From positions 358,501 to 422,500 of the forward strand of contig JAWNZC010000030.1 in assembly GCA_035771165.1 (NCBI GenBank): a stretch of 64,000 bases of DNA, written 5' to 3'. Within the stretch, counting starts at the first letter, position 1. Each line of letters begins with the position of its first letter. Positions 1 through 64,000 of the stretch are shown piece by piece. Source of the stretch: Paragorgia papillata. Taxonomy: Eukaryota; Cnidaria; Anthozoa; Scleralcyonacea; Coralliidae. A program made the translations under genes and the position numbers. The notes beneath the pieces were generated by a model, which worked only from the letters and a program-made list of their open reading frames with translations, did no database searches and was not told where the DNA came from.

Positions 1-87
<87 letters not shown>

Positions 88-220
88 GAGTTGGGAGATT
101 GAGTGAGGGAGGAGAGAGGGAAAGAGGGAAGGAGAAAGCGAGAGACCGAGAAACAGACAGACAGACAGACACAGACACAGACACAGACACAGACACACAG
201 AGACAGACACAGACACAGAC

Positions 221-298
<78 letters not shown>
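1..298. repeat. GA and GACA microsatellites
   Basis: A (GA)n run at the window start is followed by a short unique stretch and an (ACAG/GACA)n run. The unique stretch and the GACA run are repeated almost exactly at 54810-55090, so this is the homologous intron of a duplicated gene. Reading frames through it are repeat artefacts. Confidence 0.9.
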
Positions 299-379
299 CA
301 ATCATTTGAATAAAGGATTTAACGCATCTGTCAGAAAGATGAAATATAGGTTTATGATATTATTTACAATTTTTTTTAG

Positions 380-425
380 ACGCCATTTCCTTCTTATTGG
401 AGCGAATCATTTAGTGTTTCTAAAG
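380..425 (+). CDS. Membrane-proximal exon of upstream receptor gene (paralogue of the RPTP exon at 55170)
   Basis: A 46-nt exon lies between a T-rich acceptor ending TTTTTTTAG and a GTAATC donor. It encodes about 15 residues beginning TPFPSYWSE and ends in phase 1. Both the exon and its flanking introns (about 99-480) are nearly identical to 54810-55270 in the downstream RPTP gene; only one residue differs (S for T). I infer that the upstream gene is a tandem relative sharing its membrane-proximal ectodomain. Its earlier exons lie left of the window. Its next exon is probably 4323-4660, whose entry phase matches. Confidence 0.75.
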
Positions 426-467
426 GTAATCTTTATAAGAATAATTACTCACATAGAAATGCGATGG

Positions 468-1400
468 TGATGATGATGGTGATTGATGGTGATGGTAATG
501 ATGATGGTGATAGTCTTAGGACTAAAAGGACTATAGTCTTAGGACTTAGGACTATAGACTTAGGACTTAGGACTATAGTCCTAAGACTATTAGGACTGTA
601 GTCTTAGGACTTAGGACTGTAGTCTTAAGACTTAGGACTGTAGTCTTAGGACTTAGGACTGTAGTCTTAGGACTTAGGACTGTAGTCTTAGGACTATTAG
701 GACTATTAGGACTACAGTCTTAGGACTTAGGACTGTAGTCTTAGGACTATTAGGACTACAGTCTTAGGACTTAGGACTATAGTCTTAGGACTTAGGACTA
801 TAGTCTTAGGACTTAGGACTATAGTCTTAGGACGTAGGACTATAGTCTTAGGACTTAGGACTATAGTCTTAGGACTTAGGACTGTAGTCTTAGGACGTAG
901 GACTGTAGTCTTAGGACTTAGGACTATAGTCTTAGGACTTAGGACTATAGTCTTAGGACTTAGGACTATAGTCTTAGGACTTAGGACTATAGTCTTAGGA
1001 CGTAGGACTATAGTCTTAGGACTTAGGACTATAGTCTTAGGACTTAGGACTGTAGTCTTAGGACGTAGGACTGTAGTCTTAGGACTTAGGACTATAGTCT
1101 TAGGACGTAGGACTATAGTCTTAGGACTTAGGACTATAGTCTTGGGACGTAGGACTGTAGTCTTAGGACTTAGGACTATAGTCTTAGGACTTAGGACTAT
1201 AGTCTTAGGACTTAGGACTATAGTCTTAGGACTTAGGACTATAGTCTTAGGACGTAGGTCTATAGTCTTAGGACTTAGGACTATAGTCTTAGGACTTAGG
1301 ACTGTAGTCTTAGGACGTAGGACTGTAGTCTTAGGACTTAGGACTATAGTCTTAGGACGTAGGACTATAGTCTTAGGACTTAGGACTATAGTCTTGGGAC
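468..1400. repeat. 21-bp minisatellite (TTAGGACTATAGTCTTAGGAC type) with short GATGGT run
   Basis: A short GATGGT tract (about 468-510) leads into roughly 40 units built from TTAGGACTATAGTC and its variants. The unit is close to self-complementary (GACTATAGTC), so both strands show long open frames; those are not genes. The array lies in the intron between exon 380-425 and exon 4323-4660 of the upstream receptor. Confidence 0.9.
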
Positions 1401-1481
1401 TATTGTGTTGAATCACTATAAACAAGGTTGGCCAATAGAAAAATATTCATTCCTTATCTGAAAACATGTCTTAACTGAAAC

Positions 1482-2921
1482 ATGTCATACGTTTGTGAAG
1501 TTTGTGGAAAATCTTTCGCTAATTCAAGTAATCTCCACATGAAGATGGTTCATAGATCATCGACAAAACAAATACGACAGGCAGTTCCTCTCGTCAATGG
1601 ATCCACAGTCCTGCAGCATCCATTTACGTGTATTGTTGCAGGGTGTACTCAGAGTGGTAAAACCGTATGGGTAAAAACTCTTCTGGGCGACGCAAGAACA
1701 ACTATCAACCCCCTCCTGAACGTATCATTTGGTGTTATGGTCAGTGGCAACCCATGTATTTTGAGATGATCCAAACTATACCGGGCATTGAACTGAATGA
1801 AGGAATAGCTACGAACATCGACTCGGAAGATTTTCTTGATGTTTCGAGGCGAAACCTTATTGTCCTAGATGATCTTATGGATTAATCAGGAGGAGATAAG
1901 CGCAGCAAATTTATTTACCAAGGGAAGCCATCATAGGAATCTCTCAGTGATCTATATTGTTCAAAATATATTTCACCAAGGAAAGGAAACCAGAAACATC
2001 AGCCTCAACGCACACTATATCATAGTCTTCAAGTCTCCGAGGGATAAGCAGAAAATTTCTATTTTGGCACGACAAGTGAATCCTGGACATGTTCAAGAGT
2101 TTATGAAGAGCTACGAGGAAGCCACAAGTCGCCCTCATGGTTATTTAATGCTTGATCTGAAACGGACTATGGATGACGATCATCGTCTCAAGACAAATGT
2201 TTTACCTGAAGAAAATAGCTCCGTCTTGCAGCAGAACATAAGCAGATATATTCAAAAGAAATCGTATCAGCAACCTCCAATCGTCAACGCTATGTACAAT
2301 ACAGAACAGCTAATGCAAGATATTGTACAAACACCACAATTAACACCCAATGAAAAGAACATCCTATACTCTAATCAACTCGATCGTTTTCTGACATTCC
2401 AACAACAGCTGCAGAACCAGCAGCATCAAGTTCAAACTAATCTTCAAACACAGCTACTAAAAGCTATGCAAAATTTGACAGAGACCCCACAGAAGCCTCA
2501 AAAACCTGAACCCCAGCAACTTGAACACCTTCCGTTAGATTCTCCATCTAAACCTAGCGCAGCTAAACCATATTTTCTAACTCCTCCTCCAACTGTTGAA
2601 TACCCAAGGCCGAAACCTTTGCAAAAATGGTTAACTGGAGATGAAAGTGATTCAGGAGAAAACGACTCGGACGAAGAAGTTTCGGAAGCCGACTCAGATG
2701 ACTATGGTCGTCAAGAAAATTATAAATATCAAAATTCTTCTGATGAAGATTCACATGAAACAACAGTCAATAATAGTCAAGACGAAGACCCTCACATCTT
2801 AATGCTTCTCAGGAATGAATCTCATAATGCTTATAAAGTGAGAATACCTAGATATAATTTCAGGAGCAGACCTTATCCTATAACGATGAGTCGGCATCCC
2901 ATTCCTAGAAAAATGTTTTAA
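1482..2921 (+). pseudogene. Broken Polinton/adintovirus-type packaging ATPase with N-terminal zinc finger
   Basis: Three overlapping frames (1482-1769, 1667-1885, 1869-2921) together resemble one protein interrupted by two frameshifts. The first carries a C2H2 finger (CEVCGKSF...H) followed by a Walker A loop (GCTQSGKT). The second ends in a Walker B-like stretch (LIVLDDLMD). The third continues as an ATPase core (SVIYIVQN, then FKSPRD) with a long Gln/Pro-rich and acidic C-terminal tail. This arrangement matches FtsK/HerA-type packaging ATPases common in cnidarian Polinton-like elements (family knowledge). No capsid, polymerase or ITR is visible around it, so it is an orphan remnant. It is clearly different from the intact ATPase at 39490. 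Two AATAAA-like signals follow the stop. Confidence 0.7.
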
Positions 2922-4320
2922 ATAAATGACATATTTGTAAAGTGAAATAAATATTTTTAAACTCAGTGTCTCCTGTTATTCCTGTCGTCCAAACTTGCCC
3001 TTCTCGCCTAGACTTGCCCAAGCGCTTAATCCCCTTAATGACCCATAATGAGTTTCTCTTTTGTCTCCTGCACGTGCACTGAGGATAAATATGCAAATAT
3101 CACACTTAGTAACAGAAAGCGTACCAACGCTTTCAAAGTAATAAATCGCTTTGCCTTTATATTTCGACACTTAAAATCGTTCTTTTCACGACTTCTCGAA
3201 GTGATTCCTCATCCAAAATATATCTTAAATTCTTCTTACGATATCTTGACTTGCTTTATAAACGAGGGTTTAGTTAGCAATGATTCTAGGATGACTTACT
3301 CTGTTTGAATATTTAGGTTCTAAACTAATATAATATTCATGATATACTATTAATTCAAGTCTATACGTTATCTCTGCCAATTCAGACACTTATGCTGTTC
3401 AAAACTCTCTATATTCCTCCAGACAAGGTTTCAGATAAAAAATATAAAGTGTCTCTATCAATTTCTCTAAAGTTCCTTGTAAAGAACGTCTATTTTGTTA
3501 AAATTTACTGTACGCATGCCCTGTACGTCTACGTGTCCCACAAGTGTTGACTGTTAGTAGGGTAAAGTGTATAAATGAAAAGGTAATTACTATTACTTGT
3601 AAGCAAGTCAAACGCCTTTTGATAATTACGTAACCCAGAACTTCGGAAATCAGTCGGAGAGCTATCGGATATGACGTAGTGAGAACCAGGAGGGTTGAGT
3701 AACAGCTAGGGTTTGGGGGTTGGATAAAAGTTAGGGTTACTACGTCCCAAAGGAGCCTGAGAAATAATGACGTATGATAAATAATGAGATTAGGGTTAGG
3801 AGGTCCCAAAGGAGCCTGAGAATGAGTAAATAATAAGTTGAATATTTAATGAGGCGGCATCCCTTTGTGGTCTATAGTGGGGGGCTATCACTACTCATGT
3901 AAATCTGTAAATTTATAAATCTATAAATATATAGACAAGACAACAGGTCAATTGGTGGCTTTCACGTGACGTCACGGCGGCCATATTTGTGCCCCGAAAC
4001 AATAAAACGGCGGCCATATTTGCGTCCTAAATGAATCCCTGTCCTAAATTGGAATTTAGCTCTATTCTTATTCACAAATTTCCTATTGTTTTAGCAATCC
4101 AATATGGCTGTCGGTCACGTGGGTGAAACCCAAAAATATAACCATTCCGTCATTAATTCAATATACTTGGTTTATGGGAAATTATTGTAGATTGGAAATC
4201 TAATCAAAACTTATGTAATAGAAAATATAAATCAACTCTTTGCTTTCAAGTATCTGCTGATATTATTGAGAGTATTATTAAAACTATAATTGCAACTGCA
4301 TGTAATTGTTTCTGTATTTT
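2922..4320. other. Non-coding stretch with dispersed repeat
   Basis: No convincing gene is visible. It contains a short direct duplication rich in GGTTAGGG and GTCCCAAAGGAGCCTGAG (about 3715-3825). Around 3950-4130 there is a MITE-like piece with imperfect inverted ends (GGCTTTCACGTGACGTCAC against GTCACGTGGGTGAAACCC) and two GGCGGCCATATTTG copies, of a type I associate with anthozoan genomes. The stretch lies in the presumed last intron of the upstream receptor. Confidence 0.5.
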
Positions 4321-4322
4321 AG

Positions 4323-4660
4323 ACCCTTCAACTTGTACTGCATCTCAAGTGGGCGACGAAGGATCTTCAAAAACAGTTCTATATGTCTTAATATCCATTT
4401 CTTTGGTCATCAATGCTGTTTTGATTGTTGTAGTAATATATGTATGCTTGCGTCGTCCGAAGCTGCAGCCTTCCGTAAAGGATTCAGTGGTAAATGTTGA
4501 TAACAAAGCATTTGAAGGTATTTATGATGAAGTACAAAATCCTTATTCTCGTGACTCCAACGATGAAAACAGCAAACCCAGCGCTTACGCAGCATTGGAT
4601 CTTAGCAAAAAAGAACAAGACCAACATACCTATCAATCTTTGGTGAAACCAACTGTTTAA
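4323..4660 (+). CDS. Last exon of upstream receptor: transmembrane helix plus ITAM-like cytoplasmic tail
   Basis: The exon follows an acceptor TGTATTTTAG and enters in phase 1, matching the exit phase of 380-425. It encodes about 13 polar residues, one strong transmembrane helix (about VLYVLISISLVINAVLIVVV), a basic stop-transfer stretch and a roughly 70-residue tail ending in TAA. The tail has four tyrosines in signalling-type contexts: YDEV, NPYS, YAAL and YQSL. The last two are spaced YxxL-x11-YxxL, which fits the ITAM pattern YxxL/I-x(6-12)-YxxL/I. Family knowledge says such motifs recruit tandem-SH2 kinases; that this tail does so is inference. An AATAAA near 4819 could be its polyadenylation signal. 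It may instead belong to another gene, but phase, order and the duplicated upstream exon support the link. Confidence 0.7.
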
Positions 4661-4879
4661 AAAGAGTGTTTTTATGGCACGTATTTTTGGTGAAAAGTGT
4701 TCAAAACCCTAGAAATGTTTGTGGTAACACTCAAGTCTTTTTTTATTTTAGAATTATCATGTAGCTTATAGAATTAAAGAACCTTTTTACGCGCATTTAG
4801 GGGAAGAGAAACATAAAAAAATAAAATATCATAATTACAATGCCCCAAAAATATTGAATCTGTCATATTTACAGTAATC

Positions 4880-5830
4880 AATGCTCTCCTCAAAGTAGAA
4901 AATATGATATGTACTTCTCATAGAAGAAGATAAGATTAGATGTACTTTTCATAGAAGAAGTTAAGATTAGATGTACTTCTCATAGAAGGAGTTAAGATTA
5001 GATGTACTTTTCATAGAAGAAGTTAAGATTAGATGTACTTTTCATAGAAGGAGTTAAGATTAGATGTACTTCTCATAGAAGAAGTTAAGATTAGATGTAC
5101 TTCTCATAGAAGGAGTTAAGATTAGATGTACTTCTCCTAGAAGGAGTTAAGATTAGATGTACTTCTCATAGAAGAAGTTAACATTAGATGTACTTCTCAT
5201 AGAAGAAGTTAACATTAGATGTACTTTTCATAGAAGAAGTTAAGATTAGATGTACTTTTCATAGAAGAAGTTAACATTAGATGTACTTCTCATAGAAGAA
5301 GTTAACATTACATGTACTTCTCATAGAAGAAGTTAACATTAGATGTACTTTTCATAGAAGAAGTTAAGATTAGATGTACTTTTCATAGAAGAAGTTAAGA
5401 TTAGATGTACTTTTCATAGAAGAAGTTAAGATTAGATGTACTTTTCATAGAAGAAGTTAAGATTTGATGTACTTCTCATAGAAGAAGTTAAGATTAGATG
5501 TACTTTTCATAGAAGAAGTTAAGATTTGATGTACTTCTCATAGAAGGAGTTAAGATTAGATGTACTTTTCATAGAAGAAGTTAAGATTAGATGTACTTTT
5601 CATAAAAGAAGTTAAGATTAGATGTACTTCTAATAGAAGAAGTTAAGATTAGATGTACTTTTCATAGAAGAAGTTAAGATTAGATGTACTTTTCATAGAA
5701 GAAGTTAAGATTAGATGTACTTTTCATAGGAGAAGTTAATATTAGATGTACTTCTCATAGGAGAAGTTAAGATTAGATGTACTTCTCGTCGAAGAAGTTA
5801 AGATTACATGTACTTCTCGTAGAAGGGGTT
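4880..5830. repeat. 31-bp minisatellite
   Basis: About 30 tandem units of consensus GATTAGATGTACTTCTCATAG plus AAGAAGTTAA, with variants (TTT/TCT, AAG/GAG). The array separates the upstream receptor's last exon from the duplicated signal-peptide exon. Confidence 0.95.
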
Positions 5831-5961
5831 AGTTGACGAACCATGTAGGAATTAACATAAACATTATTTTGGAAACTGTTTATGCAAAAAAGACAAAAGA
5901 GAAAGAATGCGGAAGAGAAGTGAAACATTATAGAGAAGAACCGACGTTTACTTTTACCAAT

Positions 5962-6022
5962 GTGAAAGGCTTCGTTTATTGGAGAATAACTTTGTTGTAT
6001 ATCTTGGTCATATTGATAAAAG
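5962..6022 (+). pseudogene. Degenerate duplicate of the RPTP signal-peptide exon
   Basis: The translation VKGFVYWRITLLYILVILIK plus a GTATGA donor is a clear copy of the intact first exon at 7029 (MKGLAYWTISLFCLLAILIK). The 5' leader (GCGGAAGAGAAGTGAAAC) is duplicated too. The initiator ATG has become GTG. An ATG one base upstream is immediately followed by a stop, so this copy probably no longer starts a receptor. An upstream in-frame ATG near 5866 could rescue it only with a non-signal N-terminus. Confidence 0.7.
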
Positions 6023-6024
6023 GT

Positions 6025-6765
6025 ATGAGGTATGAAAGTACTATACAAACTAACGACAGCTTGTAGAGCAAGAACTAACAAAACATTACAAACCCCAAGC
6101 TGAAAGTACTATACAAAGGCTAACAACAGCTTGTTGAGCAAGAATTGACAAGACTTTACAAACTCCGAGCTGAGAGTACTATACTAACTAACGACAGCTT
6201 GTAGTGCAAGAACTAACAAAACGTTTCAAACTCCGAGCTGAAAGTACTATACTAACTAACGACAGCTTGTAGAGCAAGAACTAACAAAACTTTACAAACT
6301 CCAAGCTGAAAGTACTATACTAACTAACGACAGCTTGTACAGCAAGAACTATAACAAAACTTTACAAACTCCATACTAAAAGTACTATACTAACTAACGA
6401 CAGCTTGTAGAGCAAGAACTAACAAAACTTTACAAACTCCAAGCTGAAAGTACTATACTAACTAACGACAGCTTGTAGAGCAAGAACTAACAAAACTTTA
6501 CAAACTTCAAGCTGAATGTACTATAGTAACTAACGACAGCTTGTAGAGCAAGAACTAACAAAACTTTACAAACTCCAAGCTGAAAGTACTATACTAACTA
6601 ACGACAGCTTGTACAACAAGAACTAACAAAACTTTACAAACTCCAAGCTGAAAGTACTATACTAACTAACGGCAGTTTGTAGAGCAAGAACTAACAAAAC
6701 TTTACAAACTCCAAGCTGAAAGTACTATACTAACTAACGACAGCTTGTACAGCAAAAACATTACT
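6025..6765. repeat. 68-bp tandem repeat
   Basis: About ten copies of a 68-bp unit (GCTTGTAGAGCAAGAACTAA ... ACTAACTAACGACA) begin right after the degenerate first exon. The repeat includes part of that exon's flank, so it may have expanded from it. Confidence 0.9.
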
Positions 6766-7028
6766 TCAACTCTTTCTTGCTAGCTGAACGGCTTCCACAT
6801 CTCCAAGCTGAACGGCTTCGGGCTTTCCCAGCTCCAATGGACGCTAATGTCGAAAGCCACGGGGGCCTGTATATATTTGGGAACTTTACAGTAGTTATTG
6901 AAGCGTGAGTTAATTAGCATAAATATGAAGTATTCTGCATGCAATTGTAAAAGACACAAAACCGAAAGAACGCGGAAGAACGCGGAAGAGAAGTGAAACG
7001 TTCTTGAAACGAACAGAGGTTTGGCAAA

Positions 7029-7089
7029 ATGAAGGGCTTGGCTTACTGGACAATATCCTTGTTCTGTCTCTTGGCCATTTTGATAAAAG
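7029..7089 (+). CDS. RPTP exon 1: signal peptide
   Basis: ATG in context CAAAATGAAG starts MKGLAYWTISLFCLLAILIK, a typical signal peptide with Lys at position 2 and a long hydrophobic core. It ends at a GTATAA donor in phase 1, matching exon 2. The 5'UTR just upstream (6940-7028) is shared with the degenerate copy at 5890-5961. Confidence 0.75.
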
Positions 7090-8410
7090 GTATAAAATAG
7101 TCATTAATATAGTTATTAGTATTTATAATTACATATTTAAGTATATAGTCTCCCAGTTGATCGTTGCGTGTCGAGATTTAGAAATATCGTGATCTATTAG
7201 TTAAATGAACACTTACAAAGCTCTTAGAACTTGGCTTTCTTATTTAGATTACATCTTTGATGTGTTATTGTAGATATTGTGCAGTTTAGTTCATAAAGCT
7301 GTACTCGTAGAGTACATTTTGTCGCTTAAGCCATGCATTGTATTGTATAAACAAGGAAGTTTGTTCAGATATGAATATACGAAACGTCAACACATTTTTA
7401 TTTGATAACTAACCGTATCTAACTCTTTCCTGTGCGAATCGGTCTTTAGTATTTTATTCTGGCTAACGCCGGACGATTTTATTCATCTCTGGGGAAGCCC
7501 TCGGACGGGAATGAGTGATAAACTATCTCCCTAACACTTTCCTGTTCAAATCGGTCTTTAGTATTTTATTCTGGCTAACGCCAGAGTATTTTATTCTGGC
7601 TAACGCCAGATGATTTTATTCACCTCTGGGAAAGATCTCGGACAGTTAAGATACTGATTATGTCCACTTTGGAACAAGGTTCTTTGTTAAACTAGGGGAA
7701 ATCTTCAATTTGAAGGAGTGTCCAGTACGTACGAGGAAATAAGGAAAAAGCTTATCAAGGAATGCTTGTTGTTTATCAATTTTAAGTGAGGCATATCGTT
7801 CAGTTAATGGCATACATAACCTCTGTTTGTTACTCTAAAGAACTGAGGAAATATTGACAAAGAAGGTCTTCAATTTGTGTTGTATACATCCCGAGAAAAT
7901 AAGGAAGAAACTTGTTGAGAAAAGCTTGGTGTTTAAGGGGTTTAAGTGAGCATATCGTTCAAGTAATAACATACATTAGGTTTATTCAACTGAAGTGCTG
8001 AGCAAATATTTGTGAACTGCTAAATAGCTTGAAAGATAGACGGGCCTATACCTGACATTTTTATGCATAATAACATGTTATTTCGTGTCGTAAACACGAA
8101 CTAATAAGGAAGCACGATATCAAGGAATACGAAAAAAAGAAAAAAGAAAAACGTAGAGTACGAAAAAAAATTAACAATACATCCTTCAAAGGAAGTGTGA
8201 AGTCCAACCCTCGGCTATCTCCCATGAGCTGACTATATTATATAGCTTCACAAATATTGTCTCAGTATATTTATTAAGATAATACTTGTACGTTTTAATA
8301 CTTGTACCTTACCTCGAAGGTTTATCAGCCGCTAACATGATTTATTTTTGTTTAGTTACCTTAATAGGCGTTTTAGAAGTCATTTACAGAATGAGTGTCC
8401 GTTCTGTATC

Positions 8411-8449
<39 letters not shown>

Positions 8450-9394
8450 TATTTACAGAATGAGTGGCCGTTCTGTATTGGGGTATACAGACACGAGGCG
8501 AAGCCGAGTGCCTGTATCCCGATACAGAACGGACACGAATTCTGTAAATGACTTCTAAAACGCATATTAAGGTAACTAAACAAAAATAAATCATGTTAGC
8601 AGCTGATAAACCTTCGAGGTAAGGTTTAATAGGCTACGATTATTAAATTAGTGATACGAGCATGCGCTTTAACTTCATATTAGTCCCACATTTGCTATTC
8701 TAAATGACGTGCATAAATGGCCTTACTGGTCATCATTTGTTATTAAGGCAACAAATGTTTGCATCTTCATCTTGTATGAGGACGCTACCAGCGTACCTCA
8801 CTCAAGATAGTTGAATGCGAAGTGTCTGTACACTTGCTACAGAACTGATATGGTCAGTGTCTGTAAATGTGATACAGAACTGATGTTTTATTAAACAGTT
8901 CTGTATCACATTTACAGACACTGATATCAGTTCTGTACCGGGGTAAACAGACATTGATTAAACCTTAATTTCTTTTGAATTTTCCTCATGAATTATTAAT
9001 GAGTTTTAGAAGTAATAGATATAGCATTCGCAGCCGATCTGTATCTGATTTACAAGGCGAGCCGAAGGGGCTCGCCTTCGGCTCGCCTTGTAAATCAGAT
9101 ACAGATCGGCTGCGAATGCTGTATCTTTCTTAAAATACAAATGCATCTAAGTAATCAAGTTCACCAACTATTTTAGCGATATACTCTATCTGAGCCGAGA
9201 AAATCGAAGCTAAAGTTTATGTAAATCAGGACGATTCTGTATCCGATTTACAACCTCTGCTACGGTATTGATTTCTTTTGTGTTTTCCTCATGAATTATT
9301 AATGAGTTTTTTAAATATATATATATATATACATATAATTACATATATAATCACATATGTATATATATATATACATATGTAATTATATATGTAA

Positions 9395-9447
<53 letters not shown>

Positions 9448-9770
9448 AAAAACTCATTAATAATTCATGAGGAAAACACAAAAGAAATCAATACCGTAGC
9501 AGAGGTTGTAAATCGGATACAGAATCGTCCTGATTTACATAAACTTTAGCTTCGATTTTCTCGGCTAAAATAGAGTATATCGCTAAAATAGTTGGTGAAC
9601 TTGATTACTTAGATGCATTTGTATTTTAAGAAAGATACAGCATTCGCAGCCGAGCTGTATCTGATTTACAAGGCGAGCCTTGTAAATCAGATACAGATCG
9701 GCTGCTCATGCTGTATCTATTACATAAATCATCAATAAAGACTTAATTAAAACTAGCTACAATATGTACA

Positions 9771-9834
<64 letters not shown>

Positions 9835-9844
9835 TTCATTGCAG
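7090..9844. repeat. RPTP intron 1: duplications, nested palindromes and AT runs
   Basis: The intron holds a short direct duplication with GGCTAACGCC units (about 7436-7640), another at 7740-7990, and a cluster of near-perfect palindromes at about 8300-8626, 8820-8950, 9017-9125 and 9110-9650. These are separated by (AT)n runs (8408-8445, 9310-9445, 9771-9828). The palindrome arms share the core CTGTATC...GATTTACA. Open frames through the AT runs are artefacts. Confidence 0.85.
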
Positions 9845-10270
9845 GCTTTCAAGGATTTTTCATAAAACATTCGGAGTCTAAACTTTGTGTAAGGCCCAAC
9901 AGTCGTTTTTCTCGAGGAAGTTGGGGAACGATATATAATGTGGAATTTCATGATAGTTGTTTACATCCTGATTCTCAGTTCCATTTTATTGATAATGAAT
10001 ATGTACAGAACATTGCTAAGGATGGAACTTTACTAACAAGAAATCCAAAAAAGTATAAGGACAGATTCTTCGTGTATGTGGCGTTGGTGGCAGGAACTAA
10101 AACATTCGTTAGGGAAGAACGATTTCGTTTAAACCAGACAATGTCAGGTTCTTTAAGCATGTATAATGGAACATATTGTGCTACTCCTCATGGATCAACA
10201 ACACCTTCAGAAGGAACTTATCTAAACCGAACCACAACATGCAACACGGATATACAAAAATTTACGTTTG
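9845..10270 (+). CDS. RPTP exon 2: Cys-containing lectin-like domain
   Basis: This phase 1-1 exon of 142 codons lies between a TTTTTTCATTGCAG acceptor and a GTAAGA donor. Two related halves are visible: one opens FFIKHSESKLCVRP and contains DSCLHPDSQFHFID; the other has YCATPHGSTTPSEGTY and CNTDIQKFTF. The pattern of Cys plus aromatic residues resembles ricin-type beta-trefoil repeats seen in invertebrate extracellular proteins, but the match is by eye only. N-glycosylation sequons are present (NQT, NGT, NRT). Confidence 0.6.
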
Positions 10271-10847
10271 GTAAGATTAATTTAGCACTGATTTTTTTAA
10301 ATTTAATTCTGAATAATTATACTTTGATATTTAATATTTTTATCTTTTATTACTCGGGCTACCTGTGGTAGCCGAGTCTTCGCGATTTTTTTGGGGGGTT
10401 GCGATATTGCCCCAGCAGGCTATGCGAAACCGAGATTTCACTTTCATGGCGAGTTGACTCTTGAACGAAGCTTTTCTTGCCATTTTATCGATGTTTATGA
10501 ATATTTCCACGACATTTCTTGGCACACTACACAGCAGTCGTCTCAAACAAAGATGTCAGAGTAGTCGGACTGTCAGCGAATCAAGGTGTATTAAAAATAA
10601 TTGGAAACTTTAAACTGAAGGAGTGACGGAAGTCAGAGAATTGCGAAACCGATGTTTGGCCGAGTTGTCTCCACATCAGTGGTTGTCTCTTTTGAACGAA
10701 GCTTTTATTGTCATTTTATCGATGTTTTTGAATATTTGAAAGACATTCCACTGTTGCTCAGTGTTTACTTGTTGGTCAGTATAATGTCGCTAGCAAGTAT
10801 CTTGATATTACATACGCTTACAGCCGCACGCCGATTGCGGGGTTGCT
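10271..10847. other. Start of RPTP intron 2 with a 230-bp direct repeat
   Basis: Two related blocks (about 10380-10520 and 10640-10750) share GCGAAACCGA, TTGAACGAAGCTTTT and CATTTTATCGATGTTT. TTTATTACTCGGCCTATCTGTGGTAG-like sequence occurs here (10340) and again at 59300, so this is part of a dispersed repeat. I see no gene. Confidence 0.5.
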
Positions 10848-10894
10848 ACTTCATGTATGCCTATTATAAGGTCCTGACATATTATTATGTCCTG

Positions 10895-11204
10895 AGACGT
10901 GCTTTAGACTTCTTAAGAGTGCTTTACACTGCTTTAGAGTGCTTTAAAGTGCTTTAAAGTGCTTTAGACTGCTTTAGAGTTAATTAGACTGCTTTAGAGT
11001 GAATTAGACTGCTTTAGACTGCTTTAGAGTGAATTAGACTGCTTTAGACTGCTTTAGACTGCTTTAGACTGCTTTAGACTGCTTTAGACTGCTTTAGACT
11101 GCTTTAGACTGCTTTAGACTGCTTTAGAGTGCTTTAGACTGCTTTAGAGTGCTTTAGACTGCTTTAGAGTGAATTAGACTGCTTTAGACTGCTTTAGAGT
11201 GAAT
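10895..11204 (+). repeat. 10-bp satellite, left arm outer part
   Basis: Units GACTGCTTTA, GAGTGCTTTA and GAGTGAATTA. The array is interrupted at 11205 by a nested long-TIR element and resumes at 14777. Confidence 0.95.
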
Positions 11205-13675
11205 GGACCTTTTACCTTTTAGGAAAAACCCGCAATGCATTGTGGTAGTTGGGTATCACTTCACTTCCAGGTGAAATGGCTGCCGCGAGGCGAGCACTTT
11301 TACTTGGAAGAATAATTGATTAGTTTTAACCGCTTTTATCTTTCGAGAGTAAACTTTACTTATTGCAGCATAACTAGGGGGGTATTTACTACATTCTGTG
11401 AAAAAGGTAATGAAGTTACTGCAGTCGTTGTCGAGAAAGTCAATTCGGAGTGATCGACTGAGCGAACACGATTCGAACAAAAACATTTATGAAGAAAGGT
11501 CTGTGCAAGCATTTGCAGGTGAGTAAGCTTATCAAGTGGCGATCAATAAAATATTTTGCTATGTGGATATTTGTTTGTAGTTTATCTGTACAGATCGTGT
11601 CGTTTTTGCAATTGTGCAGGTCTCTTTAATGCCTTTTTTCGCTTATTGAGACTGACAAAGTTTGGCCATGCTTTCGATCAGACGTTCGATAAACAATACC
11701 CCTACTAACAATGTTTTGGTTCTGTTTTGGACCGAAAACTAAAGCTTGTCCAGTGAGCAAAAATTCAGGTTTTTACAATAGCTGCAACTCAAAAGTGCTT
11801 TCGCGAGTTTTGCAGCCGTTGTTTTGCTTATTTTCTTTGTGTCTTGATTCGTCTCCTCCCAAGTAATTTAGTAAGTTCTAAAATATTATGCACTTGTCAA
11901 AGTTTAGCCCCAGGGTAGGGGGAACGATCAAACCCAGGGGGATTTGACATTTTTTGAAAATTTACTTCAAATTCCTTACCCAGGGGGCAAACATTTGTGT
12001 CAAATAAAGAAAAAAACTTTTCTGTGGTTCCACCATTGTATCAATATAAATGCACATATCAATGTTAAGCCCCAGGGTGGGGGCAACCCACAGGGATATT
12101 GACTTTGTGGGGAAAAATTGTCAAATTCCCCTGTGGTAGAATAGCCTTGTTGGTCAAAATACCCCTCCCTGGGAAATATGAAGTGCTAAAATATAATATT
12201 AAGATAATTTTATGTGTCAAAAATCCCATCCCTTGAGAAAGTCAAATTTCCCCTGTCTCGGGGTGTCGATCAGTCAATATCCCATGGGTTGCCTGCTTCC
12301 CCCCCCCCCCTGGGCCTTAACATTGATCAGTGCATAACAATTTATTCAAGGGGAAACAACATTGACAGCATAATAATAAAAGCAGTCAGTACAAAATATA
12401 CTTCAGGTAGCTGGACATTTTTAATATTAACAAACAAATAAATGATAAACTAGGCTAGGAATAGCAATGCTAGAACATGCTTACAGCATCCTCTTTTAAT
12501 ACCAGCCTTACACATAGTTAGCACAGACAATTTATTCAGTTATTTGATTCTGTTTTGACAACACCAGTAGAGTTGTCACTGGCTAATTCAGTTTGCAGAT
12601 GCTTTTGCAACAGCTCATATAGGTAAATAAAGGTGGAAGAATTTCAAGTCTCTTGTCCATCGCTTTGTCTCACCTTGGCACAGTTTGTTGCCTCCTTCGA
12701 AGTGCAAGGTTCATCCTTCATATTAATACATTATATTCTAACTAATTTAACTATTTTAATATTATAAATATATTCCTAATATGTATATACAGTACAAACA
12801 TTTATAATTATTTCATTTACAAACTATTCAACTATCAACATGTTTAACAAGTTAAGCCAAACACTACAAATGTTATTTTAGGTTAAAATATTATATTACT
12901 GTAATAAGCTACTGTATTAACTAGGTTGTATTTATAGTTCTAGAACACTGCACAAACACAAATAAAGTTTATATTTATACCTTGAGTTTTTACTTACTAA
13001 TAATATCTAAGTAACTAAAACTATTTGAGAAAGTTCAATGTATACACAACATGTACAGAGAAACTTTTCCACACTTTTTTTTTAATATTTAGTAAGTAAA
13101 CAATGTTGAATTTAAATTATTTTACGACATATTAAAACTAATGCACCTGTCAATGTTAAGCCCCAGGGGAGGGGGGATGGGCAACCCAATGGGACTTAAC
13201 AACCTCCATGTCCCCGTGGGTTAGGAATTTGACAAAAACAACCATCCTGAGGGAGGGGATATTTGATAATTTTGTGTGGGAGTCTGGTGACCACCAAGTA
13301 TTGAAATGTGGTGTATAAATCTTATAGGTAAATATGAGCTGTTTTTATTGTATTTTTGTGTTCTATTATCACTCAGATTGATATTGTGCTCAGTTTCTTT
13401 GACAATATTAGTTTAATATTCTTTGTTAGTTTTTTGACCGATACTGTATTTAATTTTTAAGAAGGTTTCAGAAGAGATGGACTGGAAACTGCCCTCTTCA
13501 GTAGTGCAAAGTTTGAAATGGGCTTAAGAGCAATTAGTTTGGTTTTTCTAGTTTATCATGTATTTGTAATATTAAAAACATCCAGCTCCCTGAACATTGC
13601 CACATACATACCGGTAGATTTTGTACTGACTGCTTTATTATGCTGTTAATGTTGTTTCTCCTTGAATGAATTGTT

Positions 13676-13707
<32 letters not shown>

Positions 13708-14776
13708 ACTTCCCAAGACAGGGAAATTTGACTTTCTTGACTTTCTCGAGGGACTGGATTTTTGACACATAAAATTATCTTAATATTATATTTTAGCACT
13801 TCATATTTCCCAGGGAGGGGTATTTTGACCAACAAGGCTATTCTACCACAGGGGAATTTGACAATTTTTCCCCACAAAGTCAATATCCCTGTGGGTTGCC
13901 CCCACCCTGGGGCTTAACATTGATATGTGCATTTATATTGATACAATGGTGGAACCACAGAAAAGTTTTTTTCTTTATTTGACACAAATGTTTGCCCCCT
14001 GGGTAAGGAATTTGAAGTAAATTTTCAAAAAATGTCAAATCCCCCTGGGTTTGATCGTTCCCCCTACCCTGGGGCTAAACTTTGACAAGTGCATAATATT
14101 TTAGAACTTACTAAATTACTTGGGAGGAGACGAATCAAGACACAAAGAAAATAAGCAAAACAACGGCTGCAAAACTCGCGAAAGCACTTTTGAGTTGCAG
14201 CTCTTGTAAAAACCTGAATTTTTGCTCACTGGACAAGCTTAGTTTTCGGTCCAAAACAGAACCAAAACATTGTTAGTAGGGGTATTGTTTATCGAACGTC
14301 TGATCGAAAGCATGGCCAAACTTTGTCAGTCTCAATAAGCGAAAAAAGGCATTAAAGAGACCTGCACAATTGCAAAAACGACACGATCTGTACAGATAAA
14401 CTACAAACAAATATCCACATAGCAAAATATTTTATTGATCGCCACTTGATAAGCTTACTCACCTGCAAACGCTTGCACAGACCTTTCTTCATAAATGTTT
14501 TTGTTCGAATCGTGTTCGCTCAGTCGATCACTCTGAATTGACTTTCTCGACAACGACTGCAGTAACTTCATTACCTTTTTCACAGAATGTAGTAAATACC
14601 CCCCTAGTTATGCTGCAATAAGTAAAGTTTACTCTCGAAAGCTAAAAGCGGTTAAAACTAATCAATTATTCTTCCAAGTAAAAGTGCTCGCCTCGCGGCA
14701 GCCATTTCACCTGGAAGTGAAGTGATACCCAACTACCCGAATGCATTGCGGGTTTTTCCTAAAAGGTAAAAGGTCC
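11205..14776. mobile_element. Nested long-TIR (fold-back) element, 3.6 kb
   Basis: Ends GGACCTTTTACC ... GGTAAAAGGTCC with inverted repeats of about 1.24 kb (11205-12440 against 13535-14776). The arms carry a recurrent motif, CAATGTTAAGCCCCAGGG, several times. The centre (12441-13534) is AT-rich and contains one more copy of that motif but no convincing ORF. Flanking satellite reads GAGTGAAT | element | ATTAGACTGC, consistent with either a 2-bp AT duplication or an element ending in T/A with no duplication. I infer a non-autonomous DNA transposon of unassigned superfamily. Confidence 0.8.
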
Positions 14777-16935
14777 ATTAGACTGCTTTAGACTGCTTTA
14801 GACTGCTTTAGACTGCTTTAGACTGCTTTAGACTGCTTTAGACTGCTTTAGACTGCTTTAGACTGCTTTAGACTGCTTTAGAGTGCTTTAGACTGCTTTA
14901 GAGTGATTTAGAATGAATTAGACTGCTTTAGAGTGCTTTAGAGTGCTTTAGACTGCTTTAGAGTGCTTTAGAGTGAATTAGACTGCTTTAGAGTGAATTA
15001 GACTGCTTTAGAGTGAATTAGACTGCTTTAGAGTGAATTAGACTGCTTTAGAGTGCTTTAGAGTGCTTTAGACTGCTTTAGAGTGCTTTAGAGTGCTTTA
15101 GCGTGCTTTAGAGTGCTTTAGAGTGCTTTAGAGTGCTTTAGAGTGCTTTAGAGTGCTTTAGAGTGAATTAGACTGCTTTAGAGTGAATTAGACTGCTTTA
15201 GACTGCTTTAGACTGCTTTAGACTGCTTTAGACTGCTTTAAAGTGAATTAGACTGCTTTAGACTGCTTTAGACTGCTTTAGATTGATTTAGAATGAATTA
15301 GACTGCTTTAGACTGCTTTAGACTGCTTTAGACTGCTTTAGACTGCTTTAGACTGCTTTAGACTGCTTTAGAGTGATTTAGAATGAATTAGACTGCTTTA
15401 GAGTGCTTTAGAGTGCTTTAGAGTGCTTTAGAGTGCTTTAGACTGCTTTAGAGTGCTTTAGAGTGAATTAGACTGCTTTAGAGTGAATTAGACTGCTTTA
15501 GAGTGCTTTAGACTGCTTTAGACTGCTTTAGACTGCTTTAGAGTGAATTAGACTGCTTTAGAGTGAATTAGACTGCTTTAGAGTGAATTAGACTGCTTTA
15601 GACTGCTTTAGACTGCTTTAGACTGCTTTAGACTGCTTTAGAGTGATTTAGAATGAATTAGACTGCTTTAGAGTGAATTAGACTGCTTTAGAGTGAATTA
15701 GACTGCTTTAGAGTGAATTAGACTGCTTTAGAGTGCTTTAGACTGCTTTAGACTGCTTTAGAGTGCTTTAGACTGCTTTAGACTGCTTTAGCGTGCTTTA
15801 GACTGCTTTAGCGTGCTTTAGACTGCTTTAGAGTGAATTAGACTGCTTTAGAGTGCTTTTGACTGCTTTAGAGTGCTTCAGAGTGCTTTAGAGTGCTTTA
15901 GACTGCTTTAGAGTGAATTAGACTGCTTTAGACTGCTTTAGACTGCTTTAGAGTGAATTAGACTGCTTTAGACTGCTTTAGACTGCTTTAGACTGCTTTA
16001 GAGTGATTTAGAATGAATTAGACTGCTTTAGACTGCTTTAGACTGCTTTAGACTGCTTTAGAGTGATTTAGAATGAATTAGACTGCTTTAGAGTGATTTA
16101 GAGTGCTGTAGACTGCTTTAGCGTGCTTTAGACTGCTTTAGCGTGCTTTAGACTGCTTTAGAGTGAATTAGACTGCTTTAGAGTGCTTTTGACTGCTTTA
16201 GAGTGCTTCAGAGTGCTTTAGAGTGCTTTAGACTGCTTTAGAGTGAATTAGACTGCTTTAGACTGCTTTAGACTGCTTTAGACTGCTTTAGAGTGAATTA
16301 GACTGCTTTAGACTGCTTTAGACTGCTTTAGACTGCTTTAGAGTGATTTAGAATGAATTAGACTGCTTTAGAGTGCTTTAGAGTGCTTTAGACTGCTTTA
16401 GAGTGCTTTAGACTGCTTTAGACTGCTTTAGAGTGCTTTAGAGTGAATTAGACTGCTTTAGAGTGAATTAGACTGCTTTAGAGTGAATTAGACTGCTTTA
16501 GAGTGCTTTAGACTGCTTTAGAGTGCTTTAGACTGCTTTAGAGTGCTTTAGAGTGCTTTAGAGTGCTTTAGACTGCTTTAGCGTGCTTTAGACTGCTTTA
16601 GACTGCTTTAGAGTGCTTTAGACTGCTTTAGACTGCTTTAGACTGCTTTAGCGTGCTTTAGACTGCTTTAGCGTGCTTTAGACTGCTTTAGAGTGAATTA
16701 GACTGCTTTAGAGTGCTTTAGACTGCTTTAGAGTACTTTAGACTGCTTTAGAGTGAATTAGACTGCTTTAGACTGCTTTAGACTGCTTTAGCGTGCTTTA
16801 GACTGCTTTAGACTGAATTAGACTGCTTTAGACTGCTTTAGACTGCTTTACACTGAATTAGACTGCTTTAGAGTGCTTTAGGCTGCTTTAGACTGCTTTT
16901 GACTGCTTTAGAGTGAATTGAGTGCTTTAGACTGA
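14777..16935 (+). repeat. 10-bp satellite, left arm main block
   Basis: About 215 units of GACTGCTTTA / GAGTGCTTTA / GAGTGAATTA / GCGTGCTTTA. A higher-order pattern with GAGTGATTTAGAATGAATTA recurs. TTTA recurs every 10 bp, close to one helical turn. Confidence 0.97.
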
Positions 16936-16961
16936 AGAAAACATGACTATTCGTTTCTGTT

Positions 16962-17273
16962 TTGAAAAAAGGCTATGGAAATTACAATGGGATCACCTCA
17001 GAATATGTAAAAAATTGTAGCCAGTCTCAGTCGAATTACACAATGACATTAGTTTCCCGCTCGTTTATGTCGCGAGGTCGCAAATTCGCAAAAATATTGA
17101 TGAATGGAACAAGATATTTTGTTGGGTTTTTTAAAGTTCTTCGGAGAAATGGTACTCATCACGTTTGTGATGACAAAATGTTTATGGTGATACCATTGAC
17201 AACATACATCTTAAAAATCTGTCAGTATAGTTTTCACTACAAGAGCACCGTTGAGAGCCTTGAGAGCGCTTAA
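16962..17273 (+). CDS. Hypothetical ORF in fold-back core
   Basis: A 103-codon frame near the left arm of the core, rich in Ser, Asn and basic residues, with MSRGRKFAKI and a hydrophobic patch. I recognise no family. It could be an exon of an element-encoded protein (a possible acceptor AAAAAAG precedes GCTATGG), or a chance frame. An RPTP exon is unlikely because it sits between inverted arms. Confidence 0.3.
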   Translation: MKKGYGNYNGITSEYVKNCSQSQSNYTMTLVSRSFMSRGRKFAKILMNGTRYFVGFFKVLRRNGTHHVCDDKMFMVIPLTTYILKICQYSFHYKSTVESLESA

Positions 17274-17409
17274 GCAGCTAATCGTTAGATTTGTTTATTA
17301 GTTGTCAGTTTAACACTTTCAACAATTGTCGACGTTTGTTAAGTTGAACGTTTGTGGGCGTAACTGCGATTCGAACTTTTTACTATTTCACACTTAAAGT
17401 GGTTCTCTG

Positions 17410-17910
17410 ATGAAAATATTGTTGGCAATGTTTTTGCATAATCCTAAAGATGTTATGGTAGGTAGACTAGGTAGTAATTTGAAATGCACAAGCGCGTGTA
17501 AGTGCTACAACTGCCACAATGGATGTCCACAATCTGCAAGTACAGCAAATCATACGACGATGCAAGGAACTCGAAAGAGGAAAAGGGAGAATCCATCGCC
17601 ATACAAGCGAGTAAAAGGTTCCGAATATTTGGAAAAAGAAATGGCACAAACACCTTTGCAAGGAAATTGGGCACATATTGAGACGTTTATTTTAGTGCAT
17701 ATTTTATCTTTGCTATCAACATCATCTTTATCTCCATCCATAAATGAAACTACAAAGCTTTATAATTTTATTGCAGATTACGAAAATAAACAATGCCATA
17801 CCAGTAAATACCAACCAATACGAAAGAAATCGCCAGCCCAAGTGAGCGGGAAAATCATACATATTAAAGAAGTTCAAGAGATAAACGAAGCATTATTGCT
17901 GAACAACTAA
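17410..17910 (+). CDS. Hypothetical Cys-motif protein in fold-back core
   Basis: A 166-codon frame. Near residue 27 it has a compact Cys cluster (CTSACKCYNCHNGC) followed by a strongly basic stretch (TRKRKRENPSPYKRVKGSEY). This resembles half of a tesmin/TSO1-type CXC zinc-binding motif plus a nuclear-localisation-like segment. A hydrophobic segment (ETFILVHILSLLSTSSL) follows. It is the best candidate for a DNA-binding protein of the element, and the frame may start in an exon upstream. Function is not assigned. Confidence 0.45.
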   Translation: MKILLAMFLHNPKDVMVGRLGSNLKCTSACKCYNCHNGCPQSASTANHTTMQGTRKRKRENPSPYKRVKGSEYLEKEMAQTPLQGNWAHIETFILVHILSLLSTSSLSPSINETTKLYNFIADYENKQCHTSKYQPIRKKSPAQVSGKIIHIKEVQEINEALLLNN

Positions 17911-18650
17911 ATAAACCATCGGTTTTATTAAAACGTTAATGGTTATAAACTCTTATACAGGTAGCTAATTGACTCTGAAAATCTGTTTTGAGATATTTTA
18001 TTTTAAGTATATATATATAACTGAAAACAGTTTTAGGGAACAGCCGACTACAGAAAAAAGCCGTTTTACAAACATACGATTACCAACAGTCAGGAAGTGT
18101 CTTGCTTGCATGCAACTGCCATTACGGTTAAAATGTTTGTTATATAGCAGTCTTGTCTAAAACCGACATGCAAAAATACATTATAGATATTGTAGATATT
18201 CTTAATAGTGTTTATACTTGTTACAATTTATGTAAATTTTCTAATTTTTTGATATTACATGTATATATTTGATCAACATAATTACGTATAGACAGAGATA
18301 ATTAATAGAACAGAAAGAGTAGACTATAGAAATTACGAAATACATCATTGGTTAATCGCGTAAATGAAATCTACTATAAATAAATAATAATTCTGATAAG
18401 TATATAGCGAAAACGTTCACTCACAGATAAGGTTTTATTATCATGTGTTCCGGAAGTAAAGTACAAATGAACAAATAATAAGATTTTGAAGCTTGGCATG
18501 GCGATGTATATATATGTTCAAGTAACAAACTTCATCCGAGCGTGACTGAAGTTGATCAGTTATATTTGTTAGAACACGTCAACTAAATTACCACGACGTA
18601 GTCCCGCATTTACGGCACGAAAGCTCAACGAATTCTTATCGTTAATAAAC
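17911..18650. other. AT-rich core of fold-back element
   Basis: Short AT-rich non-coding stretch; I see no gene beyond small chance frames. Confidence 0.4.
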
Positions 18651-18890
18651 ATGGTGTATAACCGCAAACATTTTGTTTTATTACTTGAACAAATAAGTTA
18701 TCCTGAAATTTCGTCAGCCATTCTTTTCTCTCAGCTTAAAGGACATCTGATATTTCAGGCTAAAATCAAGAAGCAGCCTAAAATTATTAAAAAATTTCTC
18801 GAATTTACCCAAAGAATTAGCGAAAAAGATTGTTATGCGGGAGAATTTTTAACGACTATTTTTATAGCCCAAAATGATGCCGCGATATAA
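18651..18890 (+). CDS. Hypothetical 79-aa ORF in fold-back core
   Basis: The frame starts after CGTTAATAAAC and ends just before the right satellite arm. It encodes a Lys-rich, hydrophobic-alternating protein (IKKQPKIIKKFLEFTQRI) with no motif I know. Codon use looks plausible for a gene, but its length makes chance possible. Confidence 0.35.
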   Translation: MVYNRKHFVLLLEQISYPEISSAILFSQLKGHLIFQAKIKKQPKIIKKFLEFTQRISEKDCYAGEFLTTIFIAQNDAAI

Positions 18891-18927
18891 TTTTGTTAAA
18901 AAGTATCCACAAATTTAATAACATGTT

Positions 18928-21270
18928 ACAGCACTCTAAAGCAGTCTAAAGCAGTCTAATTCACTCTAAAGCACTCTAAAGCAGTCTAAAGCACTATAAA
19001 GCAGTCTAAAGCAGTCTAAAGCAGTCTAAAGCACTCTAAAGCACTCTAAAGCAGTCTAAAGCAGTCTAAAGCAGTCTAAAGCAGTCTAAAGCAGTCTAAA
19101 GCACTCTAAAGCAGTCTAAAGCAGTCTAAAGCAGTCTAAAGCAGTCTAAAGCACTCTAAAGCACTCTAAAGCACTCTAAAGCAGTCTAATTCACTCTAAA
19201 GCAGTCTAAAGCAGTCTAAAGCAGTCTAAAGCACTCTAAAGCAGTCTAAAGCACTCTAAAGCAGTCTAAAGCAGTCTAAAGCAGTCTAAAGCAGTCTAAT
19301 TCACTCTAAAGCAGTCTAAAGCACTCTAAAGCACTCTAAAGCACTCTAATTCACTCTAAAGCAGTCTAAAGCAGTCTAAAGCAGTCTAAAGCAGTCTAAA
19401 GCACTCTAAAGCAGTCTAAAGCAGTCTAAAGCAGTCTAAAGCAGTCTAATTCACTCTAAAGCAGTCTAAAGCACTCTAAAGCAGTCTAAAGCAGTCTAAA
19501 GCACTCTAAAGCACTCTAAAGCAGTCTAAAGCAGTCTAAAGCACTCTAAAGCAGTCTAAAGCACTCTAAAGCACTCTAAAGCACTCTAAATCAGTCTAAA
19601 GCAGTCTAAAGCAGTCTAAAGCAGTCTAAAGCAGTCTAAAGCAGTCTAAAGCAGTCTAATTCACTCTAAAGCAGTCTAAAGCAGTCTAAAGCAGTCTAAA
19701 GCAGTCTAAAGCACTCTAAAGCACTCTAAAGCACTCTAAAGCAGTCTAAAGCAGTCTAAAGCAGTCTAAAGCAGTCTAAAGCAGTCTAAAGCAGTCTAAA
19801 GCAGTCTAAAGCAGTCTAAAGCAGTCTAAAGCAGTCTAAAGCAGTCTAAAGCAGGCTAAAGCAGTCTAAAGCAGTCTAATTCACTCTAAAGCAGTCTAAA
19901 GCACTCTAAAGCAGTCTAAAGCACTCTAAAGCACTCTAAAGCACTCTAAAGCAGTCTAAAGCACTCTAAAGCAGTCTAAAGCAGTCTAAAGCAGTCTAAA
20001 GCAGTCTAAAGCAGTCTAAAGCACTCTAAAGCAGTCTAATTCACTCTAAAGCAGTCTAAAGCAGTCTAAAGCAGTCTAAAGCAGTCTAATTCACTCTAAA
20101 GCAGTCTAAAGCAGTCTAAAGCAGTCTAAAGCACTCTAAAGCACTCTAAAGCAGTCTAAAGCAGTCTAAAGCAGTCTAAAGCAGTCTAAAGCAGTCTAAA
20201 GCAGTCTAAAGCAGTCTAAAGCAGTCTAAAGCAGTCTAATTCACTCTAAAGCAGTCTAAAGCACTCTAAAGCAGTCTAAAGCACTCTAAAGCACTCTAAA
20301 GCACTCTAAAGCAGTCTAAAGCACTCTAAAGCAGTCTAAAGCAGTCTAAAGCAGTCTAAAGCAGTCTAAAGCAGTCTAAAGCAGTCTAAAGCAGTCTAAA
20401 GCAGTCTAAAGCAGTCTAAAGCAGTCTAAAGCACTCTAAAGCAGTCTAATTCACTCTAAAGCAGTCTAAAGCAGTCTAAAGCAGTCTAAAGCACTCTAAA
20501 GCAGTCTAAAGCACTCTAAAGCAGTCTAAAGCACTCTAAAGCAGTCTAAAGCAGTCTAAAGCAGTCTAATTCACTCTAAAGCAGTCTAAAGCACTCTAAA
20601 GCAGTCTAAAGCACTCTAAAGCACTCTAAAGCAGTCTAAAGCAGTCTAAAGCAGTCTAAAGCAGTCTAAAGCAGTCTAAAGCAGTCTAAAGCACTCTAAA
20701 GCACTCTAAAGCACTCTAAAGCAGTCTAAAGCAGTCTAAAGCATTCTAAAGCAGTCTAAAGCACTGTAAAGCAGTCTAAAGCAGTCTAAAGCAGTCTAAA
20801 GCAGTCTAAAGCAGTCTAAAGCAGTCTAAAGCAGTCTAATTCACTCTAAAGCAGTCTAAGGCACTCTAAAGCAGTCTAAAGCACTCTAAAGCACTCTAAA
20901 GCAGTCTAAAGCAGTCTAAAGCAGTCTAAAGCAGTCTAAAGCCCTCTAAAGCACTCTAAAGCAGTCTAAAGCAGTCTAAAGCAGTCTAAAGCATTCTAAA
21001 GCAGTCTAAAGCAGTCTAAAGCAGTCTAAAGCAGTCTAAAGCAGTCTAAAGCAGTCTAAAGCAGTCTAAAGCAGTCTAAAGCAGTCTAAAGCAGTCTAAA
21101 GCAGTCTAAAGCAGTCTAAAGCAGTCTAAAGCAGTCTAATTCACTCTAAAGCAGTCTAAAGCAGTCTAAAGCAGTCTAAAGGACTCTAAAGCACTCTAAA
21201 GCACTCTAAAGCACTCTAAAGCAGTCTAAAGCAGTCTAAAGCAGTGTAATTCACTTTAAAAGCAGTCTAA
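18928..21270 (-). repeat. 10-bp satellite, right (inverted) arm
   Basis: About 233 units of GCAGTCTAAA / GCACTCTAAA / TCACTCTAAA, the reverse complement of the left-arm satellite. It ends at the inverted terminal sequence at 21280. Confidence 0.97.
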
Positions 21271-21316
21271 AGCACCTCTGAGGATATGATATGTCAGGAC
21301 CTTATAATAGGCATAC

Positions 21317-21526
21317 ATGAAGTACCTACCGATTGCGGTAAAGTCTATACCAGATCTACACTATAACATGACGAGCGATTTCGAATGTATGATTCCCGAA
21401 CTTACAAAACTAAACACGAATATAAACTTGAATACAATGCTATATGAAATGTCATTGAATTACTCAAATGCTGTGAATGGAAGCACAAAGGACGTTGATG
21501 AAGTGAACTTGCAAGCCACGGCTTGA
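21317..21526 (+). CDS. Hypothetical 69-aa ORF at right end of fold-back element
   Basis: The frame opens in the inverted terminal sequence and runs outward. It is rich in Asn, Thr and Leu with several N-glycosylation sequons, ends in TGA and is followed by CAGGTAAAC, which looks like a donor. It may be the end of an old exon or chance. No family recognised. Confidence 0.2.
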   Translation: MKYLPIAVKSIPDLHYNMTSDFECMIPELTKLNTNINLNTMLYEMSLNYSNAVNGSTKDVDEVNLQATA

Positions 21527-22439
21527 CAGGTAAACATGCTGTGTTGATATTTAATACCCTAAGGAGACTCGACATGTGAACGCTCAACGCTGTATGGAAA
21601 TATTAAACAGGCAATCGTGTTTCGTGTATTGCGAATTGCGTTTTCTATCGGAGAATTAGATTGTGTTTTGACTTTTGTCTGTGACCAATGTGTTTAGACT
21701 TTAATAGAGTAATAGATAGCCAGGGTCTTGGGGCGCAAGAACCTCGAGCTCTTTTTATGAACTTTTATCCAAAATCCCGAAAAAAATCAAGTGTGGGTAT
21801 TAATAACTAATCATACCCCCCTGGAAAAATTTCCGTACCCCCCCCGAATGTTCACAAACGAAAATTTTGACTAACGTACGTCAAACAGAAAATATTTAAA
21901 CTTGTTTTGAAACACACGTTTCCAAATATAATACGACACGCGACACCTACGCGATATCTAGACATGCACTGAACAGTTCACAATTGATATCTTACCGGTA
22001 TTTGCTCTATTCGGTGCTTATTATTATACTTGCATTTTGTAGGCCAGCAAGGCCAGGGCGGGCCAACCTGTTTTGAAATAGCTCGTCATCTTTTACGTAC
22101 TAGGGCAGGTCTATCGCGATCGCTGGCGTGGTAGGTAAACAGTACGTATATGTTCTTTGATATACTGTGGCCCTTTCTTGTGTCTCTAGTCCTCAAGTCA
22201 AACTTCCTAAGCTAGGTACTGATGTCAACACGGCATTTTTTCGCGTCTGTAATAAATTCGTCTATTCTGTCTTCATGGACAAACCTTGTCAGCAACATTA
22301 CTGATCAACTACTCATGAATTCACCAATGCCGTCGGAAACACCTCAACCCAACTCGATCAAAGGCAAAATAACTCGAAAACACCGGCCTGACGGGTGATG
22401 CAATAATGCAATTTTGTGTGGCGAAAAAATAAAAATAAA
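21527..22439. other. Unremarkable intronic DNA
   Basis: No gene or clear repeat seen. It contains a C-rich and G-rich pair of short tracts near 21820-21850. Confidence 0.4.
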
Positions 22440-22818
22440 AACAAGACGCCTGGTTAGGCGTTCACTTGGGCTAATGCAAAATCGCAGTGAGTATGTGGAG
22501 GCAGGGGCGGATCCAGGATTTTTTCGAATTTAAATAAATTCTATACTGTACCAAAATGATCGCTTGATTCTGCCTAATCCGACACTATAGGTTTGTTCTA
22601 CTAAATATATTAGATCCGTTGTTTAATTTTCAGAAAAACGGCCTTCTTTACATTTATATTACATTAGCAAACCTTCGGCGCTTCCTGCACCGCTGCAGTT
22701 CATATATTATACCATAGATTCTTTGCCATTGCCATGTAGTCTTGCTAGAGTACGCACAGGCTACGCGAAGCTTTCAGAAATCAGTAGCCCAAGTGAACGC
22801 CTGAGTAGGCGTCTTGTT
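22440..22818. mobile_element. MITE with AACAAGACGCCT termini
   Basis: The left end, AACAAGACGCC...AGGCGTTCACTTGGGCT, is inverted at the right end, AGCCCAAGTGAACGCCTGAG...GGCGTCTTGTT. The internal part (CCGACACTATAGG, ATTAGATCCGTTGTTTAATT, CTTCGGCGCTTCCTGCAC) recurs at 60858-61138, which keeps only the right end. Confidence 0.8.
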
Positions 22819-22899
22819 CTTTTTAATGTAAAGGTGACTCATATTTAACAATTAAATTACGTGCTTGAAATTTTAATACACATATCAGATATATATTAA

Positions 22900-23670
<771 letters not shown>

Positions 23671-23690
23671 GGTTTTTTTACAATATTTAG

Positions 23691-23990
23691 GATCGGTGAC
23701 AAATAAAGATTCTACAATGACTGATGTCAACTGTGCTACCTCACAAAAGATGGAGGTTGTGAAAGCAGAATTTGGAGAATTCAGTGACGGAAAGATATTT
23801 GTCTACAACAAGGACACCAAGTGTAGCTCGTTTGCTTTATGTTTTGTCAAAGCTCATTGTGATGGGAAGGTCTCGTGTAGCATGACTGCCGACAGTAATT
23901 TGTTTAAACTGAATCAATGTCCAAAGACATCAAGGCAACTTTATATGGAATACAACTGCGTTGATACACCAGGCACTGCTATTAACACAG
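23691..23990 (+). CDS. RPTP exon 3: SUEL-type galactose-binding lectin domain
   Basis: A phase 1-1 exon of 100 codons. It shows the SUEL hallmarks: an early Cys (VNCATSQ), KAEFGEF, an internal CSSFALCFVKAHCDGKVSC stretch, and the end pattern DSNLFKLNQCPKTSRQLYMEYNC. This family (rhamnose/galactose-binding) is common in invertebrate lectins and latrophilins. The donor is GCAAGT, a consensus GC-AG donor; the next exon joins it in phase 1. Confidence 0.85.
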
Positions 23991-24064
23991 GCAAGTTGTA
24001 TAATTAATATTGGTCATTATAAAACAATGTTTTGATTAATAATATTTTGTAGCATGGAACTTTA

Positions 24065-24495
24065 GAACTGAATGAGCACGAAAATTGATTATAGTGGGCA
24101 CAAAATTTCACTATAATCAGCACGGAATTTGACGATTCTGAGCACGCAATTTGACCATTACGAAATTGGACTATATAGTGAGCGTGGAATTTGACTGTGA
24201 TGAGACGAAATTTGACAATAATGAGAATAATGAGCACGGAACTTGCCGATAATGAGCACGGAATTTGACGATAATGAACACGGAATTTGACGATAATGAT
24301 CACGGAATTTGACGATAATGAACACGGACTTTGACGATAATGAGCACGGAATTTCACTATAATGAACACGGAATTTCACGATAATGAGCACGGAATTTCA
24401 CGATAATGAGCACGGGATTTCACGATAATGAGCACGGAATCTGACGATAGTGAACACGAAATTTAACTATAATGAACAGGGAATTTGACATAAAT
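24065..24495. repeat. 22-bp minisatellite in RPTP intron 3
   Basis: About 19 units of GATAATGAGCACGGAATTTGAC with variants (GAACACGG, TTTCAC). It occupies nearly the whole short intron; frames on the minus strand are repeat artefacts. Confidence 0.9.
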
Positions 24496-24524
24496 GATAT
24501 ACAGATGTCTTATAATTTTTATAG

Positions 24525-24827
24525 TCTCAAAGATTCGGCTGCATCAAGCTCCAAACCAAGGCTACATTGAAGTCTTTGATGGCACAACCTGGATAGCAGC
24601 CGACGATAAAACTTGGAGTGAAGAAAAGGAGGTTGCACTGTGTCATCATTTGGGATTCATTAACACCAAGAGCGGCAGTGGTAATAAGGAAGCAACAATA
24701 CAAGCTGGAAAAATGCTTGCGTCAGGAGACCTGTATTGCTATGGCACTCAACCAACTAGTACAACTTGTTGTGCTCAGCTTGTTCCTTCTACCTTAGGCA
24801 ACAACTCCAAGATCTCGACTGCACAAT
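24525..24827 (+). CDS. RPTP exon 4: SRCR domain
   Basis: A phase 1-1 exon of 101 codons. The scavenger-receptor Cys-rich signature is clear: RLHQAPNQGYIEVFDG, then W....DDKTWSEEKEVALCHHLGF, then SGDLYCYG and TTCCAQL. SRCR domains mediate protein or microbial-ligand binding (family knowledge). Fewer Cys than group B, so probably group A-like or divergent. Confidence 0.85.
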
Positions 24828-24929
24828 GTATGTATTACTAAAATAGCTTTATGTTAGAATGGGTTCAGGGAAGAGACCGAGGATTGACACCAGGATTTCT
24901 ACAAGGATTTTCAGGATAGGCAGACAGAT

Positions 24930-25166
<237 letters not shown>

Positions 25167-25211
25167 ATATTATACAACACAATCCTTTACTAATTTATTT
25201 TTTAACTCTAG

Positions 25212-25492
25212 GTTTAATTTGCACTGAACCATTACTACAGGACACTGTAAAATTTCCAAAGCCAATTTTCTCTGCCAGTAGTGATGGAAACGGCTATAAA
25301 GCCAGAGTATACAACGATGGCTGGTGTGCGACAAGCTCTGGATCAAACTATCTTCAGATTGATCTTCAAAGAGAATATTACATAACATACATTGCAACAT
25401 TTGGAGACAAAGCACAAACAAAATGGCTGGAATCGTATTCTTTACAATACAGTCGCACTTTGCCTGTTCTGGCTTCAAGTACGGCGAAGACG
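25212..25492 (+). CDS. RPTP exon 5: F5/8C (discoidin) domain, first part
   Basis: Phase 1 in, phase 0 out. It encodes the start of a discoidin-type fold: FSASSDGNGYKARVYNDGW then YLQIDLQREYYITYIATFGD, the latter matching the family's WLQIDLG...VTGIATQG pattern. The incoming phase-1 T makes a Cys codon at the join. The domain is completed by exon 6. Confidence 0.85.
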
Positions 25493-25504
25493 GTATGAAT
25501 AACT

Positions 25505-26235
25505 GTGTTTCACGTCATTTGGTTGTTGCTGTTGGTGGTTATAGTGGTGGTGCTTGGTGATGGTAGTGGTACAGGTAGGGATGGTAGTGGTGATGATGGT
25601 AGTGGTAATGGTGGTTGTCATGGTGATTGTGGTGGTGGTGGTGGTATTGGTGATGGTACAAGTACAGATGGTGGTGGTGATGATAGTGGTTGTGATAGTG
25701 GTGTTGATGGTGGTGGTGGTGGTGATAGTGATGGTGGTGGTGGTGGTGATAGTGATGGTGGTGGTGATGATGGTAGTGTGATGATGATAACAGTGGTAGC
25801 GATGGTGGTGGTGATGATGGTGGTGATGATGATGGTGGTGGTTGTGGTGGTGATGATGGTGGTGATGGTGATGGTGGTAGTGATGGTGGTGATGATGATG
25901 GTGGTAGTAGTGATGGTGGTGGTGATGGTGGTGGTGGTAGTGATGGTGGTGATGATGATGATGGTGATGGTGATTGTGGTAGTGATGATGGTGGTGATGA
26001 TGGTGGTGGTTGTGGTGGTGGTTGTGGTGGTGTTGGTGATAGTAGTGGTACATGTAGGGATGGTGGTGGTGATGGTGGTGGTGGTGATGGTGGTTGTGGT
26101 GATGGTAGTGATGGTAGTTGTTGTGGTAGTGATGATGGTGGTTGTGGTGATGGCGCAGAGGTAGTGATGGTGGTGGTGATGATGATGGCACCTGTGGTGA
26201 TGGTAGTGGTAGTGACGATAGTGGTGATGGTGATG
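25505..26235. repeat. (GGTGAT/GGTAGT)n array
   Basis: About 730 bp of TGG/TGA triplets filling the intron inside the F5/8C domain. It gives His-rich or Val-rich fake proteins on either strand. Confidence 0.95.
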
Positions 26236-26405
26236 ATATTGTTGTCGTCGTTATTTTTAGTATCATATTGATCCTTCAATTATATTTTTATCCAAAAACT
26301 TTTTTTGTAAAAAAAAAATAAATTTGTTTTTGATTTGAACAATAAAAATTAGAAAATCATTTTTATACAATCGTTTGTTTGTTTGTTTGTTTTTCTTTCT
26401 GTCAG

Positions 26406-26532
26406 GTTACAGCAAACCATAATGCCTATCAAGCTTCTACTACAAAGCTTGATATAGCTCATGCAAGATATTTAAGGATTACCCCAAAAGAGAAAAAAGA
26501 GTTTTGTCTTCGAGTTCAATTATGTGGTCATG
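26406..26532 (+). CDS. RPTP exon 6: F5/8C domain, second part
   Basis: Phase 0 in, phase 1 out. It encodes HARYLRITPKEKKEFCLRVQLCGH, matching the ARYVRI.P......C.R.ELYGC end of discoidin domains. A short (GTTT)n run precedes its acceptor. Confidence 0.85.
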
Positions 26533-26647
26533 GTAAGAGTTAAATAGAATTTATTTTAGAAAGGAATTTATTTTACCACAACTTTATTAACAGCTATTGT
26601 TGCCAGTATTTTCTTTTTATTATATTTTTGTTAATTTTATTCTTTAG

Positions 26648-26926
26648 TTCTACTGCCTGATCCAGTGCAAAATGTTGTCGTTGACACAATAACTGCAAGA
26701 TCAGCTCGTGTTTCTTGGTCAGTGCCTCAAATTGAAGGACACAGTGCTGTAACTTATTTCCTGGTCTTCTTAAATGACACAAAGAAAGGCAATGTCACAC
26801 GAAACAACAACCAATACACATTGAATGATCTGAAACCTTACAGGAATTATGAAGTGACTATTGAAGCAGGAAACGTTTATGGAGCTGGCGAGAACTTTTC
26901 TAAAACATTTCAGACGAACCAAACAG
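26648..26926 (+). CDS. RPTP exon 7: fibronectin type III domain
   Basis: A phase 1-1 exon. FN3 landmarks are visible: LPDPVQNV, the core Trp in SARVSWSVP, YFLVF, the LNDLKPYRNYEVTIEAGN stretch and GAGENF. Confidence 0.9.
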
Positions 26927-27602
26927 GTGAAGTCAATGAATTATTTATGTAGGGTACTGAGGTTTTTGAATTAGAATGCTGAAGTTTTGCAGGCGATAAT
27001 TAGTCCCGCTCAATGCGAGTCATTGAATAAAAGTTTACCTGAATCAAACGTAATATTTAATTAGGCTAATGTACCTTCTTTTTAATCATGTTTGACTAAG
27101 TTACTGTTGACATTTTTTGGGGGTTTTTGAGACCCCTCGATCCCTTAGAAACATTTTCTGAATAATTTAAGCTTGAATAATTTAAACATCTACCAAACGT
27201 GTTCAACTTGCTTTATTGTTAAACCGTTTATGAAACGAAAATTAAGTTTGTCTTATTCCAAAGAACACTTAAAATGACAAAGTAACATCTTTTGCAGTTT
27301 TTCGTTTCCTTGCTTCGTTCTTGAGATATTTCAGTTGGTTTGATATGCAAATTAAACAACTTGACGTCACATGTGCATAATGAGTTATCAGAGAAGGTTA
27401 AAATATATCGTTGCTATTATCAAATATAATAATCACTTGAAAAGTCTACATATTTGGTGTACAAATAAACAAACAAAACAAAACAAAACAAAACAAAACA
27501 AAACAAAACAAAACAAAACAAAACAAAACAAAACAAAACAAAACAAAACAAAACAAAACAAAACAAAGATAAATATTTATTATTAATTTATGTCTTATAT
27601 AG
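26927..27602. other. RPTP intron 7 with (AAAAC)n
   Basis: AT-rich intron with a (AAAAC)n pentanucleotide run at about 27466-27566. Nothing else recognised. Confidence 0.8.
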
Positions 27603-27890
27603 TTCCCGATGGACCTCCGTTAAATGTGGCCGTTGTTTCTCAAAATTCAAGAACGTTGAGAGTTTCTTGGCAGTCTCCTAGACAGGATCTTATGAATGGC
27701 ATTATTACAAGATATAATATTTGCTATTCAACTACAGGAGATAAGGAAAAGTGTTTTGAAGTTAAGTCTGTCACTTCTTACGACATTAAAAATCTTCAAC
27801 CAACTGTGGAATATTTTGTGAAGGTGTCGGCTGGAACAAAAGTTGGGTATGGAGTTTTTAGTCAGAATATTAGCAAGATCACAAACCAAG
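27603..27890 (+). CDS. RPTP exon 8: fibronectin type III domain
   Basis: A phase 1-1 exon of 96 codons with VPDGPPLNVAV, LRVSWQSP, RYNICYST, LQPTVEYFVKVSAGT and GYGVFS, a standard FN3 pattern. Confidence 0.9.
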
Positions 27891-28124
27891 GTAACGAATG
27901 CATTTAATGAAATAAAAGTAGTGTGCTGCGTAGGCAGTGTTGAAATACAAATCGAAATATAGTAAGGTTAGAGACAGCGATGTATCTTCTAAACGCTGTA
28001 ATCGTCTGTCTTTTCTTTATATCGCGCCCCGTTCGATACAATTTTACAATACAATGCACAAGCACAATGCTATTTAGCTTTTAATTCTTGTTAGAAGCAA
28101 CAAATAGCACAAATTGGCCATTTA

Positions 28125-28582
28125 TACGGTAAAATCTCACAAGTTGTTACAGCATTGTTGCCTGAACAATGCTGTACCAACGTTGTTATCATGTGTGAAC
28201 AACCTTGATGAATTAACAATATTGTTCATCATTGTTTCATCATGTTGTTACAGCTTCATGAAACAACAGCAGTTGTCCACGCATGTTGAAACAACCGAAG
28301 AACGTGTTGATACACCAGTCATGTTCACAATTGTTGTAACATTGTTGTTCAGCCTTGTTACTTCATCATGCTGTTACAACATGTTGTATCATGTGCGAAC
28401 AACGTTGTTGGCTAGAAAAATGTGCTGTTAGAACAACTTGTTCAAGACTGTTGATTTATCCGTGAACAAGTTGTTCGAACTATAAGTGAACAACTTGTTG
28501 ACAACTTGTTCACGGGGTGCAGCACAACATTGTTCACGTCTGTTAACAACCGTGAACAATTTGTGCGTTTTTACGCGTGTAG
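28125..28582. mobile_element. MITE rich in TTGTT/AACAA inverted motifs (copy 1)
   Basis: The right end reads TTTTTACGCGTGTAG; the left end is diverged. The body of CATTGTT/AACAATG words is shared with the copy at 58811-59266 and, more distantly, 62745-63085. Frames through it are not genes. Confidence 0.75.
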
Positions 28583-28692
28583 TTGAAGAGAAAATTATAT
28601 AAAATATTTTTACACTGTTATGTTAGTATAATGACATATTTGTTTTACTGCATTTTATTTACTTATCTTTACTTCATGTTTATTTGTCTTAG

Positions 28693-28765
28693 AACGTCTT
28701 ATGCCAAGCAACAAAACTTATTACAGCCTGAACATAAATTTGGAAAAGCCACGAGACAAAGTTCA
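28693..28765 (+). CDS. RPTP exon 9: start of RPTP extracellular module
   Basis: A 73-nt exon between a TTTGTCTTAG acceptor and a GTAAGT donor; phase 1 in, phase 2 out. It encodes SNKTYYSLNINLEKPRDK. Phase and position link it to exon 10. Confidence 0.7.
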
Positions 28766-28844
28766 GTAAGTTAATAAAATGATAACTTGATGAATGGATA
28801 CATGAAAACAATAATAATATTTCTTTTCGTCCCTCCGCTGGTGG

Positions 28845-30335
28845 GTCTGTTTGTTTGTTTGTTTGTTTGTTTGTTTGTTTGCTTGTTTGTTTGTTTGTTT
28901 GTTTGTTTGTTTGTTTGTTTGTTTGTTTGTCGGTTTGTCCGTTGGTTCATTGGTCTATCCTCACCACCACTATCACCACCATTAGCACCACCATCATCAC
29001 CACCACCGTCATCATCATCACCAACACTACTACCATCATCACCATCACCACCTCCACTTCCACCACCATCATCACTACTACCATCACCACCATCATAATC
29101 ACCACCATCATCACCACCACCAACACCAACACCAACACTACTACCATCACCACCATCATAATCACCACCACCAACACTACTACCATCACCACCACTACTA
29201 CCATCATAATGACCACCATCATAACCACCACTAACAACAACAACAACAACAAAACTACTACCAATACCACCATCAGCACCATCGTCATCACCACCACCAA
29301 CACTACTGCCATCACCACCAACACTACTACCATCACCACCAACACTACTACCATCACCACCAACACTACCATCATTACCACCACTACCAACACTGCTACC
29401 ACTACCACCACCATCGCCAACACCATCATCACCACCACCACCAACACTACTGGCATCACCACCAACACTACTACCATCACCACCAACACTACTACCATCG
29501 CCACCAACACTACTACCATCGCCACCATCAATACTACCATCAACACCAACACTACTACCATCACCACCAACAACGCTTCCACCACCATCATTACCACCAC
29601 CACTATCATCATCACCACCACCAACACCAACACTACTACCATCACCACCAGCACCAACACCAACACTACTACCATCACCACCAACACCAACACTACTACC
29701 ATCACCACCAACACTACTACCACCACCAACACCAACACTACTACCATCACCACCAACACCAACACTACTACCAACACTACTACCATCACCACCACCAACA
29801 CCAACACTACTACCAACACTACTACCATCGATCACCACCAACACTACTACCACCACCAACACCAACACTACTACCATCACCACCAACACCAACACCAACA
29901 CCAACACTACTACCATCACCACCAACACTACTACCACCACCAACACCAACACTACTACCATCACCACCAACACCAACGCTACTACAATCACCACCAACAC
30001 CAACACTATTACCATCACCACCAACACTACTACCATCACCACCAACACTACTACCATCACCACCAACACCAACACTACTACCATCACCACCAACACTTCC
30101 ACCACCATCATTACCACCACCACTATCATCATCACCACCAACACTACTACCATCACCACCAACACTACTACCATCACCACAAACACTACTACCATCACCA
30201 CCATCACTACTACCATCAACACCAACACTTCCACCACCATCATTACCACCACCACTACCATCATCATCATTATCATCATCATCATCGTTATCATCATCAT
30301 CATCATTATCATCTTCATCATCAGTATTATCATTT
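28845..30335. repeat. (GTTT)n run and ACCACCAACACTACTACCATC minisatellite
   Basis: A (GTTT)n run (about 28845-28930) is followed by about 1.37 kb of CAC/ATC/AAC triplets with a 27-36 bp higher-order unit. The very long open frames on both strands (poly-Thr/Asn, poly-Val/Gly) are repeat artefacts. Confidence 0.97.
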
Positions 30336-30345
30336 ATGTTTTTAG

Positions 30346-30601
30346 ATCAATATTGGTCATTGTTCAAGCCGCTAACACTCCAAGTAAAACAACTGACGAA
30401 TACAAATCAAACGAGTTAAAACCATTTATGAATGGCTCGTCGGCTCCTTACGTTACTGCTGGTTTGAACGCCAGTGGTCTTTCAAAACCTTTCGTAATTG
30501 GTGATGGAATGTGGTACAACTTAAGCACAGCAAGTTACTTCAATCAACCATTAAAAGAAGACACGGATTATATAGTGTTCTTAAGATTTATTGAAAGCAA
30601 G
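30346..30601 (+). CDS. RPTP exon 10: RPTP extracellular module, middle
   Basis: Phase 2 in, phase 0 out. It encodes LVIVQAAN, then PYVTAGLNASGLSKPFVIGD and YFNQPLKEDTDYIVFLRF. The sequence pattern PYVTA...F.IGD......Y.N.PL...Y.VFLR is typical of the region between the last FN3 and the membrane in LAR/R2B-type RPTPs. Confidence 0.8.
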
Positions 30602-30639
30602 GTAAATGACTTTTCTGATCTATATAAAAAGTGTAGAAA

Positions 30640-31290
30640 GTACCTCCATCCCTCATTGATCCAGTGTTACTGCAGGAGGAAACTAGAGTAAACTAAACTA
30701 ACTTTACTTATACTGGATAACCCTATCAGTCATATCTAAACTGTTCTCCCTAGAGGTCCAGTAAAGACCTTCCCTCATTGATCTAGTGTTACTACAGAAG
30801 GAAACTAGAGTAAACTAAACTAACTTTACTTATACTGGATAATCCTATCAGTCATATCTAAACTGTTCTTCCTAGATGTCCAGTAAGGACCATCCTTCAT
30901 TGATCCAGTGTTACTACAGGAGGAAACTGGAGTAAATTAAACTAACTTTATTTATACTGGATAACTCTATCAGTCATATCTAAACTGTTCTCTCTAGAGG
31001 TCCAGTAAGGATCATCCTTCATTGATTCAGTGTTACTACATAAGGAAACTGGAGTAAACTAAACTAACTTTATTTATACTGGATAACCCTATCAATCATA
31101 TCTAAACTGTTCTCTCTAGAGGTCCAGTAAGGATCATCCCTCATTGATCCAGTGTTACTATAGAAGGAAACTGGAGTAAACTAAACTAACTCTATTTATA
31201 CTGGATAACCCTATCAGTCATATCTAAACTGTTCTCTCTAGAGGTCCAGTAAGGATCATCCCTCATTGATCCAGTGTTACTACATGTGCG
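30640..31290. repeat. 122-bp tandem repeat
   Basis: About 5.3 copies of a 122-bp unit starting near CCCTCATTGATCCAGTGTTAC and including ACTAAACTAACTTTACTTATAC and GTCATATCTAAACTGTTC. It begins about 40 bp after the exon 10 donor. Confidence 0.95.
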
Positions 31291-31339
31291 CTAACTACTG
31301 TGGTACCAACACTTTCTCGGATGAAAAGAATGAAATATA

Positions 31340-32361
31340 TACCGGGTGGCGCAAAAAAAGGTTCCCCCTCTTTGACTCATTGTAATTAAAAAACTGAAAA
31401 AGCTATCTTATACAAATAAAATTTATTGAACGTAGTTATGTATAACTTAAATTTTGATGTATGCCTTGCACATTTCTATAAAATATTAGCCGAGATATAG
31501 GCGTTTAAACTCAAGGTTGCATTTTTGGAAGAAGAGACAAATGGCAAAAATGGCGACTCAACGAGGTTGTTTGCAAATTGCACGATAGGTGTTGACAAAC
31601 AATCTAAAGTAAAGTGGGAATTTTCAGATATGCGGTGTTTACATGTTTAAAGATTAGAAGAATAATGCATTAGAAGTATCTTTTAAAGATACCAATAATA
31701 CTGCTCATCGTTCGAATAAATTGGCAACAAGATGGAGCTCCTTCTCACACGAGCAATGCAACCATACGCTATCTCCGTGGCCAATTTCCAGATCGGCTCA
31801 TGAGTAAACGCGGCGATTGGCCCTGGCCTCCACGCTCCCCTGACTTGACCGTGTGTGATTTATGTCTTTGGAGATATTTAAAAGATCAAATTTGGAACGT
31901 GCCTACTCAGCAACAGCCAAGCAATTTGAGAGAGCTTCGAGAAGCGATTATTATGGCGTGTAACAACTTGGAGCAGGAAATGATCGAAAATGCGGTCGAC
32001 TGCATGCTTTCCCGCGCAAGACGTTGTATTGAGGTTGATGGGCATGCATTTCCTAATGAATGAGAATTTATCGGACGACGCTGACAAATATTTGTTCTTA
32101 CTTTTGCGTGTTTCTACCATTTTATTACCATAATGCAAATTAATAGACCATTTTTGCCATTTGTCGCTTCTTCCAAAAACGCTACATTGAGTGTAAGCGC
32201 CTATATCTCGGCTAATATTTTATAGAAATGTGCAAGGCATACATCAAAATTTAAGTTAGACATAACTACGTTCAATAAATTTTATTTGTATAAGATAGCT
32301 TTTTCAGTTTTTTAATTACAATGTGTCAAAGAGGGGGAACATTTTTTTGCGCCACCCGGTA
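31340..32361. mobile_element. Tc1/mariner-like element, internally deleted
   Basis: TA duplications (31340-31341, 32360-32361) flank inverted ends CCGGGTGGCGC ... GCGCCACCCGG that extend inward for over 100 bp. The length is only about 1.02 kb and the transposase is incomplete, so it is non-autonomous. Confidence 0.9.
31725..32063 (+). pseudogene. Mariner-family transposase, C-terminal part
   Basis: The frame carries QQDGAPSHTS (second catalytic Asp) and WPPRSPDLTVCDLCLW (third Asp, D34D-type spacing), then the typical helical C-terminus. The N-terminal helix-turn-helix and first Asp are absent, replaced by short unrelated sequence. The segment is open to a natural TGA. Confidence 0.85.
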
Positions 32362-32419
32362 CATTTTTAACCTTCTATTTGCCCTTTAAGACTAACAAAG
32401 TGACAATATCTTTTTTTAG

Positions 32420-32477
32420 GATATCTACTACTCAACAGACTGGAGTAACAGTGTTAAGATTTTTAAAAGACCTGCAG
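32420..32477 (+). CDS. RPTP exon 11: end of RPTP extracellular module
   Basis: A 58-nt exon between TTTTTTTAG and GTAATG; phase 0 in, phase 1 out. It encodes DIYYSTDWSNSVKIFKRPA. Short, but phase fits both neighbours, and Tyr-Tyr-Ser-Thr-Asp-Trp is like the corresponding RPTP segment. Confidence 0.7.
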
Positions 32478-32624
32478 GTAATGAAATGCCGACGACATTT
32501 TTTACTCGTGAAAAAGATCTCGTGGCAGTTTTTTCATAATCAAAGAAGGGACTACTCCTTTTTCAAGGACAAAGCAGCTAGCATACATTTTTTGTCATAA
32601 GTTTAAAAAATCCGGTATTTTAGT

Positions 32625-33150
32625 TTTCACAAATGATTCACGTGTTTTGCATGTGGTTTATACGTGCTTTACATGTACTTTACACGTGGTTCACATGTAC
32701 TGCACACGTGCTTCACATGTATTTCACACGTGGTTCACGTGTATTTTTCACGTGCTTGACATGTTCTTTACACGTGTTTCACATGTACCTTACACGTACT
32801 TCAGAGGTACTTTATAGGTGCTTCACATGTATTTAAACGTGCTTCATATGTGCTTTACATGTGCTTTACATGTGCTTTACACATGCTTTACATATGCTTT
32901 ACACGTGCTTCAAATGTGCTTTACACGTACTTCACATGTGTTCAACACGTGCTTTACATGTGTTTTACACATGCTTCGCATGTGTTTTACACGTGAGTCA
33001 CACGTGCTTTACACATGCTTTACATGTGTTTTACACGTGCTTTATACGTGCTTTACAAGTGCTTTACACGTGCTTCACATGTGCTTTACAAGCGCTTTAC
33101 ACGTGTTTTACACGTGCTTTAGATGTGCTTGCCACCGTGTTTACAAGTCC
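32625..33150. repeat. 11-bp minisatellite of E-box-like units
   Basis: About 45 units of CACGTGCTTTA / CATGTGCTTTA / CACGTGGTTCA. Almost every unit holds a CAYRTG hexamer, giving one E-box-like site per 11 bp. Confidence 0.9.
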
Positions 33151-33243
33151 TTGGTATATTCCAAATTTAACAATTCGAATCTTTATCTTTACATTCTAAA
33201 GACATTATTATCTTACGTTGTGATGTTCTGTCATATCTTCTAG

Positions 33244-33516
33244 CTCCACAGATCACTCGTATTGTTTCCAATGGAACTAATGGTTTAAAGATATCTTGGA
33301 CGCAACCTTCCTTACCCAAAGATCAAATGGCAATAAATCATATTATTTCATTCCGGAAATCAAACAACTCCATTATCAATGTAATGGCACCTGCTTCTCT
33401 GTTCTACTTTCTTGAAGGTCTACAATATGAGACGACATATTACATCAGTGTTGAGACTGTTACCCAAGCTGGTAAAAGTGAAGCAAGCAATGAAACATCA
33501 ACAACAACAAATTCAG
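33244..33516 (+). CDS. RPTP exon 12: fibronectin type III domain
   Basis: A phase 1-1 exon of 91 codons: APQITRIVSNGTNGLKISW, HIISFRKS, FLEGLQYETTYYISVETVT and AGKSEASNET match FN3 strands B, C, F and G. Confidence 0.85.
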
Positions 33517-33534
33517 GTATGATTAATGCTTTGA

Positions 33535-33750
33535 ATGTTTGCATTTGACAATGTTTGTATGGTGACAATGTTTGTATGGTGACAATGTTTGTATGGTGTT
33601 AATGTTTGTATGGTGACAATGTTTGTATGGTGACAATGTTTGTATGGTGACAATGTTTGTATGGTGACAATGTTTGCATGGTGACAATGTTTGTATGGTG
33701 ACAATGTTTGTATGGTGACAATGTTTGCATGGTGACAATGTTTGTATGGT
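33535..33750. repeat. 17-bp minisatellite, left of Polinton
   Basis: Units TGTTTGTATGGTGACAA. The array is interrupted by the Polinton at 33751 and resumes at 53157; the break lies within a unit. Confidence 0.95.
33745..33750. other. Polinton target-site duplication, left
   Basis: TATGGT directly abuts the element's 5'-AG end and recurs at 53157-53162. Six bp is the standard Polinton duplication length. Confidence 0.9.
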
Positions 33751-34216
33751 AGTAGGGTATAAAGGCGGATTCTGGGACAGTTTTAAAATCCAAGATGGCC
33801 GCCATCATTTCCAGGAGGGGAGGGGCTCGCCTTCAGCTTCGCTCGCCTCCCTTTGGTCGGTTCGCTTCGCTCGGCTCGCCTTGGCCGCCATGTTGTTTTC
33901 CAAGATGGCCCCAGCTTCGGCTCGCCTCCGGATTTGCCGAAGAATTTTGCCGAAGGGGTCCGAAGACTTTCCGAAGAATTTGCCGAAGATTTTGCCGAAG
34001 ACTTTCCGAAGAATTTGCCGAAGACTTTCCCGAACATTTTTTCCGGGAGGGGGCTTTTGGCGAGGGGTTTTGGGGAAGCTTTTGGAGGGGGCTTTTGGCG
34101 AGGGCTTTTGGCGAGGGCTTTTGGCGAGGGCTTTTGATAAATTTTGAAAAAATGGTTTTTCAAGATTTTAGGGAAGAATTGTAATTTTTGTTTTTAAAAT
34201 AAAATAAAAGAGGATG
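33751..34216 (+). repeat. Polinton left inverted terminal repeat
   Basis: 466 bp, matching 52691-53156 in inverse. Differences are confined mainly to a short stretch 20-40 bp from the tip. It contains iterated GAAGACTTTCC/GAAGAATTTGCC and GGCGAGGGCTTTT units plus GCTTCGC words. It ends exactly on the ATG of the first gene. Frames on both strands of the ITR are probably not genes. Confidence 0.95.
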
Positions 34217-34744
34217 GTTAGTAAAACGGTGGTAGAAACTGTACACAAAATCCAAAATATTGCAGTAAACAAAATTCCATCATTTAAAACCTTTAGGCCT
34301 GTTTTTTATGATGTTCTTATTTTTTACAACAAAACACTACAGTTTGACAGCGAAAAATTTGAAGCTCATACTGAAAGGTTTTACACATTTTTAAAAGCAA
34401 TAGAAAAACATCCGCAAAAAGTAGCCCTTTTGTATGCATTAAGATCTATGTTTGAAATGTTGATAACAGTTGAGTTGTTTGGAACCTGCAAACTTGTTTA
34501 CCATGAAAAACTTGACAAATACTATTATATTGACTATCAAATGATTTTTCCAAAATTTAGGAAAAGGAAACTGCTTTTAAGAAATAACATTGTTGTTATT
34601 CCATACAAAAAAAGATGGGCTTTTGGGAATCGTGCGGTACCAGAGGAATTAGTAAAAACTGCATTTAAAGAGGTGTTCATCATATATGGTGAAGATACCA
34701 AACCCGAGGATTTAGTTCGTTACATACATAGAAATCTTTTGTAA
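34214..34744 (+). CDS. Polinton unknown protein 1 (176 aa), terminal gene
   Basis: I recognise no family. The protein is basic with mixed alpha/beta character and aromatic-rich stretches (KYYYIDYQMIFPKFRKRK) and no transmembrane helix or Cys cluster. Its ATG is the last codon of the left ITR, so its promoter is the ITR sequence (TAAAATAAAATAAAAGAGG before ATG), shared with the zinc-finger gene at the other end. That position suggests an early or regulatory gene (inference). A hairpin lies 58 bp after its stop. Confidence 0.75.
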   Translation: MVSKTVVETVHKIQNIAVNKIPSFKTFRPVFYDVLIFYNKTLQFDSEKFEAHTERFYTFLKAIEKHPQKVALLYALRSMFEMLITVELFGTCKLVYHEKLDKYYYIDYQMIFPKFRKRKLLLRNNIVVIPYKKRWAFGNRAVPEELVKTAFKEVFIIYGEDTKPEDLVRYIHRNLL

Positions 34745-34801
34745 AAACGACATTTTGTTTTTAAAGACCAAAAAATTAAAAAGAATGTCTGAAGCAATAA
34801 T

Positions 34802-34824
34802 TTCCTATTCTTTTTGAATAGGAA
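34802..34824. terminator. Intergenic hairpin 1
   Basis: TTCCTATTC, 5-nt T loop, GAATAGGAA: nine perfect pairs between the stop of gene 1 and the start of gene 2. Candidate mRNA 3'-end signal; see findings. Confidence 0.6.
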
Positions 34825-34845
34825 TTTAAACCCTTTAAATAAACA

Positions 34846-35664
34846 ATGAGTTACTTCTATGGTTATGGCAAACGCCAGCATATTGCTAAACATGATGATA
34901 CAGAAAAGAGAATTAAAGACATTGAGAAAAAAATAGAAAATTTGGGAGTGGAAGGAAATTACAAAACTGTTTTTGACATCAACATAACAAAAGCTGTCAA
35001 AACCTTTAAAATTGCTAACGGAGAAAGAAGAATAACCCAAGCACGGAGTGGAAACTCTGTTTTATGGCAAGATGATAAATCCGTTGCCCCTACATTTGGC
35101 TCGGATCCCGTTGGTCCAGGTACAGATTACATTGAAAACACAGGAGGAAACTACATGTGTTTTTGCAACACTGAAATGCAGTTTAATGATGTTTCTGTTT
35201 TTGTTGTTTGTGCGGTAGTGGATACATCTGTTCCCGACGATTGGTGTTATCTTATTGGGAATGATAATGGTAATTATGATAAATATCTTAGCTTTAAATC
35301 CTACTCTTACTCCAAATTAGTAATTGGTGGTTTAAGAACCTCTGGAAAGAAAACAGTAAATATTGTTGGCCCCCATAGCATTCTTAGCAAACACTTGGTT
35401 TCCTGCCATTGGCTGGGGACTGGAAGTGCTATATATTTAAATAGCAAAAAGTTGGCAGGATCAGATTTTAAATCGGATTTAGCAGATATAGGTAGTCCAT
35501 TTGGATCTGTTTTTTTAAATAAAAGATTGAGTGGAGTCCCCTCAAATAGTACCCAGCTAAAAGGAAAAATCTATGGGATTAAAATTGTCCATGGCCCATT
35601 GCTCCCAGCTGAGATTGTAAAAATTAATGAGGATATGATGAAAGAATATGGAAACTTTATATAA
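34846..35664 (+). CDS. Polinton spike/fibre-like protein with LamG-like head (272 aa)
   Basis: The N-terminus (MSYFYGYG) is followed by a charged coiled-coil-like stretch of about 30 residues (DDTEKRIKDIEKKIENLG), then about 210 residues that read like a concanavalin/LamG beta sandwich (e.g. SVFVVCAVVDTS, LVSCHWLGTGSAIYLN, KGKIYGIKIVHGPL). The last part, with a bit of sequence inside loop, small Gly residues and a C-terminal helix, matches LamG-like phage and viral adhesins (family-level reading by eye). The next gene starts with almost the same N-terminal peptide, so both probably dock on the same virion protein. Starts at ATG after AATAAACA. Confidence 0.6.
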   Translation: MSYFYGYGKRQHIAKHDDTEKRIKDIEKKIENLGVEGNYKTVFDINITKAVKTFKIANGERRITQARSGNSVLWQDDKSVAPTFGSDPVGPGTDYIENTGGNYMCFCNTEMQFNDVSVFVVCAVVDTSVPDDWCYLIGNDNGNYDKYLSFKSYSYSKLVIGGLRTSGKKTVNIVGPHSILSKHLVSCHWLGTGSAIYLNSKKLAGSDFKSDLADIGSPFGSVFLNKRLSGVPSNSTQLKGKIYGIKIVHGPLLPAEIVKINEDMMKEYGNFI

Positions 35665-35670
35665 ATAAAC

Positions 35671-37202
35671 ATGAGTTACTACTATGGATACTATGAAGAT
35701 TTAGATTTACCCAGTTATGGAAAGGATGGAGAACAGGGTCCCCAAGGTGATACAGGACCCCAAGGTGATACAGGACCACAAGGACCTCAAGGTTCAGCAG
35801 GTCCAAAAGGGGACAAAGGGGACAAAGGTTTAACAGGGTCTAAAGGATCCCAAGGAGATACCGGTAGCAGAGGAACCCAAGGAATTCAGGGTTTAGCAGG
35901 TTTTAAAGGATCCAAAGGAGACAAGGGAGACAAAGGAGATACTGGTAACACAGGACCCCAAGGTTCAAAAGGAGACAAAGGAGATCAAGGAAACCAAGGG
36001 TCTCAAGGTGTAGCAGGACCCCAGGGGTCCAAAGGGCTTCGCGGTTCCCAAGGTTCTAAAGGAGACAAAGGAGATAAAGGAGACAGAGGTTTAACAGGTA
36101 CAGCAGGTGCAGCAGCCCAACAAAAAGGAGACAAAGGAGACAAAGGAGATAAAGGAGACAAAGGAAAGGAGACAAAGGAGACAAAGGGCTAACAGGAGCC
36201 AAAGGAGACAAAGGAGACCATGGTATTAGAGGACCCCAAGGACTTAAAGGAGACAAAGGATCCCAAGGTTTAGCAGGTGTAACAGGTGCAGCAGGTTCCA
36301 AAGGAGACAAAGGAGACCATGGAACCCAAGGATCCCAAGGATCCAAAGGAGACAAAGGAGACAAAGGAGACAAAGGTATGGCGGGTTCAGCAGTTCAAAA
36401 AGGAGACAAAGGAGATCCTGGTGATGATGGAGCAAAAGGAAACAAAGGTAACACTGGGGCAACAGGTCCACAAGGTCCACAAGGTCCACAAGGTCCGCAA
36501 GGAGCCCAAGGTCCTCAAGGATCCAAAGGTACCACCGGTAACACAGGATCCCAAGGACCCCAAGGACCTCAAGGAACCAAAGCAGATAAAGGGGACAAAG
36601 GAGACAAAGGAGATCAAGGAGATCAAGGAATCCGAGGATTACCAGGAGGAAAAGGATCAACTGGACTAAGAGGGCTCAGAGGTCTAAGAGGAGTTACAGG
36701 AACCACAGGACCAGCTGGATCTTTTTCGCAGTTAATAAAGTACAAAAAAGATAGTGGAAAAACAAACCACAAAGCAGGTAGTTGGGATAACACCAATAAC
36801 ATTAGCACTTTGGTATCATTTACATCAACCAATGATACTGGAAAATATTTAATATCATATTGGTTTTTACTTCAACCAGATGGCCATAAAATAGACCAAC
36901 AAAGTAGAAAATCTTCATGGTGGGATGGTAGTACTTACAATGCATATTTTGATCTAAAAACAAACCTTTACCATGGAGATATTACAAACAGATCAAATGA
37001 ACTTTCAGGTTTGGAAACTATAACCATGGGAAGAACATATAACGAAAACCTTTCCCACAATGTATTTTGTCAAGGTATTGCAACCATAAAAAAGGCGGCC
37101 CAAATATCTTTACATAGCTATTCTGGTTCGGTTGGTGATGACTATACCTACTTGTTTTTCAATGTGTGGGATGTTGAAATTAACCTGCTTAAAATTAATT
37201 AA
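35671..37202 (+). pseudogene. Polinton collagen-like fibre with C1q/TNF-like head, frameshifted
   Basis: Starts MSYYYGYYED. About 320 residues of Gly-X-Y repeats follow (GPQGDTGPQG, KGDKGDKG), then a roughly 160-residue C-terminal domain with beta-strand pattern (GKYLISYWFLLQ, NAYFDLKTNLYHGD, YLFFNVWDVEI) like C1q heads. The Gly-X-Y pattern leaves the first frame near 36165-36190, inside a run of GGAGACAAA units, and continues in another frame; the first frame then stops at 36192. One net base is missing. A polymerase slip in the repeat, an assembly error or real inactivation are all possible. The role, by analogy, is a trimeric receptor-binding fibre. Confidence 0.75.
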
Positions 37203-37207
37203 TAAAA

Positions 37208-37417
37208 ATGGACTCCAAAGAATTTCCAAAAGTTTTGAAATGTAAATTTGGATACCAATGTGTTTTGGTTAAGGCTGTCCGTAAAACAGCAACAGACAAC
37301 TCCATAGAAAAAATATACTACAACATAAGCCATAAAAATATTTGTAATTATTTACACCCCAATGAAGACCTAATAAAAATGCTAACACGGATAGGTGTAT
37401 ATGATACTGTTTTTTAA
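37208..37417 (+). CDS. Polinton small unknown protein (69 aa)
   Basis: Starts six bases after the fibre stop, following AATTAATAAAA. Short, basic, with two Cys (LKCKFGYQC) and no recognised family. The tight spacing and start motif support a real gene. Confidence 0.55.
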   Translation: MDSKEFPKVLKCKFGYQCVLVKAVRKTATDNSIEKIYYNISHKNICNYLHPNEDLIKMLTRIGVYDTVF

Positions 37418-37548
37418 ACTAGTTGTTAAACTAGTTGTTGAACAAATTTAAACTAGTTGGCTTTGCGGGTTAAACAAATTTAAACTAGTTGACAAACTAG
37501 CTGTTAAACTAGTTGCCAAACAAACTTAAACAAATTTTAAACAAATAA
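37418..37548. repeat. AACTAGTT palindrome cluster
   Basis: The intergenic gap holds six copies of AAACTAGTTG or near variants, several in alternating spacing with AACAAATTTAAAC. It is the only gap in the element with this repeat and could be a regulatory or replication site (inference). Confidence 0.6.
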
Positions 37549-37920
37549 ATGGAAGCAGAACAAAGTAAACAAAGTGAAAAAAGTGAAGAAAAACAAACTA
37601 TTACAAAAACCCCTCCACCTGTCCGCACCAAAAATCCAAAAAGAGTTGCTCAAGGAAAAAAACTGGCTGCAATAAGTAGGGCCGCAAAACTAAAGAAAAA
37701 ACAACAGTTGGAAACAATCCCAGAAGAAACTGAAAAAATGTCTCCAACATCTTTAATAACATTTACTGGAACAATACTTGGAACTTGTTGTACACTCCTA
37801 CTGACTTACATCGCATACAGTAAATGGGTAGGGACCCAACCTGGAGACAAACATCTTAACCCCACAGAAATTCCAAAGACAAAAACAGTTTACAAAGACC
37901 TTTCCCAATATGATCTTTAA
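37549..37920 (+). CDS. Polinton small membrane protein (123 aa)
   Basis: Starts after TAAATAAATGG context (TAAATG). The N-terminal 65 residues are charged, Lys/Gln-rich; one transmembrane helix at about 69-90 (LITFTGTILGTCCTLLLTYIAY); a short tail. No family recognised. Probably virion membrane or structural (inference). Confidence 0.65.
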   Translation: MEAEQSKQSEKSEEKQTITKTPPPVRTKNPKRVAQGKKLAAISRAAKLKKKQQLETIPEETEKMSPTSLITFTGTILGTCCTLLLTYIAYSKWVGTQPGDKHLNPTEIPKTKTVYKDLSQYDL

Positions 37921-38014
37921 AGGGAATTCTTCACCAAAATCTTTTTTAAATCGCTGTACACTTTGTAAGATTTAATCATGTCTAACCATTTCTTTACAAA
38001 GACCAAAAATGAAA

Positions 38015-38036
38015 TCCTATCCATAACAGGATAGGA
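38015..38036. terminator. Intergenic hairpin 2
   Basis: TCCTATCC, 6-nt loop, GGATAGGA, eight perfect pairs, about 95 bp after the preceding stop and 32 bp before the next possible start. Confidence 0.55.
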
Positions 38037-38067
38037 ATTCAAATAAAAAATATGATCGCACACAGTT

Positions 38068-38259
38068 ATGCAACAGAATGTGTTTTTAGAAGCCAAACCT
38101 GGTTTAACATTGGAAAACTTATACACCTTATTTCAGAAGGGAGCTATGATGGATACAAACTTTGGTTGTTATATAGTAAATATGATCTTAAAAACTATAA
38201 TGAAAACCATTGTTATCATATTTGGGGAAATTTTGAACCCTAAACAAAAATTTTTTTAA
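38068..38259 (+). CDS. Possible small hydrophobic protein (63 aa)
   Basis: The ORF ends in a hydrophobic stretch (CYIVNMILKTIMKTIVIIFGEIL) and stops 11 bases before the capsid gene. An alternative overlapping frame starts at 38052 with a better start context but reads less like protein. One of the two is probably real. Confidence 0.4.
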   Translation: MQQNVFLEAKPGLTLENLYTLFQKGAMMDTNFGCYIVNMILKTIMKTIVIIFGEILNPKQKFF

Positions 38260-38270
38260 CACTATAATAA

Positions 38271-39481
38271 ATGAATACCGAAAGAGAAGTTGAATTAATT
38301 CCTGGTTATAACCGTTTACACAAAAGTTCAATAACCGGAGAACGAGCCCGAAATGTAATTACTTTCAATCCTAATTCGGCTAATGAAGGAGAAGTAATTT
38401 ACATACATATTCCAAAACTTAAACCTGGAGCAACCTTAGTTCCTGACAAGATGTTTCTTTTGTTTGACTTTAAGAACAAAAATACCAAATCTTGGTTTAA
38501 TAACAATCTTGCAAAACAGCTACAAGAACGACTGGAAGTCAGGTTTGCAGGCGAAAAAGTTTATGACAACACAGGAGAAAGTCTTCTGGAAACATACAAG
38601 GACTTGTGGATAGACAAACATGAAAGAGCCAATATGATCGAAGATGGTGTTGCCACAGAAAACCAAAGAAAACTTATTTCAAAATCTGATGATGCCTCTT
38701 CCGACTCATATGCAGCTGTTTACGGAACAAAACAACGAATCCAGTTGGGTAAAATTTTAAAGGACCACGGATTGTATGCCCCCCACAGCATGGCAAATGA
38801 CTTACAATATATTATTACATTGCCAAAAGCCACCAATATTATGAAAGCCCAAAGTAGTCAATCTGTGGCTGGTTACTCACTTGAAATATCGAACTTGAGT
38901 ACGAAACCATTACAAACTTTTCCCTAGTTAGTGAAATAGAATCTTCCTACCAAGTGGGTCGAGCCCTTTCCTTCGAACATGTAACCCTGATGAAAACCTC
39001 ACCATGGGCAAGAGCAACAACTTTAATCAACGAAACCATTAATTTACCAAGAAAGAGCATGAAGGCTGTTGTAATGTTGTTTACAAAAGCTTCCAGAGAT
39101 GGATCAGAAGAGTTTGTTTACCCAAACATTGAGAATGTAAAAATTACTATTGAAGGAGTTCCAAACAGTATTTACTCCCAAGGAATTCCAAAACGGAGGT
39201 TGTTTGAAGAGGCTGAACGACTTTTCAGACAAACAAATTATCCCACCATCCAAGCTGAGGAGTTCTTCACAGAAGAGAAATTCGCGCTTGTTGTAGATCT
39301 TCGTTCGATCAATGACAACGATGTGTATGGAGATGGTACCAGGCTTTTAACAACCCAGTCCGGAATCATGCTTGAAATTACAAAGAAGGCAACATCAGCT
39401 GACCTTAAATGCCATGTTTTCATTCTTTCGGATGGACTTCTAAAAGTTCAAGGAGGAGCATTCCAGAGTGTAAATTACTAA
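38271..39481 (+). pseudogene. Polinton probable major capsid protein (double jelly-roll), frameshifted
   Basis: Two frames (38271-38927 and a second from about 38900 to 39481) clearly form one protein of about 400 residues with a net one-base loss near 38890-38900. The N-part contains KQLQERLEVRFAGEKVYDN and ETYKDLWI; the second part contains PRKSMKAVVMLFTKAS and KFALVVDLRSINDN. These are features I associate with the capsid protein of cnidarian Polintons; length and position just upstream of the ATPase and penton also fit. It would form the icosahedral shell (family knowledge). No restored sequence is given. Start is TAAATG. Confidence 0.7.
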
Positions 39482-39489
39482 AATAAAAA

Positions 39490-40101
39490 ATGGAAACCCT
39501 TAAACCATTTAATATGATCATTGTCGGAATGACAAGCTGTGGGAAAACCCACTATTTGCTAAAAATGTTGTCTGAAACCCCAAAACAGTTTGAGAATATA
39601 TTTTTAATTTGTCCTACTTTTGAATGGAACAAAACATATCTTGAATGGGAACACCTCAATGACCCAAGATTTTTTGTTATTCCTTGCGACCAAGACGAGT
39701 CCGAAGATTTTTTAAAATATGTTGTGGACTACTGTAAAGGAAGACCTTCGTTAATTATTTTGGATGACTGTGCTTCGGGGCAGACTGTTAAAAACAGGAC
39801 TAGTGAGTTAGTTAAACTTGGTTTTGGCGCCAGGCATATGGATATTAGTACAATAGTTGTTACCCAACAACTAACCAGCATTGCGAAACCATATCGAGAA
39901 AATATTTCCAAACTTGTTACATTTTACAACCCAAACAGAAAAGACATGCAGGTTATCTTAGATGACTATCTGGATATACCAAAAGAAGAAGAGAAAAAAA
40001 TTAAAGAAATATTAAAATCCCAAAAATATTCAAGACTAGAAATTAACCTGATCCATCCATACCACCATACAATAAATGAGGAACCTGAGAATTTTACTTA
40101 A
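39490..40101 (+). CDS. Polinton packaging ATPase (A32/FtsK-HerA type)
   Basis: 203 residues. Walker A is IIVGMTSCGKTHYLLK near residue 11; Walker B is SLIILDDC near 93; a sensor-like VVTQQ occurs near 124, then FYNP and a helical C-terminus. The family pumps DNA into capsids. Length is normal for Polintons. It starts after AAATAAAAAATGG and its end overlaps the penton start by 26 bases, so translation of the two may be coupled or they use separate mRNAs. Confidence 0.9.
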   Translation: METLKPFNMIIVGMTSCGKTHYLLKMLSETPKQFENIFLICPTFEWNKTYLEWEHLNDPRFFVIPCDQDESEDFLKYVVDYCKGRPSLIILDDCASGQTVKNRTSELVKLGFGARHMDISTIVVTQQLTSIAKPYRENISKLVTFYNPNRKDMQVILDDYLDIPKEEEKKIKEILKSQKYSRLEINLIHPYHHTINEEPENFT

Positions 40102-40723
40102 AAATGGGGAAACAACTGTTAAATTTGAAGATCCACTGATCATAGAGGATACAAAAATGATAGTAAAAAATGCAACAGTGTTTTGGAATTTTAACAACAT
40201 AACAAGTCCAACACATATTATGCATGGGTCGAAACAAATTAGTTTCAACAATGGTTATTGGACTATTGGCATGATTATGATGAGATTAAAGGAAAACGGT
40301 ATAAAAACTGAACTACTTCCTTTTAGCTGTAAAATTAGGTTATTTCCAACAGAGAACCTTTCCCTACTTAAACTTGGTCCTTTGCTAGGATATCCAGAAA
40401 CAACAATAATTAAAAAAGGAGCAAACCTAGTCAGTCCAAAGACAGCCAACATAAATCTTGGGATGAGATTTGTATGCATAACTTGCAATATGATTGACGG
40501 AACAAAAACCTCATTTTCTGGAAACCGGGATAGAACAGCTGTAGTTCTTCCAATTACAACAAAACAGATATTGAAGGGATCCGTTGAAAAGTTTGATAAC
40601 ATTAATTCTGTAGCCATGTTAGACAATGGTATTTACAACGAACTTAAATTTAGGATTGACCAAAATGTTGGTGAAATTCTTCTTGAAATCTTTTTATGTC
40701 CAAAAAAATTTGAAATCTCCTGA
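40076..40723 (+). CDS. Polinton probable penton / minor capsid protein
   Basis: 215 residues, start overlapping the ATPase end. Beta-rich with SFNNGYWTIGMIMMRLKENG (a strand-helix feature common to penton proteins of Polintons and adenoviruses) and ELLPFSCKIRLFP near the middle. Family identification is by pattern and by its position after the ATPase, near the capsid gene. No catalytic residues. It would fill fivefold vertices and could be the dock for the two MSYxYGY proteins (inference). Confidence 0.65.
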   Translation: MRNLRILLKNGETTVKFEDPLIIEDTKMIVKNATVFWNFNNITSPTHIMHGSKQISFNNGYWTIGMIMMRLKENGIKTELLPFSCKIRLFPTENLSLLKLGPLLGYPETTIIKKGANLVSPKTANINLGMRFVCITCNMIDGTKTSFSGNRDRTAVVLPITTKQILKGSVEKFDNINSVAMLDNGIYNELKFRIDQNVGEILLEIFLCPKKFEIS

Positions 40724-40738
40724 ACTATAATAAAAGAG

Positions 40739-40915
40739 ATGATTGACCAAAATTTAGAAACCATTAAAGGGGTGTTAAATGACATGGTAAACTTGAAAGT
40801 AACTTTAAAAAAAAATAAAAACCAAAATTTAACAAACTTAAAAGTGGTGTTAAATGACTTAATAGCGGCTTTAAGGAACTATGTGAAAGTAGTAGAAATT
40901 TTAAAAATTTTCTAA
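40739..40915 (+). CDS. Polinton small helical protein (58 aa)
   Basis: ATG follows CTATAATAAAAGAG. The short Leu/Val/Lys protein has two internally similar halves (GVLNDMVNL and VVLNDLIAA), predicted as amphipathic helix. No family. A hairpin follows 12 bp after the stop, as for other genes of the element. Confidence 0.55.
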   Translation: MIDQNLETIKGVLNDMVNLKVTLKKNKNQNLTNLKVVLNDLIAALRNYVKVVEILKIF

Positions 40916-40926
40916 AAGCCATTAAC

Positions 40927-40954
40927 ATTTTGTAGTTAAAAAAAACTACAAAAT
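40927..40954. terminator. Intergenic hairpin 3
   Basis: ATTTTGTAGTT, A6 loop, AACTACAAAAT: eleven perfect pairs. Confidence 0.65.
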
Positions 40955-40968
40955 TTTACCCTTAATAA

Positions 40969-41199
40969 ATGAATAAGAACGAAGTTTTAAATGACTTGTA
41001 TCAAGCAGCATTAATTACACTTGCAGCTGTTGGAACAAGCATGGTTTTCAAAAAGGTATTAGGCCAATCTTTAGCGGCACCAGCCAGTCTTAAAGAGACA
41101 GCTAAACTTGGAGTAGCTGTTTCTGTTGGGTTATTTTCAGTAAAAATGGCACAAGAAAAAGGATACTTACCCAAAAATTTGGATCCAAAGAAAGTTTAG
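40969..41199 (+). CDS. Polinton small two-helix membrane protein (76 aa)
   Basis: Starts TAAATG. Two moderately hydrophobic segments (ALITLAAVGTSMVF and LGVAVSVGLFSVKM) flank a short loop, with a basic C-terminus. Resembles small virion membrane or capsid-lining peptides but no family match. Confidence 0.6.
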   Translation: MNKNEVLNDLYQAALITLAAVGTSMVFKKVLGQSLAAPASLKETAKLGVAVSVGLFSVKMAQEKGYLPKNLDPKKV

Positions 41200-41270
41200 T
41201 TTTTTAAAAAAGTTTTTTAACTTAAATTGAATTTTAATTTTTAAAATGGTAATAATAAAATAGGAAGAGT

Positions 41271-41708
41271 ATGAACGGATTATTTGAAAAATTGGAACAA
41301 CCAATTACATTAAAATTTAAACAAACCAAGTGCTTTGGGCTAAAACCCAACACATTTAAAGGAAAACTAAAAAGTGGTTTCAAACTAATCATCCAACTAA
41401 GTGATGAAAACTGTGAAAATGTTTTGGCAGCCTGGAGCCAACTCAAGCCAACCAAAGACACTCCATTTTTTGGAGATTTCGAAAACCTAATATCTTTCAA
41501 GATCAACGAAGAGGACCTAAGCAGGAAAAACAAGAAAGACCTCAGCGAAGGACTGTGCCATGTTGATCTGAAAGTGGAAATCAACCAGGTGTTTGCCAAC
41601 AAGAAAAAAGAGAGGTTCCCCCAGTTCCAAATAAAATTTTTGAAAAGGGTAGAGGATCCTCCACGAGAAAGACTCCCAATTGAAGACACAGGCGACATGA
41701 GTGATTAA
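41271..41708 (+). CDS. Polinton unknown protein (145 aa), possibly ssDNA-binding
   Basis: Starts in AGGAAGAGTATGAACGG. Alternating beta pattern (KSGFKLIIQLSD, HVDLKVEINQVF, PQFQIKFLKRVED) and an acidic tail (PIEDTGDMSD) are compatible with an OB-fold single-strand DNA-binding protein, which a protein-primed replicon needs, but this is a guess from pattern only. Confidence 0.55.
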   Translation: MNGLFEKLEQPITLKFKQTKCFGLKPNTFKGKLKSGFKLIIQLSDENCENVLAAWSQLKPTKDTPFFGDFENLISFKINEEDLSRKNKKDLSEGLCHVDLKVEINQVFANKKKERFPQFQIKFLKRVEDPPRERLPIEDTGDMSD

Positions 41709-41719
41709 ACAAAAATGTA

Positions 41720-41742
41720 TCCATATCCAAAAAGGATATGGA
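41720..41742. terminator. Intergenic hairpin 4
   Basis: TCCATATCC, A5 loop, GGATATGGA: nine perfect pairs, 12 bp after the stop and 15 bp before the next ATG. Confidence 0.65.
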
Positions 41743-41756
41743 AACAAAATTAATAA

Positions 41757-42152
41757 ATGGCATCAATGGTAGCAGGAGGATTGTTTAATGCTATTGCCTT
41801 TGCAGGTGCTGGATACCTGTTTCAATCATTTAACAAAGATGGTTTTGCTAAAGAGGCAAAAAGACATAATTTGGCAACAGAACAACTCCAAAAAGCTCAT
41901 GAAAAGTTTTTTGAAAATGAAATTAAAAGGAAGGACAGACAAAGAGAATTACAGGATGAAATAAGGACTGCGGGGTACAATATGCAAGATACTTCAAAAG
42001 CATTCCAAGAACTTCATAAAATTTTGCAAGGTCCTCCAGAGCCAAGACTTGAGGATTTTTACCAACCAAGCGAAGAAATGGAGAAATACCAAATTATTGC
42101 TGTAACACTTTCTGGAACAGGTGCTGGATGGTTGTTGTCAAGATTTGTTTAG
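41757..42152 (+). CDS. Polinton membrane/virion protein with PSE motif (131 aa)
   Basis: Gly/Ala-rich hydrophobic N-terminus (AGGLFNAIAFAGAGYLF), a central charged helix of about 60 residues (KRHNLATEQLQKAHEKFFE), then DFYQPSEEMEK and a C-terminal hydrophobic helix (IIAVTLSGTGAGWLLS). I recognise this layout from other cnidarian Polinton-like elements, where it is uncharacterised. Start TAAATG. Confidence 0.65.
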   Translation: MASMVAGGLFNAIAFAGAGYLFQSFNKDGFAKEAKRHNLATEQLQKAHEKFFENEIKRKDRQRELQDEIRTAGYNMQDTSKAFQELHKILQGPPEPRLEDFYQPSEEMEKYQIIAVTLSGTGAGWLLSRFV

Positions 42153-42158
42153 GATAAA

Positions 42159-42188
42159 AATTTTGTAACTTTTTTGGGTTACAAAATT
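42159..42188. terminator. Hairpin 5 between convergent genes
   Basis: AATTTTGTAAC, 8-nt loop, GTTACAAAATT: eleven perfect pairs, centred between the stop of the rightward gene (42152) and the leftward gene (42196), so it could end transcripts from both sides. Confidence 0.7.
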
Positions 42189-42195
42189 AAACTGT

Positions 42196-42600
42196 TTATT
42201 CTTTTTGGATCTTTGATAACATATACTTAAAAATTTGAAAAGATGTTTTAGGGAGTTTTTTAACACCTTCAAAATTTAAAATATATTCTATTACTCCAAA
42301 AGATTTTTCAGGATTTTTAAATGGCGGTATTGTCAAAGTTTTTAAAAGATCTCTTTGGCATATTGCAAGAATGGCATACAATACATGTTTTTTCATGGGT
42401 CGCCTTGTAACCAAACCTTGTTCTTTAAGGGTTTCAAATTTTTTTTCAAAATATTCTATAAGTTTTAGTACAACAAATTTTGGTTCTTTATGGGGTGGTA
42501 TTGGGTTCTGGGTTGGACAAATACAAATACACATGGGTTTGTCGCATTTACACAAACATTTGTGGTATATCCTCATAATCGCACAGCCATCTGCAAGCAC
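42196..42600 (-). CDS. Polinton unknown protein, Cys-rich N-terminus (134 aa or shorter)
   Basis: Cys cluster near the start (HKCLCKCDKPMCICICP) suggests metal binding; the rest is helical and basic. If the second Met (about 42576) is used, overlap with the neighbouring leftward gene falls from 53 to 29 bases. No family recognised. Confidence 0.6.
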   Translation of the reverse strand: MLADGCAIMRIYHKCLCKCDKPMCICICPTQNPIPPHKEPKFVVLKLIEYFEKKFETLKEQGLVTRRPMKKHVLYAILAICQRDLLKTLTIPPFKNPEKSFGVIEYILNFEGVKKLPKTSFQIFKYMLSKIQKE

Positions 42601-42958
42601 AAGTCAAATATTTATTTTTCTTTGAGTAAGGGTTAATGGAAGGTTTTGCCTCATGTTCTGGTAACATTTCTAGGTACATTTTCTTTAAACTTCTAACGTC
42701 AAGGCTGTCCACCACCACCCCTTTAGGTACCCCTTTAGGCACCCCTTTAGGAAGTTTCCATTCCCGATCCTTACCCAAATAACCCTGTTTTAGCAATGCT
42801 GATCCTACCACCCCACATTTTGGACAAAATTCATGCCCACCCATTTCTTCCAGTCTTTCCCCACAACAACGGCTAGCATTAGGACCATTTTTATGGTTTT
42901 CCAAGAAAATGTTTAAAGTTGGCAAAATTTTGATGTTAATATTTAACATTTGAGTCAT
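42548..42958 (-). CDS. Polinton zinc-ribbon-like protein (136 aa)
   Basis: Contains CCGERLEEMGGHEFCPKCG, a zinc-ribbon-like pattern, then KGVPKGVPKGV and a C-terminal Cys pair (CACRWLC). Could be a transcription-related protein, as many viral zinc ribbons are (inference). Its start lies eight bases downstream of the stop of the next leftward gene. Confidence 0.6.
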   Translation of the reverse strand: MTQMLNINIKILPTLNIFLENHKNGPNASRCCGERLEEMGGHEFCPKCGVVGSALLKQGYLGKDREWKLPKGVPKGVPKGVVVDSLDVRSLKKMYLEMLPEHEAKPSINPYSKKNKYLTCACRWLCDYEDIPQMFV

Positions 42959-42966
42959 TCCTTTTA

Positions 42967-44325
42967 TTATAATGATAAAACTTTAAAAATTAAAAAAACA
43001 AGTGTTATGGAAGCTCCAAAAACTTCTGGTAGCCTGTTATCATTCCTTGTTATTTCTAAGGGAGTAAAATTTCCTTGGGAATATGTTTTTTTCCAGGTTT
43101 GGACAAAGGATGTTGGCAAAGGTTTTGGTAAAGGTTTTGCTAAAGGGGTTACCAAAGATTCTTTCTCTAAAGAAGGTTTGAAATTTAAATTTAAATTTTG
43201 GTTAAATCCAAGCACCATTCTGTCAGTAGCCATGGTAAGAACATTGTTAAACCCAACCACAGGATTAACTAAAATTTTAAGATCGCTAGGAATTAAAATT
43301 AAACCAGGAGACACCGCAAAATTTAAGACAACATTGGTAGACTTTATTGCCTGCCTCATATTACTAATGCTTTCAGTAATATCATCCTGTGCTATGGTAT
43401 CTTCCATTAACTTTTTAAACACCTCTTGTGTTTGTAAACTTTTAGCGCCTTGCCCAACAATGACCCACCTTGTTTTTGCTTGGGCCCCCAACACACAGTA
43501 AACAAAAGATTCTAAGGATTGTTGAAATAGCTTTTGACCCAATGGTGTAAGACCATTGCTACTTTTTGGAACAAAGTGTTTAAAATCATTGGGATGTCTT
43601 TGGGAAGTAGACACCAACTCTTCGTATGTGTTTACCCTTCCATAACTTTTTTGTTCCAACTTTACATACCTTACTTCGTATCCAAGGTCCTTCATATCTT
43701 GTGTAAAATCTTCCGCACTTTGTGTAGAATTACTTATTTTCTGGATCCAAACATCATTAGGGTTATGTTGTAAAATTTTTATAACATCACTTGTAAGATA
43801 TCTTTTAAGTTTGTTGGGATGCTTTAAAAATCTTCTAACTTGGTAAACATAATGGTAATGGGCAATACTTGTTAAAAAAGGAGACCTAAACCTTTCAAAA
43901 CCGTTCTTAAAATGTTTGTTAGACACCCCACACAAATAACTTGCAACATAAGAAGCTGCAATGGCTGTAAAATATGGAATTGTAAGAAAGTCATTTAGGT
44001 CAGGATTCCTTACCTTTGTGGGTTCTGAAAAAGTTGAGTCTATTGGATCCAAGTCCAAAACAAAACTTTCCTTTTTGTTAACAAATAGTATAACTTTGTT
44101 AAAATTTACTGAACATTCTGGTTGTTTTGAAAAACTCTGGACAGTTCCATGGATCCCCCAACCTTTTGGCCAATATAAATATTGTGTGTAATTTTTGTTC
44201 CTTTTAAACTCATCACTTTCGGTATCCAATAAAAATTCATCCCTTAAAAAAAATATCTTCTTTCCAAATTTAAATCTTGTCAAATCAGCATTTGGGTAAG
44301 TTTTTAAAAACTCTTCTTTTGACAT
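42967..44325 (-). CDS. Polinton large unknown protein (452 aa)
   Basis: Leftward gene with its own AT-rich promoter shared with the integrase. Features: YWPKGWGIHGTVQSF near residue 52, a Tyr/His-rich middle, KPLPKPLPTSF near 405, and a C-terminal transmembrane helix (ITLVFLIFKVLSL). It looks like a structural or membrane-anchored protein. I know of no function; similar proteins occur in other cnidarian Polintons as far as I recall. Confidence 0.7.
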   Translation of the reverse strand: MSKEEFLKTYPNADLTRFKFGKKIFFLRDEFLLDTESDEFKRNKNYTQYLYWPKGWGIHGTVQSFSKQPECSVNFNKVILFVNKKESFVLDLDPIDSTFSEPTKVRNPDLNDFLTIPYFTAIAASYVASYLCGVSNKHFKNGFERFRSPFLTSIAHYHYVYQVRRFLKHPNKLKRYLTSDVIKILQHNPNDVWIQKISNSTQSAEDFTQDMKDLGYEVRYVKLEQKSYGRVNTYEELVSTSQRHPNDFKHFVPKSSNGLTPLGQKLFQQSLESFVYCVLGAQAKTRWVIVGQGAKSLQTQEVFKKLMEDTIAQDDITESISNMRQAIKSTNVVLNFAVSPGLILIPSDLKILVNPVVGFNNVLTMATDRMVLGFNQNLNLNFKPSLEKESLVTPLAKPLPKPLPTSFVQTWKKTYSQGNFTPLEITRNDNRLPEVFGASITLVFLIFKVLSL

Positions 44326-44343
44326 TATTTATTTAAATAAAAA
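44326..44343. promoter_or_regulatory. 18-bp divergent promoter
   Basis: The only sequence between the ATG of the leftward 452-aa gene and the ATG of the integrase is TATTTATTTAAATAAAAA, close to a perfect palindrome (TTTATTTAAATAAA). Confidence 0.6.
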
Positions 44344-45324
44344 ATGGATGATAAACTTTTACTCATTGACCTTGAACTTCGGGATATATATTACAATCCT
44401 GTAACAGGTTACCAATCCATGGAAAAACTTTACCAAGCAGCATTAGATCAAAATGTTGAAGGTGTTTCAAGAAAGTTAGTCCGGGAGTGGTTACATTACC
44501 AAAGGGTATTCACATTGCACAAACCTATTAGGAAACCAAGAAGATATCAAAAAACATTTGTTAAAAATCTTGCTGACCAACTTCAAATGGATCTTGTTGA
44601 TGTTGCTAAATTTGGTTCTGAAAATAATGATCAAAAGTGGATATTAACAGGAATAGAAATTTTAAGCAGATTTGCATTCTCAGTTCCAGTCCACAGAAAA
44701 AACACAGTGAGTATGGTTCCTGGGGTTACCAAAATGCTGTCAGAATTTAAGAAGAGATTTGGCAAATATCCAGAAACAGTCCAATTTGATGAGGGGAAGG
44801 AATTTCACAATGTGGGGGTAAAAACCCTTTTAAAATCTTTGGGGGTCCACTATTTCTCCACAAGATCAGAACGTAAGGCAGCTGTTGTAGAAAGATTTAA
44901 CCGGACATTAAAAACCAGGATGTGGAAATATTTTACATTTACAGGGAATAAAAAGTGGTTAAATATTCTTGATAAATTTACGGCAAGTTACAACAACACA
45001 ACACATAGCACAATTAAAATGAAGCCAAAAGATGTTAATGATGAAAACCAATCCAAAGTTTTTTTTACACTGTATGGAATTCCACCGCTTGAAGGTAGTG
45101 TAAAGCCTAAATTTAAAACTGGAGATCATGTAAGAATACAAAAATATAGAAAAAAATTTTCAAAAGGATATGATCCAAATTTTACTGATGAAATTTTTAC
45201 GGTGTCAGCTGTTTTTAGGGGAAATCCTGTTATGTATAAAATTCGGGACTCTGATGAGGATATTTTAGGAAAATTTTATAGTGAGGAACTTGTTAAAGTT
45301 ATTGGTAAACAACAGGTTAAATAA
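44344..45324 (+). CDS. Polinton integrase (retroviral type, rve)
   Basis: 326 residues. DDE residues are visible: D83 in QMDLVD, D149 in VQFDEGKEF, E183 in KAAVVERFNRTLK. A basic N-terminal region precedes, and a chromo/SH3-like C-terminal domain (GDHVRIQKYRKKFSKGYDPNFTDEIF) follows. It inserts the element with 6-bp duplications, matching the observed TATGGT. The N-terminal HHCC zinc finger is not evident. All catalytic residues are intact. Confidence 0.93.
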   Translation: MDDKLLLIDLELRDIYYNPVTGYQSMEKLYQAALDQNVEGVSRKLVREWLHYQRVFTLHKPIRKPRRYQKTFVKNLADQLQMDLVDVAKFGSENNDQKWILTGIEILSRFAFSVPVHRKNTVSMVPGVTKMLSEFKKRFGKYPETVQFDEGKEFHNVGVKTLLKSLGVHYFSTRSERKAAVVERFNRTLKTRMWKYFTFTGNKKWLNILDKFTASYNNTTHSTIKMKPKDVNDENQSKVFFTLYGIPPLEGSVKPKFKTGDHVRIQKYRKKFSKGYDPNFTDEIFTVSAVFRGNPVMYKIRDSDEDILGKFYSEELVKVIGKQQVK

Positions 45325-46599
45325 ATGGATGAAAATTTTGGAGAACCCTCCGGGAAAAACATGGAAATGAAAAATTTAAACCAAGAAGATGATAATGATG
45401 ATGAATATTATGATGCAGAAACATCTGTAGATGATGTGGATCTTGGTAAAGATTATGATGAGGAGATTGCAGACAGACTTAAAAAAATCCGAAAAAATCT
45501 TGATACTGGTGTAATAGATAAGACCACCGCAAAAAAAGCCGAAAAAGCGGTAAAAAATATGGTAGGTAAAATGAGGAGGGCTGAAACAGATAGAAGAAAA
45601 AATTTTTTCAAAGTTAAATTAAAACAAATAGTAAACAAAAATGATGGAGGGAAAAAGGGTGCAAGTGCAGAATTATTAAATAAAAGTTTTATAGATTACG
45701 ATGAAAAAACAGGAGCAGAAAGTGGGATTACCTTTGAAGGAGTAAAGGTTGTTGTTAGAGATGAAGATAGCAACAACTTCATTTTAAACAAAGAGGAACC
45801 AGATAAGAAAAAATTAAAAAAATTTAATGGTCTACTTTTAAAAGCAAAAATAGAACACAAAAACACAGCAGATGGGGTTACCGAAGAGTTTTCAGGACTC
45901 CAACCAGAAAATATTATTCCTGAAAATATTACCAACATTCGTGAAAATGTTGCTGAACAACTGGGTGATGAAGTAACAATAGGGATGGATGACATTGAAA
46001 CAAATGATGATGGAGAAATTGATGAAGAAGCTGGTGATGGTGCTCTTCGAAATCTTGTTGGAACTTTAAAATCTAATAGCCTGCAAGCTGTTGAAATTAA
46101 CCAAAAGTTTTTTAAAGATTTGGCAGACAAAGAAAAAGATCCAGTAAAAAGAAGAAAGTTTAAGGAGGTTCAGGCTATGAGCACCCTAAGGGCTGAAGAA
46201 CTTAGATTGGAAGCAAACATGGCGCCAGAAACTGAATATGTTAAAAATATGCTTAGAGATCATATCCTAACAAAATTTGAAAGGTTTAAAGAATGGGCAA
46301 AAGAAAACATGGGTGCAACAGCTGCAATAGCCATTTCCATCGCTGGAATTATAACAACAGTAGTATTGGCTGGAGGAAAAGGAGTTGCGGCGGCTGCAAA
46401 GGCAACAGGAGCATTAGGAAAGGCTTTAGCAAAACTTGCAAAAACTGCTTTGCCTATATTGGTTCCAATTTTAAGCATACTTGCAACTGCATTGTCTTGG
46501 GGAGCAAAAGGAATAGCATGGTTGGCAAAGAATTTGTGGGTTCTTGCAATAGGACTTACCTATATTGTTTACAAAGAATACAAAGAAAGGTATAAATAA
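45325..46599 (+). CDS. Polinton virion membrane-active protein (424 aa)
   Basis: Begins directly after the integrase stop (TAAATG). Acidic N-terminus (DDNDDEYYDAETSVDD), a long helical charged middle, and a C-terminal hydrophobic block of about 95 residues with Gly/Ala-rich helices (AIAISIAGIITTVVLAGG, ALPILVPILSILATALSW, NLWVLAIGLTYIVY). The layout suggests a membrane-inserting virion protein, similar in style to penetration proteins of non-enveloped viruses; function is inferred only. Confidence 0.6.
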   Translation: MDENFGEPSGKNMEMKNLNQEDDNDDEYYDAETSVDDVDLGKDYDEEIADRLKKIRKNLDTGVIDKTTAKKAEKAVKNMVGKMRRAETDRRKNFFKVKLKQIVNKNDGGKKGASAELLNKSFIDYDEKTGAESGITFEGVKVVVRDEDSNNFILNKEEPDKKKLKKFNGLLLKAKIEHKNTADGVTEEFSGLQPENIIPENITNIRENVAEQLGDEVTIGMDDIETNDDGEIDEEAGDGALRNLVGTLKSNSLQAVEINQKFFKDLADKEKDPVKRRKFKEVQAMSTLRAEELRLEANMAPETEYVKNMLRDHILTKFERFKEWAKENMGATAAIAISIAGIITTVVLAGGKGVAAAAKATGALGKALAKLAKTALPILVPILSILATALSWGAKGIAWLAKNLWVLAIGLTYIVYKEYKERYK

Positions 46600-46601
46600 A
46601 C

Positions 46602-47123
46602 ATGGAACCAAAACAAAATAAAGACTTTCAAGAAGAACCATTTAAAGATCCGCTAAATTTAAACCTTAGGGAAGAGCTTATCCGGCTTTCTTCCGAAAAA
46701 AAAATTAAACATTCGGAACCATATCTTAAAAAAGCCTCATTGGCGGCACTTGAAAAAATTAAGCATAATTATGATCAGGCTCAACACGACAAAGTTAACA
46801 GTGTGTTAACAGAAACCCTTATAAACAAGTTTTCAGTGTTAATGGAACAGTTAGATCTGATAAAAGATGATGAAAAACTGAATAAAGAATTATCAACAAA
46901 CAAACTATTTTGTGATGATGTTAAATCCCTGGTATCAAAAATATCGCCCTATATTCCAATGATCGGATTGTTATGTGGTGGAATAATAGTAGCCAAACAT
47001 GTTTGGGACCGAGGCGAAGCCGAAGTGAAAAAACCATCAAATAAAAATGAGCCTGTACAAAGTGATCAGGATCCTAGCAAAAATGTCGATAGTGGCAATG
47101 TTGCTGATTCCAATAACAGTTGA
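46602..47123 (+). CDS. Polinton single-pass membrane protein (173 aa)
   Basis: Starts two bases after the preceding stop (AAATAAACATGG). Soluble helical N-part, one transmembrane helix at about 116-132 (YIPMIGLLCGGIIVAKHVW), polar Asp/Asn/Ser-rich tail. The DNA for DRGEAE right after the helix is the GACCGAGGCGAAGCCGAAG repeat word. Confidence 0.65.
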   Translation: MEPKQNKDFQEEPFKDPLNLNLREELIRLSSEKKIKHSEPYLKKASLAALEKIKHNYDQAQHDKVNSVLTETLINKFSVLMEQLDLIKDDEKLNKELSTNKLFCDDVKSLVSKISPYIPMIGLLCGGIIVAKHVWDRGEAEVKKPSNKNEPVQSDQDPSKNVDSGNVADSNNS

Positions 47124-47149
47124 GTTGTTATTACTTAAATTTTTACTGT

Positions 47150-47177
47150 TTTCCTAATCTTTTGTTGGATTAGGAAA
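47150..47177. terminator. Intergenic hairpin 6
   Basis: TTTCCTAATC, 8-nt loop, GATTAGGAAA: ten perfect pairs, 27 bp after the stop. Confidence 0.65.
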
Positions 47178-47190
47178 CTCTTTATAATAA

Positions 47191-47319
47191 ATGTGGTGGA
47201 ATTTTTTTAGTTGGATTAGAAAAAGGAAAGACTGTCAAAACCTAATTTTAAGACAAAAATGGGAAGACCGTCAAAACCTAATTTTAAAAAAGGAAAAACA
47301 AAATAATAAAAAAGAATGA
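47191..47319 (+). CDS. Polinton very small ORF (42 aa)
   Basis: Start TAAATG; MWWNFFSWIRKRKDCQ then two related segments (CQNLILRQKWE, RQNLILKKEK). Aromatic N-terminus plus basic tail. Overlaps the following zinc-finger ORF by four bases (ATGA). Too short to be sure, but start motif and hairpin placement support it. Confidence 0.45.
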   Translation: MWWNFFSWIRKRKDCQNLILRQKWEDRQNLILKKEKQNNKKE

Positions 47320-47450
47320 CCTCAGCTAATAGTATTTTATGCGGACTTTGCAAATACAAAGTAAAAACAGAAACAGCACTATGGTTACACATAAAGGTTA
47401 CCCACAGAGACACCTTATATGTTAAAAAAACAGTTTTAAAAAATTTTTAG
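47316..47450 (+). CDS. Polinton mini C2H2 zinc-finger protein (44 aa)
   Basis: The entire protein is one finger: CGLCKYKVKTETALWLHIKVTH plus a short basic tail. Spacing C-x2-C-x12-H-x4-H. Coupled to the preceding ORF through an ATGA overlap. Likely DNA- or RNA-binding. Confidence 0.6.
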   Translation: MTSANSILCGLCKYKVKTETALWLHIKVTHRDTLYVKKTVLKNF

Positions 47451-47471
47451 TCTCACAAAGCGTTAGCAATG

Positions 47472-47496
47472 TTTCCTAATCTTGTTGGTTAGGAAA
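47472..47496. terminator. Intergenic hairpin 7
   Basis: TTTCCTAA, 9-nt loop, TTAGGAAA, eight pairs, similar in sequence to hairpin 6. Confidence 0.55.
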
Positions 47497-47504
47497 TAAT
47501 AAAA

Positions 47505-47846
47505 ATGGGAAACTCTAAAAGCAGCATTGCAAAACCAAAAGAAAAATTTAACAAAAACCATACCCTAAGAAAGGGGTTCCAATTTGGAATAAGTTTTGGA
47601 AAGGAAGATTTAACAATGGAGGGAAATATTCAAATAGGGTGGACAAACAAAATAGTAAAAAATTATTCTTGTGTTTCTTCAAAAAAATGTTTGGAAAATT
47701 TTTTTCCAAAACCTTTAGACCCTTCTTTAAACCCTCCTTTAACAAATTCGTTGGCAAAGCCTTCTGACCGAGGCGAACGAAGTGAGCGAAGCGAAGCCGA
47801 AGACGAGGCGAACGAAGTGAGAAACTCCCCACCAAAACTAATATAA
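47505..47846 (+). CDS. Polinton probable N-myristoylated protein (113 aa)
   Basis: MGNSKSS is a strong N-myristoylation motif (Gly2, Ser6). The middle has beta-like FGISFGKEDLTMEGNIQIGW; the C-terminal 25 residues are Glu/Arg/Ser repeats (DRGERSERSEAEDEANE) encoded by reiterated GCGAACGAAGTGAGCGAAGC words, so probably a repeat invasion of the gene end. Membrane targeting is inferred. Confidence 0.55.
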   Translation: MGNSKSSIAKPKEKFNKNHTLRKGFQFGISFGKEDLTMEGNIQIGWTNKIVKNYSCVSSKKCLENFFPKPLDPSLNPPLTNSLAKPSDRGERSERSEAEDEANEVRNSPPKLI

Positions 47847-47853
47847 TAAAACA

Positions 47854-48003
47854 ATGGAAATGTTTAAAATAAGAATGGATGAAAGAAGAAAATTTGGTGA
47901 AAAATTAAAAAAAATTCGTGAGGAAAACCCTATTTGCAACCACCCCAAATCAGAGTTAAGAACCCTAGCTAAAAAAATTGGGATAAAGGGGGTTACAAAA
48001 TGA
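47854..48003 (+). CDS. Polinton small basic protein (49 aa)
   Basis: MEMFKIRMDERRKFGEKLKKIREENP then a short helix (SELRTLAKKIGIKG) like half a DNA-binding helix-turn-helix. Overlaps the next start by ATGA, so the two are probably co-expressed. Confidence 0.5.
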   Translation: MEMFKIRMDERRKFGEKLKKIREENPICNHPKSELRTLAKKIGIKGVTK

Positions 48004-48272
48004 ACCTAAAAACACTCTGTGAAAGTCTTGATATTCCATTGGTTAGGAATGAAATCTTTGACAGATGCAACAGAGAGCAAATTAAAAATCCTGTCGGAAT
48101 AACATTTACAGATTTGGATGGGAAAAAAACAAAATTCCATAGTATTTACAGAGCAGCATCCTGTCTAAATAAAAATCCTAGTTGTATTCCATATTACATA
48201 AGGAAAGGAACACTTATTTTTTACCGTGGAAAAGTGCAAACTGTTAGTCGAAGTTCTTCCGAGGCGGAGTGA
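48000..48272 (+). CDS. Polinton NUMOD-like DNA-binding protein (90 aa)
   Basis: Contains KFHSIYRAASCLNKNPSCIPYYIRKG, matching the pattern of nuclease-associated modular DNA-binding domains (Ser-x-x-x-Ala-Ala...Ile...Tyr). No nuclease domain is attached. Perhaps a regulator. The C-terminus (SRSSSEAE) is encoded by the CCGAGGCGGAG word. Confidence 0.5.
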   Translation: MNLKTLCESLDIPLVRNEIFDRCNREQIKNPVGITFTDLDGKKTKFHSIYRAASCLNKNPSCIPYYIRKGTLIFYRGKVQTVSRSSSEAE

Positions 48273-48290
48273 GAACCTTCATTCTTCAAA

Positions 48291-48314
48291 TTTCCTATTC
48301 TTTTGAATAGGAAA
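48291..48314. terminator. Intergenic hairpin 8
   Basis: TTTCCTATTC, T4 loop, GAATAGGAAA: ten perfect pairs; the same stem as hairpin 1. Confidence 0.7.
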
Positions 48315-48505
48315 TGTAATGGAAACTGAAAGGCTTAACTTCAACAGGATATTTGAAACATTGGTAAAACTCCGGTAACAATGAATGATGTTAATTTAAA
48401 AAGGAAGTATAATGTTGTTTGGATCCTTTATTAGTATACTTTTTTTAGGATTTTAAATCGATTTTTCCTTTAAGTATTTTAATAATTTTTTTAACACTAT
48501 AATAA
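48315..48505. other. Gap before PolB gene
   Basis: About 190 bp with no convincing ORF; ends in TTTTTTTAACACTATAATAAATG, the same leader (AACACTATAATAAATG) as precedes the capsid gene at 38271. Confidence 0.6.
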
Positions 48506-51500
48506 ATGGAAACTGACACTAAACTTTTGGAAAAACGGGAAAATGCCCGTTTAAGAAAACAACGACAACGTGAGAGGGACCGAAAAATGGAACCCTTTAA
48601 ACCTGAAAGGCTTGCTAAACTTCAACAGGAAAAGGAGTTTAGGGAAGCCAAAAAGCAGGAAAAGATTGTAAGGAAAGAAGCAAGGAAACAGGAACAGATT
48701 GCCAGGAAGGAAGCAAGGAAAGCAGAACAGGTTGCTAGGAAAGCAACAAGGAAAGCAGAAAAGTTGGCTGAAAAATTAAGATGGCAGCTAAAGTGGAAAG
48801 GGACTGCTAAGACTGCTAAAACCAGACAGGTACTTGGGAACAAGCTTGGAAGGATTTTCAACAAAAGAACGAGGGAGTTTAAAAAACTAAGGGAAACAGA
48901 GCCAAAACTCATTAGAATTAGAAATTTCGCTAATGGGAAAGCGTCTCTGTATGAAATTTCAGGACAGGGTTTCAGGGATCCTGCTTTATTCTTAGAAAGA
49001 ACAACACAAACTGTTGAGAACCTAATTAACAGTATTGGAAACTCTAAAAAAGTAAAAACAACCCTTATTTGTAAACTTGTAAAGTATGATTATACCGCTG
49101 GATGGGAAGATGTTGAAGAGTTTTACTTTACCTGCAATATGAGGCCAATGACGACAGAGGAAGATGTTAAAGAACATTATGAAATGATGAAAAAAGAGAT
49201 GCTTGAAAATTTAGCAGCCCACCAAAAGAAGGGATCTGGATGGTCAATAAGGTCAGTTGAAAGTTTACACATCTCTATAACAAAATATAGACCTTTAAAC
49301 GGTAAGGGTTTCAAACCCCTTCCAAAAGTCATCCAGGACAAAAAGGCCATCATCAATCCTAAAAACAAGGATAACAAGTGTTTTATCTATGCTGTTGCAA
49401 TAGCAGAGATGGTGAAAAAAGATCTAGGAAAACCACATTTAGAAAAAGTTGGACCTGCTGTCAGAGAACAGGCTGAAAAGTATAACATCAAAGGATTGGA
49501 ATTTCCTCTTAAAATTAAGGACATCTCCAAATTTGAGGAGATGAATGAGATGAATGTAAATGTTTTTGGTTTTGATCCTGAAATCCAAAAGGTTTTTCAA
49601 ATACAAATAAGTAGGGCTGACCATTCAAATGTTGTAAGCCTATTCTTGGATAAAAACCATTACAGTACCATTAAGAACAAAGGTAGACTGTGGGATAGCC
49701 AAGAAAACAACCATAAAGCCAAAAAGTTTTGGTGCGACTTTTGTACAAACCCATTTACCACAGAAGTCAAAATGCTGCAACATAGGGAAATCTGCAAAAC
49801 CCATGATGCCCAGGTTCAAATATTTCCTATAAAGGATAAGAATGACATCATGGGATGGGGTGAGAAGGATTATAAAAAAACACAAGATGTTCCCTTCATC
49901 ATTGTTCATGATTTCGAGTGTTTCTTAAAACCATTGGATACGGTGGAACAAAGTGAAGACAAGAGTTTTACCAAGAAATACCAGAAACATGATCCTAGTA
50001 GTTACTGTTTCCAAATTATATGCTCGGATCCAACTATTTACCCAGGGAAAGTTGTAAGCTACACCAAAAAACATGAGCATGAGGATATTGGGAAAATGTT
50101 TGCTGAAGCTTTAAAAATAGAGGCTACGGAAATCTGGGAAACCTACATGAAAACTCCAAAGCCAATTATCATAAGTGAGACCCAAGAGAAAGATTTCCAG
50201 TCAGCTGTAAACTGTTATGTTTGTGGAAAAGAGTTAGGAAAAGATAGGGTAAGGGACCATGATCATCTCAATGGAGAATATAGGGGGCCTGCCCATAACA
50301 CCTGTAATTATTCAATGAGTAGTGCCAAATTTATTCCTATAATAGCCCATAATAGTATGAATTACGACATGCATCATACCATTGAAAGTTTGGGTGAAAC
50401 AGAAGGTCAAATTACTTGTATACCAAAGACAGACGAAGAGTATATCAGCGTTAGTAAAAAGATATGGATGAAAAATGGTTGGAAAAGATTACCTGATGGC
50501 ACACAAAAAGAAAAGTGGGTTCCTTTAGAACTAAGATTCCTGGATTCCTTAAAATACATGCCAAGTTCATTAGACTCACTCGTTAAAAACCTGAAACCAG
50601 AGGCTTTTGTGTACACAGAAAAATTCTTCAAGGATCCAAAAAACCTGTTAAAAAAGAAGGGAGTATTCCCCTATGATTTCATGACAGGCATGAAAAGTCT
50701 GGACTATCCACAACTTCCAACCAAAAAGGAGTTCTACTCAAAACTAAATGGAACTGGTATTTCAGATGAGGATTATGCCCATGCCCAGAATGTTTGGAAA
50801 GCCTTTGGTTGCAAGACGATGAGGGACTACCAGGATTTGTACAACAAACTGGATACTGTTCTTCTCGGAGATGTAATCCAAGATTTTAGAAAGACAAGCA
50901 AACAGACTTATGGGATTGACCCAATGTGGGCCTACACAAGTCCTGGTTTGGCTTGGGCTGCTCTACAAAAGATGGGCCAGAAGTTGGAACTAATAACGGA
51001 CCCTGACATGTACTTGTTCTTCGAAAAAAGTATCCGTGGAGGGATCTCGGTGGTCCCAGGCCGAGAATATTATGCAAACAACAGGTATATGGAGGAATAT
51101 GATCCAAAGCAGGAAAGTAAATTCATTCCATATTTAGATGCAAACAACCTGTATGGGGATGCAATGAGAAAACCTCTTCCAATAAGAGAATTTAAGTGGA
51201 TGTCAGAAGAAGAGCTAGCAAACTGGGAAGACTATCTTGTGGAAACCAAAGATGGGGAAGAGGGAGAAGGATGCATGTTGGAAGTGGATTTGGAGTATCC
51301 GGAAGATCTACATGATCTCCACAATGATCTCCCCTTCGCAGCTGAGAGAGTTGAGATTGATGGGGTTGTAAAACTAGTGCCAAATCTAAACAACAAAAAG
51401 AATTATACTCTCCACTACCGCGCATTAAAGCAGTGTTTGAAATACAAGCTAAAACTTTTAAAACTCCACAGAGGAGTCAAGTTTGTGGAGAAGGCTTGGA

Positions 51501-52387
51501 TGAAACCCTTTATCGACCTTAACACAAGGTTGAGGACAGAAGCCACCAACGACTTCGAGAAGGATTTCTACAAGCTGATGAACAACTCAGTCTTTGGGAA
51601 GACAATGGAGAATGTTCGTAACAGAGTAGATATTCGACTCGTCTCTTGGGCTGACCAGCTTGAAAAGCTTGCGAGAAGGCCAAATTACAAGTCCATTAAC
51701 ATATTTAATGAAAATTTGGGGGCTGTCCATATGAAGAAAACTTCTGTTAATCTTAACAAGCCAATCTTTACAGGAGCTGCCATCCTGGATTTGAGTAAAA
51801 TTACTATGTATGATTTCCACTATGGCTACATCAAACCAAAGTATGGTCCTAAGGCTCAGCTGTTGTTTACAGATACGGACAGCCTCTGTTACGGGATTAG
51901 AACAAAAGATTTCTTCAAGGACATCAGTGGAGATGTTAAAACCCACTTCGATACCAGCAACTTTCCTAAAGTCCATCCAAGTGGTATAGAATGCGGGGTA
52001 AACAAGAAAGTTCCTGGAATGATGAAGTCAGAGACTGGAGCAAAACAGATCAAGGGGTTTGTAGGACTTCCAGCCAAGCTGTATGCTTTTAAGATGGCTG
52101 AGGAGAAAAACCCTGAAACTGGACTAATGGAATGTAAAGAAGAGAAAAGATGTAAGGGAATTAAGAGAAGTACCATTAAGGATATCAAGTTTGAGGATTA
52201 TGTAAAATGTCTACACTCAGGAGAAAACCTAATGAAGGGGATGAACACCTTTAGGAGCTACAAGCATAAAGTTTATACCATCCATATGAACAAGATTGCT
52301 CTTAACTCGGCAGACGATAAGAGAGTTATTGGAGAGGATGGAATTTCCACCTTGGCAATTGGACATTATAGAACCAAAAATGTTTAA
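48506..52387 (+). CDS. Polinton protein-primed family B DNA polymerase
   Basis: 1293 residues. In order: Lys/Arg/Glu-rich helical N-terminus (about 1-130); a C2H2-like cluster CDFCTNPFTTEVKMLQH near 411; exonuclease motif I IVHDFECF near 468; an endonuclease VII-like CYVCGKELG...DHDHLNGEYRG...CNY cluster near 570-600; Exo II IIAHNSMNYD; Exo III YNKLDTVLLGDV; motif A YLDANNLYGDAM near 877; motif B KLMNNSVFGKTMEN near 1024; motif C FTDTDSLCYG near 1123. All catalytic Asp residues are present. It copies the element from a protein primer at the ITR ends (family knowledge). The frame is uninterrupted, so this part is intact. The N-terminal extension may hold the terminal protein (inference). Confidence 0.95.
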   Translation: METDTKLLEKRENARLRKQRQRERDRKMEPFKPERLAKLQQEKEFREAKKQEKIVRKEARKQEQIARKEARKAEQVARKATRKAEKLAEKLRWQLKWKGTAKTAKTRQVLGNKLGRIFNKRTREFKKLRETEPKLIRIRNFANGKASLYEISGQGFRDPALFLERTTQTVENLINSIGNSKKVKTTLICKLVKYDYTAGWEDVEEFYFTCNMRPMTTEEDVKEHYEMMKKEMLENLAAHQKKGSGWSIRSVESLHISITKYRPLNGKGFKPLPKVIQDKKAIINPKNKDNKCFIYAVAIAEMVKKDLGKPHLEKVGPAVREQAEKYNIKGLEFPLKIKDISKFEEMNEMNVNVFGFDPEIQKVFQIQISRADHSNVVSLFLDKNHYSTIKNKGRLWDSQENNHKAKKFWCDFCTNPFTTEVKMLQHREICKTHDAQVQIFPIKDKNDIMGWGEKDYKKTQDVPFIIVHDFECFLKPLDTVEQSEDKSFTKKYQKHDPSSYCFQIICSDPTIYPGKVVSYTKKHEHEDIGKMFAEALKIEATEIWETYMKTPKPIIISETQEKDFQSAVNCYVCGKELGKDRVRDHDHLNGEYRGPAHNTCNYSMSSAKFIPIIAHNSMNYDMHHTIESLGETEGQITCIPKTDEEYISVSKKIWMKNGWKRLPDGTQKEKWVPLELRFLDSLKYMPSSLDSLVKNLKPEAFVYTEKFFKDPKNLLKKKGVFPYDFMTGMKSLDYPQLPTKKEFYSKLNGTGISDEDYAHAQNVWKAFGCKTMRDYQDLYNKLDTVLLGDVIQDFRKTSKQTYGIDPMWAYTSPGLAWAALQKMGQKLELITDPDMYLFFEKSIRGGISVVPGREYYANNRYMEEYDPKQESKFIPYLDANNLYGDAMRKPLPIREFKWMSEEELANWEDYLVETKDGEEGEGCMLEVDLEYPEDLHDLHNDLPFAAERVEIDGVVKLVPNLNNKKNYTLHYRALKQCLKYKLKLLKLHRGVKFVEKAWMKPFIDLNTRLRTEATNDFEKDFYKLMNNSVFGKTMENVRNRVDIRLVSWADQLEKLARRPNYKSINIFNENLGAVHMKKTSVNLNKPIFTGAAILDLSKITMYDFHYGYIKPKYGPKAQLLFTDTDSLCYGIRTKDFFKDISGDVKTHFDTSNFPKVHPSGIECGVNKKVPGMMKSETGAKQIKGFVGLPAKLYAFKMAEEKNPETGLMECKEEKRCKGIKRSTIKDIKFEDYVKCLHSGENLMKGMNTFRSYKHKVYTIHMNKIALNSADDKRVIGEDGISTLAIGHYRTKNV

Positions 52388-52400
52388 AGATTAGTTTAAG

Positions 52401-52427
52401 ATTTGTATTCCAAAAAAGAATACAAAT
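52401..52427. terminator. Intergenic hairpin 9
   Basis: ATTTGTATTC, 7-nt loop, GAATACAAAT: ten perfect pairs between the convergent PolB and zinc-finger genes. Confidence 0.65.
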
Positions 52428-52438
52428 TTTGAGGGGTT

Positions 52439-52693
52439 CTAGTGTATTTTACTACCTTTTTCTCTTTTTATATGCTTGGTACCGTGGTCAAATAATTCTT
52501 TTTCTGTTTTAAAGGTTTTTGAGCATACACCGCATCTCTCTATTATGCCTAGTTTTTGTGTTATTTTATGAACAACCTTTAAATGTAATCTTAGCGCTGT
52601 TTTAGAATATGTTTTAAATTGGCAGTCTTCGCAGGTATAGTTATCCGCTTCGGTGGGATAGTGTAAAACATAGCTACTTTGTTTTCTAGGCAT
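52439..52693 (-). CDS. Polinton terminal C2H2 zinc-finger protein (84 aa)
   Basis: Two C2H2 fingers: CEDCQFKTYSKTALRLHLKVVH and CGVCSKTFKTEKELFDHGTKH, with a basic tail. Its ATG is the last codon of the right ITR, so it shares promoter sequence with the gene at the opposite end. Probably a regulator (inference). The first finger resembles the mini finger at 47316. Confidence 0.8.
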   Translation of the reverse strand: MPRKQSSYVLHYPTEADNYTCEDCQFKTYSKTALRLHLKVVHKITQKLGIIERCGVCSKTFKTEKELFDHGTKHIKREKGSKIH

Positions 52694-53156
52694 CCTCTTT
52701 TATTTTATTTTAAAAACAAAAATTACAATTCTTCCCTAAAATCTTGAAAAACCATTTTTTCAAAATTTATCAAAAGCCCTCGCCAAAAGCCCTCGCCAAA
52801 AGCCCTCGCCAAAAGCCCCCTCCAAAAGCTTCCCCAAAACCCCTCGCCAAAAGCCCCCTCCCGGAAAAAATGTTCGGGAAAGTCTTCGGCAAATTCTTCG
52901 GAAAGTCTTCGGCAAAATCTTCGGCAAATTCTTCGGAAAGTCTTCGGACCCCTTCGGCAAAATTCTTCGGCAAATCCGGAGGCGAGCCGAAGCTGGGGCC
53001 ATCTTGGAAAACAACATGGCGGCCAAGGCGAGCCGAGCGAAGCGAACCGACCAAAGGGAGGCGAGCGAAGCTGAAGGCGAGCCCCTCCCCTCCTGGAAAT
53101 GATGGCGGCCATCTTGGATTTGGAAACGGTCCCAGAATCCGCCTTTATACCCTACT
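52691..53156 (-). repeat. Polinton right inverted terminal repeat
   Basis: 466 bp, inverse of 33751-34216, ending CCCTACT at the host junction. Confidence 0.95.
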
Positions 53157-53725
53157 TATGGTGACAATGTTTGTATGGTGACAATGTTTGTATGGTGACA
53201 ATGTTTGTATGGTGACAATGTTTGTATGGTGTTAATGTTTGTATGGTGACAATGTTTGTATGGTGACAATGTTTGTATGGTGACAATGTTTGTATGGTGA
53301 CAATGTTTGCATGGTGACAATGTTTGCATGGTGACAATGTTTGTATGGTGACAATGTTTGCATGGTGACAATGTTTGTATGGTGACAATGTTTGTATGGT
53401 GACAATGTTTGTATGGTGACAATGTTTGCATGGTGACAATGTTTGTATGGTGACAATGTTTGCATGGTGACAATGTTTGTATGGTGACAATGTTTGCATT
53501 TGACAATGTTTGTATGGTGACAATGTTTGCATGGTGTCAATGTTTGTATGGTGACAATGTTTGTATGGTGACAATGTTTGTATGGTGACAATGTTTGCAT
53601 GGTGTCAATGTTTGCATGGTGACAATGTTTGTATGGTGACAATGTTTGTATGGTGACAATGTTTGTATGGTGACAATGTTTGTATGGTGACAATGTTTGC
53701 ATTTGACAATGTTTGCATGGTGACA
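53157..53725. repeat. 17-bp minisatellite, right of Polinton, with target duplication
   Basis: The first six bases (53157-53162, TATGGT) duplicate the left flank. About 33 more units of the GGTGACAATGTTTGTAT repeat follow, some with GCAT in place of GTAT. Confidence 0.95.
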
Positions 53726-53807
53726 ATTATAATAGAAGCACAATCGACGTTTTGTAGTTCGGCATACCGTATCGTTTCCTGTGAATCTTTCAATTTTCTT
53801 GTTACAG

Positions 53808-53883
53808 CACCTCTTCCTCCGCCAGAAAAAAACGACGAAAGCTACACAGTTACATTGCGGAAACCAAAAAAGAGTGCGATAAT
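53808..53883 (+). CDS. RPTP exon 13: start of membrane-proximal module
   Basis: Phase 1 in (after exon 12, across the Polinton-bearing intron), phase 2 out at GTAAGT. It encodes APLPPPEKNDESYTVTLRKP. The Pro-rich start followed by a beta strand mirrors exon 9 (SNKTYYSLNINLEKP), so the two extracellular modules are paralogous. Confidence 0.75.
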
Positions 53884-53909
53884 GTAAGTTTAAGTCTTGA
53901 ACCTTACCT

Positions 53910-54505
53910 CATGAGCTTCACTTCACTTCACTTCACTTCACTCCACTTCACTTCACTCCACTTCATTTCACTTCACTTCACTTCATTTCACTTCACTTCA
54001 CTTCTCTTCACTTCTCTTCACATCACTTCACTTCACTTCATTTCACTTCACTTCACTTCACTTCACTTCACTTCACTTCACCTCACCTCACCTCACCTCA
54101 CCTCACCTCACCTCACCTCACCTCACCTCACCTCACCTCGCTTCGCTTCACTTCACTTCACTTCACTTCACTTCACTTCACTTCACTTCACCTCACCTCA
54201 CCTCACTTCACTTCACTGCACTTCATTCCCTTTCCTTTACCTTCCCTTCCCCTCCCCTCCCCTCCCCTCCCCTCCCCTCCCCTCCCCTCCCCTCCCCTCC
54301 CCTCCCCTCCCCTCCCCTCCCCTCCCCTCCCCTCCCCTCCCCTCCCCTCCCCTCCCCTCACCTCCCCTCACCTCACCTCACTTCACCTCACTTCGCTTCA
54401 CTCCACTCTATTTAACTCTACTCTACTCCACTCCACTCTACTTCACTTCACTTCCCTTTATTTCTCTTCACTCCACTCCACTTTACTTTATTTGTATTTT
54501 TCGTT
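53910..54505. repeat. (CACTT)n, (CACCT)n and (CCCCT)n pentanucleotide array
   Basis: About 590 bp of related pentamers that shift from CACTT through CACCT to CCCCT and back. It ends next to the exon 14 acceptor. Confidence 0.97.
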
Positions 54506-54510
54506 TAAAG

Positions 54511-54793
54511 AAATGTCAAGTTGATAGTCCTCCAACTTCAGTCAGAGTCCACCATTCCAACACCTCCTGAAGAAATTGAACTAGTTAAATTTTCTGAGGT
54601 TAAAAAGGAAGATGACAATGTGGCCTTCGTTGCTATGGAGATCAACGTGGATGATTTTAAAGAAAACACAATGAATGTCACACTTAAGTTTTCTGATGCT
54701 AAAAAGCGTCGTAGAAGGGCGTCTGAGTCTAATGTTGTATTGGATCAGGATTTGGTATATCGCGCTGCACAGTTCAACTATGACGCGTCAGAA
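54511..54793 (+). CDS. RPTP exon 14: membrane-proximal module with polybasic cleavage-like site
   Basis: Phase 2 in, phase 0 out. It encodes VKLIVLQLQSES, VKFSEVKKEDDNVAFVAMEI and then DAKKRRRRASES, a furin-type R-x-R/K-R site. Many RPTPs are cleaved extracellularly at a similar membrane-proximal position (family knowledge), leaving a non-covalent heterodimer. Confidence 0.8.
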
Positions 54794-54817
54794 GTAAGAT
54801 ACCAATGGGAGATTGAG

Positions 54818-55092
<275 letters not shown>

Positions 55093-55169
55093 CATTTGAA
55101 TAAAGGATTTAATGCATCTGTCAGAAAAATGAAATATAGGTTTATCATATTATTTACAATTTTTTTTAG

Positions 55170-55215
55170 ACGCCATTTCCTTCTTATTGGAGCGAAACAT
55201 TTAGTGTTTCCAAAG
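55170..55215 (+). CDS. RPTP exon 15: short membrane-proximal exon
   Basis: Phase 0 in, phase 1 out. It encodes TPFPSYWSETFSVSK and is nearly identical to exon 380-425 of the upstream receptor gene. Confidence 0.8.
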
Positions 55216-55249
55216 GTAATCTTTATAAGAATAATTACTCACATAGAAA

Positions 55250-55660
55250 TGCGATGGTGATTGATGGTGATGATGATGGTAATGATGGTGATGGTGCTGG
55301 TGCTGGTAATGATGGTGATCGTGATGGTAGTAGTGGTGATGGTGATGGTGATGGTGATGGTGATGGTAGTAGTTGTGATGGTGATGATGATAATGGTGAT
55401 GGTAGTAGTGGTGATGGTGGTGGTGATAGTTATGATGATGATGATGGTGATGATGATGGCGATGATAGTGATGGTGGTCGTGATGGTGATGATGATGATG
55501 ATGATGATGGTGGTGATGATGATGGTGATGATGGTGATTATGATGATGGTGATGATGGTGATAGTGATGTTGATGATGACGGTGATGATGATGATGACGG
55601 TGATGATGGTGGTGATTATGATTGTGGTGGTGATAGTAATAGTGAGGATATACCAATGAA
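55250..55660. repeat. (GGTGAT)n array
   Basis: GATGGT/GATGAT triplet repeat; also begins at the matching place after exon 380-425, where it is much shorter. Confidence 0.95.
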
Positions 55661-55798
55661 CCAACGAACGAACTGACGAACAGACAGACCCACTGGCGTA
55701 GGGATGAAAGGAAATATTACTATTGTTTTCATGTATCATATAAATCAAATATAAATAAATTTGACGCGCAATCTTTGATAATTCTATATTTTATGGAG

Positions 55799-55913
55799 AT
55801 GTTGGCACTCCTCCTGGTGATGGTAATGACAATGGTACTTTAATTGCAATTATTGTTGCTGTGGCTGCAGCTGTTATTCTTTTGGTAATCGTTGGAATTA
55901 TAGTTTGGAAAAG
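55799..55913 (+). CDS. RPTP exon 16: transmembrane helix
   Basis: Phase 1 in, phase 2 out. It encodes DVGTPPGDGNDNG, then the helix TLIAIIVAVAAAVILLVIVG followed by IIVWKR stop-transfer. The acceptor (TTTATGGAG) has a poor polypyrimidine tract, but the frame and content are convincing. Confidence 0.8.
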
Positions 55914-56169
55914 GTAGAGCAATTGTTTGTACAGAGTTTCTTACCACAATCAAATAACTAAATATAATTATAGAACTGATACATGAACTCCCCTCCTTCT
56001 TATACAAACACTTTTCATGTACATAACTTCAATTTAACTGCATGTCATATGCAAACGCTGCAACTTACAGAGTTGGAAAAAGTATTCAACCTTCCTCCGG
56101 ATGGGTTTTTAAATTTAGATAACCTTCCTCAAAATATATAGCGAGAATTTTGTGTTTTGCAACGTTCAT

Positions 56170-57003
56170 AAATACTGCGTGAGTTTTGCAGTACCTTGAT
56201 TTTCTAGGTTTTCCTAGGTAAGCTTTGGCATACTACAATAGCTACTAATAACTGACCGCTGCTGACTGATAGCCTGCCAACTACCCTCGACTGCTGCGAA
56301 GATACAGACATCACAGCAGACATCAGCGTACATGTCTCACACATGTAACTGCTGCCACTGCCAGTGCTGCATAATTGTTGGTTAGCCAATGTTTTGCTGT
56401 AAATCGTATTTTTTCTCGACACCTTGCTTGATCAATTGTAACTTTCTCAGATTACCGAATGTGTTGTTTCACGTGTTTTCACTTTAAACCTTCCTCACTA
56501 AAGTAAACCTTCCTCCGGGTGGTATCCGCATACCCGCAGCTTTTCTTCCAACTCTGGCCACTTAAGAAGCGCATATGACTATGAGTTTAAAGGTAAAGCA
56601 TTGGGGCTATTTTCATCCTTACTCGCAGCCAGTGGTTGAATTACGAAGGACTCAGATCAACGTGGCCGTGTCGAGGCATATCAAAGGCGCTCCAAGCAGC
56701 CGCCATACGACACAGTTCAGACCACGAATCACAGTTGCCTAGTTTCTAGGCCTTTCGTTTCCGCCACGAGCTTGGCCGCGTAGTCGGTTTGGGTTCTAGG
56801 ATCACAGCTAAAGGCCTATCTACATGATACGATTGTTGTATACGATTGTCATTCTGGCGTATGGAATTTTGTGTACGTGACACAATTCTTGTTCATGATT
56901 CGATGGTGAATGTCGAAAAACGTCGTTTACACGATTGGCGCTGAATCACATACATCACGATGACAATCGTATCCGACAATCGTACCGTGTAGAAAGACCT
57001 TAA
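56170..57003. repeat. Intronic stretch with MITE at about 56811-57003
   Basis: From 56811 the sequence AAAGGCCTATCTACATGATACGATTGT is inverted at its end as ACAATCGTACCGTGTAGAAAGACCTT, a MITE of about 190 bp. The rest (56170-56810) shows no gene. Confidence 0.6.
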
Positions 57004-57111
57004 GATGTAAGTGTTGTTTGACGGAGGGAGGAAAACTAGAAAACCCTCGAAGCACAGAAGAGATCAACTACAACTCTACTCACATGAGTCGCAAGCTCGA
57101 GAACGGAGTCA

Positions 57112-57168
57112 TTATTCCCAAGCGGTCACCCATCCAAGTACTAACCCTATCCAACCGGGCTTAACTTT
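57112..57168 (-). pseudogene. 5S rRNA-derived fragment
   Basis: TTCCCAAGCGGTCACCCATCCAAGTACTAACC is the reverse complement of the well-conserved 3' half of 5S rRNA (GGTTAGTACTTGGATGGG...). Only about 55 bp match and the 5' half is missing, so it is a SINE3-type or retroposed piece. Confidence 0.75.
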
Positions 57169-57179
57169 GGAAGTTACCA

Positions 57180-57470
57180 CTTTAACTTTGGAAGCTACCA
57201 CTTAGGAAGCACATATGACTATGAATTTACAACCTTAGCTCTCCATCTGAGCCTCAGTAGCTCAATGGTTAGAGCGTCGAACTGGTCATTAGAATGTTGC
57301 AGGTTTGAACCCTGTCTGGGATCTCAGAAATCTTTTCTGCATTAGTATTTGAGCTTGATGAACGTCCACCAAACGTCTGTTCCATTACACCAAGCTCACA
57401 AACGTACCACATACACTACATGTATACGTACAACTCATCATTTTAACTACATCTCATATGCAAACGCTAC
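57180..57470 (+). repeat. tRNA-derived SINE, copy 1
   Basis: The tRNA-like head (57251-57326) has an A box AGCTCAATGGTTAGAGC and B box GGTTTGAACCC. The tail continues with CTTGATGAACGTCCACCAAAC and GTACCACATACACTACATG. The head folds as a tRNA cloverleaf with GGT in the anticodon position (Thr-like) in copy 2, but flanks and multiple copies indicate a SINE. Confidence 0.75.
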
Positions 57471-57645
57471 CACTTAGGAAGCACATATGACTATGAATTT
57501 ACAACCTTAGCTCTCCATCTGAGCCTCAGTAACTCAATGGTTAGAGCGTCTAACTGGTCATTAGAAGGTTGAAGGTTTGATCCCTGTCTGGGGCTCAGAA
57601 ACGTTTTCTGAGTATTTAAGCTTGGTGAACGTCTACCAAACGACT
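57471..57645 (+). repeat. tRNA-derived SINE, copy 2
   Basis: Head at 57521-57598 with a seven-pair acceptor stem GCCTCAG/CTGGGGC and stem TCTAA/TTAGA around loop CTGGTCA. Followed by a shortened tail. Confidence 0.75.
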
Positions 57646-57646
57646 G

Positions 57647-58042
57647 TTAGGCCCTGTTTACATGAAGAGGTTTGAGTGTTCAAGTCAAATCTCCCACTCC
57701 TTGTTTTGTTTACATGAAGAAGATTGAAAGTTTTCGATCTGATCGAAACGGATGACTGAAGTCAATCCACGCAGTTGAGTGGATTGACTTAAGATTGAAG
57801 CAAGGATCGACTTGAATGACTCCAATCTGATTCATCTAATGACTTGATACGTATGAGTGAAGTTGGTGCGTGTCGTGCTAAATGGCAGACATTCAAGGAA
57901 GCACAGAAAATAGTGTTCCAAAACCGAAAACAAAGTTCCAAGCAGATCGGATTCTCCAAGTAAACATGTGCCTGGATTGACTTCACTCGCGTTTTTCGAC
58001 CCGATTGCACTGTGAATCCTCTTCATGTAAACAGCGCCTTAA
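57647..58042. mobile_element. MITE with GGCCCTGTTTACATGAAGAG termini
   Basis: Left GGCCCTGTTTACATGAAGAGG, right CCTCTTCATGTAAACAGCGCC, flanked by TTA/TTAA. It abuts the next MITE at the shared TTAA (58039-58042). Confidence 0.8.
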
Positions 58043-58489
58043 CGCCTGGCCAAACGCTTTCAACATTTCATTCAACATCGTTCAACATTGTTGAATTCAA
58101 CCGTGATTCAACATGTTGAAAGCGTTTGGCCACCCTGTTGAATGATGTTGAATGATGTTGAACGTTGTTGAATGGTGTTGAATGATGTTGAACGAAATTT
58201 GAACATGTTCAAATTTTCGTTCAACACGCGTTCAACATTTCTATTTTTCTCAAATGTTGAAAGGTGCTGAACACATTTGGCCACATTTCATTCAACTTTG
58301 CAGTGAACAGAGACATGTGCCATGCGGGATATTGTCGATTCCAGCTTTTGTGGTAGCCCACGTTCAATTAATTGTCATTCATGAATGTTGGACGATGTTG
58401 AATTCATTTGGCCACTCGTGCTTTCAACATTATTCAACAATGTTGAATGATGTTGAATGCGATGTTGAAAGCGTTTGGCCAGGACTTAA
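58039..58489. mobile_element. MITE with CCTGGCCAAACGCTTTCAAC termini
   Basis: TTAA duplications at 58039-58042 and 58486-58489; inverted ends CCTGGCCAAACGC...GCGTTTGGCCAGG. The body is TGTTGAA words. TTAA suggests a Kolobok/piggyBac-type source (inference). Confidence 0.8.
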
Positions 58490-58610
58490 CATTACACCAA
58501 GCTCACAAACGTACCACATACACTATACATGTATACCTATCACATCTAACGTTAGAAAAACGTGTTACTAACAAGTGTTTTTGAGTGGTAAAATGTTTGC
58601 ATTTTTCTAG

Positions 58611-58768
58611 GAGATCTCATCGCAATTATTCGAAGAGCGCCATAGATGTTGACAAGGATAATGCTGAAGTAGTTGTTGCGTTTGAAAATGTCATGGATAA
58701 TCCTGATGGCGAGCCTGTGGTCAGGGTAAATAATGCTTCAAACGATGTGATCTATTCGAATGAAACTG
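58611..58768 (+). CDS. RPTP exon 17: cytoplasmic juxtamembrane segment
   Basis: Phase 2 in, phase 1 out. It encodes RSHRNYSKSAIDVDKD, an acidic middle, and NDVIYSNETG; the Tyr is in an acidic/polar context. Confidence 0.8.
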
Positions 58769-58810
58769 GTAAGTTGATTCAATAAGCATGAAGATTGAGA
58801 GGATAATAAA

Positions 58811-59266
58811 CTACACGCGTAAAAATCTTTGTTACAGCATTGTTGCCTGAACAATGCTGTAACAACTTGTTGACATATGTGAACAACATTGATAAATGAA
58901 CAACATTGTTCATCATTGTTTCAACAAGTTGTTACAGCTTGATGAAACAACAACCGTTGTTCACGCATGTTGTAACAACCAAAGAACGTGTTGATACATC
59001 AACCATGTTCACCATTGTTGTAACATTGTTGTTCATCGTTGTTATTTCGTCATGCTGTTACAACATGTTGTATCATGTGCGAACAACGTTGTTGGCTATA
59101 AAAATGTGCTGTTGGAACAACTTGTTCATGACTGTTGATTTATCCGTGAGCAAGTTCTTCGAACAATAAGTGAACAACTTGTTGACAACTTGTTCACGGC
59201 GAGCAGCACAACATTGTTCACGCCTGTTGACAACCGTGAACAATTTGTGCGTTTTTACGCGTGTAG
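58811..59266. mobile_element. MITE rich in TTGTT/AACAA (copy 2, both ends intact)
   Basis: Ends CTACACGCGTAAAAA ... TTTTTACGCGTGTAG; shares the body with 28125-28582. Confidence 0.85.
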
Positions 59267-60857
59267 GCGATATCTCTACTGAAACTGCGTTCTTAGGATA
59301 TTTATTACTCGGCCTATCTGTGGTAGATCGCGTCTAGGTTTCGGCTCCGTTTATGTGTTTTGTTTTTTTGTCACACGAAATTGCTTCCCATCAGCCTTTG
59401 GGAAACTGTGAGGCACGTAATGCAGCCATTGTAGCGTGGTCGAATATGCGAGTTCTTTCTTTTGAATAGCTTTACCTTTGGATGAAGTGTTTTCGAATCA
59501 TGATCTCGAACGTTATTGGAATATTTTGCAAGTGATCGGGTTATAGTCGATCAGTAATGCGGCTGACAATTCTCTTCATCATAAATATGCTTACAATGTT
59601 TACAACTGCATAGACGGCCGGCCAAGGCTTCAAAATATTACTTTTGATGGCATTTTTTGTTACAAGCAGGCAACCATGCCAAATCGTATCGGATAGTGCA
59701 TACTTTGAAGGTGAGGGGGGTTGCCATCTGTAATTATTGATTTATATACTAAAATATAGAGCTTTTTGAAAGTACAATGTGATGGACGGGATATCTGTAA
59801 AGAGCTGTCTAATATACGTTTGTGTTTTATTTGAATTGCTAAATTCAGTCTCGTTCCCAGAGCCCACGTTCCCCACCCGGGAAACGAGAGACTCTGGGAT
59901 AATCCGTTTCAAATCGATATTTCATTGGCTGATGAACACAGTGAACTCTATATAACTGTTCTTCCGGATCACAAGAATCCTGTGATGGCGTGAACGGATT
60001 ATCCCAGAGTCTCTCGTTTCCCGGGTGGGGAACGTGGCCTCTGGGAACGAGATTGTGCTAAATTCAGAATGCATCCAATCAGCGTGCGTGAAATTCTGAT
60101 TATTCTAATACGCATAACTCACAATCATAAACAAACAAGAAACATGGCGCAAATTCACCTAAATATAACACTTCGAAGAACAGCCATAACAAGCCGCCAA
60201 CTTTTTGTTACACGCAGGCAACCACCACAGAAATGTAGCTTAGACATTGATCAAGATGACTAGACAGGTTGCCTTTCGTGTATCACAAGATAGCACTGTT
60301 GAACCGCCAGAACCGGTGGGTTAAATGTCTAAGGAACAATATAAGTAACACTACACTGTAGTACAAAAGCTCAGCTTTATAACAGTAGATACATGGCGGC
60401 ACCGGCAAATTATCAAAATAAAACGAAGTAATTTACGAATATGAGACTTTCCTGTAGCTGCCAGATCTAATAAATTTCTGATTCTTTGCGAGCTTATGTT
60501 GATGTAGCTTTTCTTCGAAGTGTTATATTTAGGTGTATTTACTCCATATTTCTTGTTTGTTTATGGTTGTGAGTTATGCGAATTAGGTTAATCATAACTT
60601 CACGCACGCTGATTGGATGCAATTCTGAAGTGAGCCATTCAAAATAGAACACCAACGTAGTTTGCATGACTCCACAGAAATCCCATCCATTCCAACGTGT
60701 TTTTAAAAAACCATAAATTTTAGTATATAAATTCAAAATTACGGCAGGCAACCCCCCTCACGTTCAAAGTATATACTATCCGATACGATCTGGCATGGTT
60801 GCCTGCTTGTAACAAAAAATGCCATATATAATATAATAATATATATAATAAGCACCG
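59267..60857. mobile_element. Fold-back region with a nested MITE
   Basis: Arms 59647-59729 and 60740-60824 are inverted (GTTACAAGCAGGCAACCATG...; GGTGAGGGGGGTTGCC). A second inverted pair sits inside (about 60070-60240 against 60480-60630). A third, self-contained inverted element (59850-60056) has ends TCTCGTTCCCAGAG...CTCTGGGAACGAGA and arms CCACCCGGGAAACGAGAGACTCTGG. No gene. Confidence 0.75.
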
Positions 60858-61140
60858 GATACTTGAATCTGCCGAATCCGACACTATAGGTTTTTTCTAC
60901 CAAATATATTAGATCCGTTGTTTAATTTTCGGGAGAACGGCCTTGTTGTTTACATTACTATATTAGCAAACCTTCGGCGCTTCCTGCACTGCTGCAGTTC
61001 ATATAAGACCATACATTCAATTTGTCACAATCTATGTAATTATGCATTGCCATATAGTATTGCTAGAGTACGCACAGGCTACGCCAAGCTGTCAGAAACT
61101 AGTAGTCCGCGTGAACGCATGAGCAGGCGTCTTGTTAATT
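60858..61140. repeat. Truncated copy of the AACAAGACGCC MITE
   Basis: Matches 22560-22818 (CCGACACTATAGG to GGCGTCTTGTT) with the left end missing. It ends 26 bp before exon 18. Confidence 0.8.
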
Positions 61141-61165
61141 TATTTATTTGGTGTTTTTTGTCCAG

Positions 61166-61727
<562 letters not shown>

Positions 61728-61729
61728 TG

Positions 61730-61955
61730 AAACGTCAGTATTTTGTTATCAAAACTAATCTCGGCAGTTTACAATCTTTTCACTTTGCTCTATCTAAAAC
61801 ACTGCCTACACAACACTCTACTTTTTACTCTGATGAAGGGCTCTGCTTGCAACGTCAGTATTTCATTATCAAAACTATTCTCAGCAGTTTACCATCTTTT
61901 CACTTTGCTCTATCCAAAACACTGCCTACACAGCACGGCCTACACACTAATATCT
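61730..61955. repeat. 118-bp direct duplication
   Basis: Two copies of CGTCAGTATTT...CTTTTCACTTTGCTCTATC...AACACTGCCTACACA. Confidence 0.85.
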
Positions 61956-61996
61956 TTGTAGTTAAAATGAATTATTAAAATCCTTTATCTTTACAG

Positions 61997-62084
61997 GAAT
62001 TGCCTAGAACTTCTGAAGCAAGTTGGGATATTGCTAAGAGACCTTTGAACAAGAAGAACAATCGATATGGAAACATTGTTACTT
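61997..62084 (+). CDS. RPTP exon 19: PTP domain
   Basis: Phase 0 in, phase 1 out. It encodes SEASWDIAKRPLNKKNNRYGNIVT, the N.......KNRYGNI motif at the start of PTP catalytic domains. Confidence 0.9.
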
Positions 62085-62251
62085 GTAAGAACAAAGAATA
62101 ATTCGATACTTTTAAATTCTTTTTATTGCTATTTTTATTCCGTTTGATTTATTTTATCTTATGTAATAAAAATACTCGAAATGATGTAAAAAGAAAACAA
62201 AAGTTTAATTTTAAAAATACTGAATAAATGACTTTTTTTTGTTTTTCTTAG

Positions 62252-62319
62252 ATGACCATTCACGAGTAGTTCTTTCAGGCGACGAAAATAGTGATTATAT
62301 TAATGCCAGCTTTATTGAT
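62252..62319 (+). CDS. RPTP exon 20: PTP domain, continues beyond window
   Basis: Phase 1 in, phase 0 out at GTGAGT. It encodes YDHSRVVLSGDENSDYINASFID, the conserved YDH.RV.L......DYINAS.I block. The WPD loop and catalytic Cys are further right, outside the window. Confidence 0.92.
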
Positions 62320-62346
62320 GTGAGTTAAAGTGGTTTAGGGATTATC

Positions 62347-62741
62347 TTAAAGCCCCGCACAGACGACCAAGTTTTCCTTGACAAGTTCCTTGGTGGCTTT
62401 CCTTGCTCGTGTGTACGATGAACAAATGTTCTCCAACAAATTTCTTTGACAAGTTATAATTGCTCGTGTGTACGGTTGGACAAGTTTTCCTTGACGACAA
62501 TGATCACGTAATGAGCTTCGGAGATGAGTGCCCAATGACGTACTGTGCAATATCTTGTCAAGGTTTCCTTGACGACTATACACACGAACAATTTTTCTTG
62601 TTCAAAAGCTGGCATGACCAGCTTTTGAACAAAGCTCCTCGTCAAGGAAAAACTTGTCAATTTGTGTCGTGCACACGAACAAATAAAACTTGTCAAGGAA
62701 AAACTTGTCAAGGAAAACTTGGTCGTCTGTGCGGGGCTTAA
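62347..62741. mobile_element. MITE with AGCCCCGCACAGACGACC termini
   Basis: TTAA duplications (62347-62350, 62738-62741) and inverted ends AGCCCCGCACAGACGACCAA...TTGGTCGTCTGTGCGGGGCT, nearly perfect; TTGTCAAGGAAAA words inside. Confidence 0.88.
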
Positions 62742-62744
62742 AAG

Positions 62745-63460
62745 TTGTACGTATACATGTACACAAGTAACACGCAAGTTGTTACAAGGCTGTTCAACAG
62801 GCTATCACCGTCATGTGTTCGCACTGGCTGTCCCAGTCTGTTTAACATGTCCGTAACAGGTTGTTGACAACTTGTAACAAGGCTGATGACTCCAACAGGC
62901 TGATGACAAGTTGTTCCAACAACCTGTTATCGCTCTGCACTTAACAAGTTGTTAACAGGTTGATGCTAACAAGGTTGTAGCAGCTTCTTGAATGAACAGC
63001 AATGTTACAACTTGTTCCCAGCCTTGCTACAAGCCTGTTGCGAACACATCCTGTTGACAAGCTGTGAGATTTTTACGTGTGTAGTGCATGTGGTACGTTT
63101 GCGAGCTTGGTGTAATGTAAAGCCCGTTTGACCACCAGCTTGAGATCACTTGTGGTGCTTAACCACGTTGTGTTAGCTTGCGACTAATTTGATCTTGTTC
63201 AAATTTCATCGCAAGTTTTCTTCAACTTGCGAGAGCTTGTGGGTTGTTTGAACACAAGACACAAGTCGATGCAAGTCTGTCGTGCTCCGTCGCCGTAGAA
63301 ACTACCATGAGAACTTCCGAAAAGGCGTGGGAACTAGCGGAAGAGCAGAATTTGCGACGACTTGTGCCGATGTTTGACTGGTGGCATTGCAAGTTATCGT
63401 AAGCTAACTTGCGATGACTTGCGTTCTCGTTTGATTAGGGCTTAATCCTTAACCCAGCAT
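62745..63460. repeat. Further MITE fragments
   Basis: 62745-63085 is a diverged relative of the TTGTT/AACAA MITE (end ATTTTTACGTGTGTAG). 63115-63455 is an inverted element with ends AAGCCCGTTTGACC...GTTTGATTAGGGCTT and TTGCGA/TCGCAA words inside. Confidence 0.65.
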
Positions 63461-63539
63461 TATCCTTGTCAACATCCATGGCACTCTTCGAAGAATTGCG
63501 ATGAGATCTCCAAGAAATATACAAACATTTTACCACTCA

Positions 63540-64000
63540 AAAACACGTATTTGTTACGTTTGTGAGCTTGGTGTCATGGAACAGACGTTTGGTAGACGTT
63601 CATCAAGCTCAAATACTCAGAAAACGTTTCTGAGCCCCAGACAGGGATCAAACCTTCAACCTTCTAATGACCAGTTAAACGCTCTAATCATTGAGCTACT
63701 GAGGCTCAGATGGAGAGCTAAGGTTGTAAATTCATAGTCATATGTGTTTCCTAAGTGGTAGCGTTCGCATATGAGATGTAGTTCAAATGATGAGTTGTAC
63801 GTATACATGTAGTGCACGTGGTACATTTGTGAGCTTGGTGTAATGAAACAGACGTTTGGTAGACGTTCATCAAGCTCAAATACTCAGAAAATGTTTAGAA
63901 GCCCCAGACAGGGATCAAACCTTCAACCTTCTAATGACCAAATATTTAGACGCTCTGACAACCGTGCTCTGACCATTGAGCTACTGAGGCTCAGATGGGG
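63540..64000 (-). repeat. Two tRNA-derived SINE copies, reverse orientation
   Basis: Heads at about 63631-63709 and 63898-63993 (B boxes GGGATCAAACC, A boxes GCTCTAATCATTGAGCTACT) with the tail GTTTGGTAGACGTTCATCAAGC. The second is cut by the window end and carries an insertion in the anticodon region. Confidence 0.75.

Follow-up and report, generated by a model that had tools for sequence, protein, structure and literature searches.

For the combination of a start signal with gene-end hairpins, the best analogue appears to be the yeast pGKL elements, rather than polyadenylation at hairpins. The promoters of 12 genes of pGKL1/2 are reported to contain a TAAAN initiator, and in vivo the position of the mRNA 3' ends is set by stem loops near the stop codons, without a common end sequence; the mRNAs end near the stem loops and are without poly(A) (PMC6211774; PMC6831550). 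These stem loops have medians of 26 nt and -7.5 kcal/mol, and both disrupting and rescuing changes shift the 3' ends (PMC6211774). Other reports describe Mimivirus genes for a poly(A) polymerase and for a nuclease of the RNase III type (PMC4402537), a CroV-type TCTA late promoter 5' of all Mavirus genes (PMC6723459), poxvirus late promoters in which a T-rich core is followed after 5-7 bp by TAAAT(G/A) at the ATG (PMC5294985), and the histone 3'UTR stem-loop with six matches among PLV/virophage genomes (PMC12220804). No report of gene-end hairpins in Polintons was present among the matches listed in the literature search. To our knowledge, the mode of gene expression of animal Polintons, and their production of virions, is an open question.

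Polintons, or Mavericks, are chromosomal elements with long terminal inverted repeats, 5'-AG ends and a 6-bp target duplication as hallmarks. Judged by its ends and gene content, the element in the window (the whole stretch of 64,000 nucleotides of Paragorgia papillata DNA analysed) is a Polinton, with the following features:

33751..34216, plus strand: left terminal inverted repeat, with 5'-AGTAGGG at the outer end, reaching the first gene's start codon
39490..40101, plus strand: A32-like packaging ATPase gene (Pox_A32, 6.3e-16)
44344..45324, plus strand: retroviral-type integrase gene (rve, 8e-07 and 29.7 bits, under the Pfam cut-off of 32.6; phrog_8463, 1.8e-10)
48506..52387, plus strand: DNA polymerase B gene, 1293 aa, with LLFTDTDSL, DANNLYG and NNSVFGKTMEN and a weak endonuclease VII match
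52691..53156, minus strand: right terminal inverted repeat, from blastn of both ends

The repeats are 466 bp long and AG-initial, and blastn of both ends found 471 of 477 positions identical over the alignment. TATGGT flanks both repeats (after the right, before the left) as a 6-bp duplication, the weight of which is reduced because the flank is a 17-bp tandem array whose unit includes TATGGT. The DNA polymerase is the sole ATG-started ORF of more than 500 aa within the element, and 7852 of 7994 scored candidates matched it at E<=0.001; no Pfam polymerase model matched this ORF, nor did any PDB sequence at E<=0.01, and from its conserved DTDS and DANNLYG motifs we take it to be a family B enzyme. 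For the packaging ATPase, 646 of 722 candidates matched at E<=0.001, and the ATPases of closer Polintons in animal genomes are 60-69% identical to it. The pieces of a likely capsid ORF (38271-38927 and 38990-39481) had no Pfam, PHROGs or NCBIfam match, and no protease family was found among the scanned ORFs. Several ORFs of the element were without any family match, and divergent genes could be missed. A 452-aa protein was considered as a transcription factor and rejected, its model having a mean pLDDT of 63.5 and no structural match at E<=0.001 among PDB and viral models.

The earlier note had listed nine perfect intergenic stems, and all were found, at 8-11 bp. They are given here with a further palindromic tract:

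34802..34824, plus strand: hairpin 1, 9 bp, TTCCTATTC/GAATAGGAA; 57 nt past the stop of gene 34214-34744
37417..37521, no strand assigned: tandem AACTAGTT palindromes after gene 37208-37417
38015..38036, plus strand: hairpin 2, 8 bp; 94 nt past the stop of gene 37549-37920
40927..40954, plus strand: hairpin 3, 11 bp; 11 nt past the stop of gene 40739-40915
41720..41742, plus strand: hairpin 4, 9 bp; 11 nt past the stop of gene 41271-41708
42159..42188, no strand assigned: hairpin 5, 11 bp; centre of the convergent pair 41757-42152(+)/42196-42958(-), 6 and 7 nt from the stops
47150..47177, plus strand: hairpin 6, 10 bp; 26 nt past the stop of gene 46602-47123
47472..47496, plus strand: hairpin 7, 8 bp; 21 nt past the stop of gene 47316-47450
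48290..48315, plus strand: hairpin 8, 11 bp; 17 nt past the stop of gene 48000-48272, with the next annotated start 190 nt away
52401..52427, no strand assigned: hairpin 9, 10 bp; 13 nt past the stop, at the centre of the convergent pair 48506-52387(+)/52439-52693(-)

Stems were defined as perfect pairings of at least 8 bp with a loop of 3-12 nt, and were counted in gaps of at least 24 nt; the full gap set comprised 20 intergenic gaps (1079 nt in total), from a gene table hand-picked from the ORF list. An 8-bp stem at 37417-37436 shares its first base with the end of the stop codon of gene 37208-37417 and was excluded from the count because of this overlap. The nine hairpins exceed chance. Stems were present in 9 of the 12 gaps, while dinucleotide shuffles, the comparison put forward in the earlier note, gave a mean of 1.08 and a maximum of 6 in 20,000. 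With mechanically chosen ORFs (at least 60 aa, longest first), 8 of 13 gaps held stems against a shuffle mean of 1.43 (maximum 6 of 2000), and with mechanical ORFs of at least 100 aa the count was 8 of 10 against 1.48 (maximum 6 of 2000). Length-matched, repeat-masked host flank gave a mean of 0.59 of 12 (maximum 4 in 2000 draws) and length-matched coding DNA of the element 0.30 of 12 (maximum 4); the stem rate was 8.3 per kb in gaps versus 0.40 in genes. Plus-strand RNA folding reached z<=-3.3 in 8 of the 12 gaps, where a z of -3 was reached by 1.3% of 150 coding windows, and the stems taken in isolation have folding energies of -7.4 to -12.5 kcal/mol.

The short loops said to be A/T are purely so in four of the nine, the other five containing G or C, and the spacers range from 4 to 9 nt with varying arm sequences. 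The 10-bp stem that had been quoted for both 34802 and 48291 is present at 48290; that at 34802 extends to only 9 bp, the next outward pair being a T-T mismatch. These two stems are near-copies, as are 47150 and 47472. The description of stems as unrelated in sequence holds only in part, as two loose groups can be drawn: one TTTCCTA(A/T)TC-like (34802, 38015, 47150, 47472, 48290 and, more distantly, 41720) and one TTTGTA-like (40927, 42159 and 52401). The proposal that it is structure and not sequence that has been preserved is thus half right. Sibling stems do differ by pairing-preserving swaps, for example T-A in 48290 versus A-T in 47150, among stems that were selected for being perfect.

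The distance from stop codon to stem has a median of 17 nt and is 6-26 nt in seven of the nine, for which the description of stems lying just after a stop holds; at 34802 and 38015 the following start codon is nearer than the stop, at 21 and 15 nt, respectively. The two stems placed in the middle of convergent pairs, 42159 and 52401, were confirmed there, so that both convergent gaps hold one central stem. Where at least 40 nt are free downstream of a gene end, a gap stem was present in 11 of 13 cases; where at least 40 nt are free upstream of a start, a stem within 25 nt was present in 6 of 11. Among the gaps of 40 nt or more, two had no counted stem, namely 41200-41270 and 37418-37548, the latter having the AACTAGTT palindromes instead. 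The central stem in both convergent pairs, together with the seven stems 6-26 nt past a stop, is best fitted by a gene-end signal. As read from this arrangement, a 3'-end function would be the best-supported interpretation of the stems, with a probability of roughly 60%. No T-run of five or more was found in the 15 bases past any stem, so as a classical intrinsic terminator the structure is incomplete.

The palindromes could instead be DNA sites for a dimeric protein, serving the next gene as operators or as upstream promoter elements, with the position after the stop codon following from the compactness of the element. The seven tail-to-head gaps lend themselves to this explanation, as in six of them 8-21 nt separate the stem from the start that follows (13-15 nt in four), while the distance from stop to stem varies from 11 to 94 nt; the stems are also perfectly Watson-Crick paired like DNA palindromes, with the proviso that only perfect stems were sought. 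Both convergent gaps, however, have a stem where no gene starts, and in the 233-nt gap 48273-48505 the stem lies near the stop codon and not near the distant start. The terminal genes, which have free DNA upstream, are without a stem within 25 nt of their starts, the terminal repeat having an 8-bp stem 50 nt upstream, and spacers of variable length between differing arms are unlike a fixed dimer site. Binding sites of this kind are therefore considered possible but unlikely.

A second signal, absent from the earlier note, is located at the gene starts. Of the 26 start codons, 23 have AATAAA within 12 nt, compared with 4 of 375 other plus-strand ATGs and 0 of 266 on the minus strand, and with the mechanical ORF set it was found at 18 of 24 starts. 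TAAAT lies within 15 nt of 13 of the 26 starts versus 17 of 375 control ATGs, and AATAAATG, present at 8 of 26, resembles poxvirus late initiators. The relevant positions are:

38251..38273, plus strand: start signal TTTTTTTAACACTATAATAAATG, a 23-mer with two occurrences in the window, of gene 38271-38927
44326..44343, no strand assigned: divergent gap of 18 nt with AATAAA on both strands, each adjoining a start codon, and no gene end
48486..48508, plus strand: second copy of the 23-mer TTTTTTTAACACTATAATAAATG, at the DNA polymerase gene start

It could be argued that the element is transcribed by ordinary host Pol II, that AATAAA is the poly(A) signal of the upstream gene and that the hairpins only shape or protect 3' UTRs. 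AATAAA is indeed the standard poly(A) hexamer and, since the genes lie head to tail, is found after many stops, Polintons reside in chromosomes, and the convergent gap 42153-42195 contains both an ATTAAA 33 nt past the plus-strand stop and a minus-strand AATAAA overlapping the other stop (42195). However, the divergent genes 44325(-)/44344(+) and the two terminal genes also have AATAAA at their starts, and as no gene ends there the hexamer is read as a start signal and not an end signal. Moreover, neither AATAAA nor ATTAAA was found within 120 nt downstream of either stop of the convergent pair 48506-52387/52439-52693, which includes that of the polymerase. TATA[AT]A lies within 45 nt of only 2 of 26 starts, versus 12 of 375 controls, and the matches, at 35671 and 46602, abut the ATG, nearer than a Pol II TATA box would lie. 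Host transcription with conventional polyadenylation is accordingly judged improbable. The stems can hardly be put down to chance or regarded as a side effect of A/T-rich, duplicated gap sequence, since, although the gaps are A/T-rich and the two near-copy pairs mean that the nine are not fully independent, seven remain when each pair is counted once, shuffles that kept the composition never exceeded 6 of 12, and the flank controls point the same way.

Taken together, the stems and the start tag are best read as viral-type transcription punctuation. In the proposed scheme, the transcribed stem of 8-11 bp would act in RNA, folding in the nascent transcript just past the stop codon, and the folded stem would either halt the polymerase or direct cleavage to give the mRNA 3' end; in a convergent pair, one stem would serve both genes. 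The tag (T/A)AATAAA directly 5' of the ATG and the end hairpin would frame the transcription unit, and genes less than about 30 nt apart without a gap stem of their own would presumably be read through from the preceding gene. We infer that the transcription machinery is of a viral type (poxvirus-, giant-virus- or pGKL-like) and not Pol II with AAUAAA polyadenylation. Family scans of the element's ORFs recognised neither an RNA polymerase nor a capping enzyme, poly(A) polymerase or RNase III, so the machinery would come from elsewhere. It is conceivable, if doubtful, that a co-infecting large DNA virus acts as helper and that the Polinton is transcribed in a virophage-like manner by a viral-type RNA polymerase, with TAAAT(G)-like starts and hairpin ends.

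Punctuation in two parts, a tag on the ATG and a hairpin past the stop, would make transcript ends predictable to within a few nucleotides and directly testable. If transcripts do begin and end at these signals, the element would stand outside ordinary nuclear gene expression, animal Polintons would be functionally tied to virophages, pGKL elements and large DNA viruses, and a possible helper virus would be indicated, recognisable by the same start signal.

Compared with these systems, the Polinton shares with pGKL1/2 a compact linear form, an initiator at starts and stem loops near stops. In contrast to the cytoplasmic pGKL elements, it is integrated in a chromosome, and whereas pGKL encodes its own two-subunit RNA polymerase, helicase and capping enzyme, none of these was recognised in the Polinton ORFs. 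The pGKL upstream ATNTGA box is not enriched (within 50 nt of 3 of 26 starts versus 35 of 375 controls), and the T-rich tract of pGKL stem-loop ends is absent. As under the Mimivirus hairpin rule, palindromes lie at gene or transcript ends without a conserved sequence (PMC4402537), but neither the Mimivirus nuclease nor its poly(A) polymerase was recognised in the ORF family scans, and the Mimivirus early promoter AAAATTGA was present at 0 of 26 starts. The Sputnik virophage is a small dsDNA relative with a known helper virus (PMC6723459), while none is known for the Polinton, and the start signal differs from the CroV-type TCTA, which lies within 30 nt of 0 of 26 starts. The layout of poxvirus late promoters is comparable to TTTTTTTAACACTATAATAAATG. 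The poxvirus early end signal TTTTTNT was not enriched past Polinton stops (2 of 24 gene ends within 60 nt), and it was rejected as a candidate also on its sense coding count of 13 against 17.7 (sd 4.7) in codon shuffles. The PLV/virophage histone stem-loop belongs to a specific known RNA family, and no Rfam match, at E up to 1, was obtained in 34100-52800.

Relatives were sought in IMG/VR. None was found with the ATPase alone, its 21-row alignment, the integrase, two ATPase homologues or a 34-row alignment of the 452-aa protein, and the ATPase had no match in phage records and prokaryote genomes. A 21-row polymerase alignment recovered one distant relative, L001. An excess of stems, which the earlier note had proposed to look for in related Polintons, did not appear in it (stems in 3 of 11 gaps against a shuffle mean of 1.89, p 0.28), and AATAAA was at 2 of 14 starts; with a single distant relative lacking both signals, the claim is confined to this element, one copy of its lineage. 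The 17-mer TAACACTATAATAAATG matched 17 IMG/VR loci and stood at an ORF start in 3 of these (L003, L011 and L017). A helper virus sharing the start signal was not borne out among the three, where AATAAA was at 2 of 7, 1 of 10 and 1 of 5 ORF starts, respectively, so the TAACACTATAATAAATG matches are read as chance. Against 40 shuffles each, gap stems were in excess in L004 (3 of 7, versus 0.23), L006 (2 of 4, versus 0.05), L009 (2 of 6, versus 0.28) and others of the 17-mer-matched loci, which are presumably phages with ordinary terminators; an excess by itself is thus not diagnostic of one machinery.

Pfam matches of small ORFs in the element were too weak for any reading to be built on these. 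ORF 37208-37417 had a weak match to a Nab2-type zinc finger (0.0002) and ORF 38052-38243 to PriCT_2 (0.0004), both below the cut-off, and weak C2H2 fingers were seen in ORF 47316-47450.

The 19.4-kb element that carries the hairpins lies at 33751-53156 and is bounded by terminal inverted repeats of 466 bp, which start 5'-AGTAGGG and are identical at 471 of 477 aligned positions. TATGGT adjoins the element on both sides; this is consistent with a target duplication, not independent proof of one, because the flanking DNA consists of tandem repeats of a 17-bp unit that includes TATGGT. The element is a Polinton/Maverick, and the following genes were recognised.

Genes recognised in the Polinton
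DNA polymerase: 1293 aa, start at 48506, DTDS and DANNLYG motifs conserved
Integrase: rve match at 8e-07, slightly below the cut-off
A32-like ATPase: match at 6.3e-16
Collagen-repeat ORF pieces: two, inside the element

Family scans of the element ORFs matched no model to the likely capsid ORF pieces and recognised no protease. The polymerase relatives, among the 120 listed, include the coral Stylophora pistillata and the scallop Ylistrum balloti, so that the host is probably an animal. Three genes are frame-split (35671-37202, collagen-repeat; 38271-39481, presumed capsid; 42196-42958, minus strand, cysteine-rich) and coexist with terminal repeats 99% alike, the splits representing either assembly error or early decay. 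The starts of the left (34214) and right (52693) terminal genes form the exact inner edge of the repeats, so that two different genes receive the same start region from them; the product of the right one has C2H2 zinc fingers. For a 452-aa protein (42967-44325), 329 of 5587 candidates are homologous at E<=0.001, with no family and no structural match, and a 63-aa ORF (38052-38243) gave a weak match to PriCT_2 (primase C-terminal; 21.1 bits, cut-off 22).

All nine hairpins described in the earlier note were found, with some corrections of detail. Stems were defined as perfect inverted repeats of at least 8 bp with a loop of 3-12 nt, and gaps of at least 24 nt were counted; on a single copy of the element, 9 of 12 gaps contained one stem each, against a mean of 1.08 and a maximum of 6 gaps in 20,000 dinucleotide shuffles per gap, an outcome that bears out the excess over shuffled gaps expected in that note. 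Since the gene table had been chosen by hand from the ORF list, the count was redone with mechanical ORF sets (2000 shuffles each), giving stems in 8 of 13 gaps for ORFs of at least 60 aa (shuffle mean 1.43, maximum 6) and in 8 of 10 for ORFs of at least 100 aa (mean 1.48, maximum 6). Length-matched pieces of repeat-masked flank had a mean of 0.59 with a stem, and those of element coding sequence 0.30 (maximum 4 and 2000 draws in both cases). Stem density was 8.3 per kb in gaps versus 0.40 per kb in genes. RNA folding z was -3.3 or below in 8 of 12 gaps (plus strand), the remainder being 37418-37548 (-0.8), 38244-38270 (0.2), 41200-41270 (1.9) and the long gap 48273-48505 (-1.6); 1.3% of coding windows (n=150) reached -3. 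Pair-keeping differences between the sibling stems at 48290 and 47150 are suggestive only, as perfect stems were the selection criterion. Two tiny ORFs (34785-34817 and 37978-38034), both starting ATGTCT, were seen by eye to terminate within hairpins 1 and 2, which may be chance.

Where genes run tail to head, a stem follows one gene and precedes another, and its position alone is not diagnostic of a gene end or a gene start. In such gaps the stem-to-start spacing (8-21 nt in six of seven) is tighter than that from stop to stem (11-94 nt); the median stop-to-stem distance is 17 nt. Both convergent gaps carry a central stem, as previously claimed, placed 6 and 7 nt from the two stops in one and 13 and 11 nt in the other. 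The two terminal genes, whose upstream DNA is free, have no stem within 25 nt of their starts, the terminal repeat having an 8-bp stem 50 nt off (34144-34163, copy at 52744-52763). In the 233-nt gap (48273-48505) the stem lies 17 nt after the stop and 190 nt before the next annotated start. By manual count, 13 gene ends have 40 nt or more of free DNA, and 11 of them have a stem in the gap; 11 starts have that much free DNA, and 6 of them have a stem within 25 nt. Taken together, the convergent stems, the absence of stems close to terminal starts, the stop-side stem in the 233-nt gap and these counts favour the stems being gene-end rather than gene-start features. At 37417, one of the two gene ends that lack a gap stem, an 8-bp stem begins on the stop codon as part of a run of AACTAGTT palindromes; several stand in tandem (37417-37521) where one hairpin was expected, and folding of that gap was not beyond shuffles (z -0.8).

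A second signal accompanies the starts. Of the 26 start codons, 23 have AATAAA in the 12 nt upstream, the A of ATG being allowed to serve as its last base; the corresponding figures are 4 of 375 for other plus-strand ATGs (Fisher p 3e-30 for this comparison) and none of 266 on the minus strand. The misses are 41271, where the hexamer ends 11 nt before the ATG, 48000, which overlaps the preceding gene, and 42576, in a frame-broken gene. In the mechanical ORF sets it stands at 18 of 24 starts when ORFs of at least 60 aa are taken, and at 15 of 19 for those of at least 100 aa. Eight starts have the sequence AATAAATG, and TTTTTTTAACACTATAATAAATG, with only two copies in the window, is common to the presumed capsid (38271) and polymerase (48506) genes. 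The best-known role of the hexamer AATAAA is that of a poly(A) signal. The divergent pair 44325 (minus)/44344 (plus), 18 nt apart, has it on both strands, and it is present at both terminal starts; there is no gene end at any of these places. Neither AATAAA nor ATTAAA occurs within 120 nt downstream of the polymerase stop; the other convergent gap has ATTAAA 33 nt after the plus-strand stop and AATAAA overlapping the minus-strand stop. On balance, AATAAA here is a start signal.

Comparable punctuation has been reported elsewhere. In Mimivirus, palindromes are described as the sites where transcripts are cleaved and receive their tails (PMC4402537). In Sputnik, 16 genes are reported to have a hairpin signal (PMC6723459), and for polinton-like viruses six stem loops of the histone 3'UTR type are described (PMC12220804). 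Poxvirus late promoters are said to have a T-rich core that is followed, after 5-7 bp, by TAAAT(G/A) (PMC5294985). The closest match on both signals is the yeast cytoplasmic element pGKL, in which 12 genes have promoters with a TAAAN initiator, and stem loops, whose disruption and rescue is reported to have shifted mRNA 3' ends in vivo, lie close to stops (PMC6211774: median 26 nt, -7.5 kcal/mol; Polinton medians 17 nt, -10.8 kcal/mol). The mRNAs of pGKL are reported to be without a poly(A) tail (PMC6831550). Note, however, that pGKL ends are described as T-enriched (PMC6211774), whereas no Polinton stem is followed by a T-run of at least 5. Of the start signals known from these systems, AAAATTGA and TCTA were each found at 0 of 26 Polinton starts, and the ATNTGA box was not enriched (3 of 26 versus 35 of 375 controls); the Polinton thus probably works like the known systems and is not a member of them. 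No transcription enzymes were recognised in the scanned element ORFs, several of which matched nothing; either the host or another virus would supply the machinery.

Among the matches listed in the open-access literature on Polintons, virophages and hairpins, none reported hairpin gene ends in a Polinton. An excess of gap stems, which in related Polintons would support the proposal of the earlier note, did not appear in the sole relative reached in IMG/VR (L001, polymerase 35% identical), with stems in 3 of 11 gaps versus 1.89 in shuffles (p 0.28). AATAAA was present at 2 of its 14 starts, which by eye are instead preceded by TATATA runs. The hairpin and start-tag grammar is thus not shared by every Polinton. 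Since gap stems exceeded shuffles in several other loci of IMG/VR, they do not by themselves identify the machinery. The relative itself (L001:1-15498) is a Polinton-like element with a different start signal.

Elsewhere in the window, two large arrays of 10-bp units (14778-16934 and 18930-21274) lie in opposite orientation and are ~90% complementary over 2.1 kb.
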